DNA of 62,022 nucleotides from Virgibacillus sp. AGTR (lineage in GTDB: Bacteria > Bacillota > Bacilli > Bacillales > Amphibacillaceae), in NCBI RefSeq assembly GCF_016919725.2, contig NZ_JAJERH010000015.1, positions 1 through 62,022 of the forward strand. The letters are read 5' to 3'. This document shows, in pieces, positions 1 to 62,022 of the stretch. The notes under the pieces are model-generated. The model did not search any database and was not told where the DNA came from. It worked only from the letters and a program-made list of their open reading frames with translations. A program made the translations under genes and the position numbers. Within the stretch, counting starts at the first letter, position 1; each line of letters opens with the position of its first letter.

Positions 1-190
1 CCCAATTAGAGACGTAGCGACTGAAGTGAATCAACGGAGATAAAGGAATCATGGTGGGCTTGTGAGCCGATAATGACTTAGATTAGGACAATTCGTGAAG
101 TCGCCTCGTTTCTGGGTGCTAGAGCTGGACAAAGCTCAACACGCGCTTATTTATCACATCTGCAAATTTTATAATTTCCTAGATTATAAA
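1..190 (+). repeat. Dispersed intergenic repeat, A module (partial, cut by window start)
   Basis: About 190 bp that match, with scattered differences, the stretches at 9620-9815 and 56400-56556 and, in reverse orientation, 24490-24650. Shared landmarks are GAGCGAGTCAACGGAGATA-like sequence, TGGTGAGCTTGCGAGCCGATGATGAC-like sequence, CTCGTTTCTGGGTGCT and a final TTTCCTAGA. It is non-coding; the short open frame across it is an accident of the repeat. Its left end lies outside the window. Confidence 0.8.
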
Positions 191-244
191 CAATACCTTG
201 AGGAAATATATTCTAAAGGTTTTGCTGGCTTTTTAGCGCCGTGC

Positions 245-412
245 TTAAGTGAATTTACGATTATAATTCCAAAGCAACAACAATAAACCTGATAGCCCGA
301 TTAATTGCGTAAACAATTCCCAATGACCTACTGTTCGCTGACCATTAAGAATCAGATACATACAAAAGAGAAAGAAAACTACCTTTAAGATGCGAAAGAC
401 TCTATCTTTCAT
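245..412 (-). CDS. Small two-helix membrane protein, DUF6903-like
   Basis: A 55-residue protein with two hydrophobic segments (about residues 5-22 and 32-48) separated by a short GQRTVGHWE-type loop and ending in a basic YNRK tail. The start at 412 is chosen because GGGAGG lies 8 bases upstream; a longer open frame from 439 has no such site. It overlaps the stop of the upstream phosphorylase by 11 bases, which suggests translational coupling and membership of the same operon. Very small proteins of this shape are, as I recall, found beside GH112 phosphorylase genes in Firmicutes and are named DUF6903; function unknown. The family name is from memory, but that this is a real gene is likely. 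Confidence 0.6.
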   Translation of the reverse strand: MKDRVFRILKVVFFLFCMYLILNGQRTVGHWELFTQLIGLSGLLLLLWNYNRKFT

Positions 413-2582
413 TTGTGTAATCCTCCCATTTAATCTCACTTGCTTCTAATCGTACTTGATATTTTTCACCATTTTCTATATATACATCTGTAACTTGCTG
501 TACATTTGAGTTATTGACAACGGCAAACTTTTTAATTTCAGGGTATACATGTATTTCACAATGGACATTGGAAGTATGCCATTTGTATAAAGCCATCTCC
601 TTATGAGCTGCGTAATACATCGCCCTTAGTAATAGTCTTGTATTCTCATGACTATAGGGAAGACCTGCAATGTACACACTACGCCCTTTACCGAAGGCTG
701 TACTAGCGAGTTGCAACCCCTCATTCGTATGTTCAATAATATCCGTAACTTCCCTTAAGGCATACACATTTTTCATACCTTCTCCGAAATCAAATGCCTG
801 TATATCCTGGGAAATAAAATGTGATTCGTTCTTTTCGGTAAAATATTTATTTGTCGATAAGCTAAAGCCTAATTCCTTTTCTACACCTAATACATCTGCT
901 AGTTGAAAGTAGCGTCCTTCACGATGATAAGCAGTCGGTTCTCCAATACCGATAAATCCTCCTCCATGATAAACCCATTCTCTTATAACAGAAAGTAAGT
1001 CCTCTTCTTTCCATCGTTCTCCACCAGAGAATGCTGTACCAGCATCTCCGGTATTAATAAGGACATCAACATCTTTAGGCACACCATGCTGTATGACATC
1101 GTCAAAACTAATAAAATCTACGTCTACCGCTGAACCACTAAGAGCCTCTAAAACCCCCTGATATGAATAGGCCTGTTTATACCACTTTCCATGTGCTACC
1201 ATATGGGTCTGCCATGTACGAATCCTTCCCCATGCATTTAAAATTGCCACCTTTAATCCAGTATAAGGCTTCACGCCATTTATAGTATCGTAAATTTCAC
1301 GAAATTCGTCTGTAATCTTTTCTACACAAGCTACAAAATCGGGGAATTTATATGCCAAGCTTAGATATCCGCCATAGCCAATTCTGTCCAAAGGTTTACG
1401 CATTAGAGCTCTTCTCGCTGTCAGCCAATTGCTATTTGCTTCAATTACTGGGTTATTCTTATCATGAAACGTATCGGGAAAGAAGTAAGGTAGAAAACGA
1501 CCTTCCGTATACTTCACATCTGGGATATCAGAAATCATTCGTAATGTTGCCCCATCTCCAACACTTCCAACTACAGCATCCATACCTGTCTCTTTGAAAT
1601 AGGCTCCGTAAGGCTCTGTCCCTATCCAATTATCTCCCAAAAACATCATCGACTCCTTACCACTTGCATGTACAATTTCAACTAATTCTTTTACTTCCTT
1701 AGCAACAAATCGTTGAATAAAATCCATATAATCTAAGTAAGCTCTGGAGGGAATTCGAAAGGTAGAATTATAATAGCCTTTATCGACAATATCTTCTGGT
1801 CGCAGACGATATCCTTTTTCTTTTTCAAATGCTTCTAAAGCAGCTACAGATACACTAGCACCGTAACCGAACCAGTCAACAAATTTTTCTTTACCTAGAT
1901 TGTTAAATACTAAGGTAAAGTGATAAAAAAACGTCGTAAAGCGAACAACATCAGTTGCTGGATTTTCTGCTAGCCAGTTTTTTAAATAATTGCGCATAAA
2001 TTGTTTAGAATGAGGCTGCCGAACATCGAATGGAATTTCATGTGGCTTATCTCTCCAATCGTTCGTTATATGATTATACATTTGTGTCGGATCCCATTTC
2101 ATAAATGCTAAGAATGAAACCGTATATTCATGCCATGGTTTGGCTTTAAATATAAGTAAGCTATTTGTCTCCTTTTTTACTATCCAATGATTTGCTGGCA
2201 CAACCTCACCAGTAGTCCTATCGATTACTTCCCACCACTTTTTAGGATCATGCAAATAATCTGGTTGAATCTGCTCTTCAAAATATCCTGTCAAGAAAGA
2301 CACTTCCAGCTCAGTGTCTATTGCTGTATTATATTGTGACATTAAATATAGCTGTTGCATTTCCTCTGGATGCTGTTTAGCAAAGTCATTATGACTACGT
2401 GCTACAAAGTAAGTCGTATAGATTTTCGCATCTAATTGTTTGATTTCTTCATCTAATTTTGTCCCATCACTATCTCGAAGCGCATCTGCTCCCCAGCGAT
2501 CCATTAATTCTTTTGTTTCCTCCAAAAAATTCTGTTGACTCGGTAGCGTAACTCTTCCGGTTAACTTTTTCAATTGTGACAC
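402..2582 (-). CDS. 1,3-beta-galactosyl-N-acetylhexosamine phosphorylase (GH112)
   Basis: A 726-residue cytoplasmic enzyme of glycoside hydrolase family 112. These enzymes use inorganic phosphate to split a beta-galactoside, giving galactose 1-phosphate and a free sugar. The usual substrates are lacto-N-biose and galacto-N-biose, but some members act on galactosyl-beta-1,4-rhamnose. The motif FLGDNWIGTEP carries the expected general acid, Asp317. Family-typical stretches run over the whole length: RSHNDFAKQHPEEMQQLY near residue 63, WFGYGASVS near 237 and INTGDAGTAFSGG in the C-terminal half. The length is normal. The start is GTG at 2582, immediately after the permease stop, so expression follows the importer. 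No N-acetylhexosamine 1-kinase or galactose-1-phosphate uridylyltransferase gene lies nearby, so the substrate is not settled by context. Confidence 0.93.
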   Translation of the reverse strand: MSQLKKLTGRVTLPSQQNFLEETKELMDRWGADALRDSDGTKLDEEIKQLDAKIYTTYFVARSHNDFAKQHPEEMQQLYLMSQYNTAIDTELEVSFLTGYFEEQIQPDYLHDPKKWWEVIDRTTGEVVPANHWIVKKETNSLLIFKAKPWHEYTVSFLAFMKWDPTQMYNHITNDWRDKPHEIPFDVRQPHSKQFMRNYLKNWLAENPATDVVRFTTFFYHFTLVFNNLGKEKFVDWFGYGASVSVAALEAFEKEKGYRLRPEDIVDKGYYNSTFRIPSRAYLDYMDFIQRFVAKEVKELVEIVHASGKESMMFLGDNWIGTEPYGAYFKETGMDAVVGSVGDGATLRMISDIPDVKYTEGRFLPYFFPDTFHDKNNPVIEANSNWLTARRALMRKPLDRIGYGGYLSLAYKFPDFVACVEKITDEFREIYDTINGVKPYTGLKVAILNAWGRIRTWQTHMVAHGKWYKQAYSYQGVLEALSGSAVDVDFISFDDVIQHGVPKDVDVLINTGDAGTAFSGGERWKEEDLLSVIREWVYHGGGFIGIGEPTAYHREGRYFQLADVLGVEKELGFSLSTNKYFTEKNESHFISQDIQAFDFGEGMKNVYALREVTDIIEHTNEGLQLASTAFGKGRSVYIAGLPYSHENTRLLLRAMYYAAHKEMALYKWHTSNVHCEIHVYPEIKKFAVVNNSNVQQVTDVYIENGEKYQVRLEASEIKWEDYTNER

Positions 2583-3464
2583 CTACCCTTTCACTCCTCC
2601 TACAGTCATTCCTTGTGTTAAGCGCTTTTGCACGATAATATATAAAATTAATGTCGGTAACATAACAATTACCATTCCCGCATACATTGGACCATAGTTA
2701 ACAGCTGATCGTTCAGCAGCCATTAAGTTTAACAAACCAACTGGCAGCGTTTGATTCCCTCCTGGCATTAGTGTAAGTGCCATAATATATTCATTCCAAA
2801 ATAACAAGAAATTAAAAAGAATGACGATAACAATACTTGGCATTGCCATCGGCAACATAATGGAAAACATGGTGCGATAATATCCTGCACCATCAATACT
2901 AGCGGCTTCTTCAAAATCAGAAGGCAATGTCTGAAAATAGCTTGATAGAAGATAAATCGTAAATGGTAACGCAGTTGCGGCATAAACGAGTGCAAGTACA
3001 GCACGATTGTTTAATAAAAATCCATTATCTATTAAACTCTTTAATCCCATATCCAAATCTAAGAGCATCAAGAAAATTGGCACAGTAATATAGCTGACAT
3101 TAATGAATAACCCTGCTTTAACAATCATGTTTAATAATTTATTCCCTCTAAAACTAAACCTGGATAAGACATACGCCGCTGGTAAGGCTATTACTAGCAA
3201 AATGAATAAAGCTAATACGGTAACCATTATTGAATTAAACAGATATTCTCCCATTCGCGCTTCCTGAAATGCTTCTATAAAATTTTGAAAATGAAAACCA
3301 TGTGGTAAGCTCCATGGGCTTCCATAAAACTCGACGTTTTCTTTAATAGCAGCAAGGAATACCCAGGCAACTGGTATAACAATTGAAACCGCTAAGGTAA
3401 TTAAAGCTACATAGATAAATAGTTTATATAGAGCATCGGTACTCCGTTCCTTTGAATCTTTCAT
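2583..3464 (-). CDS. Sugar ABC transporter permease (MalG/CUT1 type)
   Basis: A 293-residue inner-membrane permease with six predicted helices and the ATPase-docking EAA loop (EEAASIDGAG, then LPMAMPS). It forms a heterodimer with the permease encoded just upstream and takes sugar from the lipoprotein at 4744-6093. The C-terminal QGMTVGGVKG tail is typical of the MalG branch. No ATPase gene is present in the cluster, so a shared MsmX-type ATPase elsewhere in the genome is expected, as is common in Bacilli. The gene abuts the GH112 gene, and a disaccharide substrate for that enzyme is the likely cargo. Confidence 0.92.
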   Translation of the reverse strand: MKDSKERSTDALYKLFIYVALITLAVSIVIPVAWVFLAAIKENVEFYGSPWSLPHGFHFQNFIEAFQEARMGEYLFNSIMVTVLALFILLVIALPAAYVLSRFSFRGNKLLNMIVKAGLFINVSYITVPIFLMLLDLDMGLKSLIDNGFLLNNRAVLALVYAATALPFTIYLLSSYFQTLPSDFEEAASIDGAGYYRTMFSIMLPMAMPSIVIVILFNFLLFWNEYIMALTLMPGGNQTLPVGLLNLMAAERSAVNYGPMYAGMVIVMLPTLILYIIVQKRLTQGMTVGGVKG

Positions 3465-3481
3465 GAGATATTAGCACCCCC

Positions 3482-4372
3482 TTAATACTCTAAGACGTCA
3501 CGTTTCGTGATGTGACTTACAATCGCTGCTAAGGTAAAAGAAAAAATAAACACTACTACACCAATTGCCATTCCATAGCCAAAGGTAGAATTACCATAGG
3601 CTTGGTCATACATATAGGATAGGAATACTTCTGTTGATCCGTCAGGTCCTCCACCTGTCAATGCCTTAACTAACAAGAAGCTTAGATTAATCGTGCTGAT
3701 GATATAAAATGTTAATGTTGTTCGAATATTATTCCATATCAATGGTAATGTAATGCTGGTAAATTGTTTTAATTTACTTGCTCCCTCCAATGACGCCGCC
3801 TCATAGAAGCTAGCTGGTATACTAGCCATACTTGACATATACATAACCATATAATAACCAATGGCTTGCCAGACTAGAGCACCCGCAAGACTATAGATAA
3901 CTATTTTCTGATCACCTAGCCACATTTGCTGAAATGTATCTAATTGAAACATTCCTAAAACACTATTTAACAATCCATTGGAAGGATCATATATGGCTGA
4001 AAATATACCAGCTATAACTACAATGGATAGTATATTTGGAATATAAAAGATGACTCGAAAAAAGTTTCCTCCTCTGACCTTCTCTTTTGTTAGAATAGCT
4101 GCAAAAAACACTGCAAAAATAAATGTAAGAATTGCTACTACAACTATTAAGAGAATAGAATTCTGAAATGATCGAATGAAATTCATATCATTCCATAGAA
4201 GTCTAAAATTATCCAAACCGACAAATTGTTGTGTATTTGAAAATCCACCCCAGCGGTACAAAGACATCCGAAAAACCTCAAATGTTGGTATAAACATAAA
4301 AATAACCATCAAAATGAGAGCTGGTATTACACATACTCCGATAAATATATTTCGTGATTTCGTTTTACTCAA
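3482..4372 (-). CDS. Sugar ABC transporter permease (MalF/CUT1 type)
   Basis: A 296-residue inner-membrane permease, partner of the protein encoded immediately downstream (17-base gap). It has an N-terminal helix, a periplasmic-side loop with the WGGFSNTQQFVGLDNF signature of MalF-like sugar permeases, and the EAA loop EAASLEGASKLKQF followed by ITLPLIW. It belongs to the ABC importer whose binding lipoprotein is encoded upstream at 4744-6093. A 370-base gap holding a terminator-like hairpin and a repeat separates it from the binding-protein gene, so it is probably transcribed by read-through. Confidence 0.92.
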   Translation of the reverse strand: MSKTKSRNIFIGVCVIPALILMVIFMFIPTFEVFRMSLYRWGGFSNTQQFVGLDNFRLLWNDMNFIRSFQNSILLIVVVAILTFIFAVFFAAILTKEKVRGGNFFRVIFYIPNILSIVVIAGIFSAIYDPSNGLLNSVLGMFQLDTFQQMWLGDQKIVIYSLAGALVWQAIGYYMVMYMSSMASIPASFYEAASLEGASKLKQFTSITLPLIWNNIRTTLTFYIISTINLSFLLVKALTGGGPDGSTEVFLSYMYDQAYGNSTFGYGMAIGVVVFIFSFTLAAIVSHITKRDVLEY

Positions 4373-4436
4373 AAATGTTCACCTCTTTTTGGTCCCAAAA
4401 AAGTGAAATTCATTCAGGCTAAACATCTAAAAAATA

Positions 4437-4621
4437 ATAAAGGGAAACTTCAATTAATGGGATTTTGTCTATCCCTCACTGATTGTTAATAACATAAGGG
4501 TATAACCTAAAGGCCCTTGAACCAATCGGACATTTACTGGCAGTTGATCCTCCCCTCACCAATATTGGTTTCGCTTTATTACTTGAAGTGGGATCTTACT
4601 GCCAGTTACATGCGGGGTAAA
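4437..4621 (+). repeat. Structured 185-bp repeat (ATAAA-bounded, bcr1-like), copy 1
   Basis: Starts ATAAAGGGAAAC and ends GGGGTAAA. It contains the family core TATAACCTAAAGGCCCTTG and AACCAATCGGACA, and the paired arms ACTGGCAGT and ACTGCCAGT. It lies between the binding-protein gene and the permease genes of a leftward operon, so it is antisense within that transcript. The first hairpin of this copy has several mismatches. Confidence 0.9.
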
Positions 4622-4660
4622 CTATTTCTTACATCCATTTCTCATGATGGATTCATCTAA

Positions 4661-4693
4661 TAAAAACGGTAAGAAATCAAACAAGCTTACCGT
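4661..4693 (-). terminator. Terminator or attenuator hairpin after the sugar-binding protein gene
   Basis: On the minus strand, ACGGTAAG and CTTACCGT form an 8-bp stem with a 12-base loop, followed by TTTTTATT. It sits about 50 bases past the binding-protein stop and before the permeases. Such a partial terminator would give more binding protein than permease, the usual ratio for ABC importers. Confidence 0.75.
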
Positions 4694-4743
4694 TCTATTA
4701 TCATCAACTAATAAGCGATCAGAACCCCCTATATAGCTTTGGA

Positions 4744-6093
4744 TTAGTTCATAGCCGGTCTTAGCTTATCACTTACTTCTTCCATTTCGGCTTGCCACTC
4801 TTCGAAAGAAGTTTCACCACTCATTACACTGTCAATTGTTCCGTACAGTGTATCCCCCATGCTCGCTCCTGGTACAGGTTCTGTAGAAGCAAATGTCCCC
4901 ATTGCTGGAAGCGCTCCTTCCTCTTCATAAATGCTATAAAATGTTTGTTTCTGTCCCTCTAGCTTTTTCGTAATACCATTAATTGGTTGTACTGCACCAG
5001 CATCAAGGAAGATAGATGCTGCTTCATCAGAATACATATATGCTATAAATTCCTTCGCTTCATCCTTATGTTTAGCTGCAGCTGGAATCCAAATTTGTTC
5101 AAAGAATGTGAATGCATAACGATCACCACTTTTCTCAAATGCGGGTATAGATGTCATCCCCCATTGGAAATTTTTTGAACGTGGAGCTTCTTTCATTTCA
5201 TCTACAACCCAATTACCGTTCGGCATAAATAATGCTTTGTTATCTAGGATGAATTGCTGGTTTTTTGTGAAATCATTCGGATTTGCATTTGCAACAGTGT
5301 CCGAATGCGTATACTCTGCTAATTTTTCTATCGTTTGTAATACTTGAGATGCCTCTTCTGTTTCCCAAATTCCGTCCTCATAAGTCATTGCAGCATTGTA
5401 AAACTCCGGACCACCTGCAGCATAAAGCATGGAGCCAACTAAAGTATCAAAATACCCTGTTGTAGGATACGTAAACAAAGAGATACCTTCTTTTTTCGCT
5501 TTTTCACCTAGCTCCCACATTTCATCCCATGTTTCAGGAACTTTCCAGCCTTTTTCTTCAAATAGTCCAGCATTAAAGAATAATCCAGTTGGACTATAGA
5601 ACATTGGAGCTAGATAGGTCTCACCATTAGCATATGGATTAGTTGCAAGCGTATCGGTAAATCCATCTAAAAGTTTTTTATTAACTGTCACTTTTTCGGT
5701 TGGTATGTTCATATTCAATACATCGCTTATATTTTCTAGACCATTTTCTTTAATTAATGTTTCCGTCAATGCCTCTGGTCTATTGGTAGCCAGTAATAAT
5801 ACGTCTGGATACTCACCTGCCTGCATATTAGGTCGAATTACTTCCTCTAGATTCTTTTCAATTGTTAATTCAATATTAATATTTTTATTAGCTGCCTCAT
5901 ACGATTCAGCAATCTGGTCCCACATTTCAGTTCCATAAGCTGACTCTAAGGCAGCAACATGTAAGGTTGTTTCTTTGCCACCTCCACTCTCCTCTGATTC
6001 CTTTGAATTAACATCCTCTCCTCCTGAGCAAGCCGCTAAGATAAGTCCTACAAATAGAAAAGAGATTAATATTATCGATTTCTTGTTTTTCAC
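4744..6093 (-). CDS. Extracellular sugar-binding lipoprotein of ABC importer
   Basis: A 449-residue solute-binding protein (SBP_bac_1 type). It has a lipoprotein signal peptide: a KNKK start, a hydrophobic core and the lipobox LAAC with Cys22, so it is anchored on the outer face of the membrane. After a Ser/Gly/Glu-rich linker, the mature domain has typical sugar-binding features such as GWKVPETWDEMWELGEKAKK and LFMPNGNWVVDEM. It delivers substrate to the two permeases downstream and, by context, the disaccharide cleaved by the GH112 phosphorylase. It is the first gene of the operon, and a cre-like site lies about 50 bases upstream. The AraC regulator is transcribed in the opposite direction from the same gap. 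Confidence 0.93.
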   Translation of the reverse strand: MKNKKSIILISFLFVGLILAACSGGEDVNSKESEESGGGKETTLHVAALESAYGTEMWDQIAESYEAANKNINIELTIEKNLEEVIRPNMQAGEYPDVLLLATNRPEALTETLIKENGLENISDVLNMNIPTEKVTVNKKLLDGFTDTLATNPYANGETYLAPMFYSPTGLFFNAGLFEEKGWKVPETWDEMWELGEKAKKEGISLFTYPTTGYFDTLVGSMLYAAGGPEFYNAAMTYEDGIWETEEASQVLQTIEKLAEYTHSDTVANANPNDFTKNQQFILDNKALFMPNGNWVVDEMKEAPRSKNFQWGMTSIPAFEKSGDRYAFTFFEQIWIPAAAKHKDEAKEFIAYMYSDEAASIFLDAGAVQPINGITKKLEGQKQTFYSIYEEEGALPAMGTFASTEPVPGASMGDTLYGTIDSVMSGETSFEEWQAEMEEVSDKLRPAMN

Positions 6094-6143
6094 GATACGT
6101 AAACCCCCTTATTTAATAATAATATATCTTTATCGTACCTATA

Positions 6144-6157
6144 TTAAAACGCTTACA
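6144..6157 (-). promoter_or_regulatory. cre-like CcpA site upstream of the sugar ABC operon
   Basis: On the minus strand the site reads TGTAAGCGTTTTAA, which agrees with the Bacillus cre consensus TGWAANCGNTNWCA except near its 3' end. It lies in the divergent gap between the binding-protein gene and the AraC gene, where catabolite repression of the operon would be expected. Function is inferred. Confidence 0.5.
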
Positions 6158-6261
6158 CAATCAACATCTTGTTGACTTTTTTATAAATATTGCTTTTTAA
6201 GCTTTACTCCTATAAAATTAATAATTGATAGAAATTTCAAATAATAGTAAGGGGTGGAGCA

Positions 6262-7107
6262 ATGTCCTACGAAGTTTATAAAGTGAAGGAATTTGCTACA
6301 AGAAATGTGCCATTTAAATTACTTTATATCACACATTCAGAATACGACCGAGGCTGGCATAGTACAAAGCACACCCATCACTTTACAGAATTATTTTATA
6401 TCGTTAAAGGTAAAGGATCATTTCTGCTTTCCAATCATGAAATTCCAGTTAAAGAAAATGATTTAGTAATAATAAATCCAAATGTTGAACATACCGAAAA
6501 ATCCAATCTGTACGACTCACTTGAATATATTGCTCTAGGAATTGAAGGACTAACCTTTGCTCATGTTAAAGAAAATAGTTCGCAAATGGGCTTATATACT
6601 TATCAGGGCGATCGTGAGAATATTCTCTTCTACCTGCATAGTTTACTTAACGAAGTGCAGCAAGGGAATGAAGAGTATGAAGTTATCTGCCAAAATATCA
6701 TTGAAATCTTGATGGTAAAGCTTCGAAGAGGCAAAATGTTAGAAATTCAAAAAACAGAACCCAAAAATATCAACAAAGCCGCCGCATTTATTATGTACTA
6801 TATAAATCAGAATTACAGAGAACCAATCACCCTTGATACATTGGCAGAAATCGGGCATATCAATAAATATTATTTGGCACATACATTTAAAAAAGATATG
6901 GGAATATCACCAATTGAATATCTAAATCAAGTACGAATACGAGAAGCAAAAATACTATTAGATACAACAGACTATCACATTGGTAATATTGCTGAATTCA
7001 CCGGCTTCTCTTCTCAATCGTTTTTCACACAAGCATTTAAACGGGCTACAAATCAAACACCATCCGCTTATCGTAGACAGAGGAAAGAAACGTTGGTCGT
7101 TAAATAG
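6262..7107 (+). CDS. AraC-family regulator with N-terminal cupin
   Basis: A 281-residue cytoplasmic transcription factor. Residues about 25-95 form a cupin-like effector domain (KHTHHFTELFYIVKGKGSF, then HEIPVKENDLVIINPNVEH). Residues about 175-275 carry two helix-turn-helix units typical of AraC proteins (LDTLAEIGHINKYYLAHTF; IAEFTGFSSQSFFTQAFKR). It is divergent from the ABC/GH112 operon with a 168-base shared control region, so it probably activates that operon in response to the imported sugar. A TTGACT box is present upstream at 6172, but its -10 partner is poor. The ribosome site is GGGGTGG. Length and order match the AraC sugar activators. Confidence 0.9.
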   Translation: MSYEVYKVKEFATRNVPFKLLYITHSEYDRGWHSTKHTHHFTELFYIVKGKGSFLLSNHEIPVKENDLVIINPNVEHTEKSNLYDSLEYIALGIEGLTFAHVKENSSQMGLYTYQGDRENILFYLHSLLNEVQQGNEEYEVICQNIIEILMVKLRRGKMLEIQKTEPKNINKAAAFIMYYINQNYREPITLDTLAEIGHINKYYLAHTFKKDMGISPIEYLNQVRIREAKILLDTTDYHIGNIAEFTGFSSQSFFTQAFKRATNQTPSAYRRQRKETLVVK

Positions 7108-7244
7108 CAAGCAAAATATCAGGTGATCTGTAATACGAATATTTGGATTCACTAAAATGGAAGCTTTTATTCTAATTAAGGAGTTATTGCATATACTTGA
7201 AAGGGTGTATCATCACTTTAGGTTTATGGGGAGGTAATGTTGCT

Positions 7245-7703
7245 TTGCCAAGCAGTATTTGTGAACGAAAGGTAGATATTCCTATTGAAGAAATATGGGA
7301 CTTTGTTAACGATATCAATAATTGGGCTAGTCTCGTTCCAGGATATCAGCAACATACGATGGTAAATGCTAAACAATCGATTTGGATATGCAAAGGAGAT
7401 ATTGGCTTTATGGAAAAAAGTGTTCGATTATCATTATCCGTCACGGAATGGCAAAGTCCGAATAAAATAGCATTCACTTTAGCTAGTACGAACAACCATG
7501 TCAAAGGAAGCGGCTATTTTCAAGCCCATAAACTAGCAGAAAATCAAACGAAAATGACAGGTTCACTCTCTATAACAGCTAAGGGCATTGCTGGTTCGAT
7601 GATTAACTCTTGCTTAAGACCATTTTTATCCAAAGTAACGGCTGATTTCACAGATAATGTCATCGAACATATTCAGACAAGAAGGTCCGCGGTTATGCAA
7701 TAA
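7245..7703 (+). CDS. SRPBCC/CoxG-like carrier-domain protein
   Basis: About 152 residues forming one START/SRPBCC fold, the hydrophobic-pocket family that includes CoxG (carbon monoxide dehydrogenase subunit G-like) proteins. Typical features are ICERKVDIPIEEIWDFVND at the start, LVPGY near residue 33, and GSGYFQAHK and GSLSITAKG in the second half. The open frame extends back to a TTG at 7197. The TTG at 7245 is preferred because GGGGAGG lies 10 bases before it and homologues begin MPS. No neighbour suggests a substrate, so the role is unknown; it probably binds a small lipophilic ligand. It is followed by a 600-base gap. Confidence 0.75.
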   Translation: MPSSICERKVDIPIEEIWDFVNDINNWASLVPGYQQHTMVNAKQSIWICKGDIGFMEKSVRLSLSVTEWQSPNKIAFTLASTNNHVKGSGYFQAHKLAENQTKMTGSLSITAKGIAGSMINSCLRPFLSKVTADFTDNVIEHIQTRRSAVMQ

Positions 7704-8030
7704 TAGTTATTATTCCACTGCTTTTTATCGTGAGCTTGCAGGAGTTTAGATTTACGAACGGGCGATGAAAAGTATACCCGAATTCCGTCAAAGACTGGGA
7801 ATCGCTAAAGAACAGTAGAGAAGCAGGAAGCCTTCTCAAAAATGATCTAGGCATTTTCTTCGTGCCATGTCTAGCAGAGCGGTCTTCCTCGCCCTGCTGG
7901 AAAAGCAATAGCGAAACTCCGTGAGAAGCCATGTTTGTTCTAAACGTGTATATCCACTTTTACCAGGGGTGAAAAATAATTAAAACTTTGTTAAATATGT
8001 AAAAGAAATTTCCAACGTGAGAGTACTCCT
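7704..8030. other. Gene-free stretch, unrecognised
   Basis: No convincing gene or hairpin terminator. The part from 7725 to 7940 is locally richer in G+C than its surroundings and has the look of a degenerate dispersed repeat, but no second copy was found in this window. The open frame on the minus strand across it lacks a ribosome site and any recognisable protein features. Confidence 0.4.
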
Positions 8031-8219
8031 ATAAAGCGAAAGCTTCAATAAGTTTGAGGGTTTTGTTTATCCCCACGGATGGTTAGTACTACAAAGGGAT
8101 GACCTAAAGGCCTTTGAACCAATTGGACTTTACTGGCAGTTAATCTCCCACTTACCAATAGTACTTTCACTTTATTGCTTGAATTGGTTGGTATTACCGC
8201 CAATTAAAGGTGGGATAAA
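8031..8219 (+). repeat. Structured 185-bp repeat, copy 2
   Basis: Bounded by exact ATAAA at both ends (8031-8035 and 8215-8219). It contains GGGATGACCTAAAGGCC and AACCAATTGGAC. It is the most diverged full-length copy: the loop sequence that could pair with AACCAAT is lost, and the arm ACTGCCAGT has become ACCGCCAAT. It lies between two rightward genes, upstream of the YitT gene. Confidence 0.9.
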
Positions 8220-8316
8220 TACTTAACAGACTTTTTTCTATGTCAAAGTTCGACAGTATAGATCCTTCATGATAGAATAAATCCGTTACTAGGCTATCAG
8301 GAAAGGATCTTTTGTT

Positions 8317-9189
8317 ATGTCAGGAATTACAAAACACATAAATAAAACCGTATTATCTTATGCGCAAATTATTTTTGGAGCTACACTTGTTGCTCTATCC
8401 TATAATTTATTTTTGCTACCCTCAAAGTTAGCTGCAGGTGGTATTTCTGGGATTAGCACAATTCTCTTTGAAATGTATTCCTTAAGCCCAGCTTATACGC
8501 AGCTTCTAATAAATATCCCTATCTTTATTATCGGCTGGCTAACACTTGGAAAAGATTTCAGTTGGAAGACATTAGTAGGAACATTTTGGGTACCGTTTAT
8601 GATATGGGCAAGTGCTAATATTCCGTATACGATAACAAACCCAATTCTAGGAGCTATCTATGGAGGAATTATTCTCGGAATAGGTCTAGGCATTGTTTAT
8701 AAAGGTAATGGTTCTACTGGGGGTACAGCAGCAATTGCTCAAATTGTAAAGAAATTCACAGGCCTATCAAGCGGTTATTCACAACTCATTGTTGACGGTT
8801 TTGTTGTTATCTCATCCATTATTGTATTTAACCTAGAATTAACCCTATTTGCGCTCATGTGTATTTACATTACAAGCAAAACGATCGATATTGTGCAGCT
8901 ACAAACTTCAGCTACCAAACTAATATTAATTATTACGGAAAAAGAGCAACATATTCAGTCACTAATCCGTGACGAAATTGATCGTGGGTTGACAAAGGTT
9001 CGTTCAGTTGGAGGGTATTCACATAGCGATAAAACAATGATACTTTGTGTAGCTGAACAACAAGAAGCCTTTCATTTAAAGAAAATTTTACAAAGAGACG
9101 AACCGGATTCCTTTGTCATCTTTATTAATGCATCGGAGATTTTAGGTAGAGGCTTTTCTTTGGATAAGTATTATGGTCAAAAGCTTTAA
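8317..9189 (+). CDS. YitT-family membrane protein (DUF161 + DUF2179)
   Basis: A 290-residue membrane protein with five to six helices over residues 1-200 and a soluble C-terminal DUF2179 domain (ILIITEKEQHIQSLIRDEIDRG onward; GGYSHSDKTMILCV). Diagnostic motifs are LLPSKLAAGGISGISTI and KGNGSTGGTAAIAQI. The family is widespread in Firmicutes and often annotated as a putative transporter; its substrate is not known. The gene stands alone, with AAAGGA about 8 bases before the ATG, between two copies of the structured repeat. Confidence 0.9.
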   Translation: MSGITKHINKTVLSYAQIIFGATLVALSYNLFLLPSKLAAGGISGISTILFEMYSLSPAYTQLLINIPIFIIGWLTLGKDFSWKTLVGTFWVPFMIWASANIPYTITNPILGAIYGGIILGIGLGIVYKGNGSTGGTAAIAQIVKKFTGLSSGYSQLIVDGFVVISSIIVFNLELTLFALMCIYITSKTIDIVQLQTSATKLILIITEKEQHIQSLIRDEIDRGLTKVRSVGGYSHSDKTMILCVAEQQEAFHLKKILQRDEPDSFVIFINASEILGRGFSLDKYYGQKL

Positions 9190-9321
9190 CGATACCTTCA
9201 ATAAAGGAATCATGATAAATCTTCAGGTTGTCAAAACGTCTCGATGGCCAGCTTCTATTTAAATTACAGGGATTACATGTTACTATCAAAAAAGACATCG
9301 TATAAAATGTAACATGTAACG

Positions 9322-9507
9322 ATAAAGTGAAACTTCAATCGGTTGAGGGTTTTGATTATCTCCACGGATGGTTAATACCACAAGAGGATGACCTAAAGGC
9401 CTTTGAACCAATCGAACATATACTGGCAGCTATCCTCCTACCACCAACATTCGTTTCACTTTACTGCTTGAAATGGAGGTCTTACTGCCATTTATAGGTG
9501 GGATAAA
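9322..9507 (+). repeat. Structured 185-bp repeat, copy 3
   Basis: Bounded by exact ATAAA (9322-9326 and 9503-9507). It starts ATAAAGTGAAACTTCAATC and holds ATGACCTAAAGGCC, GAACCAATC and a GTTTCACTTTA segment complementary to the 5' end. It lies downstream of the YitT gene in gene-free DNA. Confidence 0.9.
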
Positions 9508-9585
9508 AGAAATTACAGCAAAAGAAACACTTACTTATTGAGCTTAACCACTACATCAATTTTTCGTATAACCCTGAAAAAGCTT

Positions 9586-9815
9586 GAGGCTAGGACAAAA
9601 GAATCTTTAGGAACAAAAGTGCAAGCGCCCGATTTGAAACGTGTGACTGGAGCGAGTCAACGAACATAAAGGAATCATGGTGAGCTTGCGAGCCGATGAT
9701 GACTTAGATTAGAGCGATTTATGAAGTCGCCTCGTTTCTGGGTGCTTGTGCTGGACGACGCGGCTCAACACGCGTCTATTTATTCACATGGGCAAATTTT
9801 ATCATTTCCTAGACT
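9586..9815 (+). repeat. Dispersed repeat of the GAGGCTNGGACAAAA/A-module type
   Basis: Begins GAGGCTAGGACAAAAG, like the terminal repeat of the elements at 24407 and 56987, then continues with the A module also found at 1-190 and 56400-56556. It carries no terminal inverted repeat at its right end, so it looks truncated. It lies between the YitT gene and the end of the ilv-leu operon. Confidence 0.8.
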
Positions 9816-9820
9816 AAGAT

Positions 9821-9871
9821 AAAAAACCCAAACCTTATCTGAAATCATTTAGATAAAGTTTGGGTTTTTGT
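9821..9871. terminator. Bidirectional rho-independent terminator
   Basis: A strong hairpin: AAACCCAAAC plus TTATCT pairs with AGATAA plus GTTTGGGTTT around a 10-base loop, with A-runs on the left and T-runs on the right, so it works from either side. It lies 140 bases beyond the last gene of the leftward ilv-leu operon, which it probably ends. Confidence 0.85.
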
Positions 9872-10012
9872 TTTAGAGATAGATAGTTCATTCATCGCTT
9901 AGTCAAAATGCTTCGCTTTCCTGCGGGATCTTCAGCTCGTACTTTTGCCGCGGATTTTTTTCGAACAAGGAAAAAATCCCAGAATATATCTACCTCACCC
10001 AACGATTTATAA

Positions 10013-10972
10013 TTAAGAATTTACTAATACCGGATGGTGTAAACGATTGGCCAGCTGCTGAATGTTGGCCATTGCACCAATATCCATATTCCCACCACTA
10101 ACAATTAGCCCACAGTGTCGTGATTTGATTTGATTATTATGGGCAAACAATGCTGCTAATGTTGCTGCTCCCGCTCCTTCCATTAACGTCTTGTTACGCT
10201 CAAGCATATAGACAATTGCTGCAGCAATTTCTTCGTCCGAAACAGTCACAAGATCATCAACATACTTCTTAATAAGTGGCAAGGTTCGTTTACCAGGCTT
10301 TTTCACAGCAATTCCCTCTGCAATGGTATCCACCGATTTTAAATTTTGTATTCGATCTGAATGAAAACTATCATATATGGCAGCTGCCCCGCTAGCTTGC
10401 ACCCCAATAATTTTGATATTGCGATTCACATACTTAGCAGCGATTGCTATTCCACTTATTAAGCCTCCACCGCCGACTGGTACAAGAATGGTATCCATTC
10501 GATCTTCTTGCCTGAGCATTTCCATGGCGATAGTTCCTTGACCTGCCATTACATCATAATCATCAAAAGGATGAATATAAACCGACCCAGTCTGCATTTG
10601 TTTTTTTAATGAAGCTTCATATGCCTCCTGAAAGGTTTCTCCCGTTAGAACCACTTGAGCACCATAGTTGCGTGTTGCATTAACTTTGGCTAGAGGTGTT
10701 TTCTCCGCCATGTAAATGGTAGCCTTCGTTCCAAGTTTAGCCGCTGCATACGCAACGCCTTGCGCGTGATTCCCTGCTGACGCAGTAATAACTCCTCTTT
10801 TTAATTGTTCCTTTGTCAGTTGCATCAACTTAAACGTAGCTCCTCTAAACTTAAAGGCGCCCGTTTTCTGTTGATTCTCCATCTTGAAATAGACATGTTT
10901 ACCAACGAAATTATTTGTTGTTTGCGAAGTTAATAGTGGTGTCCGATGCACGATTGGAGTCAGTCGCTGCAT
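10013..10972 (-). CDS. ilvA: Threonine dehydratase (short form, no ACT domain)
   Basis: A 319-residue PLP enzyme that converts threonine to 2-oxobutanoate, the first step to isoleucine. The PLP lysine is in KTGAFKFRGA (Lys41), the phosphate-binding loop is VGGGGLISG, and SAGNHAQGVAYAA is the substrate loop. It ends after the catalytic domain and lacks the C-terminal ACT-like regulatory domain of biosynthetic IlvA, so feedback inhibition by isoleucine would be absent. Last gene of the ilv-leu operon, 75 bases after leuD. The ATG at 10972 leaves a short N-terminus. The same frame stays open upstream (TGEKVHTAM) towards GGAG at about 11024, but only a rare ATT or a frame-shifted GTG could start there, so the true start or an early frameshift is open. 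Confidence 0.88.
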   Translation of the reverse strand: MQRLTPIVHRTPLLTSQTTNNFVGKHVYFKMENQQKTGAFKFRGATFKLMQLTKEQLKRGVITASAGNHAQGVAYAAAKLGTKATIYMAEKTPLAKVNATRNYGAQVVLTGETFQEAYEASLKKQMQTGSVYIHPFDDYDVMAGQGTIAMEMLRQEDRMDTILVPVGGGGLISGIAIAAKYVNRNIKIIGVQASGAAAIYDSFHSDRIQNLKSVDTIAEGIAVKKPGKRTLPLIKKYVDDLVTVSDEEIAAAIVYMLERNKTLMEGAGAATLAALFAHNNQIKSRHCGLIVSGGNMDIGAMANIQQLANRLHHPVLVNS

Positions 10973-11047
10973 GGCGGTGTGAACCTTTTCACCTGTTAAG
11001 CAATTCCCAATTCCTTCACTCTCCTTGTATGTTTGCTCGTTGTATGA

Positions 11048-11629
11048 TCAATTATTGCTATTCTCATAGATTTCAATCTTTTCTTCATGCAGAAGCGTTA
11101 AGGCGATATCATCCCAACCATTTAATAGTTTCTCCTTATGATATGCGGGTATCTGGAAATGATATTCCTTATTTCCCTCAAATATTTTTTGATCTTCCAA
11201 ATCTATTGATAACGATAGATTCCCAATGTCTGCTTCTTCAAGCCATTGCTTTACCTGCTCTTCTTCTATCTTAATTAAGATAATTCCGTTCTTTAAAGCA
11301 TTATTATAAAATATATCTGCAAAGCTTGGAGCGATAATTACTCGAAAACCGTAGTCTAGCAATGCCCATGGAGCGTGCTCTCTAGAAGATCCACAACCAA
11401 AATTTTCTCCTGCCACTAAAATCGATGCATGTTGATAACGCTCCTTATTAAGACTAAAGTCTTGGCGTTTATTTCCTTCGTCATCAAATCGCCAATGATA
11501 GAATAAAAACTGACCGAATCCTGTGCGCTCAATTCGTTTTAAAAACTGCTTTGGAATAATTTGATCAGTATCAATATTTGTTCGATTCAATGGATACACA
11601 AGTCCTGTATGGTTTTTGATCGCTTTCAA
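11048..11629 (-). CDS. leuD: 3-isopropylmalate dehydratase small subunit
   Basis: A 193-residue swivel-domain subunit. With LeuC it isomerises 2-isopropylmalate to 3-isopropylmalate in leucine synthesis. Family marks are NRTNIDTDQIIPKQFLKRI at the N-terminus and AGENFGCGSSREHAPWAL, the substrate-binding loop, near residue 75. Normal length. It follows leuC by 12 bases in the leftward operon and precedes ilvA. Confidence 0.96.
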   Translation of the reverse strand: MKAIKNHTGLVYPLNRTNIDTDQIIPKQFLKRIERTGFGQFLFYHWRFDDEGNKRQDFSLNKERYQHASILVAGENFGCGSSREHAPWALLDYGFRVIIAPSFADIFYNNALKNGIILIKIEEEQVKQWLEEADIGNLSLSIDLEDQKIFEGNKEYHFQIPAYHKEKLLNGWDDIALTLLHEEKIEIYENSNN

Positions 11630-11641
11630 CTTTTTCCCTCC

Positions 11642-13051
11642 TTACAACGCCACACCTGCATAATTGCGAACGTCTACAAAATGTCCTTCAATAGCTGCTG
11701 CCGCTGCCATTTCTGGACTTACAAGATGTGTACGTGCACCATTTCCCTGTCTTCCTTCAAAATTACGATTTGATGTAGAGGCACATCTCCCCTCCGGAGG
11801 AACGATATCATCATTCATCGCAAGGCACATGCTACATCCAGCTTCTCGCCATTCAAATCCAGCATCCTGAAAGATTTTATCTAATCCTTCCTGTTCTGCC
11901 TGCCTCTTTATGCTAAATGAACCTGGCACAACAATAGCTCTAACATTAGCGTGAACATGTTTTCCTTTAACAATTTCCGCAGCCCTTCGCAAATCACTTA
12001 AGCGCGAATTTGTACAAGAACCGATAAATACATGATCAATATGAATAGAGGAAATTGGTTGATTTTCGTTTAATCCCATGTAATGTAGGGCACGTTCAAC
12101 ATCTTGCTTATATTCCACGTCATTCAAATTTGGAGTTGTTCCACTAACCGGTACACACATTCCTGGATTCGTTCCCCAAGTTACCTGCGGCTCCACTTCG
12201 TCACCGCGGATTGTTACTGTCTTGTCATAAACCGCTCCATCATCTGTTGCTAAAGCTAACCAGTCCTGAGCTATAGTTGTGAAGGCTTCATCCTTCCGTA
12301 CATGAACCCTTCCTCGTAAAAATTCAACTGTAGTTTCATCAGGACTGATCAAGCCAGCCCTTGCACCTGCTTCAATTGACATATTACATACTGTCATTCT
12401 TCCTTCCATAGAAAGGTTACGAATTGCTTCGCCTGTATACTCCATCACGTATCCAGTACCAAAACGAACACCAAATTTCGCAATAATTGCAAGAATTAAA
12501 TCCTTTGCTGTTACTCCTGCACCAAGATCACCTTCTACATGCACATTTAACGTTTTTGGACGTTCTTGCCAAATCGTTTGTGTTGCTAAAACATGCTCTA
12601 CTTCACTTGTTCCAATTCCAAAAGCTAACGCCCCAAAAGCACCGTGTGTAGAAGTATGACTATCACCACAGACAATGGTTTTACCAGGCTGCGTTAGACC
12701 TAGTTCAGGTCCAATAACATGGACTATACCTTGATCTGGATGAAACATATCTGCTAATGGAATATTATTTTCCTGACAATTTTCCTTTAATGTTTCCATC
12801 TGTTTACGGGATATCTCATCTTTTATTACATCTCGATTTCTCGTCGGTACATTATGATCCATCGTTGCAAAAGTCAAGTCAGGTCTTCGTACCTTTCGTT
12901 TGTTTATCCGCAGACCTTCAAAAGCCTGTGGAGAAGTCACTTCATGAATTAAATGCAAGTCGATATAAAGAAGATCTGGTTTTTCTTGCTCTTGATAAAC
13001 CACATGTTTTTCCCAAATTTTTTCAATAATTGTTTTTGACCGGCCCATCAT
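11642..13051 (-). CDS. leuC: 3-isopropylmalate dehydratase large subunit
   Basis: A 469-residue aconitase-family protein carrying the 4Fe-4S cluster. Cluster cysteines are visible in FIGSCTNSR and in GCSMCLAMN. Substrate and family motifs include [22 protein letters not shown] and [10 protein letters not shown]. It acts with LeuD. Start: two adjacent ATG codons, with AGGTG sequence just upstream; either is possible. It lies between leuB and leuD in the operon with small gaps. Confidence 0.97.
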
Positions 13052-13065
13052 TTTACACCTCCATC

Positions 13066-14175
13066 TCAGGCATAGGAATTACAAATACAATTAGAAACAC
13101 TATTCGTAGACAGGTTTCCAATCACGATATCAGTCATTTCCTTTGTGCTAACTACTATCCCATCCTCAATGGCCAAATCAGCTGTATAATACCCTTGATC
13201 TAGACTAGTCTGTACAGCTCTTTCAATTTCATCTGGCTCTTCGTGCATGTCAAACGAATGGCGTAGCATAAGGGCCGCAGATAAAATCATTCCTAATGGG
13301 TTGGCAATTCCTTTACCAGCAATGTCTGGCGCTGATCCATGAACTGGCTCATAAAGTCCAATACCATCCGTACGAATACTCGCTGATGGTAGCATCCCTA
13401 AAGAACCAGTTAGCACAGAAGCTTCGTCACTAAGAATATCACCAAATAGGTTTTCTGTGACTATCACATCAAATTGATTCGGTTGGGTGATTAATTTCAT
13501 TGCTGCTGCATCAACTAATAAATGCTCAACCGCGACATCTGGATATTCTTTACGTTTTGCTTCAACGATTTCTCGCCAAAATCGACTTGACTCTAGAACA
13601 TTGGCTTTATCGACAGATGTCAATTTTTTGTTCCTATGCTGTGCACTTTGAAAAGCTTTATCAATAATCCGTTCCATCTCAGTTCGGTGATAATATAACG
13701 TATCTACCACAGCATTCCCTTTTTCGATTCGTCCCTTTGGCTCACCAAAATAAAGTCCACCCGTTAATTCTCGAATGATTAGAATATCACTACCCTTTAT
13801 TACCTCCTCCTTTAATGGAGAAGCATGAAGTAATGGTAAAAACCCCTTTATAGGTCTTAGATTGGCAAATAAGCCTAGTGCTTTACGTATTCCTAATAGT
13901 CCTTTTTCAGGTCGTTGATCTCCAGGTAATGAATCCCACTTTTCACCACCAACAGCTCCTAATAAAATGGCATCCGCTTCCTCACAAGCTTTTACCGTTG
14001 TGTCTGGTAATGGTGTCTGAAATTGGTCAATTGCACTACCGCCAATGGCATGCTCTGCAAAAGTAAACTGATGACCGAACTCTGTTGCAATGGTTTGCAA
14101 GACGATTTTTGCAGATCCCATTATTTCTTTACCAATTCCATCACCAGGTAACATAACAATATGTCTCTTCATCAT
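13066..14175 (-). CDS. leuB: 3-isopropylmalate dehydrogenase
   Basis: A 369-residue NAD-dependent oxidative decarboxylase of leucine synthesis, converting 3-isopropylmalate to 2-oxoisocaproate. Seen are [11 protein letters not shown] at the N-terminus, LRPIKGF with [12 protein letters not shown] for substrate binding, and [26 protein letters not shown] with the metal-binding Asp residues. The C-terminus carries about 15 extra residues with two cysteines ([12 protein letters not shown]) beyond the usual end. It lies between leuA and leuC, with an AAGGAGG-type site before the ATG. Confidence 0.97.
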
Positions 14176-14199
14176 TACGCCTCCTTCCTGTTTAAAAAT

Positions 14200-16792
<2,593 letters not shown>

Positions 16793-17311
16793 TTAAATAG
16801 TAAATGAATTTATTTCAGCAACTTGCGAGGGCTGTTGCCCTCTTAAGAAGGCAGTTACACCAGTTTTTGTTAGTTCCTTAATTCCATATGGTCGAAGCAG
16901 TGCGATTAATGCTTCTACCTTATCCGGTCTTCCGGTAACTTGAATTGTTAGACTATCTTTACTTACGTCAATGACGGAAGCACGGAATGGTGTAATAATA
17001 CCTTGGATCTCCGCGCGGAGTTGACCACTTCCACCAACCTTTATCAGGGCTAATTCTCTAGCAACGATGGCCCTCTCCGTTATATCGGAAACTTTTAATA
17101 CATCGATTTGTTTATTCAATTGTTTCGTTAGCTGTTCAAGCTTTTGATGGTCTTTTACGTCAACAACAAAGGTCATTTTTGAAATTCCTTCTGTTTCTGA
17201 GCTGCCTACAGAAATACTTTCGATATTGAATTGTCGCTTATGAAGCATACCTGTTATTCGATTCAGTACGCCACCTCGATTTTGTACTGTTGCAATGATA
17301 ATACGCCTCAT
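16793..17311 (-). CDS. ilvH: Acetolactate synthase small (regulatory) subunit
   Basis: A 172-residue regulatory subunit (also called IlvN) that activates the large subunit and carries valine feedback. It has an N-terminal ACT domain ([28 protein letters not shown]) and a C-terminal ALS_ss_C domain ([22 protein letters not shown]). Its start overlaps the ilvB stop by four bases (ATGA), typical of the pair. Confidence 0.96.
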
Positions 17312-19029
17312 TTGCTCACCCCAATCATTTCATGAATTCCTTTTCCTGGTGCGATCATAGGATATACACACTCCTGCTGCACTACTCGACAATCTACTAG
17401 TACTGGGCCATTAAAAGAGAAAGCCTTTTTTAATACGTCTATGACTTCTGTTTCTTTATCAACACTCATCCCATGAATTCCATAACTCTCAGCAAGCTTT
17501 ATAAAATCGGGATTCTCCATAAACAATGATTCAGAATACCTTTCCTCATAAAAGCTTTCTTGCCATTGTCTTACCATTCCTAGTGCTTGATTATTTACAA
17601 TTATTATTTTGATTGGTAATTTCCGCTCTTTTACAACTGCTAATTCCTGAGCAGTCATTTGAAAGCCACCATCACCTACAATAGAAACCACTAATTGATT
17701 TGGTTCCCCCAGCTGTGCACCAATCGCGGCAGGGAACCCGAATCCCATCGTGCCAAGTCCTCCAGATGTTACCCAACGGTTCGGTTTTTCAAACGAATAA
17801 TATTGAGCCGCCCACATTTGATGCTGCCCTACATCTGTGGTTACGATGGCTTCTCCTTGAGTTAAACGATGAACCGTTTCTAGCAGCCATTGTGGTGATA
17901 TTTCTTTATCCGACCGCTCATACCAAAGCGGATAGTCCTGTTTATAACGTGTTAGTTTTACTTTCCAATCTTGATGATCAGGAAAAGTAATTGAACGAAG
18001 CAACAATGCCTGCAACGCTTCTTTTGCATCAGCTACCACCGGTATTTCTGTCTGCACATTCTTCCCAATTTCGGCTGGATCGATATCAATATGAGCTATT
18101 CTAGCTTTTGGAGCAAAGTGCTCTAAGTTTCCTGTTAAGCGGTCATCGAACCGAGCACCAATATTTATTAATAAGTCACATTCGTACATTCCCATATTTG
18201 CTGCATAGGTCCCATGCATCCCACCCATTCCTAAGAACAGTTCATGTGAACCTGGAAACCCTCCTAGCCCAAGTAACGTATTAATAACTGGAAGCTGATA
18301 CCTTTCCGCTAATTCCTTTAATTCCTCTGTAGCTTCAGCAAAGAGGATACCAGCACCGGCTAAAACAAGTGGCCGCTTAGCACGACTCAATGCATCGGCA
18401 AGTTTAATAATCTGCAATGGATTTGGCGTTTTATTTGGTTGGTAACCTGGTAGTTCAAATGTTGCCTCATGTACAGCCGATGAAAGCTCTGCCGAAACAT
18501 CTTTTGGTATGTCGACAACAACAGGGCCAGGCCTACCTGTAGATGCTATATGAAATGCTTCCTTCACAACCTTTGGCAGCTCTGATAGTTCTTTAACTTG
18601 ATAGTTGTACTTCGTAATAGGAGTTGTAATTCCCATTACGTCTGCTTCTTGAAATGCATCTGTACCAATAACATTACTTGCCACTTGACCAGTGAAAATA
18701 ACAATTGGCAAAGAATCCATCATTGCATCCGTAATTCCAGTTATTAAATTCGTTGCGCCTGGTCCCGATGTAGCTATTACTACCCCTGGCTTACCCGTAA
18801 CTCGTGCATACCCTTCGGCTGCATGAATCGATCCTTGCTCATGCCGGGAAAGTACATGTTCGAAACTTGCTTCGCTCCGATAGATAGCATCGTAGATAGG
18901 TAACACAGCTCCACCAGGATAACCAAAAATCGTATCTACTCCAGCATCGACTAATGCATGAATTAACACATCAGCACCCGTTAATGTTTTTTTTGTACTT
19001 CCCACATCATGCTTTGCCTGAACTTTCAC
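17308..19029 (-). CDS. ilvB: Acetolactate synthase large (catalytic) subunit
   Basis: A 573-residue thiamine-diphosphate enzyme making acetolactate or acetohydroxybutyrate. The catalytic Glu is in [16 protein letters not shown], and the central FAD-type domain shows [20 protein letters not shown]. The ThDP/Mg motif [13 protein letters not shown] ends in [13 protein letters not shown]. Normal length. First structural gene of the ilv-leu operon, starting about 100 bases after a structured repeat and a T-box leader. A GGAGGCATGCAGCAGTG-type region gives AGGAGG about 11 bases before the ATG. Confidence 0.97.
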
Positions 19030-19130
19030 TGCTGCATGCCTCCTTTTAATAACTAATTTATAAAGAAATCCTGCCCATCCATACTGGCCAAGGTATTCTT
19101 ATTGCCTTTTAACCTACTTAAACAAATCTA

Positions 19131-19316
19131 ATAAAGTGAAACTTCAATCAGTAGGGGGTTTGTTTATCATCCACTGATTGTTAGTACACAAGGGTATGAC
19201 CTGAAGGCCCTTGAACCAATCGGATATTTACTGGCAGTTATTCCCCCTCTTATCCATATTGTCTTCACTTTGTTGCTTGAATTGGGGGGCTTATTGCCAG
19301 TTATATGCGGGATAAA
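19131..19316 (+). repeat. Structured 185-bp repeat, copy 4, inside the ilv leader
   Basis: Bounded by exact ATAAA (19131-19135 and 19312-19316). Its right end merges with the T-run of the T-box terminator, so the element sits between the T-box and ilvB and is transcribed in antisense within the ilv mRNA leader. The first hairpin is near-complete (CAATCAGT with ACTGATTG). Confidence 0.92.
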
Positions 19317-19650
19317 AAAAAGACGCCTTGAATCCCCATAACTGCATACATGTTTACAGATTATATGGGGAGAAAAGCGTCTTCTTTTCACGGTACCACC
19401 CAGATTCTTAGTACTCTTGCGAATACCAACTCATGGGGACCAATATATTGGACCCCTTAGATAACAGGTACAGATATTGCACCTGGCCGGCCTATTAAGT
19501 AACCCCGTTCAGTCCGGCACTCAGAGATGATGTCAGAATATAGTGTACTTCCAGGCTCGCAGCAACCCTGGATCTCTGTGAATACACAGGTTATATTCCT
19601 TTTTTCCCGTCATAGTGTTAACAATATTTTATTTTTGGCTGCCCCTTTAT
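19313..19650 (-). promoter_or_regulatory. T-box riboswitch leader of the ilv-leu operon
   Basis: On the minus strand the T-box sequence GGGTGGTACCG lies at 19392-19402. It is followed by a large terminator: AAGACGC/GCGTCTT as outer arms, CCCCATA/TATGGGG inside, then a run of eight T. Upstream is Stem I with AGAGA and CCAGG..CCTGG arms and a GAATATA/TATATTC helix. Uncharged tRNA would pair its anticodon with the specifier and its CCA end with the T-box bulge, preventing termination. The specifier region reads TGACATCATCTCTGAGTG. ATC (Ile) and CTC (Leu) are both possible by eye, and leucine is usual for this operon. Confidence 0.95.
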
Positions 19651-19699
19651 TTATCGTGTTTGTTAGGTTTGAAATTTTTATAAGTTAATATTGCCGTTA

Positions 19700-19728
19700 A
19701 TAATATACCGTTTTAAACAAAGAGTCAA
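19700..19728 (-). promoter_or_regulatory. Sigma-A promoter of the ilv-leu operon
   Basis: On the minus strand, TTGACT (19728-19723), a 17-base spacer and TATTAT (19705-19700), about 50 bases before Stem I of the T-box. Spacing and position make it the likely operon promoter. An AATTTTCTT stretch at 19768 could be a weak CodY-like half site, but it is not convincing. Confidence 0.8.
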
Positions 19729-20309
19729 CAGATATTTTAAAGTTTTTTGATATTTTTGATTAGTGAATTTTCTTGTATACGCTTACAAACCTTTCACTTC
19801 TGTTTTCTCTGAAATGTTACAAAATGATTACATTCTAATATATTGCATAATACGCCTAAAAATTAACTTTTTATTTTCATAAATCTAAATTAATATATCA
19901 GAATGTATTAATTTGCCTTAAATTGCTTTTTTTCCAAATCTATATTAACTAATATATTGATAGGTTATTCACATTTTTACAGAACATCGAATGATTCATA
20001 TTTGTAGAAGTTTTTTCCATGAGGAAGTCTCGAGGAAAGTGTGTAATATCGTATTCAGGTGATAGATCAAAAAGCTTGTAGAAAACTAAAGAGCATTCGA
20101 TACGTTGGGTTATGACAGAATTTTTAGTTAAAATGAAGAGGGGGGAACGAACAATAATTGTTCCTATCATTGTTCGCTTTTTGCCTCTTAATTACGTTTG
20201 TCGAAGCCTCTTTCTGCTGTAAACTTTGTTAGATTTCAAAAAATCTATTGTTTGTCTATACAGGCAAGTGTTTACGCTAAGTCCTATCCACTTTATGCTT
20301 CATGTCTTG
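19729..20309. other. Gene-free AT-rich stretch between the ilv leader and ilvD
   Basis: No gene supported. It holds a hairpin at 20148-20176 (CGAACAAT/ATTGTTCG) followed by CTTTTTG on the plus strand. Just to its right, 20200-20215 reads on the minus strand GAGGCTTCGACAAACG, like the terminal repeat of the MITE-like family, so a decayed copy of that family may lie at 20140-20215. The short minus-strand open frame at 19949-20170 has no ribosome site. Confidence 0.4.
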
Positions 20310-21995
20310 CTACTCCGTTAAATAGTCCGTTACGGCACCAAGCGAGGAGCAAGAGACATTATGTGCATATTTACCTAACACACCCTTTTTATACAATGGG
20401 GGTGCTAACCACTCTTTCTTTCTTGCCTCCAATTCGCTCTCTGTAACCTTAAATGAAATCTCCTTTTTCTCAGAATCTATTGTTACCATATCGCCCTCTG
20501 CTAAGAAGGCAATTGGCCCCCCATCTTGCGCTTCTGGTGCGATATGTCCTACCACTAGCCCATGTGTTCCTCCAGAAAATCTCCCATCTGTTAGTAAAGC
20601 TACCTTTTCGCCCAAACCTTTTCCTACTAAAATTGCAGAGATTGATAGCATTTCTGGCATGCCTGGGCCACCCTTTGGACCAACGTAACGAATAACAAGT
20701 ACATCCCCTTCATTAATTTGATTACTCATTACCGCTGCTGTTGCTTCTTTTTCAGTATTAAATACTCTTGCAGGACCACTATGCCGCTTTACTTTCACAC
20801 CAGATACCTTCGCAACACCACCGCGTGGAGCTAGATTACCTTTTAATACAATTAATGGACCATCTTCACGTTTTGGCTTATTAATAGACATAATAACATC
20901 CTGCCCTTCTGTTAATGAAGGTGTGTCAGCTAAATTCTCAGCAATCGTTTTTCCAGTTACTGTTAAGCAGTCTCCATGGAGATAACCAGCTTCATAAAGT
21001 AGCTTCATCACAGCCTGTACACCTCCTACCCGATGAAGATCCTGCATAACATATTTACCACTAGGCTTTAGATCTGCCAAATGAGGAGTTTTTTCTTGAA
21101 TACGATTAAAATCATCAATTGTTAAATCTACTTCGATAGCATGTGCAATAGCTAATAGATGTAATATCGCATTTGTAGAACCTCCCAAAGCCATCACAAC
21201 CGTTATAGCATTTTCAAATGCTTTTTTCGTCATAATATCCTTTGGAAATATTTCTTTTTCAAGCAAATGATAGACAGCTTTACCAGCTTCTTTGCAGTCT
21301 TTTGCTTTTTCGGCGGATTCGGCAGGATTAGACGAACTACCGGGCAAGCTCATACCAATAGCTTCCATTGCTGAAGCCATTGTATTTGCTGTATACATCC
21401 CTCCACACGCACCAGCTCCTGGGCAGGCATGACATTCAATGGAACGCAATTCCGTATCATCAATATCACCATTGTTATGCCTGCCAACACCTTCAAATAC
21501 TGAAACGATATCAATATCTTTACCATTCACAGAACCGGGAGCAATGGTTCCACCATACACAAAAACTGCTGGTACTCCTGCATTTGCTATGGCAATCATA
21601 CAACCCGGAATGTTCTTATCACAAGCTCCAATAGCAACCAATCCATCTAAATTCTCTGCGCCAACTACTGTTTCTATTGAATCACCAATCAAATCACGAC
21701 TTGGCAATGAATATCTCATCCCTTGTGTCCCCATGGAGATTCCATCTGAAACCGTAATTGTATTAAAAATTAAAGGAACACCGCCTGCTTCACGTGCTCC
21801 TTTCTTGGCCTGTACAGCCAGATCATCTATATGTATGTTACACGGGGTGACCTCACTCCATGTACTGGCTACACCGATCATTGGCTTTTGAAAATCTTCA
21901 TCTGATAATCCCACAGCCCTTAGCATAGCACGATTTGGAGCCTTCATTGCTCCCTCACTAAACACGTGGCTTTTAATGCGTAAATCTTTTTCCAA
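20310..21995 (-). CDS. ilvD: Dihydroxy-acid dehydratase
   Basis: A protein of about 561 residues that converts dihydroxy acids to 2-oxo acids in valine, leucine and isoleucine synthesis; needs an Fe-S cluster and Mg. Seen are [20 protein letters not shown] and [18 protein letters not shown] with the cluster cysteines, [20 protein letters not shown] near the C-terminus, and [11 protein letters not shown]-like family start ([13 protein letters not shown]). The open frame begins at a GTG at 22007 with no spacing to a ribosome site. The TTG at 21995 has AGGTGGGG 6 bases before it and gives the usual N-terminus, so it is preferred. Transcribed separately from, but parallel to, the ilv-leu operon. 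No T-box seen upstream. Confidence 0.95.
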
Positions 21996-22007
21996 TGGAT
22001 TCCCCAC

Positions 22008-22413
22008 CTTTCTTTCGAATTATTATATGACTAATTATCAAATAGTTCAATGAATTTTTTTAATTATGATGATTCAATGTCGTCATTCAAGTCGTTTTGT
22101 GAAAATCCGAAAAACCTGTATGCGAGTGATTATCACAACAGACGGATGCACATCAGTAACAGATTCTTTTTTCTTTTTGCGTACATGGGGATTTATTTTC
22201 GATCAGACATATTCTAGATAGGGGAGATAAGATTCTATTGCTTATGGTTGATTAAGTTGGTTGCAAATCTTTTATGTATGAAGCTCCTTTTATTTATAGT
22301 GGTTGGAGGACTTTTCTGGATATTATAATAAATGGTACTGCGCGTTGGAACGGACTATTTCTTTAATTGATCTAACAAGATCGGATTGAGATAGCTTTAA
22401 TCTATCTAGGAAT
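22008..22413. other. Gene-free stretch upstream of ilvD
   Basis: AT-rich DNA with no open frame of note. It should hold the ilvD promoter, but no pair of boxes stands out. No repeat of either family and no T-box motif was seen. Confidence 0.4.
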
Positions 22414-22450
22414 AATTAAAAAACCTCTTGAAACGATGAATCAAGAGGTT
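22414..22450 (-). terminator. Rho-independent terminator of the aldo/keto reductase gene
   Basis: On the minus strand, AACCTCTTG and CAAGAGGTT form a perfect 9-bp stem with an 11-base loop followed by TTTTTAATT. It starts 11 bases after the reductase stop. Confidence 0.85.
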
Positions 22451-22460
22451 GTTCCTATTA

Positions 22461-23294
22461 TTATGCATCATAGCTATCAGGATTAGAGCCGCTTCGTTCG
22501 TTTTTATTTAAACTACTTATTTGCTTCATTTCACCTTCCGTTAACGAAAAATCGAATATTGCCGCATTCTCAATAATTCGCTCTTCTTTTGTAGATTTAG
22601 GGATAGTTATAACATCGTTTTGAAGATCCCACCGTAAAATAATCTGAGCCGTACTCTTTCCATATTTTTCACCAATTTCTGTCAATGTCGCATCCTCTAT
22701 TAGTCCACCTCTTTTTAATGGTGACCATGCTTCAAGTTGAATACTCTTGCTCTTACAGTAATGATGTAATTCTTGTTGTGTCAAGTGTGGATGATATTCC
22801 ACCTGATCAATTACTGGCTTTACGGTACTTCCTCTCATCAAATCTTCCAAATGATGCTGATGAAAATTACTTACACCAATTGCACGAACCCTACCATCTT
22901 TGTAGAGCTTTTCCATTGCCCTCCATGTTTCTTTATATAATCCTTTCACTGGCCAATGAATGAGATACAGATCAAGGTATTCCAATCCTAATTTTTCCAT
23001 ACTATCTTCAAAAGCCTGCATTGTGCGCTCATAACCTTGTTGGTCATTCCAAACCTTTGTCGTAATAAATAGTTCTTTACGAGCTACTCCAGATTCTCTA
23101 ATTGCTTCACCAACACCAGTCTCATTGTCATAAAACGAAGCTGTGTCTATACTTCTATAACCATGTTTTATTGCAATCTTAACAGCTTCTTTAACCGTTC
23201 GTCCATCTTGCACTTTATATACACCTAATCCAAACCCAGGCATTTCCACACCATTATTTAACGTTACTGTATCTTGTAAGTGCTTTATCATCAT
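22461..23294 (-). CDS. Aldo/keto reductase (YvgN/glyoxal reductase-like)
   Basis: A 277-residue cytoplasmic NADPH-dependent TIM-barrel enzyme reducing small aldehydes and ketones. The catalytic tetrad is visible: Asp50 and Tyr55 in RSIDTASFYDNE, Lys80 in TTKVW and His113 in LIHWP. The family pattern GVSNFHQHHLEDL and the NADP-binding IPKSTKEERIIEN are present. It ends with the usual SGSNPDSYD tail. Single gene with its own terminator. The physiological substrate cannot be told from sequence; methylglyoxal detoxification is usual for this branch. Confidence 0.92.
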   Translation of the reverse strand: MMIKHLQDTVTLNNGVEMPGFGLGVYKVQDGRTVKEAVKIAIKHGYRSIDTASFYDNETGVGEAIRESGVARKELFITTKVWNDQQGYERTMQAFEDSMEKLGLEYLDLYLIHWPVKGLYKETWRAMEKLYKDGRVRAIGVSNFHQHHLEDLMRGSTVKPVIDQVEYHPHLTQQELHHYCKSKSIQLEAWSPLKRGGLIEDATLTEIGEKYGKSTAQIILRWDLQNDVITIPKSTKEERIIENAAIFDFSLTEGEMKQISSLNKNERSGSNPDSYDA

Positions 23295-23339
23295 TATTCC
23301 CCCATCCTTTTACTCATCTATCATACCGTATACAATGGG

Positions 23340-23524
23340 ATAAAGTGAAACTTCAATCCGTGGGGAGTTTGTTTATCCCACGAATTTGGTAAGTATCACA
23401 AAGGTATAACCTAAAGGCCCTAGAACCAATCGGACATTTACTGGCAGTTGATACCCACTCCCCAAAAATAAGTTCTCTTCATTGCTTGAAGTGGGGGCTA
23501 ACTGCCAGTTATATACGGGATAAA
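23340..23524 (+). repeat. Structured 185-bp repeat, copy 5
   Basis: Bounded by exact ATAAA (23340-23344 and 23520-23524). First hairpin CCGTGGG with CCCACG, where an A-T pair of other copies has become C-G. Almost identical to copy 6 at 24215, the two flanking the TmrB-like gene. Confidence 0.92.
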
Positions 23525-23555
23525 TAATTGGTAAAAAACGGAATTACATTTATCA

Positions 23556-24110
23556 TTACAATCCATTTTCATCTAATAAAGTCGAATGATCTATCTGTTT
23601 TTTTATTACTTGTGCAACCTTATCTATTGCAGTATGCTCTGTATCTATATAAATTGAAAAATCATTCTCCTGAAAAGACTCTATACACTTTTTCGTTTGC
23701 CGAAAACACCAGTTACCTTCAGCCTCTCCTCTTTTTCTTAACCGATTAAAAATTGTTTCTTCTTTAGCTGTTAAACAAAAATGTATAGTCTGCTCGTCAA
23801 TCATTTTAAATCCGTTAAAGATATATCGAAAATATTCAGGCTCTCTTATTGTCATTGGTACAACAAGCGTTTTCTGATAAGTAGCAACGAGTAGCTTAGC
23901 AGTTTCAACTGTTAACACCTTCCACAAATGAAATTCTTGAAAATCCCCCGTTGTAGATTCAACTTGCTTGATGTTTTGCGGAAGAATATTCCGCAGCATA
24001 AACCCGACTTCTTCGGGATCAAAAATCATACTATTGTCCATTATCTTAATTAGTTCATTTGCTACACACGTTTTTCCAACTCCAAATGCTCCATTTATCA
24101 TTAGTATCAT
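23556..24110 (-). CDS. TmrB-like P-loop ATP-binding protein
   Basis: A 184-residue kinase-like P-loop protein. Walker A is INGAFGVGKT at residues 5-14. It shares the order of motifs of Bacillus subtilis TmrB, the tunicamycin-resistance ATP-binding protein: FDPEEVGFMLRNILPQ, DFQEFHLWK, LVVPMTIREPEYF, then a basic RLRKRGEAEGNWCFRQ stretch. TmrB is thought to bind tunicamycin at the membrane; whether this homologue resists any drug is not known. Single gene between two nearly identical direct repeat copies (5 and 6), an arrangement that could have moved or duplicated it. Confidence 0.82.
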   Translation of the reverse strand: MILMINGAFGVGKTCVANELIKIMDNSMIFDPEEVGFMLRNILPQNIKQVESTTGDFQEFHLWKVLTVETAKLLVATYQKTLVVPMTIREPEYFRYIFNGFKMIDEQTIHFCLTAKEETIFNRLRKRGEAEGNWCFRQTKKCIESFQENDFSIYIDTEHTAIDKVAQVIKKQIDHSTLLDENGL

Positions 24111-24214
24111 TTTAATAACCCTTCCAACAACTTATTTCCCAGTACGAGAGAGAGAGGTAAATCATGAAAATAGATAGTGTTTGTCCTTTCCCTACTAATA
24201 AATATAACATTTTC

Positions 24215-24397
24215 ATAAAGTGAAACTTCAATCCGTGGGGAGTTTGTTTATCCCACGAATTGGTAGTACCACAAAGGTATAACCTAAAGGCCCTAGAACC
24301 AATCGGATATTTACTGGCAGTTGATCCCCACTCCCCAATAATAAGTTCTCTTTATTGCTTGAAGTGGGATCTTACTGCCAGTTATATGCGGGATAAA
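24215..24397 (+). repeat. Structured 185-bp repeat, copy 6
   Basis: Bounded by exact ATAAA (24215-24219 and 24393-24397). Differs from copy 5 at only a few positions, much closer than any other pair in the window, so one of them is a recent copy of the other. Confidence 0.92.
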
Positions 24398-24406
24398 TAA
24401 TATTAA

Positions 24407-24694
24407 AGAGGCTTAGACAAAACAATGTAGAAACAGCAGAAAAACGAACGATAATTACTTAAAATTAATTATCGTTCGTTTTTAAAGCCTAGGGAATTAT
24501 AAAATTTGAGTCTGTGGATAAATAGGTGCGTGTTGAGCTGCGTCCAGATCCAACGCCCAGAAACGAAGAACTTCACGAATCGTCCTATGATAAGTAATCA
24601 TCAGCTGGCAAGCTCACGTGATTCCGATAATACTCCTATTGATAAAAAAGATTATTCGTATTTTGTAAAGTAGCTGTGTTTTGTCTCCGCCTCC
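24407..24694 (-). repeat. MITE-like 288-bp element with A module and terminator hairpin
   Basis: Ends form an inverted repeat: GAGGCTTAGACAAAAC at the left, GTTTTGTCTCCGCCTCC at the right. Read on the minus strand it has a TIR, then TACGAATAATC..TATCAATAGGAGTAT, then the A module shared with 1-190, then a strong hairpin at 24440-24483 (AACGAACGATAATTA arms with A/T runs) that can act as a bidirectional terminator. Same overall length as the element at 56987-57274, which carries a different inner module. Confidence 0.8.
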
Positions 24695-24702
24695 GTCACT
24701 GT

Positions 24703-25014
24703 TTAATCGTGTTTTTCACTGTGAACTGTTCCCTCATGAATTGTTTCAGATTTAGCATGATCATGCACATCACAATAATATACAATGGTTTTCAACTTCT
24801 GATATATCTCACATGTCCGTTTGTGGCGCATAAAATTTTTCCAATACTTATATTCATGTGTACCTGTTTTTATGAATGACGTTTCCGTATGATATTCTTG
24901 CCAGTTATGTTCTGTATGTTTGTCAATTACATCAGGTGCAGCGTTTACCTCTGTCAATTGTACAAACAGCATTAGAAACATTATAAAACAAATGCCTATA
25001 GCCCTGTTCCTCAT
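24703..25014 (-). CDS. Small secreted His-rich protein, unknown function
   Basis: 103 residues. Residues 1-25 form a Sec signal peptide (MRNRAIG, hydrophobic FIMFLMLFVQL core, likely cleavage after VNA). The mature part of about 78 residues is charged and rich in His (about ten), with two Cys (TCEIYQ and YYCDVHDH), and ends HSEKHD. The distribution suggests a metal-binding or disulfide-stabilised exported protein, but no family is recognised. The ribosome site is weak (GGTG). It is transcribed leftwards and its 3' end runs up to the edge of the MITE-like element, whose hairpin may terminate it. Confidence 0.55.
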   Translation of the reverse strand: MRNRAIGICFIMFLMLFVQLTEVNAAPDVIDKHTEHNWQEYHTETSFIKTGTHEYKYWKNFMRHKRTCEIYQKLKTIVYYCDVHDHAKSETIHEGTVHSEKHD

Positions 25015-25124
25015 AACATTTCACCACTTTTGTTAGAATAATTTTCCTTTCTTTTTAAGATGGACATATACGGGAAATTTATACCCAATTAAAACCCAAC
25101 GTACATCTCAACAGACATACGGAG

Positions 25125-25623
25125 AAATAAAAATTTATTAGGAGAACGTTGGAAGGGCTCTCCTATGAATAAAAATCATATTTATTGTATTACAATTGGT
25201 ACAGGAATCGGTGGAGCTTATTACCATCACGAACTAATGGACGGATATTATCAACAAGCCAATTCAGTTGGCTATTTATTATATGATTCGGTCACGAAAA
25301 CCAATTTTGAATAGAGGGCGGCTACTTCTGCGCTTCGTTCAATGATTAAACAAGTATTTGGAGAAGCAACTACACCAGAGAATATTTTTCAACGTGCAAA
25401 ATCTGGAGAGCAAGCATGTATTTCTATGATCAATGATTGGACAAAGCAAATAGCTGCGGGTCTGGCACAAATAATTTTACTATTTGATCCTAAATGTTTA
25501 CTTATAGGGGGCGGTTTATCACAGCAAGGTGACTACCTGCTTAATTACGTTAAAACTTCTTACCTTCTTGTTCGTCATAACGATAAGCGTTTAAGGTTAT
25601 TATCTCCCTTTTTCAATTGCTAA
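25125..25623 (+). pseudogene. ROK-family sugar kinase, C-terminal remnant
   Basis: Reading through, this gives LLGERWKGSP, then a start-like ATG at 25166, ITIGTGIGGAYYHHEL, a TAG stop at about 25311 and then RAATSALRSMIKQVF..AAGLAQIILLFDPKCLLIGGGLSQQG. These are the second half of a ROK kinase: the family has TIGTGIGG and GGGLSQ-type signatures. The N-terminal ATP and sugar-binding half is absent, there is an in-frame stop, and the usual last 30 residues are missing. It ends overlapping the intact, convergent ROK gene by 24 bases. It is not a duplicate of that gene at protein level. Confidence 0.8.
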
Positions 25624-26460
25624 TGCAATTGCACCTTTAACCCCTTGTTCATCTTTTAATTTAGGTGAAGCTATAAATTGTTCGATATCACCAACGTCTA
25701 TGTAATTATTCATAAGACTGATAAAAGCTTTACGAATTAGTTGATATAAACGTTCCTGCTTCATAACTCCTCCACCAATAATCACTCGTTGTGGGGAAAG
25801 TATTAAAGAATAATTCATAATTGCTTGAGCCAGATAACTGGCCTCTATTTCCCAGACATCTATACGATTTGAAAGCAAATGACCTTTTTGACCATACCTT
25901 TTTTCAATTGCTGGTCCCGACGCCAATCCTTCTAAACAGGCACCATGAGAAGGACAAACTCCCTGAAAGTCATCGTCTACATGTTTTTGTACCAGAATAT
26001 GTCCCATTTCCGGATGGCTTTTCCCTTTATACGTTTTTCCATTATTTACGAAACCAGCACCTATCCCTGTCCCTACAGTAATATATAAACAGCTGCTCAC
26101 GTCCTTTCCAGCCCCATACATATATTCACCTAATGCAGCTGCATTTACATCTGTATCCAGATGGACAGGAATCGAAAAGTGCTTTGTCAAATGCTCTAGT
26201 AGCTGAAATTCCTTCCACCTTAGTTTAGGCGTATTCAGTATCGTACCATAGGTAGAACTTGTTGTATCTAAATCGACTGGACCAAAGCTACCTACACCTA
26301 AAGAACTAATGTTGTAGGAAGAAAAAAAGTCATAAACATGCTGTAACGTTTCTTTCGGATCACTTGTAGGAAATGTTACTTTATCCAATACTTTTCCAGA
26401 TTCATTTCCTACCGCACAGACAAACTTTGTCCCCCCTGCTTCAATCGCTCCAACCAACAT
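25600..26460 (-). CDS. ROK-family fructokinase (GmuE/YdhR-like)
   Basis: A 286-residue cytoplasmic sugar kinase. ATP-binding AGGTKFVCAVG at residues 8-18, sugar-binding HLDTDVNAAALGE with the catalytic Asp, TVGTGIGAGFV, and the zinc-type ROK signature HPEMGHI..GVCPSHGACLEGLASGPAI with His/Cys ligands. This branch phosphorylates fructose (also mannose in some members) to the 6-phosphate. It follows manA by 32 bases and is the last gene of the leftward manP-manA-kinase group, fitting the interconversion of mannose and fructose 6-phosphates. Confidence 0.9.
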   Translation of the reverse strand: MLVGAIEAGGTKFVCAVGNESGKVLDKVTFPTSDPKETLQHVYDFFSSYNISSLGVGSFGPVDLDTTSSTYGTILNTPKLRWKEFQLLEHLTKHFSIPVHLDTDVNAAALGEYMYGAGKDVSSCLYITVGTGIGAGFVNNGKTYKGKSHPEMGHILVQKHVDDDFQGVCPSHGACLEGLASGPAIEKRYGQKGHLLSNRIDVWEIEASYLAQAIMNYSLILSPQRVIIGGGVMKQERLYQLIRKAFISLMNNYIDVGDIEQFIASPKLKDEQGVKGAIALAIEKGR

Positions 26461-26492
26461 AACCTCTCTCCCCCTTAACTGAATCAGTCTTA

Positions 26493-27452
26493 TTACGTAT
26501 GCGAAACGATTAACTGAGCATTTCCATTTAGTTTAACATTCTCTATTCCAAAAGGTATGATAAAGTGATCGCCTTTTACGATTTCAAATGAATTGTCATC
26601 AACAGTTAGCGTAGCAGTCCCACCAATCACACTACACTGAAGAAAGTCCTTATCCATTTGTTTAGTTACTTGCCCAACTAATTCCCAGTGATAAACAGTA
26701 AAGTACTGTTCACTAACTAGCTCTTTAATCGTCAGATCAGCTATTTTTTCTACCTGCTGTTTTAACTCAGGCTCATAATGAGGAACGGTCGTAACTTGTT
26801 TCGCTTGTGTAAGATGCAGTTCTCTTGTATTCCCGCTCTCATCTCTCCGATCATAATCGTACACGCGATATGTTATATCAGAGCTCTGTTGGGTTTCAAG
26901 AATCACAATTCCCTTACCAATCGCATGAATGGTTCCACTAGGTACATAGATAAAATCCCCTGCTGCTACTTTTTTGCTTTTTAAGAGACTATCCCATGCA
27001 CCATTATCAACGCTAGCTTCAAAATCTTCTCTAGTGTCTGCATGGTGTCCTAAAATGATTTCAGAATTTGGCTCTGCCTGTAATACATACCAGCATTCCG
27101 TTTTACCATAAGGATGCGCTTCAACAGACCGTGCGTATGCATCATTAGGATGTACTTGAACAGATAAATCTTTCGCTGCGTCTAATATTTTTACCAATAG
27201 CGGATATGCTTCCTTATTCATAGGATCTTTATGAAATAACTCACCATGTTCTTGCCAAGCTTCCGCCAAAGTCTTTCCTTTTAAAGGACCATTCATAATT
27301 CTACTTGGTCCGTTAGGGTGAGCAGATATTCCCCAAGCCTCCCCTGTCTTATTGGTAGGGATATTATAGTTATATAGATCACGTAATTTTTCCCCACCCC
27401 AAATACGTTCCTGAAAAACAGGCTTTAAAAATAAGGGTTCTCTATATTGCAC
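26493..27452 (-). CDS. manA: Mannose-6-phosphate isomerase, class I
   Basis: A 319-residue zinc enzyme interconverting mannose 6-phosphate and fructose 6-phosphate. Residues FLKPVFQERIWGG start the fold. Zinc ligands are visible in SVQVHPNDAYA (Gln, His), KTECWYV (Glu) and PSGTIHAIG (His). The C-terminal cupin is short, as in Bacillus ManA/GmuF. It sits downstream of the ManP-type PTS protein and before a ROK fructokinase, so it would pass PTS-imported mannose 6-phosphate into glycolysis. Confidence 0.95.
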   Translation of the reverse strand: MQYREPLFLKPVFQERIWGGEKLRDLYNYNIPTNKTGEAWGISAHPNGPSRIMNGPLKGKTLAEAWQEHGELFHKDPMNKEAYPLLVKILDAAKDLSVQVHPNDAYARSVEAHPYGKTECWYVLQAEPNSEIILGHHADTREDFEASVDNGAWDSLLKSKKVAAGDFIYVPSGTIHAIGKGIVILETQQSSDITYRVYDYDRRDESGNTRELHLTQAKQVTTVPHYEPELKQQVEKIADLTIKELVSEQYFTVYHWELVGQVTKQMDKDFLQCSVIGGTATLTVDDNSFEIVKGDHFIIPFGIENVKLNGNAQLIVSHT

Positions 27453-27665
27453 AATTATTCCTCCTAGAAGCTATTAATAGCTATCATTATAGCAAACTTA
27501 GAAGTAGCTTCGTTAATAATTTTCAATAGAATTTAATGAATAGTAAGAACGAGTTGTAACAGGTTACCCAAAACTGTGATTCAGCCTCCTAGTTGGCGAA
27601 AAACTCAGGTGTCCCACATATTCAAATTCATTCCTGTATCCTAACGAATAGTATGAGACACCCTT

Positions 27666-27820
27666 ATAAAGTGAAACATCAATTAGTGGGGGTTTGTTTT
27701 TCCCCTACTAATTGTTAGTAACACAAAAGTATGACCTAAAAGCCTTGGAACTAATCGGACATTTGACTTGCAGTCGATCCCCTAAATGAGGGTCTTACTG
27801 CCAGTTAATTGAAGGATAAA
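27666..27820 (+). repeat. Structured repeat, copy 7 (155 bp, internally deleted)
   Basis: Bounded by exact ATAAA (27666-27670 and 27816-27820). First hairpin CAATTAGTGGGGG with ACTAATTG shows a compensating C-G to T-A change relative to other copies. About 30 bases are missing from the loop of the second hairpin, which contained the sequence complementary to AACCAAT and to the 5' end; the arms around the deletion still pair. It lies between manP and manA, antisense to them. Confidence 0.9.
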
Positions 27821-27828
27821 TACATACT

Positions 27829-29778
27829 TTATTGAATTTCATCTAGTAGCTGATATGCCTCTTCTTTATTTGCTACATCTAAAAGCTGTTTTCTGAATTG
27901 ATCGTCCATAAGCTTACGTGAAAGCATTTGTAGTATTTTCAAATGTTCGTCTCCTGCATTCTTTTCAGGGACCGCAATCATAAAAATTATTTTTGCAGCA
28001 GTATGATCTAAACTATTCCAATCAACACCATCATGTTTCATTCCAAATGCTACAGCAGGTTTATTAACAGCTGAAGATTTTCCATGTGGGATCGCAATGT
28101 TCATTCCCATACCAGTTGTTCCTTCTTTCTCTCTAGCAATAACAGCCTGTCTATATATCTCTTTGTCGCTTAGAATACCAGCTCTATCCATTTTGTTAAT
28201 CAATTCATCAATAACTTCATCTCTTGTTGCTCCTTTAAGGTCCGTATCCACTAGATCAACGGTTACAATATCGGTTAACTTACGTATATATAATTTTTTA
28301 TCTTGTTCATTTCTAGTGTTCAGAGAACTTATTTGATCATTAACTGCTTCGGTTTGTTTGTTAGATTGGCTATCGAGTGTAGAACTAACTACATCCTTTT
28401 TTAGTAGATTAACTAAAATAGCTGTAACTAATGTACCAATAACGGCAGCTAAGAAGAACATTAGTACATTATCAACCGCCCCTAACACAGCTACAATCGG
28501 ACCACCGTGGGCTACACGATCACCTACATTACCTAACATTGCTAGCATAGATCCTGTCATCGATCCGACCACGATACTAGGTATAACACGTAATGGATCT
28601 TGGGCAGCAAATGGTATAGCCCCCTCTGTTATACCGAATAATCCCATTGTAAAGCTTGCCTTTCCTGCTTGTTGCTCAGCAGGTTGATACTTTCTTTTAT
28701 TAATAAAAGTAGCTAGTCCCATTCCAAGTGGTGGTATACAAATGGCTACCGCAATTGGTCCCATGATTTCATAATTTCCTTCTGCAATCATTGCAGAACC
28801 GAATAAAAATGCCACTTTATTAAAAGGTCCCCCCATATCAACTGCAATCATCGCACCAAGAATTAGCGCTAATAAAATGGAGCTGGCACCTTGCATGCCC
28901 TCAAGCCATGCTGTTAACGATTCAAACACCTGTGAAACCGGCGCACCAATGACATACACAAATAATAAGCCAACAATTAACGTTGCTAAAATTGGAATAA
29001 ATATAATTGGCATAACAGGTTGAAGAGCTTGCGGCACTTTAATTTTTTTAATAGCTAGCGTAATATAACCAGCAAGAAAACCAGCGATGATCCCACCAAT
29101 AAATCCAGCACCCGCTTCACTGCCATAAAAACTACCATTTGCAGCAATGAAACCTCCAATAATACCTGGTGCCAAGCCTGGACGATCTGCAATACTAACC
29201 GCAATAAAACCAGCTAATATCGGAACCATAAAACTAAAGGAGGCAGCACCAATATCTTCAATCTTTTTCCAGAATGAATCTTCTGGTATTACGATTCCTC
29301 CAGGTGTTTGTTCACCGCCAAGTGTTAAAGCAATAGCTATGAGTAATCCACCTACAACAATAAACGGAATCATGTAAGATACGCCACTCATTAAGTGCTT
29401 ATAGATAGGATTCTCTTTTTCCTTTCGCTTCTTTTTAACGCCTTCAGCAGAAGCTAATTGTGCTTGATAAACGGAAACATCCCCTGTTTGAATTCGTTTA
29501 ATTAATTGTTCCGGATTTCTAATACCTTCTTGTACTCCTGTTGCAATAAGCTTTTTACCAATAAATCTATCTTTGGAAACCTCCTTATCACTGGCGATGA
29601 TAACTCCATCAGCCTCCTCAATATCTTTTTCGGTAAGTGCATTTTCTACACCAATGGACCCTTGAGTTTCAACTTTAATAGTAACACCGAGTGCTTCACC
29701 TGCTTTTTGTAAATTCTCAGCGGCCATATATGTATGGGCAATACCTACTGGACATGCAGTTACAGCAACTATCTTCAT
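27829..29778 (-). CDS. manP: Mannose-type PTS permease EIIBCA
   Basis: A 649-residue membrane sugar phosphotransferase protein. Order B-C-A: EIIB at residues 1-100 with phospho-Cys9 (TACPVGIAHTYMAAE), a linker, EIIC from about 125 to 470 with eight or more helices (MGLFGITEGAIPFAAQDPLR motif), and EIIA from about 500 with phospho-His565 (IAIPHGKSSAV). Length and sequence follow Bacillus subtilis ManP (650 residues) closely from one end to the other, and the neighbours are ManR-like and ManA. It takes up and phosphorylates mannose; fructose is an alternative by family. Confidence 0.93.
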   Translation of the reverse strand: MKIVAVTACPVGIAHTYMAAENLQKAGEALGVTIKVETQGSIGVENALTEKDIEEADGVIIASDKEVSKDRFIGKKLIATGVQEGIRNPEQLIKRIQTGDVSVYQAQLASAEGVKKKRKEKENPIYKHLMSGVSYMIPFIVVGGLLIAIALTLGGEQTPGGIVIPEDSFWKKIEDIGAASFSFMVPILAGFIAVSIADRPGLAPGIIGGFIAANGSFYGSEAGAGFIGGIIAGFLAGYITLAIKKIKVPQALQPVMPIIFIPILATLIVGLLFVYVIGAPVSQVFESLTAWLEGMQGASSILLALILGAMIAVDMGGPFNKVAFLFGSAMIAEGNYEIMGPIAVAICIPPLGMGLATFINKRKYQPAEQQAGKASFTMGLFGITEGAIPFAAQDPLRVIPSIVVGSMTGSMLAMLGNVGDRVAHGGPIVAVLGAVDNVLMFFLAAVIGTLVTAILVNLLKKDVVSSTLDSQSNKQTEAVNDQISSLNTRNEQDKKLYIRKLTDIVTVDLVDTDLKGATRDEVIDELINKMDRAGILSDKEIYRQAVIAREKEGTTGMGMNIAIPHGKSSAVNKPAVAFGMKHDGVDWNSLDHTAAKIIFMIAVPEKNAGDEHLKILQMLSRKLMDDQFRKQLLDVANKEEAYQLLDEIQ

Positions 29779-29806
29779 AATATATCCTCCTATATCTGAA
29801 AAGATT

Positions 29807-29820
29807 CGTAATCGCTTTCT
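29807..29820 (-). promoter_or_regulatory. Possible cre site upstream of manP
   Basis: On the minus strand AGAAAGCGATTACG, about 30 bases before the manP start. The core AAAGCGATT fits the cre consensus but both outer ends deviate. It is in the right place for CcpA roadblock of this PTS gene. Weak. Confidence 0.35.
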
Positions 29821-29891
29821 TGAATATAGTATATATCAGATAAACAAAGGATAAATGTCTCTTTTCTTCCACAACTACGGTAAGATTGTAT

Positions 29892-29945
29892 TTTATCCCA
29901 CATATAGCTAGCAGTAAAACCCCCACTGATTGAAATTTCATTAGG
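29892..29945 (-). repeat. Minimal remnant of the structured repeat (copy 10)
   Basis: On the minus strand it reads AATTTCAATCAGTGGGGG-like 5' sequence joined directly to ACTGCTAGCTATATGTGGG and a final ATAAA. The two ends of the 185-bp repeat are thus kept and about 130 bases in between are gone. It is the only copy in the opposite orientation. It lies between manR and manP. Confidence 0.7.
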
Positions 29946-30003
29946 GAGATCACCCTGATCTTTTACTGTTTAAAGTAGGCATAATAGCTTAACTAGATTA
30001 CAT

Positions 30004-31923
30004 CTAATTGTAACTTTTTATATTCGTGATAAAGGACTGCTTATCTGGTGCTTTCATTAATGCATTAAACGTAATCGGATCTTGAGAAATAGAAGATATT
30101 TGATTAATAATTGTTTTTATAGGATTGGATTTATCATTGGCTATAGCAAGCATAAAAACAATTGATACCCTTTCGCTTCCCCATTCTATTGGTGTATCAA
30201 GAACGGCCACCGCTATGGAGGTTTTTCGCACTAGACTAGGGTCTCCGTGTGGGATAGCCACACCACCCCCAATAGATGTAGCAGATTTTTTCTCACGTAA
30301 TAGGGCATGATGAACATATTCTTGCTTAATATTACCTTTAGCTAATAATTGGTTGCCAAGCATTTCTACAACTTGGTAACGATGCTCTGCTTTAACATTT
30401 ATGAATAAGAGTTCTTCACTCATTAAATCGGCTAGAAAAGAACCTGACGAATTCGAACTATCACTTATCGTACCTTGTTTAAAGAATTGAGCCAATTTAT
30501 CTTGATCCTCCTGTTCAAGTAAAGGAGAAATAATAATGGTTGGAATACTACTATTACTTAGTGCTGTCGTAGAAATAATCAAGTTAACCTCATGATGCTG
30601 AATGAAACGAGGTACTTCTGATTTACCTATTGCACCAACGATTTGAATATCCTTATATTGTTGTTCTATTTTCACTTGCAACAAATGAGACATTCCTACA
30701 CCCATATGACATACAATTAATACCTTCGGAACCTTCCTCCTCTTCTTTTGGATTCTTTCAAGCGAAGCTTGGAAATGAAGAACAAGGTAAGCAACTTCAT
30801 CTTCTGGAAGATTCACATAAAATTGTCTCTTTACATTTTCTATTGCTAACGTCACCATACTAAACATATATGGATACATCTTTTTAATATTACCTAACAA
30901 AGGATTTGTGATTGGAAATCCATATTTAAGTCGATGAATGACTGCATCTAAATGAATAGCTAAGCCATTCAATAATTGCTCATCTTCTTCAAAGGATATC
31001 ATCGTTAACCGTTTAATCTTACTGGTTATTGCAGAAGCTACCTGTACAGTTTTCGGATGCTGTTTATTCAAAGGAGTTGATTGATCTTCCCTTTTTTTAC
31101 AACTACGTACATGCCATGTAAAGTAAATAATTTCTGCTTTAGAAATAGATATACAAAACTTCAATTCCAATTCTTCTAAAAACTTTTCAGAAGCTTTATA
31201 TTCTCTTGTTTTAAAAAATGCTTCGTCAGGAGTATTTGAAATAACGATAGATGCATGTTGTTTTGTTCGTTTCACCAATATAAGTGCATGCATCAAAAGA
31301 CCGTCCAACGCACTATCTGCAAAAGGGATGCCACTTGATAGCCTCATATTGTCCAACGCATTATTTATAGTAGAAATTTCAAATGGTAAAAATAAATCAA
31401 ATAGGTAATTTCTTGTGTTATCAACGATAAATTCTTGTAAATGTGCTAAAGCAATACGTTTATTAATCTCTTCACCTTCTATAATATGCCCTAGTTTCTG
31501 CCTAGAAGTTAATAAGAGATCAAAGTTCTTTATCCACTCAGCTATTCGTTTCATGTCAGCTTTAATAGCTGCTTTATGAATGTGATGTTCATCTGCCAAT
31601 GTTTGTAATGTAACTGGTCGTTTACTCTCCAATAAGCGATAGGCAATTTTCATTGCTCGCTCATCTTCAGATATTGTCTCCGCAAATAGTTCCTGGAATA
31701 ATTTTTTTCGTTCGACATTATTTATGTCTAGATAGACGCCTGTACCAGGCTTACGAACTATTGAGGCGGATGAGAAAGTCCTTACATAATCTTCAATCTG
31801 TTTAAGATCATTACGCACTGTCTTCTCTGAACATTGAACATGTGTTGCAAGATCCTGTATAAGAAATGGCTTACTATCATTTGATAATAATATCTCAATT
31901 AGCTCTCTCTGTCTGTTATTCAT
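30004..31923 (-). CDS. manR: ManR-like PRD-containing transcriptional activator
   Basis: A 639-residue regulator of the BglG/LevR-like activator type. Order: HTH at residues 1-60 (QDLATHVQCSEKTVRNDLKQI), a second HTH at about 90-145, PRD1 and PRD2 at about 170-400 with conserved His residues, an EIIB-like domain at about 405-490 (VLIVCHMGVGMSHLL with Cys) and EIIA at about 500-639 (SIGGGVAIPHGDPSLV with phospho-His). Phosphorylation by the PTS would tune activity. It lies directly upstream of manP, as manR does in Bacillus subtilis, and probably activates manP-manA. Confidence 0.87.
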   Translation of the reverse strand: MNNRQRELIEILLSNDSKPFLIQDLATHVQCSEKTVRNDLKQIEDYVRTFSSASIVRKPGTGVYLDINNVERKKLFQELFAETISEDERAMKIAYRLLESKRPVTLQTLADEHHIHKAAIKADMKRIAEWIKNFDLLLTSRQKLGHIIEGEEINKRIALAHLQEFIVDNTRNYLFDLFLPFEISTINNALDNMRLSSGIPFADSALDGLLMHALILVKRTKQHASIVISNTPDEAFFKTREYKASEKFLEELELKFCISISKAEIIYFTWHVRSCKKREDQSTPLNKQHPKTVQVASAITSKIKRLTMISFEEDEQLLNGLAIHLDAVIHRLKYGFPITNPLLGNIKKMYPYMFSMVTLAIENVKRQFYVNLPEDEVAYLVLHFQASLERIQKKRRKVPKVLIVCHMGVGMSHLLQVKIEQQYKDIQIVGAIGKSEVPRFIQHHEVNLIISTTALSNSSIPTIIISPLLEQEDQDKLAQFFKQGTISDSSNSSGSFLADLMSEELLFINVKAEHRYQVVEMLGNQLLAKGNIKQEYVHHALLREKKSATSIGGGVAIPHGDPSLVRKTSIAVAVLDTPIEWGSERVSIVFMLAIANDKSNPIKTIINQISSISQDPITFNALMKAPDKQSFITNIKSYN

Positions 31924-32101
31924 TGCAGCACCAACTTCTTACAAAGCTTGTCCGTTAACCAAAACAAACTGGAGAAGCTTTGTTGTATTTTACTGATTTG
32001 CTAGAAATTTGATACGATCTTTATTCGTAGCAAAACAGCTATATACAACTAGAATAGCAAAAGGAAGGACTTTTTTCCTTATTCACATCGTTCTTACTTT
32101 T

Positions 32102-34036
32102 TTAACGTAAGGCAGACATGAATGAATCAAAGGTCGATGCCTTGATTAATTGGTGTATCATTGTTTCCGAGTTTACCATTCTCCCCAACAGATCATACAT
32201 ATGTTGCAAGTCTTCCTGACTATCTTTCTTGACATTTAAAAGGCAGACAAATTGGACAGGTTTATTTCCCCAGGTAATTGCTTTTTTCAAAGTACAAACA
32301 GTTAAGAACGTTTTATTTGTTTGTGGAGTTATCGGATGTGGAATGGCTACTAGGTTGCCGAACGAAGTAGGAGCTATTGCTTCTCTGTCATATAGATTAT
32401 CTAGATAGCTCTTATTTACATATCCTAACTGAAGTAGCTTTTGATGTAAAAAATGCAATACTTCCTTCTTTGTTTCAAAATCTTTCTGTAAGAATATGAG
32501 ATTTTCTTGAAAATAACCAGATATATTTCGTTGATTACCAATGAATTGCCCAATTTTTTTCATATCATTATTTCCAAGAATAGCATTTACTTCGATAACT
32601 GGAACTGATAAATTCTCTATAATAGGAACTGAACTAATAATCAAGTCAACGTTGTTTAAATTATAAGCTTTTAATTTATACAATTCTGTAATACCTACTA
32701 CATCAAGACTCTGTCTGAATTGTGTTTTTACTCGATAGTAGATCAATTGTGCAGTCCCAAACCCAGAAGCACAGACAATTAAACATCGTTTAGGTCCGGA
32801 ATTTAAGTTCCTTCTTTCGATAGCTGCACCAATATGCAAGGCAATATAGCCAATTTCATTTTCATCAATTTTGGTATCTGTTATTTTTTCAATCATTAAA
32901 CCACCAAGAATAGCCGTTTCAAATGCTAATGGATACTTCTTTTTAATGTCCTCCAATAATGGATTTCTAATATTCATACCATATTTATAGCGATTAATTG
33001 CAGGTTTTAAATGCAAGCTTAGTGCAATAATTAGTTCCTTATCATGCTCAATACCTAAGCGATACTCTTCCTCAATTTTAGCTAACATTTTTTTACTAAT
33101 AGCCAGAATAGTATCGTCAATCATTTGTTCGTTAAGCACGTCTACTTTTGTAGGCTGCGAAAGCATTTTCGTTCCCAATAAATGAATAGCAATATAAGCG
33201 GTCTCCTCCTTTGGGAAAACAACGTTAAAATGTTCTTCTACATCCTTTACAATTTTTAAAGCTACTTGATATTCACTCTGCTTTTCTATTTGGCTACGTT
33301 CACTTGGTTGTAAATTAACATGATTTCCACTACGAATTCTTTTGTAAGCGATCGCAATATGAATGAGAAGGTTATTAATAGCAATATCTGACATACTAAT
33401 TTGATGTTGACTAATTTGCTGCATAATAATTGCTGATATGGCATGGAAATCTGTTGGCATCAAACTAGAAGATAAGCCTTTCATCCCATTTTCGGTACAA
33501 TCACTACTTCGATCAACAACATATTCTGCCATACAAAAACGTAATTTAAGCTCGTCTCCTCTAAGCTCAAGTCCGTAATTAGGTCTGGAATGTAATTGAA
33601 TAGAGTAATGATTTAAGATGGACTTTACCTGTTTTAAATCATTTTGAACAGTCGATTTACTCACGTACAATTCGTCAGCCAATTGCTCGATCTTTACATA
33701 ATCATCACTAACTAATAGCTTTCGAATAATATAAGCTTCTCTTTCTTCAGGCGATTGAGGTTGTAGATAATCCTTTGACAATTCTGGATATGCAATATGG
33801 TGAAGAAATTGGCGAAATTTCTTTTCCTGAAAAACAACCAATTTATAACCTTTTCCCATAAGGGTTTGGATTTGTGCACCATGATTCATAACCAACGCAT
33901 CTAGCTTTTTTATATCCTCCCTCGTTGTTCTAGATGTAACGTTATTTATATCAGCCAAAAATTCACCTGTAACAGGTGCATCTATAGTCATTAACTTTTT
34001 TAAAATTACTCTCATTCTCGAGGTAAGCATACCCAT
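32102..34036 (-). CDS. licR: LicR-like PRD-containing transcriptional activator
   Basis: A 644-residue PTS-controlled activator. Order: winged HTH (LTSRMRVILKKLMTIDAPVTGEFLAD..TTREDIKKL), second HTH (QLADELYVSKSTVQNDLKQVK), PRD1 and PRD2 (about 180-400; EETAYIAIHLLGTKM, NEIGYIALHIGAAIERR), EIIB-like (CLIVCASGFGTAQLIYYR) and EIIA (PTSFGNLVAIPHPITPQTN). The order and several motifs match Bacillus subtilis LicR nearly residue for residue. It follows the licB-licC-licA-GH1 genes in the same direction, separated by a structured repeat, and should activate them in response to oligomeric beta-glucosides. Confidence 0.9.
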   Translation of the reverse strand: MGMLTSRMRVILKKLMTIDAPVTGEFLADINNVTSRTTREDIKKLDALVMNHGAQIQTLMGKGYKLVVFQEKKFRQFLHHIAYPELSKDYLQPQSPEEREAYIIRKLLVSDDYVKIEQLADELYVSKSTVQNDLKQVKSILNHYSIQLHSRPNYGLELRGDELKLRFCMAEYVVDRSSDCTENGMKGLSSSLMPTDFHAISAIIMQQISQHQISMSDIAINNLLIHIAIAYKRIRSGNHVNLQPSERSQIEKQSEYQVALKIVKDVEEHFNVVFPKEETAYIAIHLLGTKMLSQPTKVDVLNEQMIDDTILAISKKMLAKIEEEYRLGIEHDKELIIALSLHLKPAINRYKYGMNIRNPLLEDIKKKYPLAFETAILGGLMIEKITDTKIDENEIGYIALHIGAAIERRNLNSGPKRCLIVCASGFGTAQLIYYRVKTQFRQSLDVVGITELYKLKAYNLNNVDLIISSVPIIENLSVPVIEVNAILGNNDMKKIGQFIGNQRNISGYFQENLIFLQKDFETKKEVLHFLHQKLLQLGYVNKSYLDNLYDREAIAPTSFGNLVAIPHPITPQTNKTFLTVCTLKKAITWGNKPVQFVCLLNVKKDSQEDLQHMYDLLGRMVNSETMIHQLIKASTFDSFMSALR

Positions 34037-34060
34037 TTGCTCCTTACTCGGATCGATGTA

Positions 34061-34246
34061 ATAAAGTGAAACCTCAATCAGTGGGAGTTTTGTTTATCCC
34101 CCACAGGATGGTTAGTACCACAAGGGTATGACCTAAAGTCCTCTAAACCAATCGGACATTACTGGCAGTCGCTCCCCACTTATCCATATTGGTTTCACTT
34201 TTTCACTTGAAGTTTGGGGCTTACTGCCAGTTATATGAGGGATAAA
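34061..34246 (+). repeat. Structured 185-bp repeat, copy 8
   Basis: Bounded by exact ATAAA (34061-34065 and 34242-34246). Keeps AACCAAT and its loop partner ATTGGTT, and AAAGTGAAAC with GTTTCACTTT, so both proposed long-range pairings are intact. Lies between the GH1 gene and licR, antisense to them. Confidence 0.92.
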
Positions 34247-34330
34247 GGGCGTTCTGACTCGTTCAAAATCAAAACTCCTTAATCGATATTTTCATTAAAA
34301 TCATTATCGGATAGCTAGCAGCTTTGCTGT

Positions 34331-35713
34331 CTAAAAACCATTATTTTCTGCTACATGCTTTATCCAATGCGCACTTTTCTTCGGTGTTCGTTTCATTGTC
34401 TTTAGGTCTACAGCAAAAAAACCATAGCGATTTTTATAAGCATTCATCCACGACCAATTATCCATGAAAGCCCATAAATGATAGCCTTTTACATTACAAT
34501 TTTCTTGTATAGCCTGATGCACCCATTTCAAATGCTCTTTTATAAATTCTATTCGATAATCATCCTGAATTTCTCCATTTCTTAGAAATCGTTCTTCATT
34601 CTGAACTCCCATGCCATTTTCCGAAATAAAAGATTCAATATTTCCATAGTTATCTTTTAAATTTTTCAAAATATCATAGATTCCTTTTTCATATATCTCC
34701 CACCCACGATACTTATTCATTTTTCTACCTGGCATTTCATAGCTATCAAAATACATATCGGGCATAAACGGAGCATACGGGTTTGGTAAATACTCTTTTG
34801 CTTTCACACGACGAGGCTGATAATAATTCACACCGAGAATATCAACCTTGTTCTCCCTTAATAATTCTTTATCTCCGACTTCTGTATTCGGTAATAGTCC
34901 ATGTTCATTTAAAATCTCTATTAGCTCGCTCGGATACTCCCCAAGGACCGCCGGATCCAAGAAGCTACGATTGAAAAATAAGTCTGCTATTCTAGAAGCT
35001 CTTAAATCAGCTGGATTATTACTTCTAGGATAGGACGGTGTTAGATTTAAAATGATTCCAATTTTACTTCCATTGTCATTGTATGTACGAAATGCTTCTA
35101 CTGCCTTTGCATGTGCAATCATTGTGTGATAAGCAACTTGAGTGGCCTTTTTAGCATCAACGATATTCGGATAATGAAAATCATACAAGTATCCACCTTC
35201 AACTGGAACAATTGGTTCATTAAATGTAAACCATTTTGTCACACGGTCGCCGAATAATTGAAAACAAGTCTTCGCATAGTCTACATATTTCTCAACTACT
35301 TCTCTACTTTCCCATCCGCCTTGCTGTTGCAGATCAAAAGGCATATCAAAGTGAAACAGATTTACAAACGGCTCAATGTCTTGAGCAATCAATTCATCAA
35401 TTACATGATTGTAAAAGTCTGCCGCTTTTTGGTTTACTTCACCATAAGGCATAAACCTTGACCATGATATAGATAAACGAAAGGTATTATGACCAATTTC
35501 TTTCATTAATTTTATATCTTCTTTATATGTGTGATAAAAATTAGAGGTAGTATCAGGGCCAACTTCATCAAAAAATCGGTTTGGCTCCTTCTCATACCAA
35601 TGATCCCAGATGTTTTTCGCTTTACCATCTTCTTTCGCAGCACCTTCTATTTGTGTTGCTGACGTTGCACTTCCCCACCAAAAATCTTCAGGAAACTGAA
35701 AGTTGATTGTCAC
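34331..35713 (-). CDS. 6-phospho-beta-glucosidase, GH1
   Basis: A 460-residue cytoplasmic TIM-barrel enzyme that hydrolyses PTS-imported, phosphorylated beta-glucosides such as cellobiose 6-phosphate. The acid/base Glu is in TFNEPIVP and the nucleophile Glu in ISENGMG. N-terminal FPEDFWWGSATSATQIEGA is the family start. It is fourth in the leftward EIIB-EIIC-EIIA-GH1 operon; in the Bacillus subtilis lic operon this slot is held by a GH4 enzyme, so the two families have been exchanged. A GH4 enzyme is present in the window at 50046-51365. Confidence 0.92.
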   Translation of the reverse strand: MTINFQFPEDFWWGSATSATQIEGAAKEDGKAKNIWDHWYEKEPNRFFDEVGPDTTSNFYHTYKEDIKLMKEIGHNTFRLSISWSRFMPYGEVNQKAADFYNHVIDELIAQDIEPFVNLFHFDMPFDLQQQGGWESREVVEKYVDYAKTCFQLFGDRVTKWFTFNEPIVPVEGGYLYDFHYPNIVDAKKATQVAYHTMIAHAKAVEAFRTYNDNGSKIGIILNLTPSYPRSNNPADLRASRIADLFFNRSFLDPAVLGEYPSELIEILNEHGLLPNTEVGDKELLRENKVDILGVNYYQPRRVKAKEYLPNPYAPFMPDMYFDSYEMPGRKMNKYRGWEIYEKGIYDILKNLKDNYGNIESFISENGMGVQNEERFLRNGEIQDDYRIEFIKEHLKWVHQAIQENCNVKGYHLWAFMDNWSWMNAYKNRYGFFAVDLKTMKRTPKKSAHWIKHVAENNGF

Positions 35714-35736
35714 CGCTAGTTCCTCCTCTTAACTTA

Positions 35737-36051
35737 CTATTTATTTCTGTATATTTCGATAATCTCTATCGCAAGGTCCCTTACTGTCATTGATGTCATT
35801 AAATGATCTTGTGAATGAATAAGCATGACATTAATAACATTTTCTTCACCCTTTGCTTCCTGTTGTAATAGCTGGGTTTGGTATTCATGCGCCTTTCCTA
35901 GTTCTTCTCCAGCCTGTTCAACTAGTTCATCGGCTAATGTAAAATTACCGATCTTTGCCTCTTGAATGGCTTCCATTACGTTTGATTTTCCATTACCGGC
36001 GTGCAATATTATTTGAAATGCAATATTTGTTGTTTGATCCACGCTTTTCAC
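35737..36051 (-). CDS. licA: PTS lactose/cellobiose-type EIIA
   Basis: A 104-residue, all-helical cytoplasmic phosphocarrier. The phospho-His is His79 in VMLIHSQDHLMTS, as in the Lac-family EIIA trimer. It receives phosphate from HPr and passes it to the EIIB encoded by the first gene of this operon. It lies between EIIC and GH1 genes with gaps of about 30 bases. It is the only stand-alone EIIA in the window and might also serve the EIIB/EIIC pair at 48464-50049, which has none. Confidence 0.93.
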   Translation of the reverse strand: MKSVDQTTNIAFQIILHAGNGKSNVMEAIQEAKIGNFTLADELVEQAGEELGKAHEYQTQLLQQEAKGEENVINVMLIHSQDHLMTSMTVRDLAIEIIEIYRNK

Positions 36052-36084
36052 CTCTTAAGACTGCTTAAAATACTGTTATTATGA

Positions 36085-37374
36085 TTAGCTTTTCTTTACC
36101 TTCGTTTCTTTTTCATAGTAACTCTTGTCCATAATCTTTAAGAATGGCCACCAAATCGCAATTACTATAACTAAATTTACTGCCTGTAGTACCCCTCCTT
36201 GCCATGCATTACCTGTTGCTAAAAATCCATTTAAAATAACTGGTGTTGTCCATGGGACAATTACCCCAGCAGGTGGCGGAACTAATCCAGTCGACATAGC
36301 AAAATATGTAATAATGGTAACTACAACTGGAGCAACAAGCCATGGAATAATAATTAATGGATTCATGATAATCGGTAAGCCAAAGATAATAGGCTCGTTT
36401 ACATTAAATACCCCGGCAGGTGCACCAAGCTTACCTAATTCCTTCAATTGTCTACTTCTACCAATTAGAAATATTAGAATGATAACAGCTAACGTCATGC
36501 CTGATCCTCCCATACCAACAAGGAAAGAGTCGACAAATTGCTTCGTCACAATGTTTGGTAATTCAGTTCCCGCCTGAAACGCTGATAAATTTTGATCATT
36601 TAATGCATACCAGATTGGATCAAATACTGAATTCACAATGATTTGGCCATGTAATCCAAAGAACCAGAAAACCTGAATCAACAGTACCGCAACAATAGTT
36701 GCTGGCAATCCACTACCAAGTTCAGTTAATGGTTGTTGGATTATAGTATAAATAAAATTCTGTACTGTCTCAAAATTGGTGTAACTAAATAGAATGCGGA
36801 CTATTAAAAAAATCGATAATGTTAGGGTAATCGGAATTAATGCACTAAATGATTTTGACACTGCCCCCGGAACCCCAGCTGGCATTTTAATTGTCCAATC
36901 TTTTTGTACGAAGAAACGATATAACTCAGCTGAAATAAATGCAGTAAAGATACCAAGAAACATTCCTTGGGCTCCTAGACTTGCTGTAGGAATAACTCCA
37001 GATACTCCTTCTAATACCTGTGGCGTTAATATCAAGAAAGCTGCTAGTGCAACTACACCGCCATAAATAGCCTCCCCTTCGTAATGCTCTGTTAACTTAT
37101 AACCAATCCCAACGATTACAAATAATCCCATTATGCTTAAGGTGGCAGCTGAAGCTGGTCCTAATGCATTTTGGTATGCCTTATAGGCTTCCTCACTAAT
37201 CATACTATCGAGGAAGGGAAAATTTGCAATAACAACAAATATAGAACCAAAAATAATAAGTGGTAACGCAACCATAAATCCGTCACGTAAAGCGGATAAG
37301 TAACGGTTATTGTTTAACTTATCAGCAATCGGTAATAAGAAGTTCTCCAACATTTCCATAAACTTCCCATTCAT
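36085..37374 (-). CDS. licC: PTS lichenan/cellobiose-type EIIC permease
   Basis: A 429-residue integral membrane transporter of the Lac/cellobiose family. Begins FMEMLENFLLPIADKLNNNRYLSALRDGFMVALPLIIFGSIF. Family motifs NEPIIFGLPIIMNPLIIIPW and WTTPVILNGFLATG are present. It carries beta-glucan oligosaccharides across the membrane while EIIB phosphorylates them. It starts 15 bases after licB. Confidence 0.93.
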   Translation of the reverse strand: MNGKFMEMLENFLLPIADKLNNNRYLSALRDGFMVALPLIIFGSIFVVIANFPFLDSMISEEAYKAYQNALGPASAATLSIMGLFVIVGIGYKLTEHYEGEAIYGGVVALAAFLILTPQVLEGVSGVIPTASLGAQGMFLGIFTAFISAELYRFFVQKDWTIKMPAGVPGAVSKSFSALIPITLTLSIFLIVRILFSYTNFETVQNFIYTIIQQPLTELGSGLPATIVAVLLIQVFWFFGLHGQIIVNSVFDPIWYALNDQNLSAFQAGTELPNIVTKQFVDSFLVGMGGSGMTLAVIILIFLIGRSRQLKELGKLGAPAGVFNVNEPIIFGLPIIMNPLIIIPWLVAPVVVTIITYFAMSTGLVPPPAGVIVPWTTPVILNGFLATGNAWQGGVLQAVNLVIVIAIWWPFLKIMDKSYYEKETKVKKS

Positions 37375-37388
37375 CTAAATCTCCTCCT

Positions 37389-37703
37389 TTAACTATTTTC
37401 ATTAAGCAATTCCAATGCCTTATTTAACACTGCTTCTCCGTCGATTCTTCCATAAGCAATTGGATCAATTACATCAATCGGTACATTCCATTCACTCGCC
37501 GCTTTAGAAAGTTTCTTTTTTAAAAAACGCATTTGTGGACCGATAAGTAGTACATCCGCTTTTTCCATTTCCTGCGTTATCTTATCTTGTGCCACAGCCC
37601 ATATCTGAACCTCCATTTCCGTTTCAGATGCTATTTCTTCCATTTTTGCTACTAATAAACTCGTAGACATACCAGCTGAACATGCTAGAACAATATTTTT
37701 CAT
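37389..37703 (-). CDS. licB: PTS lichenan/cellobiose-type EIIB
   Basis: A 104-residue cytoplasmic EIIB with phospho-Cys8 in IVLACSAGMSTSLLV and the following PQMRFLKKKL and IDPIAYGRIDGEAVLNKAL motifs. First gene of the lic-like operon. The upstream gap holds a palindrome and a cre-like site. The ribosome site is GGAGGG, 9 bases before the ATG. Confidence 0.94.
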   Translation of the reverse strand: MKNIVLACSAGMSTSLLVAKMEEIASETEMEVQIWAVAQDKITQEMEKADVLLIGPQMRFLKKKLSKAASEWNVPIDVIDPIAYGRIDGEAVLNKALELLNENS

Positions 37704-37783
37704 GGAAAATCCCTCCTACGTTGATGTTTGTTAACTTATCTATAAGTTTATACGAATACAAACAGCAACTACACCTATACTTT

Positions 37784-37818
37784 TTCCGTCATGAAACGGA
37801 AATAATTAAGCGCTTACA
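37784..37818 (-). promoter_or_regulatory. Palindrome and cre-like site upstream of the lic-like operon
   Basis: TTCCGT-6-ACGGAA (37784-37801) is a perfect interrupted palindrome. It lies beside TGTAAGCGCTTAAT (minus strand, 37818-37805), a good cre match with a symmetric AAGCGCTT core. Both are about 90-115 bases before licB. The palindrome could be the LicR activator site and the second element the CcpA site. A second palindrome, AACTTATCTATAAGTT, lies at about 37734. Roles are inferred. Confidence 0.45.
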
Positions 37819-37913
37819 TGTGATTGCATAGCACCTCACCAGCTGTTTACCTCCCTTAATATAAGGATAACCTCCGTGTTTTCACGAATTTTGGAACGAT
37901 ATTACGTTATGAA

Positions 37914-38320
37914 ATGGTTTTATGGACGTCTTGATCGCTTAAGAAGAGAACTAGAACGAAAAGGAAAAAGCGGTGCTTAAACATGGGTGATTATGATCGC
38001 ATGGAACATTGAATACACGTAAAAAAGGGGGGGAGCGATTCAAAGACTCATCCGAGCCAATGAAAATGTTAATTTCAATAGTGTTGCAGAGGAAGCAGGT
38101 GCAGCAAAAGCAACATTGTACAACAATCCTGAAATTCGTGAGAAAATTGGATTATTAAGGAAGCGGAACTCGCAAATGCCAACACCAAACAATTAAAACG
38201 AGTAATGAATGGAAGCAATAAAAATGCCATTATAGATTCACTAAACGGAAAATCGAGAAACTAGAAGATGATAACCAACAACTACAAAAGCAGTTAAATG
38301 TAGCTTATGGGAAGGTGTAA
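37914..38320 (+). pseudogene. Remnant of a Tn554-type transposition gene (TnpC/DUF6262-like)
   Basis: From ATG 37983 the frames give MGDYDRMEH, NTRKK, ERAIQRLIRANENVNFNSVAEEAG, AAKATLYNNPEIREKI, QLKRVMNGSNKNAIIDSL and KIEKLEDDNQQLQKQLNVAYGKV, ending at about 38317. These are consecutive parts of a DUF6262/TnpC-like protein interrupted by several frameshifts and stops. The stretch 37914-37980 (FYGRLDRLRRELERKGKSGA) may be the tail of the preceding TnpB-type recombinase. No other part of the transposon is left. It marks a former mobile element just before the AraC/SDR pair. Confidence 0.75.
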
Positions 38321-38739
38321 GTTCTACTTTTTTAAAACTATTTAGGTTGAAGTAACGATACCAACAAAACATTCTCATACTATTTCGCAAACAGGCCAGA
38401 TTGTAAATGATAGACATATTGAATACTGGATAAATTAATTTAATGCTAAGATCAATTTAAGCCCAAGATTATAGTGAGTGACTTTCTGATTGGGTAGGTA
38501 CAAATAACAAAAACACTAAAACATATTTAAACCGCTTAGGTAAATAGGATTATTTAGATGTCTTTTAATGGTACCTATTACTAACGGATTAATTCGACGT
38601 AGTTGGCTAGTAAAATGTCACCCTTTGCTAGTTACAATGCTAGATTGAATAGGTATTATAATATCTGTCCCGTTAACTAGGCAGAACACAATCACAAGCA
38701 AAACTAGTGAATGTTTAGATAGCTAAAGGAGGACCCATT
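38321..38739. other. Gene-free stretch, unrecognised
   Basis: No repeat of either family, no strong hairpin and no coding frame. It must contain the promoter of the AraC gene at 38740. It may be further decayed transposon DNA. Confidence 0.35.
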
Positions 38740-39753
38740 ATGAAGTCTTATACTCGTATTAAAATCCCGGCAGGATTTTGGGCAGGCATACATCAATTAG
38801 GGATTGCCCCCCACGACGTGGCTCGAAAAGCACGACTACCGCTCACCATTATTACTGACCCAGTTGTCACTACCGATCAATATTTCGCGATTTGGCAGGC
38901 TTATTCGGATCTCATTGATGACACTGCCAAAGGAATTATCAAGCTTATGACCGTCTTTGAAACAGCGCATTATCCACCCACAGTATTAGCGACTTACCAT
39001 GCTCGTGACTACCGTGACGCTCTAAAACGAATGGCACGGTACAAACAGATGTGTCCCCCTGAAAGCTTACATATCACCGAGGGAGGTGAGAAATGTACAA
39101 TTGAACTAGATTGGTTGTATACCGAGCAACCAGGTCCACCGATGCTAGTTGGAATCACTCTGGCATTTCTTTTGGAGCTTGGACGTCGGGGCACAGGCCA
39201 ACCGTTGATGGCGAAATTTGTCGAATTTACGCACTCAATGGGCGACCTACAGGCACTTGAAGCTTACTTCGGCTGCCATATCCGGATTGGTGCAAATTGT
39301 AACAGGTTGACGCTACATCGAAGAGATCTAGACCTCCCTTTTGTCTCGTACAACGAAGAGTTGCTGGAGATTCTGACACCCGTATTAGACAAATCGTTGG
39401 ATGAGCAGCAACGCAGTCGCTCAATCACCGAAATGGTCAAGTGGATTATGAAACGTAACCTAACAGGAGGGCGCCCTGACATTCAGACTGTCGCAAGCGA
39501 GTTTGGGATGAGCGATCGTACCTTGCAGCGACGTCTTACTGACGAAGGCACGAACTTCAAGCATCTTTTGACACAAGTCCGACATGAGTTAGCTCGAGAG
39601 TACCTCGCAGATCCCTCGTTCGATATTAAAGAAGTAGCCTTCATGATTGGATATGAAGACCAGAACTCGTTTTACCGCGCCTTCCGCATTTGGGAAGGTG
39701 ATACTCCCTTAAATTGGCGTACTGAACAATTAGGTACAAACTCAAGAAATTAA
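38740..39753 (+). CDS. AraC-family regulator with Arabinose_bd-type N-terminus
   Basis: A 337-residue transcription factor. Residues about 15-200 match the N-terminal ligand domain of the OruR/ArgR-like AraC subgroup (Arabinose_bd type): ARKARLPLTIITDPVVTTDQYFAIWQAY, then RDYRDALKRMARYK. The C-terminal AraC DNA-binding domain is at about 235-330 (VASEFGMSDRTLQRRLTDEG; EVAFMIGYEDQNSFYRAFRIWEG). This subgroup is far commoner in Proteobacteria. The gene is visibly richer in G+C than its neighbours (many CGC, GGC and CTC codons), which suggests transfer. AAAGGAGG lies 7 bases before the ATG. It probably controls the SDR gene that follows. Confidence 0.88.
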   Translation: MKSYTRIKIPAGFWAGIHQLGIAPHDVARKARLPLTIITDPVVTTDQYFAIWQAYSDLIDDTAKGIIKLMTVFETAHYPPTVLATYHARDYRDALKRMARYKQMCPPESLHITEGGEKCTIELDWLYTEQPGPPMLVGITLAFLLELGRRGTGQPLMAKFVEFTHSMGDLQALEAYFGCHIRIGANCNRLTLHRRDLDLPFVSYNEELLEILTPVLDKSLDEQQRSRSITEMVKWIMKRNLTGGRPDIQTVASEFGMSDRTLQRRLTDEGTNFKHLLTQVRHELAREYLADPSFDIKEVAFMIGYEDQNSFYRAFRIWEGDTPLNWRTEQLGTNSRN

Positions 39754-39881
39754 CTTTGTCTTAAAAGTAAATTTTTTAACACTATATTAAAAAAGAATAA
39801 CCTAATTATTACCCCAAAGTGTAGAAGCGCGTTTATTTTAACTTATTATCATAAAAGATAAATGAAATGGAGAAATGTATT

Positions 39882-40676
39882 ATGGATATGGGATTAAACA
39901 ATAAAACAGCTTTAGTTACAGGATCAACGAAAGGTATAGGTAAAGCAATTGCCATTGAACTTGCCAAAGAAGGTGTCAATGTGCTAATTAATGGACGAAA
40001 TTATGAAGAGGTAGAACGAATCGTAAATGAAATTAAATCGAATTTCCCGGCTACCTCTCCTCAAAATGCTACAGCCGATATTGTCGATATTCTACAAAGA
40101 GAAGCCTTATTTAAAAAATACCCCACTATTGATATTTTAGTTAACAATATGGGTATTTATGAGATTATGCAATATGAGGACATTGACGATGAAGCATGGG
40201 AAAAATACTTCCGTACTAATGTTCTTGCTGCAAATGGATTATCTAAGTTTTATTTACCTAAAATGTTAAAAAACGATTATGGTCGCATTATTTTTATTGC
40301 CAGTGAAGAAGCAATTATGCCTTCAGGACAAATGCCTCAGTATTGTATGACAAAATCCATGCTATTATCATTGTCAAAAAGCTTATCTAAATTAACAGTA
40401 GGAGCAGAAGTTACAGTTAATACAATCATGCCAGGACCAACACTCTCTGAAAATGTTCATCAAATAATTGAGGGTATATACTCTCATGCTGATATGACTT
40501 TTTCAGAAAAAGAGAAAGAATTTATGACTACAAACCTACCTCAATCTGAAATACAACGATTTATCAAGCCAATTGAAATAGGTAGATTAACTACATTTTT
40601 GTGTAGTCCTTATGCATCCGCATTTAAAGGTTCTCCAATCCGCATGGATGGGGGAATGGTACCGACTATTTTTTAG
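39882..40676 (+). CDS. Short-chain dehydrogenase/reductase
   Basis: A 264-residue NAD(P)-dependent Rossmann-fold oxidoreductase. Cofactor motif TGSTKGIGKAIA at residues 13-24, NNMG at about 90, and the catalytic Ser/Tyr/Lys in FIASEEAIMPSGQMPQYCMTK. C-terminal GGMVP is usual. The start at 39882 is chosen over an ATG at 39867 because GGAG lies 9 bases before it and overlaps the earlier codon. It follows the AraC gene by 128 bases in the same direction. Unlike the AraC gene its base use is AT-rich, so the two may not share an origin. Substrate unknown. Confidence 0.85.
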   Translation: MDMGLNNKTALVTGSTKGIGKAIAIELAKEGVNVLINGRNYEEVERIVNEIKSNFPATSPQNATADIVDILQREALFKKYPTIDILVNNMGIYEIMQYEDIDDEAWEKYFRTNVLAANGLSKFYLPKMLKNDYGRIIFIASEEAIMPSGQMPQYCMTKSMLLSLSKSLSKLTVGAEVTVNTIMPGPTLSENVHQIIEGIYSHADMTFSEKEKEFMTTNLPQSEIQRFIKPIEIGRLTTFLCSPYASAFKGSPIRMDGGMVPTIF

Positions 40677-40766
40677 TATTTTTCTATTTCAAATATTGTA
40701 TATAAGTTTAACAAAACGTAAAAGAATAGGATGCTCTAATACTATAGAAGGGCGCGATTGAAACAA

Positions 40767-40890
40767 AAGGAGGCTGAGGCCGCGACCGCGGAAAGCAAGT
40801 ATATTTTCACGGTGCGGCGATGATACTCCTATTGATAACATGATTATTCGTATGTTGAGTAAAGAAGTTGTGTTTCGTCCCAGCCTCCTT
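40767..40890 (+). repeat. MITE-like element, 124 bp, perfect 10-bp terminal inverted repeats
   Basis: AAGGAGGCTG (40767-40776) and CAGCCTCCTT (40881-40890) are exact inverted repeats. The inside shares CACGGTGCGGCGATGATACTCC and TATTGATAACATGATTATTCGTA, in reverse, with 56987-57120 and 61921-62022. Short form of the family, without the terminator hairpin. It lies just downstream of the broken protease gene. Confidence 0.85.
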
Positions 40891-40978
40891 ATTTTATAAA
40901 TTTTTCAATTTAGGTTTTGATAATCGTGGAACTGTTGAGACAGCTATTTCGATCGAATGGTTCCTAATTTTGGGCTAA

Positions 40979-42551
40979 TTATCTCATTAGTGCTGTTCGA
41001 TGATCATTTAAGAAAAACATTGATTTTTGCATTCCTAAGCTCGGAATTATCGAAGAAACAGCGTCATATGCGTTCACTAATCCATAACCATATCCATTAT
41101 TCGGTGAATTTGGAAATTCGTTATCAGTTAATGGTGTGGCAGTAGCTAGTAGAGCTTCTTCTATTTCATTAACAGTTAAGCTACTATCAGCTTGTTTCAT
41201 CAAAGCCACAACTGCTGAAACAGCAGGACCTGCCATTGATGTACCATTCCACCCGCCTTCATAACCATTGCCTGGAACACTAGAACGAATATTTACACCT
41301 GGTGCTGAAATATCGGGCATCATAAGGGGACGGACCTTGTAATGAAAAGCTTCCTAGCGAATCATTAGAATCGGTTGCACCAGTAGCAAATGACTCTGGA
41401 TAGTTTGCTGGTACCGCAATCGACTCTGGACCACCTGGATTATAGATCGACGTATTCCCTGCAGAGAATTCCGGGAATATTTCTGCTGCTCTCCAATTTC
41501 TTACAACGTCTCGATACCATTCATTAAGACCCGGACCACCTCCCCACGAATTATTTACAACATCGGGCGCCATATCAACGCGTGAATTTCCTTGTGCATC
41601 TGTAGGAGCTAAAACCCACTCCGCTGCTTCGAGAAGATCAGTATCGGTACCTCCACTTGCTGAAAAGGCTTTTACAGCGATCCAATTTGCTCCTGGAGCA
41701 ACACCTACTTGGTTTGAGCCATCTGGCTCACTACCTACCATTGTTCCAGTAACGTGTGTGCCATGACCTTGATCATCATAAGGAGCCGATTCCCCTGCTG
41801 TCGCATCAAACCAATTAAAATCATGATTCACTTCTCCGGAAGTATTATCATAGCCTCGATATTTTTCTTGTAGCGCTGGATGATCCCATTGAACACCTGT
41901 ATCTATACTAGCAACGGTTACACCTGATCCATCAAATCCCATATCCCATACTGTGGGGGCTCCAACACGTTCAACATTCCATTCGACATTCGCGATTTTT
42001 GAAGCAGGTGCTTCTGCATCTTTTGTAATTGTAGTAAACAATTGTCTTCTTTCATTTGGCAGTATCTTTTCTACCTCCGTAAAAGCTGCAAGCTTATTGG
42101 CAACTTTCTTCGTTGCTGTGACAGCCATTCCGTTTACAATATGATACGACTTAAATGTGTCTACATTTCCTTTTTCGACTTCTGCTTCAAGGAACTTCCT
42201 AACTTTCTGTTGAGAATTTAAGGATGTTTCCTTTAATTCTGTTAAAACGGCAGTTCGTTGGGTTAATTCAGCCTTCTTTGCAGATAACTGCGCTTTCTGA
42301 CTAGAGGCTTTCGCCCGTTCAGCTATTTTCATAGTATCTGCTTTTTCTTTAAATTTGACTAGGAAGGTTAACTTATCATCGCCCTTAAACTCTTTAATCA
42401 ACCGCTTACTGACTTTTTCTTTTACCATTTGGTTCGACATACCGTTCGACTCTGCATTCGTTACTCCAGGTACAATTAATGAAAATGTCAATAGTACTGT
42501 TGCGGCAAAGCTAAATGCTGTTCTCATTTGACGTCTACGTTTAGCTTTCAT
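40979..42551 (-). pseudogene. Subtilase (S8), bacillopeptidase F-like, frameshifted and truncated
   Basis: N-terminal part (42551-41330): signal peptide ending VTNAES, an I9-type propeptide, then the protease with Asp in VASIDTGVQWDHPAL and His in DDQGHGTHVTGTM. At SLQGPSPYD the frame is lost near 41325-41335. In another frame (41323-40979) it resumes as PDISAPGVNIRSSVPG and GTSMAGPAVSA with the catalytic Ser, then ends after NAYDAVSSIIPSLG. Bacillopeptidase F continues for several hundred more residues, absent here. So the gene carries both a frameshift and a 3' truncation and should give no active enzyme, unless programmed slippage occurs, for which no signal is seen. Start chosen from GGGAGG 7 bases before ATG 42551. 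Confidence 0.88.
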
Positions 42552-42587
42552 GACCATTCCTCCCATCAATTTTTGACACATTTCCAA

Positions 42588-42924
42588 TGCAGATAAGAAT
42601 CAAATCCATATAGAACACTTTGCCTCCTTTCTTCACTCATTTCGTTCTTATCTGACTATGATGCTTTTCTATCGTATCTAGGTTGTTACTCAATTATAGA
42701 AGATGAAAAAGGGAGAAATATGTCAAACAACGTCGAAAAAAATTCTCATTTTAAGATTGATAGATTAGTCATAAATTTTCTTAAAATATTTCTAGGTATT
42801 TTTAAATAGATTTGCATCATAGATATCCAAATAAAGCTAGCATATTATTTGATTTTAACGTAATTACAAATTTATATCTAAATAATAATAATTTTCTATT
42901 TTTTAAGAAAAATGATAAAATAAA
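42588..42924. other. AT-rich gene-free stretch upstream of the gabD leader
   Basis: Divergent region between the protease remnant and the dehydrogenase gene. Very AT-rich, no open frame, no repeats of either family. It should contain promoters for both neighbours. Confidence 0.4.
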
Positions 42925-43000
42925 CCTATACATCCTTCTTCATTTACCATTTCACTTTCTTAGCGAAAGAAAATAAAGACTTTGTAAGTAAATGTATAGG
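42925..43000 (+). promoter_or_regulatory. Large hairpin in the leader of the aldehyde dehydrogenase gene
   Basis: CCTATACAT (42925-42933) pairs exactly with ATGTATAGG (42992-43000). Inside, ACTTTCTT-agcg-AAAGAAAAT forms a second stem, and CATTTAC can pair with GTAAATG, which overlaps the outer arm, so two folds compete. An AT-rich run with several T follows. It lies about 100 bases before the start codon. It could be a terminator, an attenuator or an operator; the sequence does not decide. Confidence 0.5.
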
Positions 43001-43103
43001 ATTTATTATTTTAATTTATAGTTCATATGTTTTTATCGATGAATAACTAGGGAATATAATAAATATAATAGAACGTTATATTAATGAGCAAAGGAGTTTT
43101 ATA

Positions 43104-44498
43104 ATGGCTAACTCGATTATTGTTACAAACCCAGCTACTGGAGAAACTATTAAAGAAATTAAGAAACATAGCAAAGAAGAAATTCAAGCAGCGCTTAAAA
43201 AAGGACATGACTATTTCCCAAAATGGTCAAAGGTTAATGCCCATAAAAGAGCCGAATTATTAAATACGTGGGCGAAAAAAATTCGTGATGCCAAAGATGA
43301 CATTGCCGAGCTGATGACACTTGAAAATGGAAAACCATTAAAAGAATCCTCTGGTGAAGTAGAATATGCTGCAAGCTATATTGATTGGTACGCAGAAGAA
43401 GCAAAGCGAATATATGGTAGGACCATTCCAGCAAATACGGAGTCCAAACGCATTATTATTAGTAAACAACCCGTTGGTTTAGTCGCCGCGATCACTCCTT
43501 GGAATTTTCCAGCAGCCATGATGACTCGTAAAGCTGCGCCAGCACTTGCTGCAGGTTGTACATTCATTGTTAAGCCAGCCTCTGAAACACCATTGACTGG
43601 CATACGAATTATTGAATTAGCTCATGAAGCTGGCATCCCAGAAGAAGCAATTCAATACGTTTCTGGTTCTGGTAGTATAATTGGTGACCTATTTACCAAC
43701 AGCGACTATGTACGAAAAATAACATTTACTGGATCTACATCTGTTGGAAAAGAATTAATAAAAAACAGTGCCGATACAGTAAAGCATGTAACGATGGAGC
43801 TTGGTGGACATGCACCATTGATTGTAGCCAAGGATGCTGATATCGAGCTAGCAGCCAAACAAACAGTAGCTACGAAATTCCGTAATGCTGGTCAGACCTG
43901 TGTTTGTGCAAACAGAATCATTGTTCATGAAGATGTCGTTGACAAATTCGCTGAAAAGTTTGTTGCAGAAGTAAAGCAGCTTCAAGTAGGAAATGGATTA
44001 CATGAAGGTGTTGATATCGGCCCAATCATTAATCAAGGTGGCTATGAAAAAATCATTTCTCACATTACTGATGCCAAAGAAAAGGGTGCACAAGTACTGT
44101 TAGGAGATCAATTTGATGCAAATGACGACAAAGGATACTACTTTGTTCATCCAACTGTACTTAAAAATGTAACTGAAGAAATGGATATTATGCACGAAGA
44201 AACATTTGGTCCTGTTGCTCCAATAACCACGTTTACAGAAATAGATGAAGCTGTAGCGATGGCGAATCACACACCGTTTGGTCTTGCTGCCTACTTCTTT
44301 ACTAATGACTATCGCACTGGCACATATCTTCATGAACATTTAGACTATGGAATTATTGGCTGGAATGATGGTGGACCATCAGCGGCACATGCCCCATTTG
44401 GTGGAATGAAAGAGAGTGGACTAGGACGTGAAGGCGGCTTAGAAGGAATCGAACCTTATTTAGAAACTAAATACCTGTCTATTGGAAACTTAAATTAA
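43104..44498 (+). CDS. gabD: Succinate-semialdehyde dehydrogenase (NAD(P)+)
   Basis: A 464-residue aldehyde dehydrogenase. The Glu base is in [10 protein letters not shown] and the nucleophilic Cys in [11 protein letters not shown]. Cofactor motifs are [12 protein letters not shown] and [11 protein letters not shown]. The QTCVCANR second cysteine and the [14 protein letters not shown] end are characteristic of GabD-type enzymes. It oxidises succinate semialdehyde to succinate. No gabT or gabP lies nearby, so it may serve other semialdehydes. Single gene with a structured leader and a terminator. AAAGGAG precedes the ATG. Confidence 0.92.
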
Positions 44499-44581
44499 AG
44501 CTTTCGCTTGAACAGCGCTTATCAATTATGTTGCTCCATCTGTAAAGCATCTCTAGATACTAGCTGATTCTCATTATATGT

Positions 44582-44626
44582 AAGGCTCTCTCACTTAGCA
44601 GCAGTTGCTAAACAGAAGAGAGCCTT
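44582..44626 (+). terminator. Rho-independent terminator of the aldehyde dehydrogenase gene
   Basis: AAGGCTCTCT and AGAGAGCCTT pair, with an inner TAGCA/TGCTA stem, followed by TTTGCTT. About 85 bases after the stop codon. Confidence 0.8.
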
Positions 44627-44923
44627 TGCTTATCTGATACACGTAAACAAGATAACGAAGGAATCATCCAAAGACTGAGAACCAACTGCAAATCTCTCTG
44701 ATTATTTGTTGTATCTATATTGATAACCCTTTTTAGATCGTGGAGATAACTTCCTCGCTCTAATAGCCTTGTGACATCAGAACAATTATGATGACTGTTT
44801 AATTTAGTCACTTCACCCCCCTATTTTCACTCAGAATATTTAGTTATTATAGCCGCTATTCTTTCCTTTTCCTTTCGATACCAACTTATAATACTATTAA
44901 GGTAAAGAAGGGGGACATGTTAC
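44627..44923. other. Gene-free stretch before the metallo-beta-lactamase-fold lipoprotein gene
   Basis: No supported gene. The minus-strand open frame at 44608-44811 has no ribosome site and begins inside the terminator. The end of the stretch has an AGAAGGGGGAC ribosome site for the next gene. Confidence 0.35.
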
Positions 44924-46003
44924 ATGAAGCGTCATTGGCTGTTTTTGATTATCATTGGATTATTTTGCTTCGTAACGGCTTGTGGTAAATCACCCACACA
45001 ATCAGATAGTGTTGCACACTCAACGTCTTCAAATGGGCAACTGGATGTTCATTACATAGATGCTGGCCAAGCAGATGCGACGCTATTTCGCTATTCAGAG
45101 GATCAACAAACCTATACGATTTTATATGACACTGGTGATTGGAAAAGTAATGATGTAAACGAATATTTAGCGTCCCAAGCTATTAATAACATTGATTTAA
45201 TCATTATTAGTCATCCAGATGCTGATCATATTGGACAATTAGCAGAAATCCTTCAAACATACGAAACAGAGGAAGTATGGATGAGTGGTAATGAAAGCTC
45301 TTCTCAAACCTTTCAAAAAGCTTTAGAAGCAGTAATTGATAGTGGCGCTAACTATGAAGAACCTCGAGTAGGAGAGCAGTTTGTAATCGGGCCATTGGAA
45401 ATCGACATCCTCTATCCTAAAGAAATCACAGGTGAAGCAAATAAAGAGTCTCTTTCCGTTCGATTATCATATGATCAAATGCGTTTTTTGTTTACAGGGG
45501 ATGCAGGTAAAGCAGAGGAAAGAGAAATGCTTACGATGAATGATTCGATCGATGCGGATTTTCTCCAGCTTGGGCACCACGGTTCCAATACATCTACCGC
45601 AACTGAATTTGTAGAAGCAGTTAATCCACAAGTAGCTATTTATAGTGCAGGAAAGGATAATAACTATGGACACCCACATAAAGAAACAATAAAAAAAATC
45701 AAAAATGCTGGAATTGACTTATATGGTACAGATAATGATGGTACCATTATCATAACTACAAATGGAACAGAATATCAAATTTCTACGGAAAAAGGGAAAG
45801 ATGAATGTATTGCCATTAACCAAGCTTCACATGATGACTTACAAAATATTATTCATATTGGCTCAGAGCGGGCAACTGCATTAATTGACTTACGACCGTA
45901 TCAATCACTAAATGATTTAACAAAGATAAAAGGTATCAGTACTGCAACATTAGATGATATAAAAGAACAAGGATTAGCCTGTATGAAAGGAGCCGACAAA
46001 TGA
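44924..46003 (+). CDS. Lipoprotein metallo-beta-lactamase-fold hydrolase with helix-hairpin-helix
   Basis: 359 residues. Lipoprotein signal (KRHWLFLIIIGLFCFVTAC, lipobox Cys20), so anchored outside the membrane. Residues about 40-275 are a ComEC/Rec2-like metallo-beta-lactamase domain: DVHYIDAGQADATL, SHPDADHIGQL with metal ligands, FTGDAGKAEE, LQLGHHGSNTST and NNYGHPHKE. Residues about 290-355 form a ComEA-like helix-hairpin-helix unit (INQASHDDLQNIIHIGSERATALIDL; LTKIKGISTATL). Such extracellular proteins may degrade DNA or phosphodiesters. It joins, in one chain, the two parts found separately in ComEC and ComEA. Its stop overlaps the DUF3006 gene by four bases. Confidence 0.9.
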   Translation: MKRHWLFLIIIGLFCFVTACGKSPTQSDSVAHSTSSNGQLDVHYIDAGQADATLFRYSEDQQTYTILYDTGDWKSNDVNEYLASQAINNIDLIIISHPDADHIGQLAEILQTYETEEVWMSGNESSSQTFQKALEAVIDSGANYEEPRVGEQFVIGPLEIDILYPKEITGEANKESLSVRLSYDQMRFLFTGDAGKAEEREMLTMNDSIDADFLQLGHHGSNTSTATEFVEAVNPQVAIYSAGKDNNYGHPHKETIKKIKNAGIDLYGTDNDGTIIITTNGTEYQISTEKGKDECIAINQASHDDLQNIIHIGSERATALIDLRPYQSLNDLTKIKGISTATLDDIKEQGLACMKGADK

Positions 46004-46260
46004 AAGGTGTCTTAGATCGCTTTGAAGATAATGAAAAAGCAGTCATCTTAGTGGAAGATAAACAAAAGGAAATTCTTATCGCTAAAAACCTGCTTCCAAA
46101 GGGAAGTGAAGTAGATACCTGTTTTGACATTACTGCTAAAGATGGAAAATATCAATTAGAAATAGACAAGGAATGTACAAAACACCAAGCAGAGAAGATA
46201 TCAGAGCGCTTGGGAAAACTTCGCCAACAAAGGTCAGATAGTAAATTTAGAAAGAAATAG
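46000..46260 (+). CDS. DUF3006 family protein
   Basis: 86 residues. The N-terminal MKGVLDRFEDNEKAVILVED and ILIAKNLLPKGSEVD match the DUF3006 pattern, a small beta-rich domain of unknown function. The C-terminus is charged and helical (ISERLGKLRQQRSDSKFRKK). The start overlaps the stop of the upstream metallo-beta-lactamase-fold gene (ATGA), so the two are translated as a unit. DUF3006 genes often sit beside ComEC-like hydrolases, as far as I recall, which supports a joint role. Confidence 0.85.
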   Translation: MKGVLDRFEDNEKAVILVEDKQKEILIAKNLLPKGSEVDTCFDITAKDGKYQLEIDKECTKHQAEKISERLGKLRQQRSDSKFRKK

Positions 46261-46267
46261 CGACCAC

Positions 46268-46298
46268 AAAAACAGGGATTTAAATTATCCCTGTTTTT
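46268..46298. terminator. Bidirectional rho-independent terminator
   Basis: AAAAACAGGGAT and ATCCCTGTTTTT form a 12-bp stem with a 7-base loop, 8 bases after the DUF3006 stop. A and T runs on both sides suit both directions. It also could stop the leftward NamZ transcript 260 bases away. Confidence 0.88.
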
Positions 46299-46364
46299 AC
46301 ATGCCAATATGTTATTTGTAGCAGTATTTTATGAATCAAAACAGAAGTATCTGCTACTCTATCT

Positions 46365-46547
46365 ATAAAGTGAAACTTTAGTAGGGATTTTGTTTATCCT
46401 CCACTGATTGTTCGTACCCCAAGGATATGACCTAACGGCCTTGGAACCAATCGGACATTTACTGGCAGTCGATCTCCTACTTATCCATATTGGTTTCACT
46501 TTATTCCTTAAAGTGGGAATCTTACTGCCAGTTATATGCATGATAGA
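46365..46547 (+). repeat. Structured 185-bp repeat, copy 9
   Basis: Left end exact ATAAA (46365-46369), right end ATAGA. Keeps AACCAAT with ATTGGTT, and AAAGTGAAAC with GTTTCACTTT. The first hairpin has lost its 5' arm in part. It lies in the convergent gap between the DUF3006 and NamZ-like genes. Confidence 0.9.
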
Positions 46548-46556
46548 TATGCACGG

Positions 46557-48413
46557 CTAATTTTCTCCATCATGCTGCAAATCTAATACGATTCGCGAAG
46601 CGTATGTTGGTGTTTCTACGTTTACAGCCGTTTGTTTTACATGCAATTCTGCTAAAAAGTTTTCTCCCTCTATTTGATAATCGATGCGCTCGATCACTGG
46701 ACTATTCCCAATTAAAATGCTCCCTCCTCCCTTTTCTAACTCTCCAGCTATTTCTCCATAGGGGATAGAAAATAACAGGCGGTGATCTTCTTCTTCAACA
46801 GCATAATTGCTGACTGTCTTATTTAAATCAAACACAACACGTGTATAGGAATCATGTACTCCAAAGCGAATATTTTGAACTAAAATTGCTGATATATCTA
46901 TAGAACGTTCTGCTTTTTGCTTTTGGTAGATTGCAATAATTTTACCAACACCATCTTTTAGCGCATGAAATTGGCTATCCTCAACATACCCTAATCCATC
47001 TGTAACTTTCCAGTTAATATCATCCGAATTTATTTCTAATTTTTCTCCATCCTTATCAAAGCCTTGTAACGATAAAGGAATGCTTTGTCCAATTGCTGCG
47101 GATAAATCTAACGGTAAGATACCAAGTACTGTTTTCCCTTTATAAGGCTTTGCACCCTTCGGATAGGGTCCATAAAGTAAGTAGTGATTTCGTACCTCAA
47201 GCTTCCATTTCATTAATTTCCTTTGCCAACTATCTATAATTTTCTCTATCGATTCATTATTTCGAATCATCGCTGGCACTTCTGGGTCACCAATAAGATT
47301 GGCGTATTTATCTGTCATCATAAATTGATCTGGGTCTTGATCACGCATCGCATCAAGAAGCTGTAATCCTAAATTTACTAAATCTATTTTCTGCCGATCA
47401 ATTATGTGTACCTGTACACCACCAATGCGCTCCCCTTCATATTTACCAAACATTGGTGTGAAGTAAGCAGAACGAAAACGGACGCCATCTATGTTTCTAT
47501 CATTCATTTCTTCTGCTAATTGATTCCCATTAATCCATGGTGCACCTACAAGCTCAAATGGCTTTGTTGTTCCTAGACCAGTTGTTAATGTTGTATCATC
47601 CAATAGTTCTGTTCCTGCATATAAATAAGCTGTTTCTTGCGCTGGAATATTAGGAGAAGGTTGAATCCATGGTAACTGTGTGTCTTCAAAATGCATGAAG
47701 CGCTTCCAACCTTTCATTTTCGCTACTTTTAACGATACTCCCAAACTATATTCATGATTCCACATTGTTGCTAGTTCACCAACAGTCAGGCCGTGACGTA
47801 CAGGCAAAAGAAATCTTCCCATAAAACTAACCGTGTCCGCTGAACGAAGAGGTCCCTCTACTCGTTCGCCACCAATTGGATTTGGCCGATCCAGAACAAT
47901 AATCGCTTTCCCCTGTTCTGCGGCCGCTTCCATTGCAAAACCAAGTGTATAAATATAGGTATATACATTAGAACCGATATCTTGGATATCAAATAACAAT
48001 ACATCAATATCTTCAAGCATTTCTTCTGTCGGCTTCCATGTTGGTCCATACAGGCTGTAAACAGGTAAACCCGTCTTTTCATCTACATACGACTCAACAT
48101 ATTCACCCGCTTCACGGTTACCACGAATACCGTGTTCAGGACCAAAAAGTGCAGTTAGATTTACATCTGGATGTTCATACAATAAGTCAATTGAACTTTT
48201 TAAATTTCGATCAACGCCTGTTGGGTTTGTAATTAGACCTACTCGTTTTCCAGCTAACCAATTCAAATGTTCTTCTAATAAGACTTCAATACCTGGCTTT
48301 ACTATTCGCTTTTCTTTACGACTCGCTTCTTTATCTGCATGAACGGTTTGCTGTTGAAATATGACAGCAAGCAATGCAATTGTCGATAAACATAATACCT
48401 TGATTTTCACCAA
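46557..48413 (-). CDS. NamZ-like exo-beta-N-acetylmuramidase with Ig-like and AMIN-like domains
   Basis: 618 residues. Sec signal peptide (KIKVLCLSTIALLAVIF..TVHA). Residues about 35-415 are a DUF1343/GH171 domain as in Bacillus subtilis NamZ (YbbC): GVDRNLKSSIDLL, FGPEHGIRG, FDIQDIGSNVYTYIYTLG, LDRPNPIGG and SPNIPAQETAYLYAGTELL. These enzymes remove N-acetylmuramic acid from non-reducing ends of peptidoglycan chains. Family proteins usually stop near 420 residues. Here about 200 more follow: an Ig-like segment (about 430-510) and an AMIN-like segment (about 515-615; VQNIRFGVHDSYTRVVFDL), a wall-targeting type domain. Last gene of a PTS operon, which hints that released muramyl sugars could be imported. 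Confidence 0.85.
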   Translation of the reverse strand: MVKIKVLCLSTIALLAVIFQQQTVHADKEASRKEKRIVKPGIEVLLEEHLNWLAGKRVGLITNPTGVDRNLKSSIDLLYEHPDVNLTALFGPEHGIRGNREAGEYVESYVDEKTGLPVYSLYGPTWKPTEEMLEDIDVLLFDIQDIGSNVYTYIYTLGFAMEAAAEQGKAIIVLDRPNPIGGERVEGPLRSADTVSFMGRFLLPVRHGLTVGELATMWNHEYSLGVSLKVAKMKGWKRFMHFEDTQLPWIQPSPNIPAQETAYLYAGTELLDDTTLTTGLGTTKPFELVGAPWINGNQLAEEMNDRNIDGVRFRSAYFTPMFGKYEGERIGGVQVHIIDRQKIDLVNLGLQLLDAMRDQDPDQFMMTDKYANLIGDPEVPAMIRNNESIEKIIDSWQRKLMKWKLEVRNHYLLYGPYPKGAKPYKGKTVLGILPLDLSAAIGQSIPLSLQGFDKDGEKLEINSDDINWKVTDGLGYVEDSQFHALKDGVGKIIAIYQKQKAERSIDISAILVQNIRFGVHDSYTRVVFDLNKTVSNYAVEEEDHRLLFSIPYGEIAGELEKGGGSILIGNSPVIERIDYQIEGENFLAELHVKQTAVNVETPTYASRIVLDLQHDGEN

Positions 48414-48463
48414 AACACTCCCATTTCATGAGTAATTTTTCAACCATGTAACAATACCTTGCA

Positions 48464-49729
48464 CTATGTATCATCTGATCTAATTGATTCCTCTTCCTTT
48501 ACAAGCTGGCGATCATACATTTTGAAAAACGGATAATAAATGACCATCGCTACAATAATATTTACAATCATCAATAGACCGCCTCGGAAATCCCCCGTTG
48601 TTAAAACGCCTGAGAACGGGGGTGGTGTTGTCCATGGTATGATCACATATGGCTTCCCTACCAAACCAATTGACATAGAAAAATAGGTTAGGATTCCAAC
48701 TGCAAGTGGTGCAAGAATAAAGGGGATAACAAGGATCGGATTCATCACGACTGGAGCACCAAAAATAACTGGTTCACTAATATTAAAGACACTTGCCCAT
48801 ACTGACCCTCTTCCCAAGCTTTTTAAATGCTTGGATCGCGCGCGCCAAATAAAGAGAAGCGTCAGGGCTAAGGCCATACCAGATCCACCAACAGCCCACC
48901 AAATTGCCATAAACGGCTGGCCAACAATATGAGGCAATGCCTCACCAGCTTGATGTGCCGCAACATTTTCTTCCGTTAAGCTGTACCAAATTGGTGCCAT
49001 TACACTGGCAACGACGGAGATACCATGGATGCCAGACGACCATAGTAAATGAATAAGAATAATCGCTATAATAGCTCCCCAAAAGCTTCCTCCTAATAGC
49101 TGTAAAGGCTCTCTTAATACAGCACCTACGACCCCATGCAAGGACAGGTCCCAAGCGATTTTTAAAAACAAATCGACTCCCCAAACAATAGCAATAATAG
49201 CTGCACCTGGAATTAATGCTGTGAATGCCCGCCAAACAGACGGCGGGACTCCATCTGGCATACGGATGACAATATTTTTTTTCGTAAAAAAACGATACAC
49301 TTCAACCGTAAATATAGCTAATAAAATTGCAATAAACAGCCCTTCACTGCCCATTAAATTTAGAGGAATATTCCCTTCTTCTGTTAGAGGTGTTGCTACA
49401 AAGAATGCTGCAACACTGAGCACACCTGCAGATAGACCGTCCAGGTTATAGCTTCTTGCTAAATGATAAGCAATCGCAAATACAGCAATCAATCCTAATA
49501 GCCCAAATGTTGCGTTTACAGGTATACTTAGAGTTGGTGTAAATGGCTTCATAAATTCTGTCCAGGATTTAACAGGCGGTGAAGAAATAATTAAAAAGAT
49601 ACTCCCAATGATTAGTAACGGCATCGTAGCAATAATTCCATCGCGAATTGCCCGTAAATGTCGCTGCTCAGCTAGTTTTCCAGCAACCGGCATAAAGTAA
49701 TGCTCCATAAACGCTTGAAATCTCCTCAT
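48464..49729 (-). CDS. PTS lactose/cellobiose-type EIIC permease
   Basis: A 421-residue membrane transporter. Starts FMEHYFMPVAGKLAEQRHLRAIRDGIIATMPLLIIGSIF and has SEPVIFGAPVVMNPILVIPF and WTTPPPFSGVLTTGD motifs of the Lac family. It differs clearly from the licC product. It lies between an EIIB gene upstream and the NamZ-like gene downstream, with no EIIA in the operon. Substrate unknown; by neighbours, a beta-glucoside or a wall-derived amino sugar. Confidence 0.9.
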   Translation of the reverse strand: MRRFQAFMEHYFMPVAGKLAEQRHLRAIRDGIIATMPLLIIGSIFLIISSPPVKSWTEFMKPFTPTLSIPVNATFGLLGLIAVFAIAYHLARSYNLDGLSAGVLSVAAFFVATPLTEEGNIPLNLMGSEGLFIAILLAIFTVEVYRFFTKKNIVIRMPDGVPPSVWRAFTALIPGAAIIAIVWGVDLFLKIAWDLSLHGVVGAVLREPLQLLGGSFWGAIIAIILIHLLWSSGIHGISVVASVMAPIWYSLTEENVAAHQAGEALPHIVGQPFMAIWWAVGGSGMALALTLLFIWRARSKHLKSLGRGSVWASVFNISEPVIFGAPVVMNPILVIPFILAPLAVGILTYFSMSIGLVGKPYVIIPWTTPPPFSGVLTTGDFRGGLLMIVNIIVAMVIYYPFFKMYDRQLVKEEESIRSDDT

Positions 49730-49746
49730 ATACTCTCCCCTCCATT

Positions 49747-50049
49747 CTAGCGTAATAACTCCAAGGCTTGATTCAATACCTTATCTCCATCCATACTCCC
49801 ATATGCTTTCATATCAATTACTGCAAGTGGTACCCCAACAGCTTTTGCTTTTGCTGATAGTTCTCTTTGTTTATATCGAATTTGTGGTCCAAGTAAGATA
49901 AAATCCGAGGTTTCAAGCTGCCCCTCTAAGTCATTAACCGAATGTGCTTCAATTTGGATGCTCACCGATCTTGCTTTAGCCGCTTTTTTCATTCTCTCTA
50001 CGAGCATACTTGTACTCATCCCTAATGCACATAACAGCGTAACTTTCAT
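49747..50049 (-). CDS. PTS lactose/cellobiose-type EIIB
   Basis: 100 residues. Phospho-Cys7 in VTLLCALGMSTSMLVERM, then LGPQIRYKQREL and VIDMKAYGSMDGDKVLNQALELL. Works with the EIIC encoded downstream. It overlaps the GH4 gene by four bases (ATGA). The needed EIIA must come from elsewhere, perhaps LicA at 35737. Confidence 0.92.
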   Translation of the reverse strand: MKVTLLCALGMSTSMLVERMKKAAKARSVSIQIEAHSVNDLEGQLETSDFILLGPQIRYKQRELSAKAKAVGVPLAVIDMKAYGSMDGDKVLNQALELLR

Positions 50050-51365
50050 ACATGATCGCCTCCGAAATATAGAATTGGCTGGAAATAGGCTTCATTTGCA
50101 ATTAACATATCTTGTAATAATTCATGTGCTTTCTTTGCAGATGGAATTAACGGATGAATTGTCAATGCTTGTAAAGCAGTTCCTATTTTTCTTGTTACGG
50201 CAGCCTCCACGGTTAACTCTTCATATGTCTTAACAACTTGCAATAATCCCCTTATTTGTGGCGAAACATTTCCTGTTTGAATTGGTGTAATTTGCTGATT
50301 TTCAACTATGCAATTTACTTCAATGCAGACATCATTAGGTAAACAAGAAATGGCTCCATTATTTCTAACGTTTACTGTGTGAATTTGCTTATTATCTAAA
50401 TGAATTGAGGTAAGGAGGTTTACAGCCGCCTCCGAATAATAGGCACCTCCACGTTGTTCTAATGCATCAGGTTTTTCCATAGTAGATGGATCTTCATAAA
50501 TCGTAAATAGCTCTTTTTCGACTTGTTGGACTTGATCAGCTCTTGTGTAGCCTTTCTTGTAATTCTTTAACTGCTCAGCTAAAATTTGGTCTGTCTGATA
50601 ATAGTATTTATGATAGCCGCAAGGGATGGCTCCGAGTGATTGAAGAAATATGGGATCCCATTCAAGTCCTGGAATATTCTTTGCTTCATAACTCGCAGAT
50701 ACACCAGCTAACACATCGTTTAATCTTGATTTTCCTTTAATATAGAAATCGGTTATCCAATTTAAATGGTTGATACCGACAAACTGGATACTTACATCCT
50801 TCATCGGAACTTGATAGTCCTTAGCAAATTTTTTATAGAAGTTTATTGGATTATTACAAAGCCCAACGACTTTAACATTGCTATGCTTCAAAATAGCTTC
50901 TGTTATAATACCTGCCGGATTAGTAAAATTGAGCAGCCATGCCTCTGGAGCTAGTTCTTCTATGTCTTCACAAATATCCAGCATTACCGGAATCGTACGC
51001 AATGCCTTCATAAAGCCGCCAGCTCCGGTTGTCTCCTGACCAATAACCCCGTGCTTGAGCGATAAATATTCATCTGATCTGCGCATGTCCAATTGCCCCA
51101 CTCTAATTTGTGTAATCACATAATTAGCATCTTTTAGAGCTTCACGACGATCTAATGTTTCAACGATCTTGATAGAGCAATCAGCTTGTGCTATCATTCG
51201 TTTTGCTAAGCCTGCGATAATCATTAACTTTTCTCTTCCTTCTAAAATATCTACAAGCCAAATTTCTGAAACGGGCAATACATCGTAATTATTAATGATT
51301 CCTTCTATTAATTCCGGTGTATAAGAAGATCCTCCCCCAATGATGACAATTTTTAACGATTTCAT
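50046..51365 (-). CDS. 6-phospho-beta-glucosidase, GH4 (NAD/Mn-dependent)
   Basis: A 439-residue cytoplasmic family 4 glycosidase. NAD-binding IGGGSSYTPELIEG at residues 9-22. The Mn ligands are Cys170 (LCNNP) and His200 (GINHLNW). Family 4 uses a redox elimination mechanism and cleaves PTS-made 6-phosphoglycosides. First gene of the GH4-EIIB-EIIC-NamZ operon. Family 4 members of this type are usually 6-phospho-beta-glucosidases (LicH/CelF); given the NamZ neighbour, activity on a phosphorylated amino sugar is possible. Ribosome site GAGAGGAAG before the ATG. Confidence 0.9.
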   Translation of the reverse strand: MKSLKIVIIGGGSSYTPELIEGIINNYDVLPVSEIWLVDILEGREKLMIIAGLAKRMIAQADCSIKIVETLDRREALKDANYVITQIRVGQLDMRRSDEYLSLKHGVIGQETTGAGGFMKALRTIPVMLDICEDIEELAPEAWLLNFTNPAGIITEAILKHSNVKVVGLCNNPINFYKKFAKDYQVPMKDVSIQFVGINHLNWITDFYIKGKSRLNDVLAGVSASYEAKNIPGLEWDPIFLQSLGAIPCGYHKYYYQTDQILAEQLKNYKKGYTRADQVQQVEKELFTIYEDPSTMEKPDALEQRGGAYYSEAAVNLLTSIHLDNKQIHTVNVRNNGAISCLPNDVCIEVNCIVENQQITPIQTGNVSPQIRGLLQVVKTYEELTVEAAVTRKIGTALQALTIHPLIPSAKKAHELLQDMLIANEAYFQPILYFGGDHV

Positions 51366-51593
51366 ATAATACTTCCTCTCTGTAGTAAAAGTCCTTGGTA
51401 AAGTTTATTAACGAGGGAAGTGATTTAGTAGAAGTTTCGATATTTGTTAGAGGATTGTGCGAATTGAGCAACAGCATGAAGTACGTTATCATTTTTATCA
51501 TACCGTGTGCTTTTATTAAAGGATTTGTGGATATGCTCATACTTGGAGCGCTCGTAATCGATTCTGACGTCGCAATCGGGAGGTAGTAAATAG

Positions 51594-51630
51594 AAAAATG
51601 GGCAAAATCATTCGTCGATGACTTTACCCA
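51594..51630 (-). terminator. Rho-independent terminator of ptsG
   Basis: On the minus strand GGGTAAAGTCAT pairs with ATGATTTTGCCC (G-T tolerated), followed by ATTTTTC. It starts 26 bases after the ptsG stop. Confidence 0.7.
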
Positions 51631-51655
51631 CCACTAAACGTAGTATGTTTTTCTC

Positions 51656-53704
51656 TTATAGCTTCATTATATCTGTTTCTTCCTTCACTACATTTCCTGA
51701 TTTTTGTAGGGTCACTTGCTCCCCTTCACTTAAATTTGTAAATACTATCGGAGTAATGATAGGCAATCCTTTACTTTGAATGAAAGAAAGATCTGCTTTT
51801 AAAATAGGTTGGCCTGCTTGAACAGCGTCACCTTCTGTAACAAGTGCTTCAAAGCCATCTCCCTTTAAATTTACTGTATCAATACCTACATGAATGAGTA
51901 TTTCCTTTCCTCCTTCAGACATCATTCCAATTGCATGCTTGGTCGGAAAAACATTTACAATTTTTCCGTTCACTGGAGCAACGACGATCCCATCTTTTGG
52001 CATAATAGCAAAGCCATCTCCCATCATTTTTCCAGAAAACACTTGGTCTGGCACTTCTGTAATTGGTAGAAGCTCACCAGTCATCGGAGAAACAATTGAT
52101 TCATCCTTCAGCTCATTTTGCATGGCAGCCGGATTCACTTCTTCTATTTGCTGTTTTATTTCAGCTTCTTGATTAACCTCTTCTTCCCGAGGTATTTTTC
52201 CTGAAATAATATCTTGCATTTGCCCCTTTATCGTTTCCGAACGTGGGCCAAAAATGGCTTGAATATTATTTCCAACCTCTAGTACTCCAGAAGCTCCTAG
52301 TTTTTTCAATTGCTCCTTGTCTACTTCATTGATTGAATTAACCGAGACACGCAAACGAGTAATGCAAGCATCCAGATGCGAAATGTTCTTTTCTCCACCC
52401 ATTGCTGCTAATACATCATATGCAAACTCACCTGTTCTACCTTCCTTAGTTGCCGCCTCTTCTCCATCTTCCTCACGTCCTGGTGTCATTAGGTTAAATT
52501 TCTTAATGAAGAAACGGAAAATGACGTAATAGATAACTGCAAAGATCAATCCAAGTATAATCGTAATCCACCATGGTTCTTGACCTGGCAAAATTCCAAA
52601 TAACGCGAAATCAATCGCCCCGCCGGAAAATGTATAACCGATATTCACACTAAATATGGTCATTAATACGAAGGATAGCCCATCTAATACGGCGTGTAAA
52701 AAGAATAGTAATGGTGATACAAACATAAATGAAAATTCAAGTGGTTCTGTTATACCTGTTAAGAATGACGTTAATGCTGCTGATCCTAATAAGCCTGCTA
52801 CGAGCTTTTTCTTCTCTGGACGAGCAGCATGATACATCGCCAAAGCTGCAGCTGGCAAACCAAACATCATTATTGGAAATTCACCAGCCATGAAATTACC
52901 CGCTGTAATTTCTACACCATCTTTTAATTGGGCAAAAAATATCGTCATATCACCCCGCACCAAGTTTCCAGCCTCTGTGGTATACGAACCGAATTCATAC
53001 CAGAAAGGTGCATGGAAAATATGATGTAGGCCAAACGGAATAAGTAAACGCTTTATAAAACCGAAAAAGAATACAGCGAGATAGGTTCCTTCTTCAATTA
53101 ACCAATACGACGCGTCGTTCATTGCTTCTTGGACAGGTGGCCAGATGAACAGCAAAACAAACCCTGCTACAAATGACATAGCCGCGGTCGCAATCGGTAC
53201 AAATCGCTTACCAGCAAAGAATCCTAAAAATGAAGGCATTTCAATATCATGATAGCGATTATAACAAAATGCGGCGATTAAACCGACAATAATTCCACCA
53301 AAAACACCAGTTTGCAATGTCGATATTCCTAAAACAGATGCGAAACTAGGGTCAGATTCAAGCATATCTGGGGTTACACCAATCCAAGACCCCATTACTT
53401 GATTCAATACTAAATAACCAACAAGTGCAGCAAGTCCAGCAGCTCCATCACTTGCTAAACCTATTGCAACACCAATTGCAAAAATTAACGGTAAGTTATC
53501 AAAAATAATTCCACCAGCATCTTCCATCACTGTAGCAACGAGCTGTATCCAATCTGCTCCTAAAAATGGCAGATATTCAAGCATTGTTTCCTGCTGTGCT
53601 GCATTACCAAAACCTAAAAGCAGACCTGCTGCTGGTAATAATGCAACTGGAAGCATGAGTGCCTTACCAACTTTTTGTAATACACCGAAAGCCTTTTTAA
53701 ACAT
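51656..53704 (-). CDS. ptsG: PTS glucose permease EIICBA
   Basis: A 682-residue membrane protein that imports and phosphorylates glucose. EIIC spans residues 1 to about 405 ([50 protein letters not shown]). EIIB at about 430-510 has phospho-Cys in [17 protein letters not shown] spans about 535-665 with phospho-His in [13 protein letters not shown]. The sequence follows Bacillus subtilis PtsG along its length. The upstream glcT gene and the RAT/terminator leader confirm the glucose assignment over N-acetylglucosamine. Confidence 0.94.
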
Positions 53705-53931
53705 GTTTATTCCTCCCTCTCTTCAATTAATACATAAAAAGTACAACATCCTATCTGCCAACTTAAACCACCATATCCTAGTAGTTACTTTATCTTTGCT
53801 TGTCCTCTAATACATCAACCATGTTGTGGTCTTCTTTCCATCCAAAATGAAGCTATAGGTATGAGAAGTATAAGTTGAAGCTAGATTATACAAACGTAAA
53901 CTTTGTACTTTCCTGTTTTGAAAAAACCAAC

Positions 53932-54016
53932 AAAAAAAGCATGAGCAGAGATCACCAATAAGGAGATAAGGAAAAACAATTCCTTACCCTCTTATTAGTA
54001 ATCTTTCCACTCATGC
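53932..54016 (-). promoter_or_regulatory. GlcT RAT/terminator leader of ptsG
   Basis: On the minus strand GCATGAG (54016-54010) pairs with CTCATGC (53945-53939) followed by a run of T: a terminator between glcT and ptsG. An alternative inner hairpin, AAGGAA/TTCCTTA, lies between the arms, and the 5' part overlaps where the RNA antiterminator target of GlcT is expected. When glucose is present, unphosphorylated GlcT would bind this part and prevent the terminator. Confidence 0.75.
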
Positions 54017-54044
54017 CTGATCGTATCAGTAACACGTAAAAGTT

Positions 54045-54887
54045 TTATTCATATTTTTGATATAAGCGTTGCAAATGCATCGTTAAATACACAGCTTCCG
54101 CTTCATATACTGGTTTTTTCATTGTTTGCTGCATAATTTTAACAAGCTTCCAAGCAAGATTATAGCATGTAGGGTACTCTTTTTTCAATAGAGAAGCAAT
54201 TTTTTCAGGCTCTTCGATGGCCTCACCTTTTAAAACTCTCTCAATTGTATAGCGAATATGCCTTACAAGCCTAATATATTCTATACCTTCACGATCTATC
54301 GTAATCTTTAATTGATCTTCTATCATATCAATTAACTGGGTTACTAATTGCGAATATTTATTAACCTCGGATAGGTTCTTATCTGAAATGGCACTATGCA
54401 CATGTAATGCAATAAAACCTATTTCACCTGCTGGCAAATTAATTTGGAGACGGTGATTAATAAATTCAACTATTTCGGAAGCAATTTCATATTCAAAAGG
54501 ATAAAGTACTTTCGTTTCAGAAAGAAACGGATTTTTAATTTCTAATCCCTTCTTCAACCGATTTACTGCAAAAAGAATATGATCAGTTAGCGCAACATGT
54601 ACAGCTTCATTCAGCATCTCATTCGCCCTATTCCGAATCATACCGATCGCTTGGATAATCGATTGCAGCAGATTCTCATCGATGTTTGGGAGCAGTTTTT
54701 TATATTGCTCCTGCTCTTTTTCATTTCGCAGGACAAATAACTTTTCAACTGCTTTTGCATCAATCTTTTGTTTCTTTTTATGGTGAAAACCGATACCATT
54801 TCCAATTAACACTACTTCTGATTGACGCTGGTCTAAGGCAATTAATACATTATTATTAAGAACTTTTTTCACGGTAAATGTATTCAA
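54045..54887 (-). CDS. glcT: GlcT transcription antiterminator of ptsG
   Basis: A 280-residue BglG-family protein. RNA-binding CAT domain at residues 1-60 (FTVKKVLNNNVLIALD; IGNGIGFHHKKKQKID). PRD1 at about 70-165 (EMLNEAVHVALTDHILFAVNRL; FIALHVHSA) and PRD2 at about 175-275 (IRLVRHIRYTIERVL; EAVYLTMHLQRL), with His residues phosphorylated by the PTS. It binds the RAT in the ptsG leader directly downstream. Start is TTG at 54887 with GGGGAC 8 bases before it. Confidence 0.94.
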   Translation of the reverse strand: MNTFTVKKVLNNNVLIALDQRQSEVVLIGNGIGFHHKKKQKIDAKAVEKLFVLRNEKEQEQYKKLLPNIDENLLQSIIQAIGMIRNRANEMLNEAVHVALTDHILFAVNRLKKGLEIKNPFLSETKVLYPFEYEIASEIVEFINHRLQINLPAGEIGFIALHVHSAISDKNLSEVNKYSQLVTQLIDMIEDQLKITIDREGIEYIRLVRHIRYTIERVLKGEAIEEPEKIASLLKKEYPTCYNLAWKLVKIMQQTMKKPVYEAEAVYLTMHLQRLYQKYE

Positions 54888-55065
54888 AGTTGTCCGTCCC
54901 CTTAAATCGGTATTTTTGCAGTGTGTTTGATTATAACATGTTTCATCTTTAGGAAAAACTATCTAGCAGGGGTATAAAAGATTATGAATGAAGTTTCCAA
55001 TAAAAGGGTAGTAAATAACGATGTTAATTGGATCACACGTTAAAGTTTATGAATCATTAGCAAGG

Positions 55066-55104
55066 AAAAAAAAGCATCCAAATTCTAGCTGATAATCCGG
55101 ATGC
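55066..55104 (-). terminator. Rho-independent terminator of the NO synthase gene
   Basis: On the minus strand GCATCC and GGATGC form a stem with an 18-base loop that has a further AGCTGATAATC region, followed by a run of eight T. About 10 bases after the gene. Confidence 0.82.
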
Positions 55105-55114
55105 CTTTTTACAC

Positions 55115-56209
55115 TTATTCCCAAAACCTGTCTTGGTAAAAATAGTTAGGTTTCTTTGTTGTATTATCGTATGGTTTATGAAAAATATGTGTAGTTGCAG
55201 GTGACAGTGGAGGAATAAGCCATGCCCATTTACCAGTCACGCTTCTTCCATGTTTAGCTTCTTGCTTCTCAAATATTTCAAATTGCTTCGCCGCTGTATG
55301 ATGATCGACAATCGAAACACCTGCTTTTTTATAGGACGCAAGAACAGCAGCATTTAATTCTACCAGTGCACGATCTTTCCATAATGTACTTAAGTGCTTT
55401 GTATTTAACCCCAATTGACTTGCAACAAGCGGAAGAAAATTATAACGATCTTCATCTGCAAAATTTCTTGCACCAATTTCAGTACCCATATACCAACCAT
55501 TGAAAGGTGAAGCCACATAGCTTAAACCACCGATCTCCAAACGCATATCAGAAATAATAGGAACTGCATACCATTTAACTTCTCTTCCAGCAAAGATGTC
55601 AATGGTTGGATGCTGGATAGGTACCTCAATAACTACATCATCTGGGATTTCCTGCCACTTTGGAGGTTGATCGTTCACTTGAACTACCAATGGTAACAAA
55701 TCAAAATGTGTACCTTTCCCTTCCCAGCCTAGCTTTTGGCATACCTTGGTAAACTCTATTGAAGCAGGATCTCCAACAATTCCTTCATCCGTTTCATAGC
55801 CTGCATACCGCAGCAGCTGATGATTCCAAATCTTTACTGGACTAGCTCCGGATTGAATCACCTCGGGTTGAAAAATGGTAATCATTGGTTTAACTTTACC
55901 ACCGTTCGTTGCTTTCTTTATATGGTCAATAAGATAAGCAAACACTTCTTCATTTGTTGTTGCCTTTCTTGCATCAATGACGTCCATTCGTTCCCAAAAT
56001 AAGCGGCCAATACAACGATTGGAATTACGCCAAGCCAATTTAGCACCGTACATAAGCTCGTCATAAGTATGTTGGTACGTACCATACACATCTATTTCTC
56101 GTTTTACCGCCTCACACCTGTTTTTAAAATCGGTAAATGCTGTCTCTAATTCCTGATGATACTGTGTAAGATAAGCCTCTGCTTCTTCCCAAAGTTTTAG
56201 TTTATTCAT
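55115..56209 (-). CDS. nos: Nitric oxide synthase oxygenase (bacterial)
   Basis: A 364-residue cytoplasmic heme enzyme that makes NO and citrulline from arginine, using a flavodoxin or other cellular reductase. The heme-thiolate Cys66 is in [13 protein letters not shown]; the substrate region [24 protein letters not shown] has the Glu that binds arginine. It ends in [15 protein letters not shown], the tetrahydrobiopterin-side end. No reductase domain, as in Bacillus enzymes. The start at 56209 has GGAGG 9 bases before it; the longer frame to 56290 adds 27 unlikely residues. Single gene. In Bacilli, NO made this way protects from oxidative stress and some antibiotics. Confidence 0.95.
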
Positions 56210-56379
56210 TTCCGTATGCCTCCGACTTTTGTCTCTATTCAGTCTACCAAATCTCCATCTATTTTGTGTGACAAAGTAGGAACAATCCATTTAAAATGTG
56301 TATCATTTCTAATGTAAGCAAAACCTTTTCTCCATATATCTTTTAAGGGAAACAAGCGAAAGATTAATTTGACATGATA

Positions 56380-56556
56380 TGAGACGAAAGAACAAAAGCG
56401 CAAGCACCCGATTAGAAACGTAGCGTCTGAAGCGAGTCAACGGAGATAGAGGAGTCACGGTGAGTTTGAGTTTCTGGGCGCTAAAGCTGGACGTGGCTCA
56501 ACACTCCCGGATTTGTCCACATGGGCTAATTTTTTAATTTCCTAAACTATGAAAAA
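56380..56556 (+). repeat. Dispersed repeat, A module (shortened)
   Basis: Matches 9610-9815 from GCGCAAGC.CCCGAT through AACGTAGCG, GAGTCAACGGAGATA and TTTCTGGGCGCT to CACATGGGC and TTTCCTAAACTA, but lacks about 40 bases in the middle (the GATGATGACTTAG.. segment). It lies upstream of the NO synthase gene. Confidence 0.8.
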
Positions 56557-56717
56557 AAGCAGCTAGGAAAGCTGATAGAGAGGATTCTTTGCAAATAACA
56601 GAAAGAAAATTTGAATTCCATATCAAAAGGAACCGGGAAAGACGACAGTAGGACCTTTCCCGATAATAATAAAGGAATCCTTAATGGACTTTTCTTAATC
56701 CTTAGGTAAAAAAATTT

Positions 56718-56924
56718 TTAGTCTTCTTTTTGATAATTTAGTTCAATTATAATTTCGTTTTTATTGATTGAGAAATTCACATTCCAACTTGGATATATTT
56801 GAAATTCTTGATTTTCTTCTACTTCCAAAATAGCATGTATTTCTTCGTAATCGTTTGAAATGAATGCTATTTTTTTGTATCATTATTAATGAAAAACATT
56901 AATTTCAAAATTTATATTATTCAT
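56718..56924 (-). pseudogene. Small broken gene of about 68 codons, unknown
   Basis: On the minus strand an ATG at 56924 with AGAGGT 6 bases upstream gives MNNINFEINVFH, then three stops in a row, and the same frame continues KKIAFISNDYEEIHAILEVEENQEFQIYPSWNVNF to a stop at 56718. Reading one base over for the middle restores HNNDTKK, so a pair of compensating single-base changes fits. The protein would be acidic and beta-rich; no family recognised. It could also be an assembly error. Confidence 0.5.
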
Positions 56925-56986
56925 TTGCTTACCTCTTTCAATTTTGAGATTAACATAAAGCGCTAAGGCATTCAGGAAAAAAACAT

Positions 56987-57274
56987 AGACTGGGACAAAA
57001 CACCTTCTTTACTCAAAATACGAATAATCATGTTATCAATAGGAGTATCATCGCCGCACCGTGAAATTATACGCGCTTTCCGGGCACGGCCTCAGCTAAC
57101 TTGGTAAAGAAAAACACGTTACCAAGTGGATCTTCGGACTCGTGCTGTTCCCGCCGGAGTCTCGCTTATTTCAGGTGCTAAATGAATGATTCTGATCAAA
57201 AAACGACAAGATAATTAATTGAAACTAATTATCTTGTCGTTTTTTATTGTTTCTTCATTCTTTTGTCTCAGTCT
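56987..57274 (+). repeat. MITE-like 288-bp element with terminator hairpin
   Basis: Ends AGACTGGGACAAAA and TTTTGTCTCAGTCT are inverted repeats. Inside it has TACGAATAATCATG, TATCAATAGGAGTATCATCG and a G+C-rich section, then a long hairpin at 57198-57245 (AAAAAACGACAAGATAATTA and its complement) that acts as a terminator for the leftward gene at 57315. Same length as the element at 24407-24694 but with a different central module. Confidence 0.85.
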
Positions 57275-57314
57275 CTTTTTTATTCTACAGGGTTTGTACC
57301 CCTTTTTTGTAAAT

Positions 57315-58421
57315 CTAGCTAAAAACCTTTTTTGCTACCGTATGCTTTTTCACTTCATTTCGATCCACTTCATAACCAATTCCTATAGCGTCCTGAACAG
57401 TCAAGACACCATTTTTTGCTACAACTTCTGGTTGGATAATATCCTTTTCCCAATACCTAGATGATGATGCTGTATCTCCAGGAAGTGTAAAATTAGCTAA
57501 TGCTGCAACCGCTATATTATGCGCACGTCCGACACCTGATTCCAGCATTCCACCGCACCACAATGGGATTCCTGCATTTTCACATAAATCATGAATTCGT
57601 TTCGATGCTGTTAATCCACCTACACGACCTATTTTTAAATTAATTATTTTACAGCTGCCTAATTCAATTGCTTGGCGAGCATCCTCAAACGAATGGATAC
57701 TTTCATCCAAACAAATTGGTGTATTAATTTGTTTTTGTAATTTTGCATGGTCAATTAGATCGCCAGCTGTTAGTGGCTGCTCAATCATCATTAAATTAAA
57801 TTCATCCAGTGCTTTTAATAGGTTGATATCGTCTAACGTATATGCAGAGTTTGCATCTACCATTAATGGGATATTAGGGAAATGTTTTCTTACCTCTCGC
57901 AAAACCTCTATATCTTTTCCTGGTTTAATCTTTATTTTAATTCGCTTATAGCCTTCATCCACTTTCTCTTGAATTGCTTGAATTAGTTTTTCATAACTAT
58001 CTTCAATCCCCAAACTAATTCCAACTTCAATACGTTTCTTCGTGCCTCCAAGACTTGTAGCTAATGATTCACCACATTGCTTCGCATATAAATCCCATAC
58101 TGCCCCTTCTAACGCAGACTTGGCCATATGATTACGCTTATACGGCTTAAACAATTCTTGAAGATCATCCGGATGAGTAATTTCTTGATTAACAACAAGC
58201 GGAATAAGAAACTTCTCTAGCATATACCAACTTTGTAACGTGAATTCCTCGCTATATAAGGGCCGTTCAGATGTAACCCCTTCTCCCCAGCCTGATATTC
58301 CATCATCGCCTTTTACTTCAACCAACAAAAATTCTCTATTCTGCTCCGTTCCAAAACTAGTGGTAAATGGATTTTTCATTTGCATTTGCATCTTATATAA
58401 AACTACTTCATTTATTCTCAT
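57315..58421 (-). CDS. N-acylamino-acid racemase/o-succinylbenzoate synthase-like enzyme
   Basis: A 368-residue enolase-superfamily enzyme of the MenC/NSAR type. The capping domain starts [20 protein letters not shown]. The barrel shows the two catalytic Lys in [10 protein letters not shown] and [10 protein letters not shown], and metal ligands in VDANSAY, MIEQPL and CLDESI. The [15 protein letters not shown] loop is typical of NSAR/OSBS. No menaquinone gene lies nearby; instead a YfcC transporter, an RpiR regulator and an M20 hydrolase do. So racemisation of N-acyl (for example N-succinyl) amino acids is more likely than menaquinone synthesis. It is 17 bases after the transporter gene. Confidence 0.88.
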
Positions 58422-58438
58422 CTAAAATTCACTCCTTT

Positions 58439-59857
58439 TTATATTGGTCCCCATCCAATCATAACAGCTATGGTTAAATAAACAATTCCAATAACACACC
58501 AAATGACTACTAAAGGTAACACAAATTTAATCCATTTCACCCACGATACACCTGCAATTGCCAAGTTAGCCATTAAGATACCAGAAATTGGGGTGATCAC
58601 ATTTGAAAATCCATCCCCCATTTTATAAGCTTGAACAGCTACTTGTCGGGGTATTTCCATAATATCTGCAAGTGGCGTCATAATCGGCATAACAATAACG
58701 GCCTGTCCACTTCCAGATGATACGATAATATTAAAAAGAAAATTAGCGAAGAACATGACAATAGCACCGATGACGCTCGTAAATGGTTCCATAACTGTTG
58801 CCATTCCTTGAACAATAGTGTCTAAAATTTGTCCATTCTCTAGAATTACTACAATTGATCTTGCCATTCCAATAATTAATGCTCCGTATACCAGTCCTTT
58901 ACAACCATTAAAAAACTGTACTACCAATTCATTTGGGTTAATTCTGGCAATAATTGCTGTACCAATCGCTATAATAATAAACATAGCGGCCATCTGATTC
59001 AACGACCAGGCATACTGAAACACTCCAAAAATATATATTCCAATCCCCAATGCGAGCCATAATAAAACCAATTTATGTATACCTGTTAATTTAGATGGGG
59101 CAGCATCTACACTTTTTTCATCATATTTTGGAAAGCGGTTTCCGCCAAGTACACTCTGCATTGGGTCTTTTTTGACACGACTAGCATACCACCATATATA
59201 ACCTATTGTCGAAGCAAGTACCGTTAAATAAATTAGCACCCGAAAACCAATACCAGAAAACAATGGTACTTGGGCAATCTGCTGGGCCATTCCAGTAGTT
59301 AATGGATCAAGAAAAGCGGTATTAAACCCTGCATATGCTCCAAGATAGATAATGGAGACACCGACTACGGCATCCAACTTCATAGAACGGGCTAAAATAA
59401 TCCCTATTGGGATAAACGCAATAACTGCATTTACGATAATACCTAAAGCACCAAAAATAGAAAATAGACTACATACAATAATAATTAATAGATATTCCTT
59501 ATCCTTTGTCTGATTAATCGTCTTCATAATTAACGCATCAATCGCACCTGTGTATTCAATTACCGCAAAAGCTCCGCCAATAATAAGCACAAGAAAAATT
59601 AACCCCGCTGAATCGATCATACCCTGTTGGATTGCTGTAAATATTTGAATAAATGATGCTGGTTGTTGTTCGCTTTGTTGATAGCTATCAGGTATTACAG
59701 TTGTAATATCATTGACAGTCTCTCTGTCAAATGTACCTGCTGGTATAAGGTATGTCGCCACAGCTGCAATAATTAAGATTGCAAATAAAATAACATACGC
59801 ATCTGGAAGTCCTAGCTTTCTCTTTGTGCTTTTTAACTTATTAGTAGATTTTTTCAT
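58439..59857 (-). CDS. YfcC-family membrane transporter
   Basis: A 472-residue integral membrane protein with about 12 helices. Family start KRKLGLPDAYVILFAILIIAAVATYLIPAGTFDRE. Typical IVSSGSGQAVIVMPIMTPLADI and GFSNVITPISGILMANLAIAGVSW motifs of the YfcC/ArcD-related group of basic amino-acid and C4-dicarboxylate carriers. By context it would import an N-acylated amino acid or small peptide for the racemase and hydrolase. Divergent from the RpiR gene. Confidence 0.88.
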   Translation of the reverse strand: MKKSTNKLKSTKRKLGLPDAYVILFAILIIAAVATYLIPAGTFDRETVNDITTVIPDSYQQSEQQPASFIQIFTAIQQGMIDSAGLIFLVLIIGGAFAVIEYTGAIDALIMKTINQTKDKEYLLIIIVCSLFSIFGALGIIVNAVIAFIPIGIILARSMKLDAVVGVSIIYLGAYAGFNTAFLDPLTTGMAQQIAQVPLFSGIGFRVLIYLTVLASTIGYIWWYASRVKKDPMQSVLGGNRFPKYDEKSVDAAPSKLTGIHKLVLLWLALGIGIYIFGVFQYAWSLNQMAAMFIIIAIGTAIIARINPNELVVQFFNGCKGLVYGALIIGMARSIVVILENGQILDTIVQGMATVMEPFTSVIGAIVMFFANFLFNIIVSSGSGQAVIVMPIMTPLADIMEIPRQVAVQAYKMGDGFSNVITPISGILMANLAIAGVSWVKWIKFVLPLVVIWCVIGIVYLTIAVMIGWGPI

Positions 59858-59929
59858 TATTTCCCTCCTTTTTAATTTTCAAAATATTATCAACTTGCAT
59901 TGTATTATAATAAAGGATATAATTTATTG

Positions 59930-59944
59930 CAATATAAAATATTG
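59930..59944. promoter_or_regulatory. Palindrome in the divergent YfcC/RpiR control region
   Basis: CAATAT-AAA-ATATTG is a perfect 15-base palindrome about 30 bases before the RpiR gene and 75 bases before the transporter gene. Candidate operator for the RpiR protein. Inferred from position only. Confidence 0.4.
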
Positions 59945-59975
59945 GAAAAACTTTAAAAAAAGAAGGTGAATTCTT

Positions 59976-60794
59976 TTGACGGCTAATTATGTAAGAAAAA
60001 CAGAATTAGAATTTTCGAACCTTACAAAGGGTCTAAAGAAAGTCGCCGATGCTTTACTCTCTGATCCTATGGTATTTGCCATTCACCCAGCCAAAAGAGT
60101 AGGAGAAATAATTAGTGTTAGTGAAACAATGGTTATTCGCTTCTGTCATTCGATTGGTTATAGTGGTTATAGTTCTCTGCAAAAGGATGTAAGAAAACAC
60201 TTATTAGAGGTCAAACAACAATCCGATGAAAAACTACAGGAAATGAGCAACTATTATGTCGAAAGTATGCTAAAGGACATAAGCATACTGCAAAATAATA
60301 TGGAGAAGATTGCCATTGATGACATGGAAAAGATTATCGAAGCGATTATTAATAGCGAAAAAGTTGTCGTTGCTGGTTACCACCACTCCTTTACATTTGC
60401 GCATTGGTTTTACTTTAATTTAAATTATATTTTAGGAAATGCCGACCTATATAGACCGGAGACGGATGCTGGTTTGCTTGATCTATTACCTGTTAAATCT
60501 TGTATCATTGTTTTCTCATTTTACAGATATGCCATTGATACCATACGCCTAGCAGAAGAAGCAAAGGAGAAAGGTATTAAAGTCATTGCAATAACCGATT
60601 CTAGAGTTTCACCGGTTGTGGAACATGCAGATATAACCATTCCTATTTCAGTTAGTCAAAATACGTTATTCAGTAAAGGACCTGTTACCATAGCAATTGT
60701 TAACGCTTTATTATTTGAAGTCGTGGAACGTGTAGAAAAGAGAGGGAAAATTAAATCAACTTATAAATACTTTATAAAGGATGGAGAAGATTAA
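59976..60794 (+). CDS. MurR/RpiR-family transcriptional regulator
   Basis: 272 residues. N-terminal HTH_6 domain at about 1-78 (LTKGLKKVADALLSD; KRVGEIISVSETMVIRFCHSIGYSGYSSLQKDV). C-terminal SIS domain at about 110-250 (SEKVVVAGYHHSFTFAHWFYFNL; AEEAKEKGIKVIAITDSRVSPV), which usually binds a phosphosugar. Start TTG at 59976, with AAGGTG 7 bases before. It stands between the divergent transporter-racemase pair and the M20 gene, so it likely governs all of them. The effector for a non-sugar pathway is unclear. Confidence 0.92.
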   Translation: MTANYVRKTELEFSNLTKGLKKVADALLSDPMVFAIHPAKRVGEIISVSETMVIRFCHSIGYSGYSSLQKDVRKHLLEVKQQSDEKLQEMSNYYVESMLKDISILQNNMEKIAIDDMEKIIEAIINSEKVVVAGYHHSFTFAHWFYFNLNYILGNADLYRPETDAGLLDLLPVKSCIIVFSFYRYAIDTIRLAEEAKEKGIKVIAITDSRVSPVVEHADITIPISVSQNTLFSKGPVTIAIVNALLFEVVERVEKRGKIKSTYKYFIKDGED

Positions 60795-60795
60795 C

Positions 60796-61917
60796 ATGAA
60801 AGACTTAGAAAAACAGGTTAAAGATACATTTAACTATTTACATCAACATGCAGAAATAAGCTGGGAAGAGGTGGAAACAACAAAGTATATTGCTAATATC
60901 TTAAAAGAAAATGGGTGCAATGTTAACACATTCGTAGATCATACTGGGGTAGTAGGTGAATATGGAAACTTTAAAGATAATTTGCCGATTGTAGCTGTTC
61001 GTGCAGATATTGATGCTCTTTGGCAAGAAGTTGACGGCAGCTTCCAAGCCAATCATTCATGTGGACATGATGCCCACATGGCAATGGTATTAGGTTTACT
61101 ATGGAAGCTACAGCAGTCACCTGAGCTGCATAAGCAAATTGCAATAAGATTTATCTTTCAACCTGCTGAGGAAAAAGGTGCTGGAGCATTGAAGATGGTA
61201 GAAAAAGGTGCTGTTGATAATGTTGAATATCTATTTGGTGTTCATCTTCGCCCTCAGCAAGAATGTAAAATGGGAAATGCTACCCCAGTAATCGTTCATG
61301 GAGCAACAAAGATGTACAGTGCAGAAATAAGAGGACATGATGCCCATGGAGCAAGGCCACATTTAAATATTAATGCGATTGAGGTCGGTGCACAAATTGT
61401 TAATCTTTTAAGTAAAATTCATTTGGACCCAAGAGTTCCCCATTCTGTTAAAATGACAAATTTCCAAGCAGGTGGAAAGAGTTCAAATATAATTCCAGGG
61501 AATGCTTCATTTTCACTGGATATGCGGGCGCAATCAAATGAAATTATGGATGAACTTGACAATAAAGTACTAAATATTTTCGAAGCAATCAAAAATTTAT
61601 ATGATGTAGAAATTAAATTAACAAGTACAGAAGGTATTGCAGCTGCAAGAACAAATGAACAGGCTACTTCTATTATGAGAGAAGCAATCAAAAAAGTACT
61701 CGGTACTGAAAACGTAGATCCACCACTAGTAACACCAGGCGGAGATGATTTCCACTTTTATACAATAAAAAGACCAGAGCTAAAAGCGACGATGCTTGGC
61801 TTAGGCTGTGATTTATCCCCTGGTCTTCATCACCCTTATATGACCTTTAATAAGGATGCGTTAATGAATGGGGTTCACATCTTGTTTGAAGCGATCAAGG
61901 AAGTATATCAGCATTAA
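60796..61917 (+). CDS. M20 family N-acyl-amino-acid hydrolase
   Basis: A 373-residue cytoplasmic metallopeptidase of the IAL/aminoacylase group. Metal ligands are seen in CGHDAHMAMV, PAEEKGAGA and FGVHLRPQ, and a terminal LHHPY. The VRADIDALWQEVDG segment and a dimerisation domain (about 180-290; HDAHGARPHLNINAIE) fit. It removes the acyl group from N-acyl amino acids. The start at 60796 is preferred to the ATG at 60781 because GGATGGAG lies about 10 bases before it. One base after the RpiR stop, so in one operon with it. Confidence 0.9.
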   Translation: MKDLEKQVKDTFNYLHQHAEISWEEVETTKYIANILKENGCNVNTFVDHTGVVGEYGNFKDNLPIVAVRADIDALWQEVDGSFQANHSCGHDAHMAMVLGLLWKLQQSPELHKQIAIRFIFQPAEEKGAGALKMVEKGAVDNVEYLFGVHLRPQQECKMGNATPVIVHGATKMYSAEIRGHDAHGARPHLNINAIEVGAQIVNLLSKIHLDPRVPHSVKMTNFQAGGKSSNIIPGNASFSLDMRAQSNEIMDELDNKVLNIFEAIKNLYDVEIKLTSTEGIAAARTNEQATSIMREAIKKVLGTENVDPPLVTPGGDDFHFYTIKRPELKATMLGLGCDLSPGLHHPYMTFNKDALMNGVHILFEAIKEVYQH

Positions 61918-61920
61918 ACC

Positions 61921-62022
61921 TTAAGGCTGGGACAAAACACAACTTCTTTACTTAAAATACGAATAATCATGTTATCAATAGGAGTATCATCGCCGCACCG
62001 TGAAAACATACGCGCTTTCCGC
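61921..62022 (+). repeat. MITE-like element, partial (cut by window end)
   Basis: Starts AAGGCTGGGACAAAACACAAC right after the M20 stop and continues TACGAATAATCATG..TATCAATAGGAGTATCATCGCCGCACCGTGAAA, like 56987-57080 and the reverse of 40767-40890. Its right end lies outside the window. Confidence 0.85.

What the first reader, a model, noticed from the sequence alone, without database searches (positions are those of the whole stretch)
4437..46547. Family of 185-bp structured repeats: nine large copies and one remnant in 62 kb
Seen: copies at 4437, 8031, 9322, 19131, 23340, 24215, 27666, 34061 and 46365, plus a remnant at 29892. Each begins ATAAAGTGAAAC-like and ends GGGATAAA-like. Each holds a 5' hairpin (CAATCAGTGGGGG with its complement), a conserved core TGACCTAAAGGCCCTTGAACC, and a second long hairpin with arms ACTGGCAGT/ACTGCCAGT. 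Covarying pairs support real RNA or single-strand DNA folds: C-G to T-A in copy 7 and A-T to C-G in copies 5 and 6. From memory they resemble bcr1 of the Bacillus cereus group, described as a mobile element of about 155 bp with TTTAT repeats. If they are the same family, its range is wider than stated; if not, this is a new family.
Basis: partly seen in the sequence, partly recalled or inferred. Interest (0 to 1): 0.8.

Follow-up and report, generated by a model that had tools for sequence, protein, structure and literature searches.

The report
Hairpin repeat that jumps as single-stranded DNA
The window holds nine copies of a small two-hairpin DNA element that is found, often in large numbers, in many Bacillus-like bacteria, and it nearly always points the same way relative to DNA replication, as expected of a parasite that hops as single-stranded DNA at the replication fork.

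Summary
In detail: nine copies on the + strand at the stated coordinates, plus a 51-nt remnant on the other strand. The family is large: 150 copies listed in this genome (listing cap), present in 107 of 397 sampled genomes of the order and 29 of 299 of the class. Two hairpins (H1, H3) covary across genera. New: copies are oriented by replication (135 of 150 listed in a complete congeneric chromosome, Fisher p 3e-25), the TTTAT-bounded strand lying on the lagging-strand template. The two ATAAA ends differ: the 5' one is conserved (112 of 133), the 3' one varies more (85 of 133), and no copy has the same non-consensus pentamer at both ends. G·T is no commoner than A·C in the stems, so no RNA-like constraint is seen. 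Best reading: a non-autonomous element moving as folded single-stranded DNA, IS200/IS605-like, inserting at TTTAT; its enzyme was not found. Kinship with bcr1 is likely (size, TTTAT ends, a 158-nt homologue in a probable B. cereus-group context), but no named B. cereus sequence could be compared.

The parts
4437..4621 (+). full copy, 185 nt
   Evidence: CM 194 bits; repeat finder
8031..8219 (+). full copy, 189 nt
   Evidence: CM 157 bits
9322..9507 (+). full copy, 186 nt
   Evidence: CM 168 bits
19131..19316 (+). full copy, 186 nt; absent at the orthologous site of 7 of 7 congeners
   Evidence: CM 200 bits; empty sites, no model match in those seven stretches
19131..19135 (+). 5' ATAAA (TTTAT on the other strand), read as the element's own end
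   Evidence: 5' pentamer is ATAAA in 112 of 133 copies
19145..19180 (+). hairpin H1
   Evidence: cross-genus: 96.9% of cells paired, 11 of 12 pairs with double changes
   Evidence: absent from the short forms of other genera
19230..19301 (+). hairpin H3
   Evidence: cross-genus: 91.9% of cells paired, 17 of 20 pairs with double changes
19312..19316 (+). 3' ATAAA, read as the target pentamer
   Evidence: 3' pentamer is ATAAA in 85 of 133 copies, more variable than the 5' one; an ATAAA lies within a few bases of the site in 3 of 7 congeners
23340..23524 (+). full copy, 185 nt
   Evidence: CM 173 bits
24215..24397 (+). full copy, 183 nt, 93% like the 23340 copy over 137 nt
   Evidence: CM 196 bits
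27666..27820 (+). short-form copy, 155 nt
   Evidence: CM 146 bits
29892..29942 (-). remnant: both ends joined, middle missing, opposite strand
   Evidence: sequence read by eye
34061..34246 (+). full copy, 186 nt
   Evidence: CM 189 bits
46365..46547 (+). full copy, 183 nt
   Evidence: CM 183 bits

Best explanation
A non-autonomous mobile element that moves as folded single-stranded DNA. On its active strand it reads TTTAT|CCCGC-[hairpin H3]-CCCGATTGGTTCAACTAA-[hairpin H1]-AAGTTTCACTTTAT. A single-strand transposase, most likely a Y1 HUH enzyme as in IS200/IS605, would recognise the two subterminal hairpins, cut after the TTTAT on the left (which belongs to the target) and after the TTTAT on the right (which belongs to the element), and insert the strand after another TTTAT exposed on the lagging-strand template. 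Shown: the covarying hairpins, the TTTAT ends, a lineage-specific insertion, an orientation set by replication, and unequal ends. Inferred: the single-stranded intermediate, the enzyme class and the cut positions.
For: Replichore orientation in a complete congeneric chromosome (G005): 62 of 67 listed copies minus before the terminus, 73 of 83 plus after it, Fisher p 3e-25. Own genome: 118 of 122 listed copies on contigs with two or more follow the contig majority. A second genus: 66 of 73. The rule holds for 6 of 7 copies between two ORFs on the lagging strand and for 33 of 38 between two on the leading strand, and in all score thirds, 47, 41 and 47 of 50. The TTTAT strand is then on the lagging-strand template, where IS608 and ISDra2 insert (PMC6006769, passages). 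Unequal ends: 38 copies with only the 3' pentamer non-consensus, 11 with only the 5' one, 10 with both and none with the same variant at both. Empty site: element absent in 7 of 7 congeners, an ATAAA within a few bases in 3. H1 and H3 covary; G·T about equals A·C.
Against: No partner enzyme was found. Of 50 Y1 loci of relatives none was seen to be bounded by these ends (the motif scan covered 30 of the 50, and about half of the last 20 come from genomes with no listed element, so they say little). Y1 genes do not track the element well: one genome has 14 copies and no Y1 match, another 6 and none. All 7 Y1 matches of the own genome are broken or partial. The rule is weaker between ORFs of opposite strands: 16 of 22. 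The 3' pentamer could vary more for other reasons, such as decay of one end or the way the ends were located. No circle or cut was seen. The nested sister element is not a clean insertion.
Confidence: 0.6

Rival explanations
1. A MITE moved as double-stranded DNA by a DDE transposase that prefers ATAAA and duplicates it (5-bp target duplication).
For: ATAAA at both ends of most copies; tandem copies share one ATAAA; an ATAAA near the empty site in 3 of 7 congeners.
Against: 0 of 133 copies carry the same non-consensus pentamer at both ends, and the ends differ in variability; no terminal inverted repeats by eye; strong replication orientation, unusual for DDE elements other than fork-targeted ones such as Tn7 with TnsE (recalled).
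Confidence: 0.15
2. A structured RNA (regulator, or RNA-based mobile element) whose RNA form is what selection maintains.
For: Covarying hairpins; [quoted passage not shown] cereus (PMC3446304, passages); retro-elements can also favour the lagging-strand template (recalled).
Against: G·T and A·C equally frequent in the stems: 47 and 44 in A3, 171 and 188 in A4; the 19131 copy is absent in 7 of 7 congeners; no Rfam family above its gathering score. No reverse transcriptase was looked for and no transcript data were available.
Confidence: 0.13
3. Oriented functional motifs kept by selection, like chromosome-orientation or segregation sequences.
For: Orientation bias and high copy number.
Against: Bias does not grow from high- to low-scoring copies (47, 41, 47 of 50); position not conserved at the one site examined; tandem arrays and nesting; stem letters differ between genera while pairing is kept.
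Confidence: 0.07

Closest known systems
bcr1 (group A repeats of the Bacillus cereus group)
   Same: 147-167 nt, TTTAT motif, mobile, folded, high copy (PMC6542083 and PMC2267715, passages). A 158-nt homologue was found in contigs that are probably from the B. cereus group.
   Different: No bcr1 sequence was available for comparison.
IS200/IS605 insertion sequences (IS608, ISDra2) and their non-autonomous derivatives (PATEs)
   Same: Subterminal hairpins and lagging-strand-template orientation (PMC6006769, passages); a short fixed target beside the left end (recalled for IS608 and ISDra2).
   Different: No tnpA inside, and none found with these ends; about 157 nt; hairpins and linker vary and take inserts.
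REP/REPIN with TnpA-REP
   Same: Hairpin repeats in intergenic DNA linked to Y1 enzymes (PMC8266576, start of abstract in a listing).
   Different: Larger, asymmetric two-hairpin element; a copy in only 2 of 50 Y1 loci of relatives.
Bhal-1 and other stem-loop families (PMC2267715)
   Same: Interspersed stem-loop repeats in Bacillus relatives (passages).
   Different: 74 nt in that paper's table; sequences not compared.

Membership tests
bcr1 | Length about 147-167 nt | tested here: met
   General form mostly 148-164 nt in relatives, longer with inserts; 183-189 nt for 8 of 9 window copies because of the insert
bcr1 | TTTAT motif at the ends | tested here: met
   ATAAA at the 5' end in 112 and at the 3' end in 85 of 133 copies
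bcr1 | Sequence match to the bcr1 consensus | not testable with these tools
   Paper not held; no named B. cereus-group sequence reached
bcr1 | Restricted to the B. cereus group | tested here: not met
   Many other genera; this is a reported range, not a structural trait
IS200/IS605-type non-autonomous element | Subterminal hairpins | tested here: met
   H1 and H3
IS200/IS605-type non-autonomous element | Insertion beside a fixed short target, no target duplication | tested here: inconclusive
   Unequal pentamers and one orthologous site in an A-rich tract
IS200/IS605-type non-autonomous element | Lagging-strand-template orientation | tested here: met
IS200/IS605-type non-autonomous element | A Y1 transposase gene that carries the same ends | tested here: not met
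   None seen in 50 Y1 loci of relatives nor in the 7 broken or partial ones of the own genome; not every Y1 gene of these genomes was examined
Rfam RNA family | Match above gathering score | tested here: not met
   none in the window; one copy searched at lax threshold gave a single weak match, E 2.2

The most novel reading that the evidence does not exclude
A superfamily of single-stranded-DNA transposing hairpin elements, spanning much of the Bacilli and including bcr1, that is mobilised in trans by an enzyme not yet linked to any such element, possibly not of the Y1 class, with a linker between the two hairpins that can take up other hairpins or a whole sister element.
Probability: 0.3. Interest if true: 0.78.

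Novelty: new variant of a known kind. Interest (0 to 1): 0.62.

Why it matters
[quoted passage not shown] Replication orientation and unequal ends give a concrete, testable mechanism instead, extend the family (if bcr1 belongs) from one species group to many genera, and suggest that hundreds of hairpins in these chromosomes point with replication because of how they insert, not because of gene direction.

Tried and rejected
RNAalifold on the plain MAFFT alignment found only 5 pairs because stems were misaligned; a named structure and a CM alignment were used instead. Y1 transposases as bearers of the same ends: none seen. Y1 co-occurrence with the element: no clean link. A long version with a gene between the ends: a motif scan of 2.05 Mb of fetched DNA listed three far pairs; on reading, each was two separate copies with no transposase gene between. 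Phage records: no match with one short-form query. Exact orthologous sites: matched pieces of congeners are only 66-82% identical, so one site was worked out. A B. cereus-group genome sought by a 16S piece: none among 397 order genomes or 7 chosen ones. A hit on a 'Klebsiella' plasmid lies in Bacillus-like DNA. Strand from wobble pairs: no preference either way.
Full report
Observation. Eight copies are 183-189 nt, one (27666) is 155 nt. All nine are on the + strand; the remnant (29892-29942) is on the minus strand. A covariance model (R1) was built from 34 own-genome copies, the nine of the window among them. It finds 150 copies in the genome, which is the listing cap. The window has nine in 62 kb, so the true number is probably several hundred (inference). 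No Rfam family reaches its gathering score in the window; one copy searched at a lax threshold gave a single weak match, E 2.2.

Host. Two relatives with the same family code have contigs of the same lengths as named records: 875,389 bases (Oceanobacillus manasiensis) and 172,976 bases (Terrihalobacillus insolitus), so the host is a Bacillaceae relative of these (inference).

Anatomy. The consensus runs ATAAAGTGAAACTT, hairpin H1 (CAATCAGTGGGGG/CCCCCACTGATTG), a linker, hairpin H3 (ACTGGCAGT...ACTGCCAGT with an inner GATCCCCCACTT/AAGTGGGGGTC), TATATGCGGG, ATAAA. In other genera the linker is mostly TTAGTTGAACCAATCGGGCTTTT or close to it, and the element about 157 nt. The linker or H1 also carries other inserts (L107, L134, L167, L199). 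In four loci (L143, L145, L188, L193; 261-268 nt) the linker holds a smaller sister element of about 114 nt on the opposite strand, with the same unpaired motifs but different hairpins. Its left neighbour is TTAGT in all four, its right end TTTAT in one and TGTAT in three. That is not a matched duplication; but the letters beside it differ from the form without insert, and the four may stem from one event, so I give it little weight.

Structure. On the cross-genus CM alignment A3 (69 matches, 68 distinct rows, from 57 of the fetched loci) 93.2% of cells pair, 32 of 38 pairs show changes on both sides, and the covariation score is 0.231 against 0.082 for shuffles and at most 0.062 when slid. 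H1 and H3 carry this; the pairing inside the insert is not supported. The alignment was fitted to the structure, which favours it. A near-consensus copy (L156, Sporosarcina) folds as DNA with z -8.2, the decayed window copy 34061 with z -1.9. In H1 and H3 G·T and A·C cells are about equally frequent: 47 and 44 in A3, 171 and 188 in A4. An RNA under selection should tolerate G-U better than A-C, so this speaks against RNA-level constraint.

Orientation. On own contigs with two or more of the 150 listed copies, 118 of 122 have the contig's majority orientation; 30 of 33 such contigs are uniform, against a random mean of 9.8 and a maximum of 20 in 20,000 draws. In congener G005, a complete 4.76-Mb chromosome, GC skew is positive in the first stretch and negative in the last, and changes sign between 1.695 and 1.93 Mb (30 stretches); dnaA was not checked. 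With the terminus set at 1.88 Mb (any point from 1.82 to 1.94 Mb gives the same counts), 62 of 67 listed copies are minus on one side and 73 of 83 plus on the other, p 3e-25. In G017, another genus of the family, 66 of 73 copies on contigs with two or more follow the contig majority (random mean 45, maximum 57 in 20,000 draws; 76 of 115 matches were listed); on contig C1 the sign switches once. In G005 the share following the rule is 47, 41 and 47 of 50 from the highest- to the lowest-scoring third. Of 76 copies in the fetched stretches none lay inside a called ORF, and 67 had an ORF of 100 codons or more on both sides: 33 of 38 follow replication between two leading-strand ORFs, 6 of 7 between two lagging-strand ORFs, 16 of 22 between ORFs of opposite strands. 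The strand that reads TTTAT...TTTAT is then on the lagging-strand template.

Ends. Of 210 matches the best 150 were aligned; 133 distinct ones with both ends readable were kept, 17 dropped as duplicates or without a clear anchor. The 5' pentamer is ATAAA in 112, the 3' one in 85. Only the 3' one departs in 38, only the 5' one in 11, both in 10, and never to the same pentamer. A duplicated target should give matched variants. Tandem copies share one ATAAA (for example). At the orthologous site of the 19131 copy the element is absent in all seven congeners: five were aligned, two read unaligned, and the model finds nothing in the seven stretches. An ATAAA lies within a few bases of the site in G004, G002 and G001; the tract is A-rich and the alignment loose.

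Range. R1 finds the element in 32 of 61 relatives at E 0.001, in 107 of 397 genomes of the order (53 of 136 genera) and 29 of 299 of the class, own genome included each time and with overlap between samples. These searches used stricter filters and a model of one genus, so they are lower bounds. A Pseudalkalibacillus plasmid carries two copies scoring 107-108 bits.

bcr1. The held papers describe bcr1 as 147-167 nt with TTTAT motifs, mobile, specific to the B. cereus group, and found in transcripts (passages only). No bcr1 sequence was in what I read. In IMG/VR 11 contigs carry the 5' end. Nine of them show one and the same locus. In L310 a gene of the heterocycloanthracin/sonorensin family lies close by (TIGR03601, 120 bits), which I recall as typical of the B. 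cereus group; L309 has a similar ORF, not tested. The intact version (L309, L314) is 158 nt and scores 97 bits; the versions of L310, L311 and L312 are 100 nt. I take this as a probable bcr1 copy, not as proof.

Enzyme. All seven Y1 (PF01797) matches of the own genome are broken or partial. Among relatives 52 of 61 have a Y1 match, but element and Y1 do not track closely: G021 has 14 copies and G004 6, both without a Y1 match. In 50 Y1 loci of relatives no bounding ends were seen; a copy lies in two of them, L282 and L289. The motif scan covered 30 of the 50, the model all 50. No long form with a gene between the ends was found in the fetched DNA. The enzyme remains unknown.

Conclusion. The best reading is a non-autonomous element moving as folded single-stranded DNA into TTTAT on the lagging-strand template. 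It works like IS200/IS605 elements; membership there is not shown. A search for papers holding bcr1, 'lagging strand' and Bacillus gave none, but the key bcr1 papers are not held, so this is weak evidence of newness.

Noticed in passing
L300, L305 (CP079755.1): The record 'Klebsiella grimontii plasmid pNY3A' carries Bacillus-like genes (Spo0E family phosphatase, DUF3992 protein) and a 92-nt version of this element; probably a mislabelled or contaminating Bacillus plasmid.
   Followed up: partly
L143, L145, L188, L193: Elements of 261-268 nt carry a smaller sister element, inverted, in the linker.
   Followed up: partly
L107, L134, L167, L199: Other hairpin-rich inserts in H1 or the linker; the element looks modular.
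   Followed up: no
window 40788-40886, 56997-57082, 61924-62022: A repeat of 86-99 nt, three copies, 93-94% alike, one at the very end of the contig.
   Followed up: no
window 1-135, 9627-9761, 56407-56468: Another repeat family, 69-85% alike.
   Followed up: no
L282, L289: A copy of the element lies 60-780 bases from a RAYT-like Y1 gene; 2 of 50 Y1 loci of relatives.
   Followed up: partly
L317: A copy about 100 bases upstream of a solitary tyrosine recombinase gene, with a collagen-like protein gene beyond it.
   Followed up: no
L301, L302 (Peribacillus asahii plasmids): Two plasmids share a 5' half of the element (H1 and linker start) without a recognisable 3' half at the same place between metabolic genes.
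   Followed up: no
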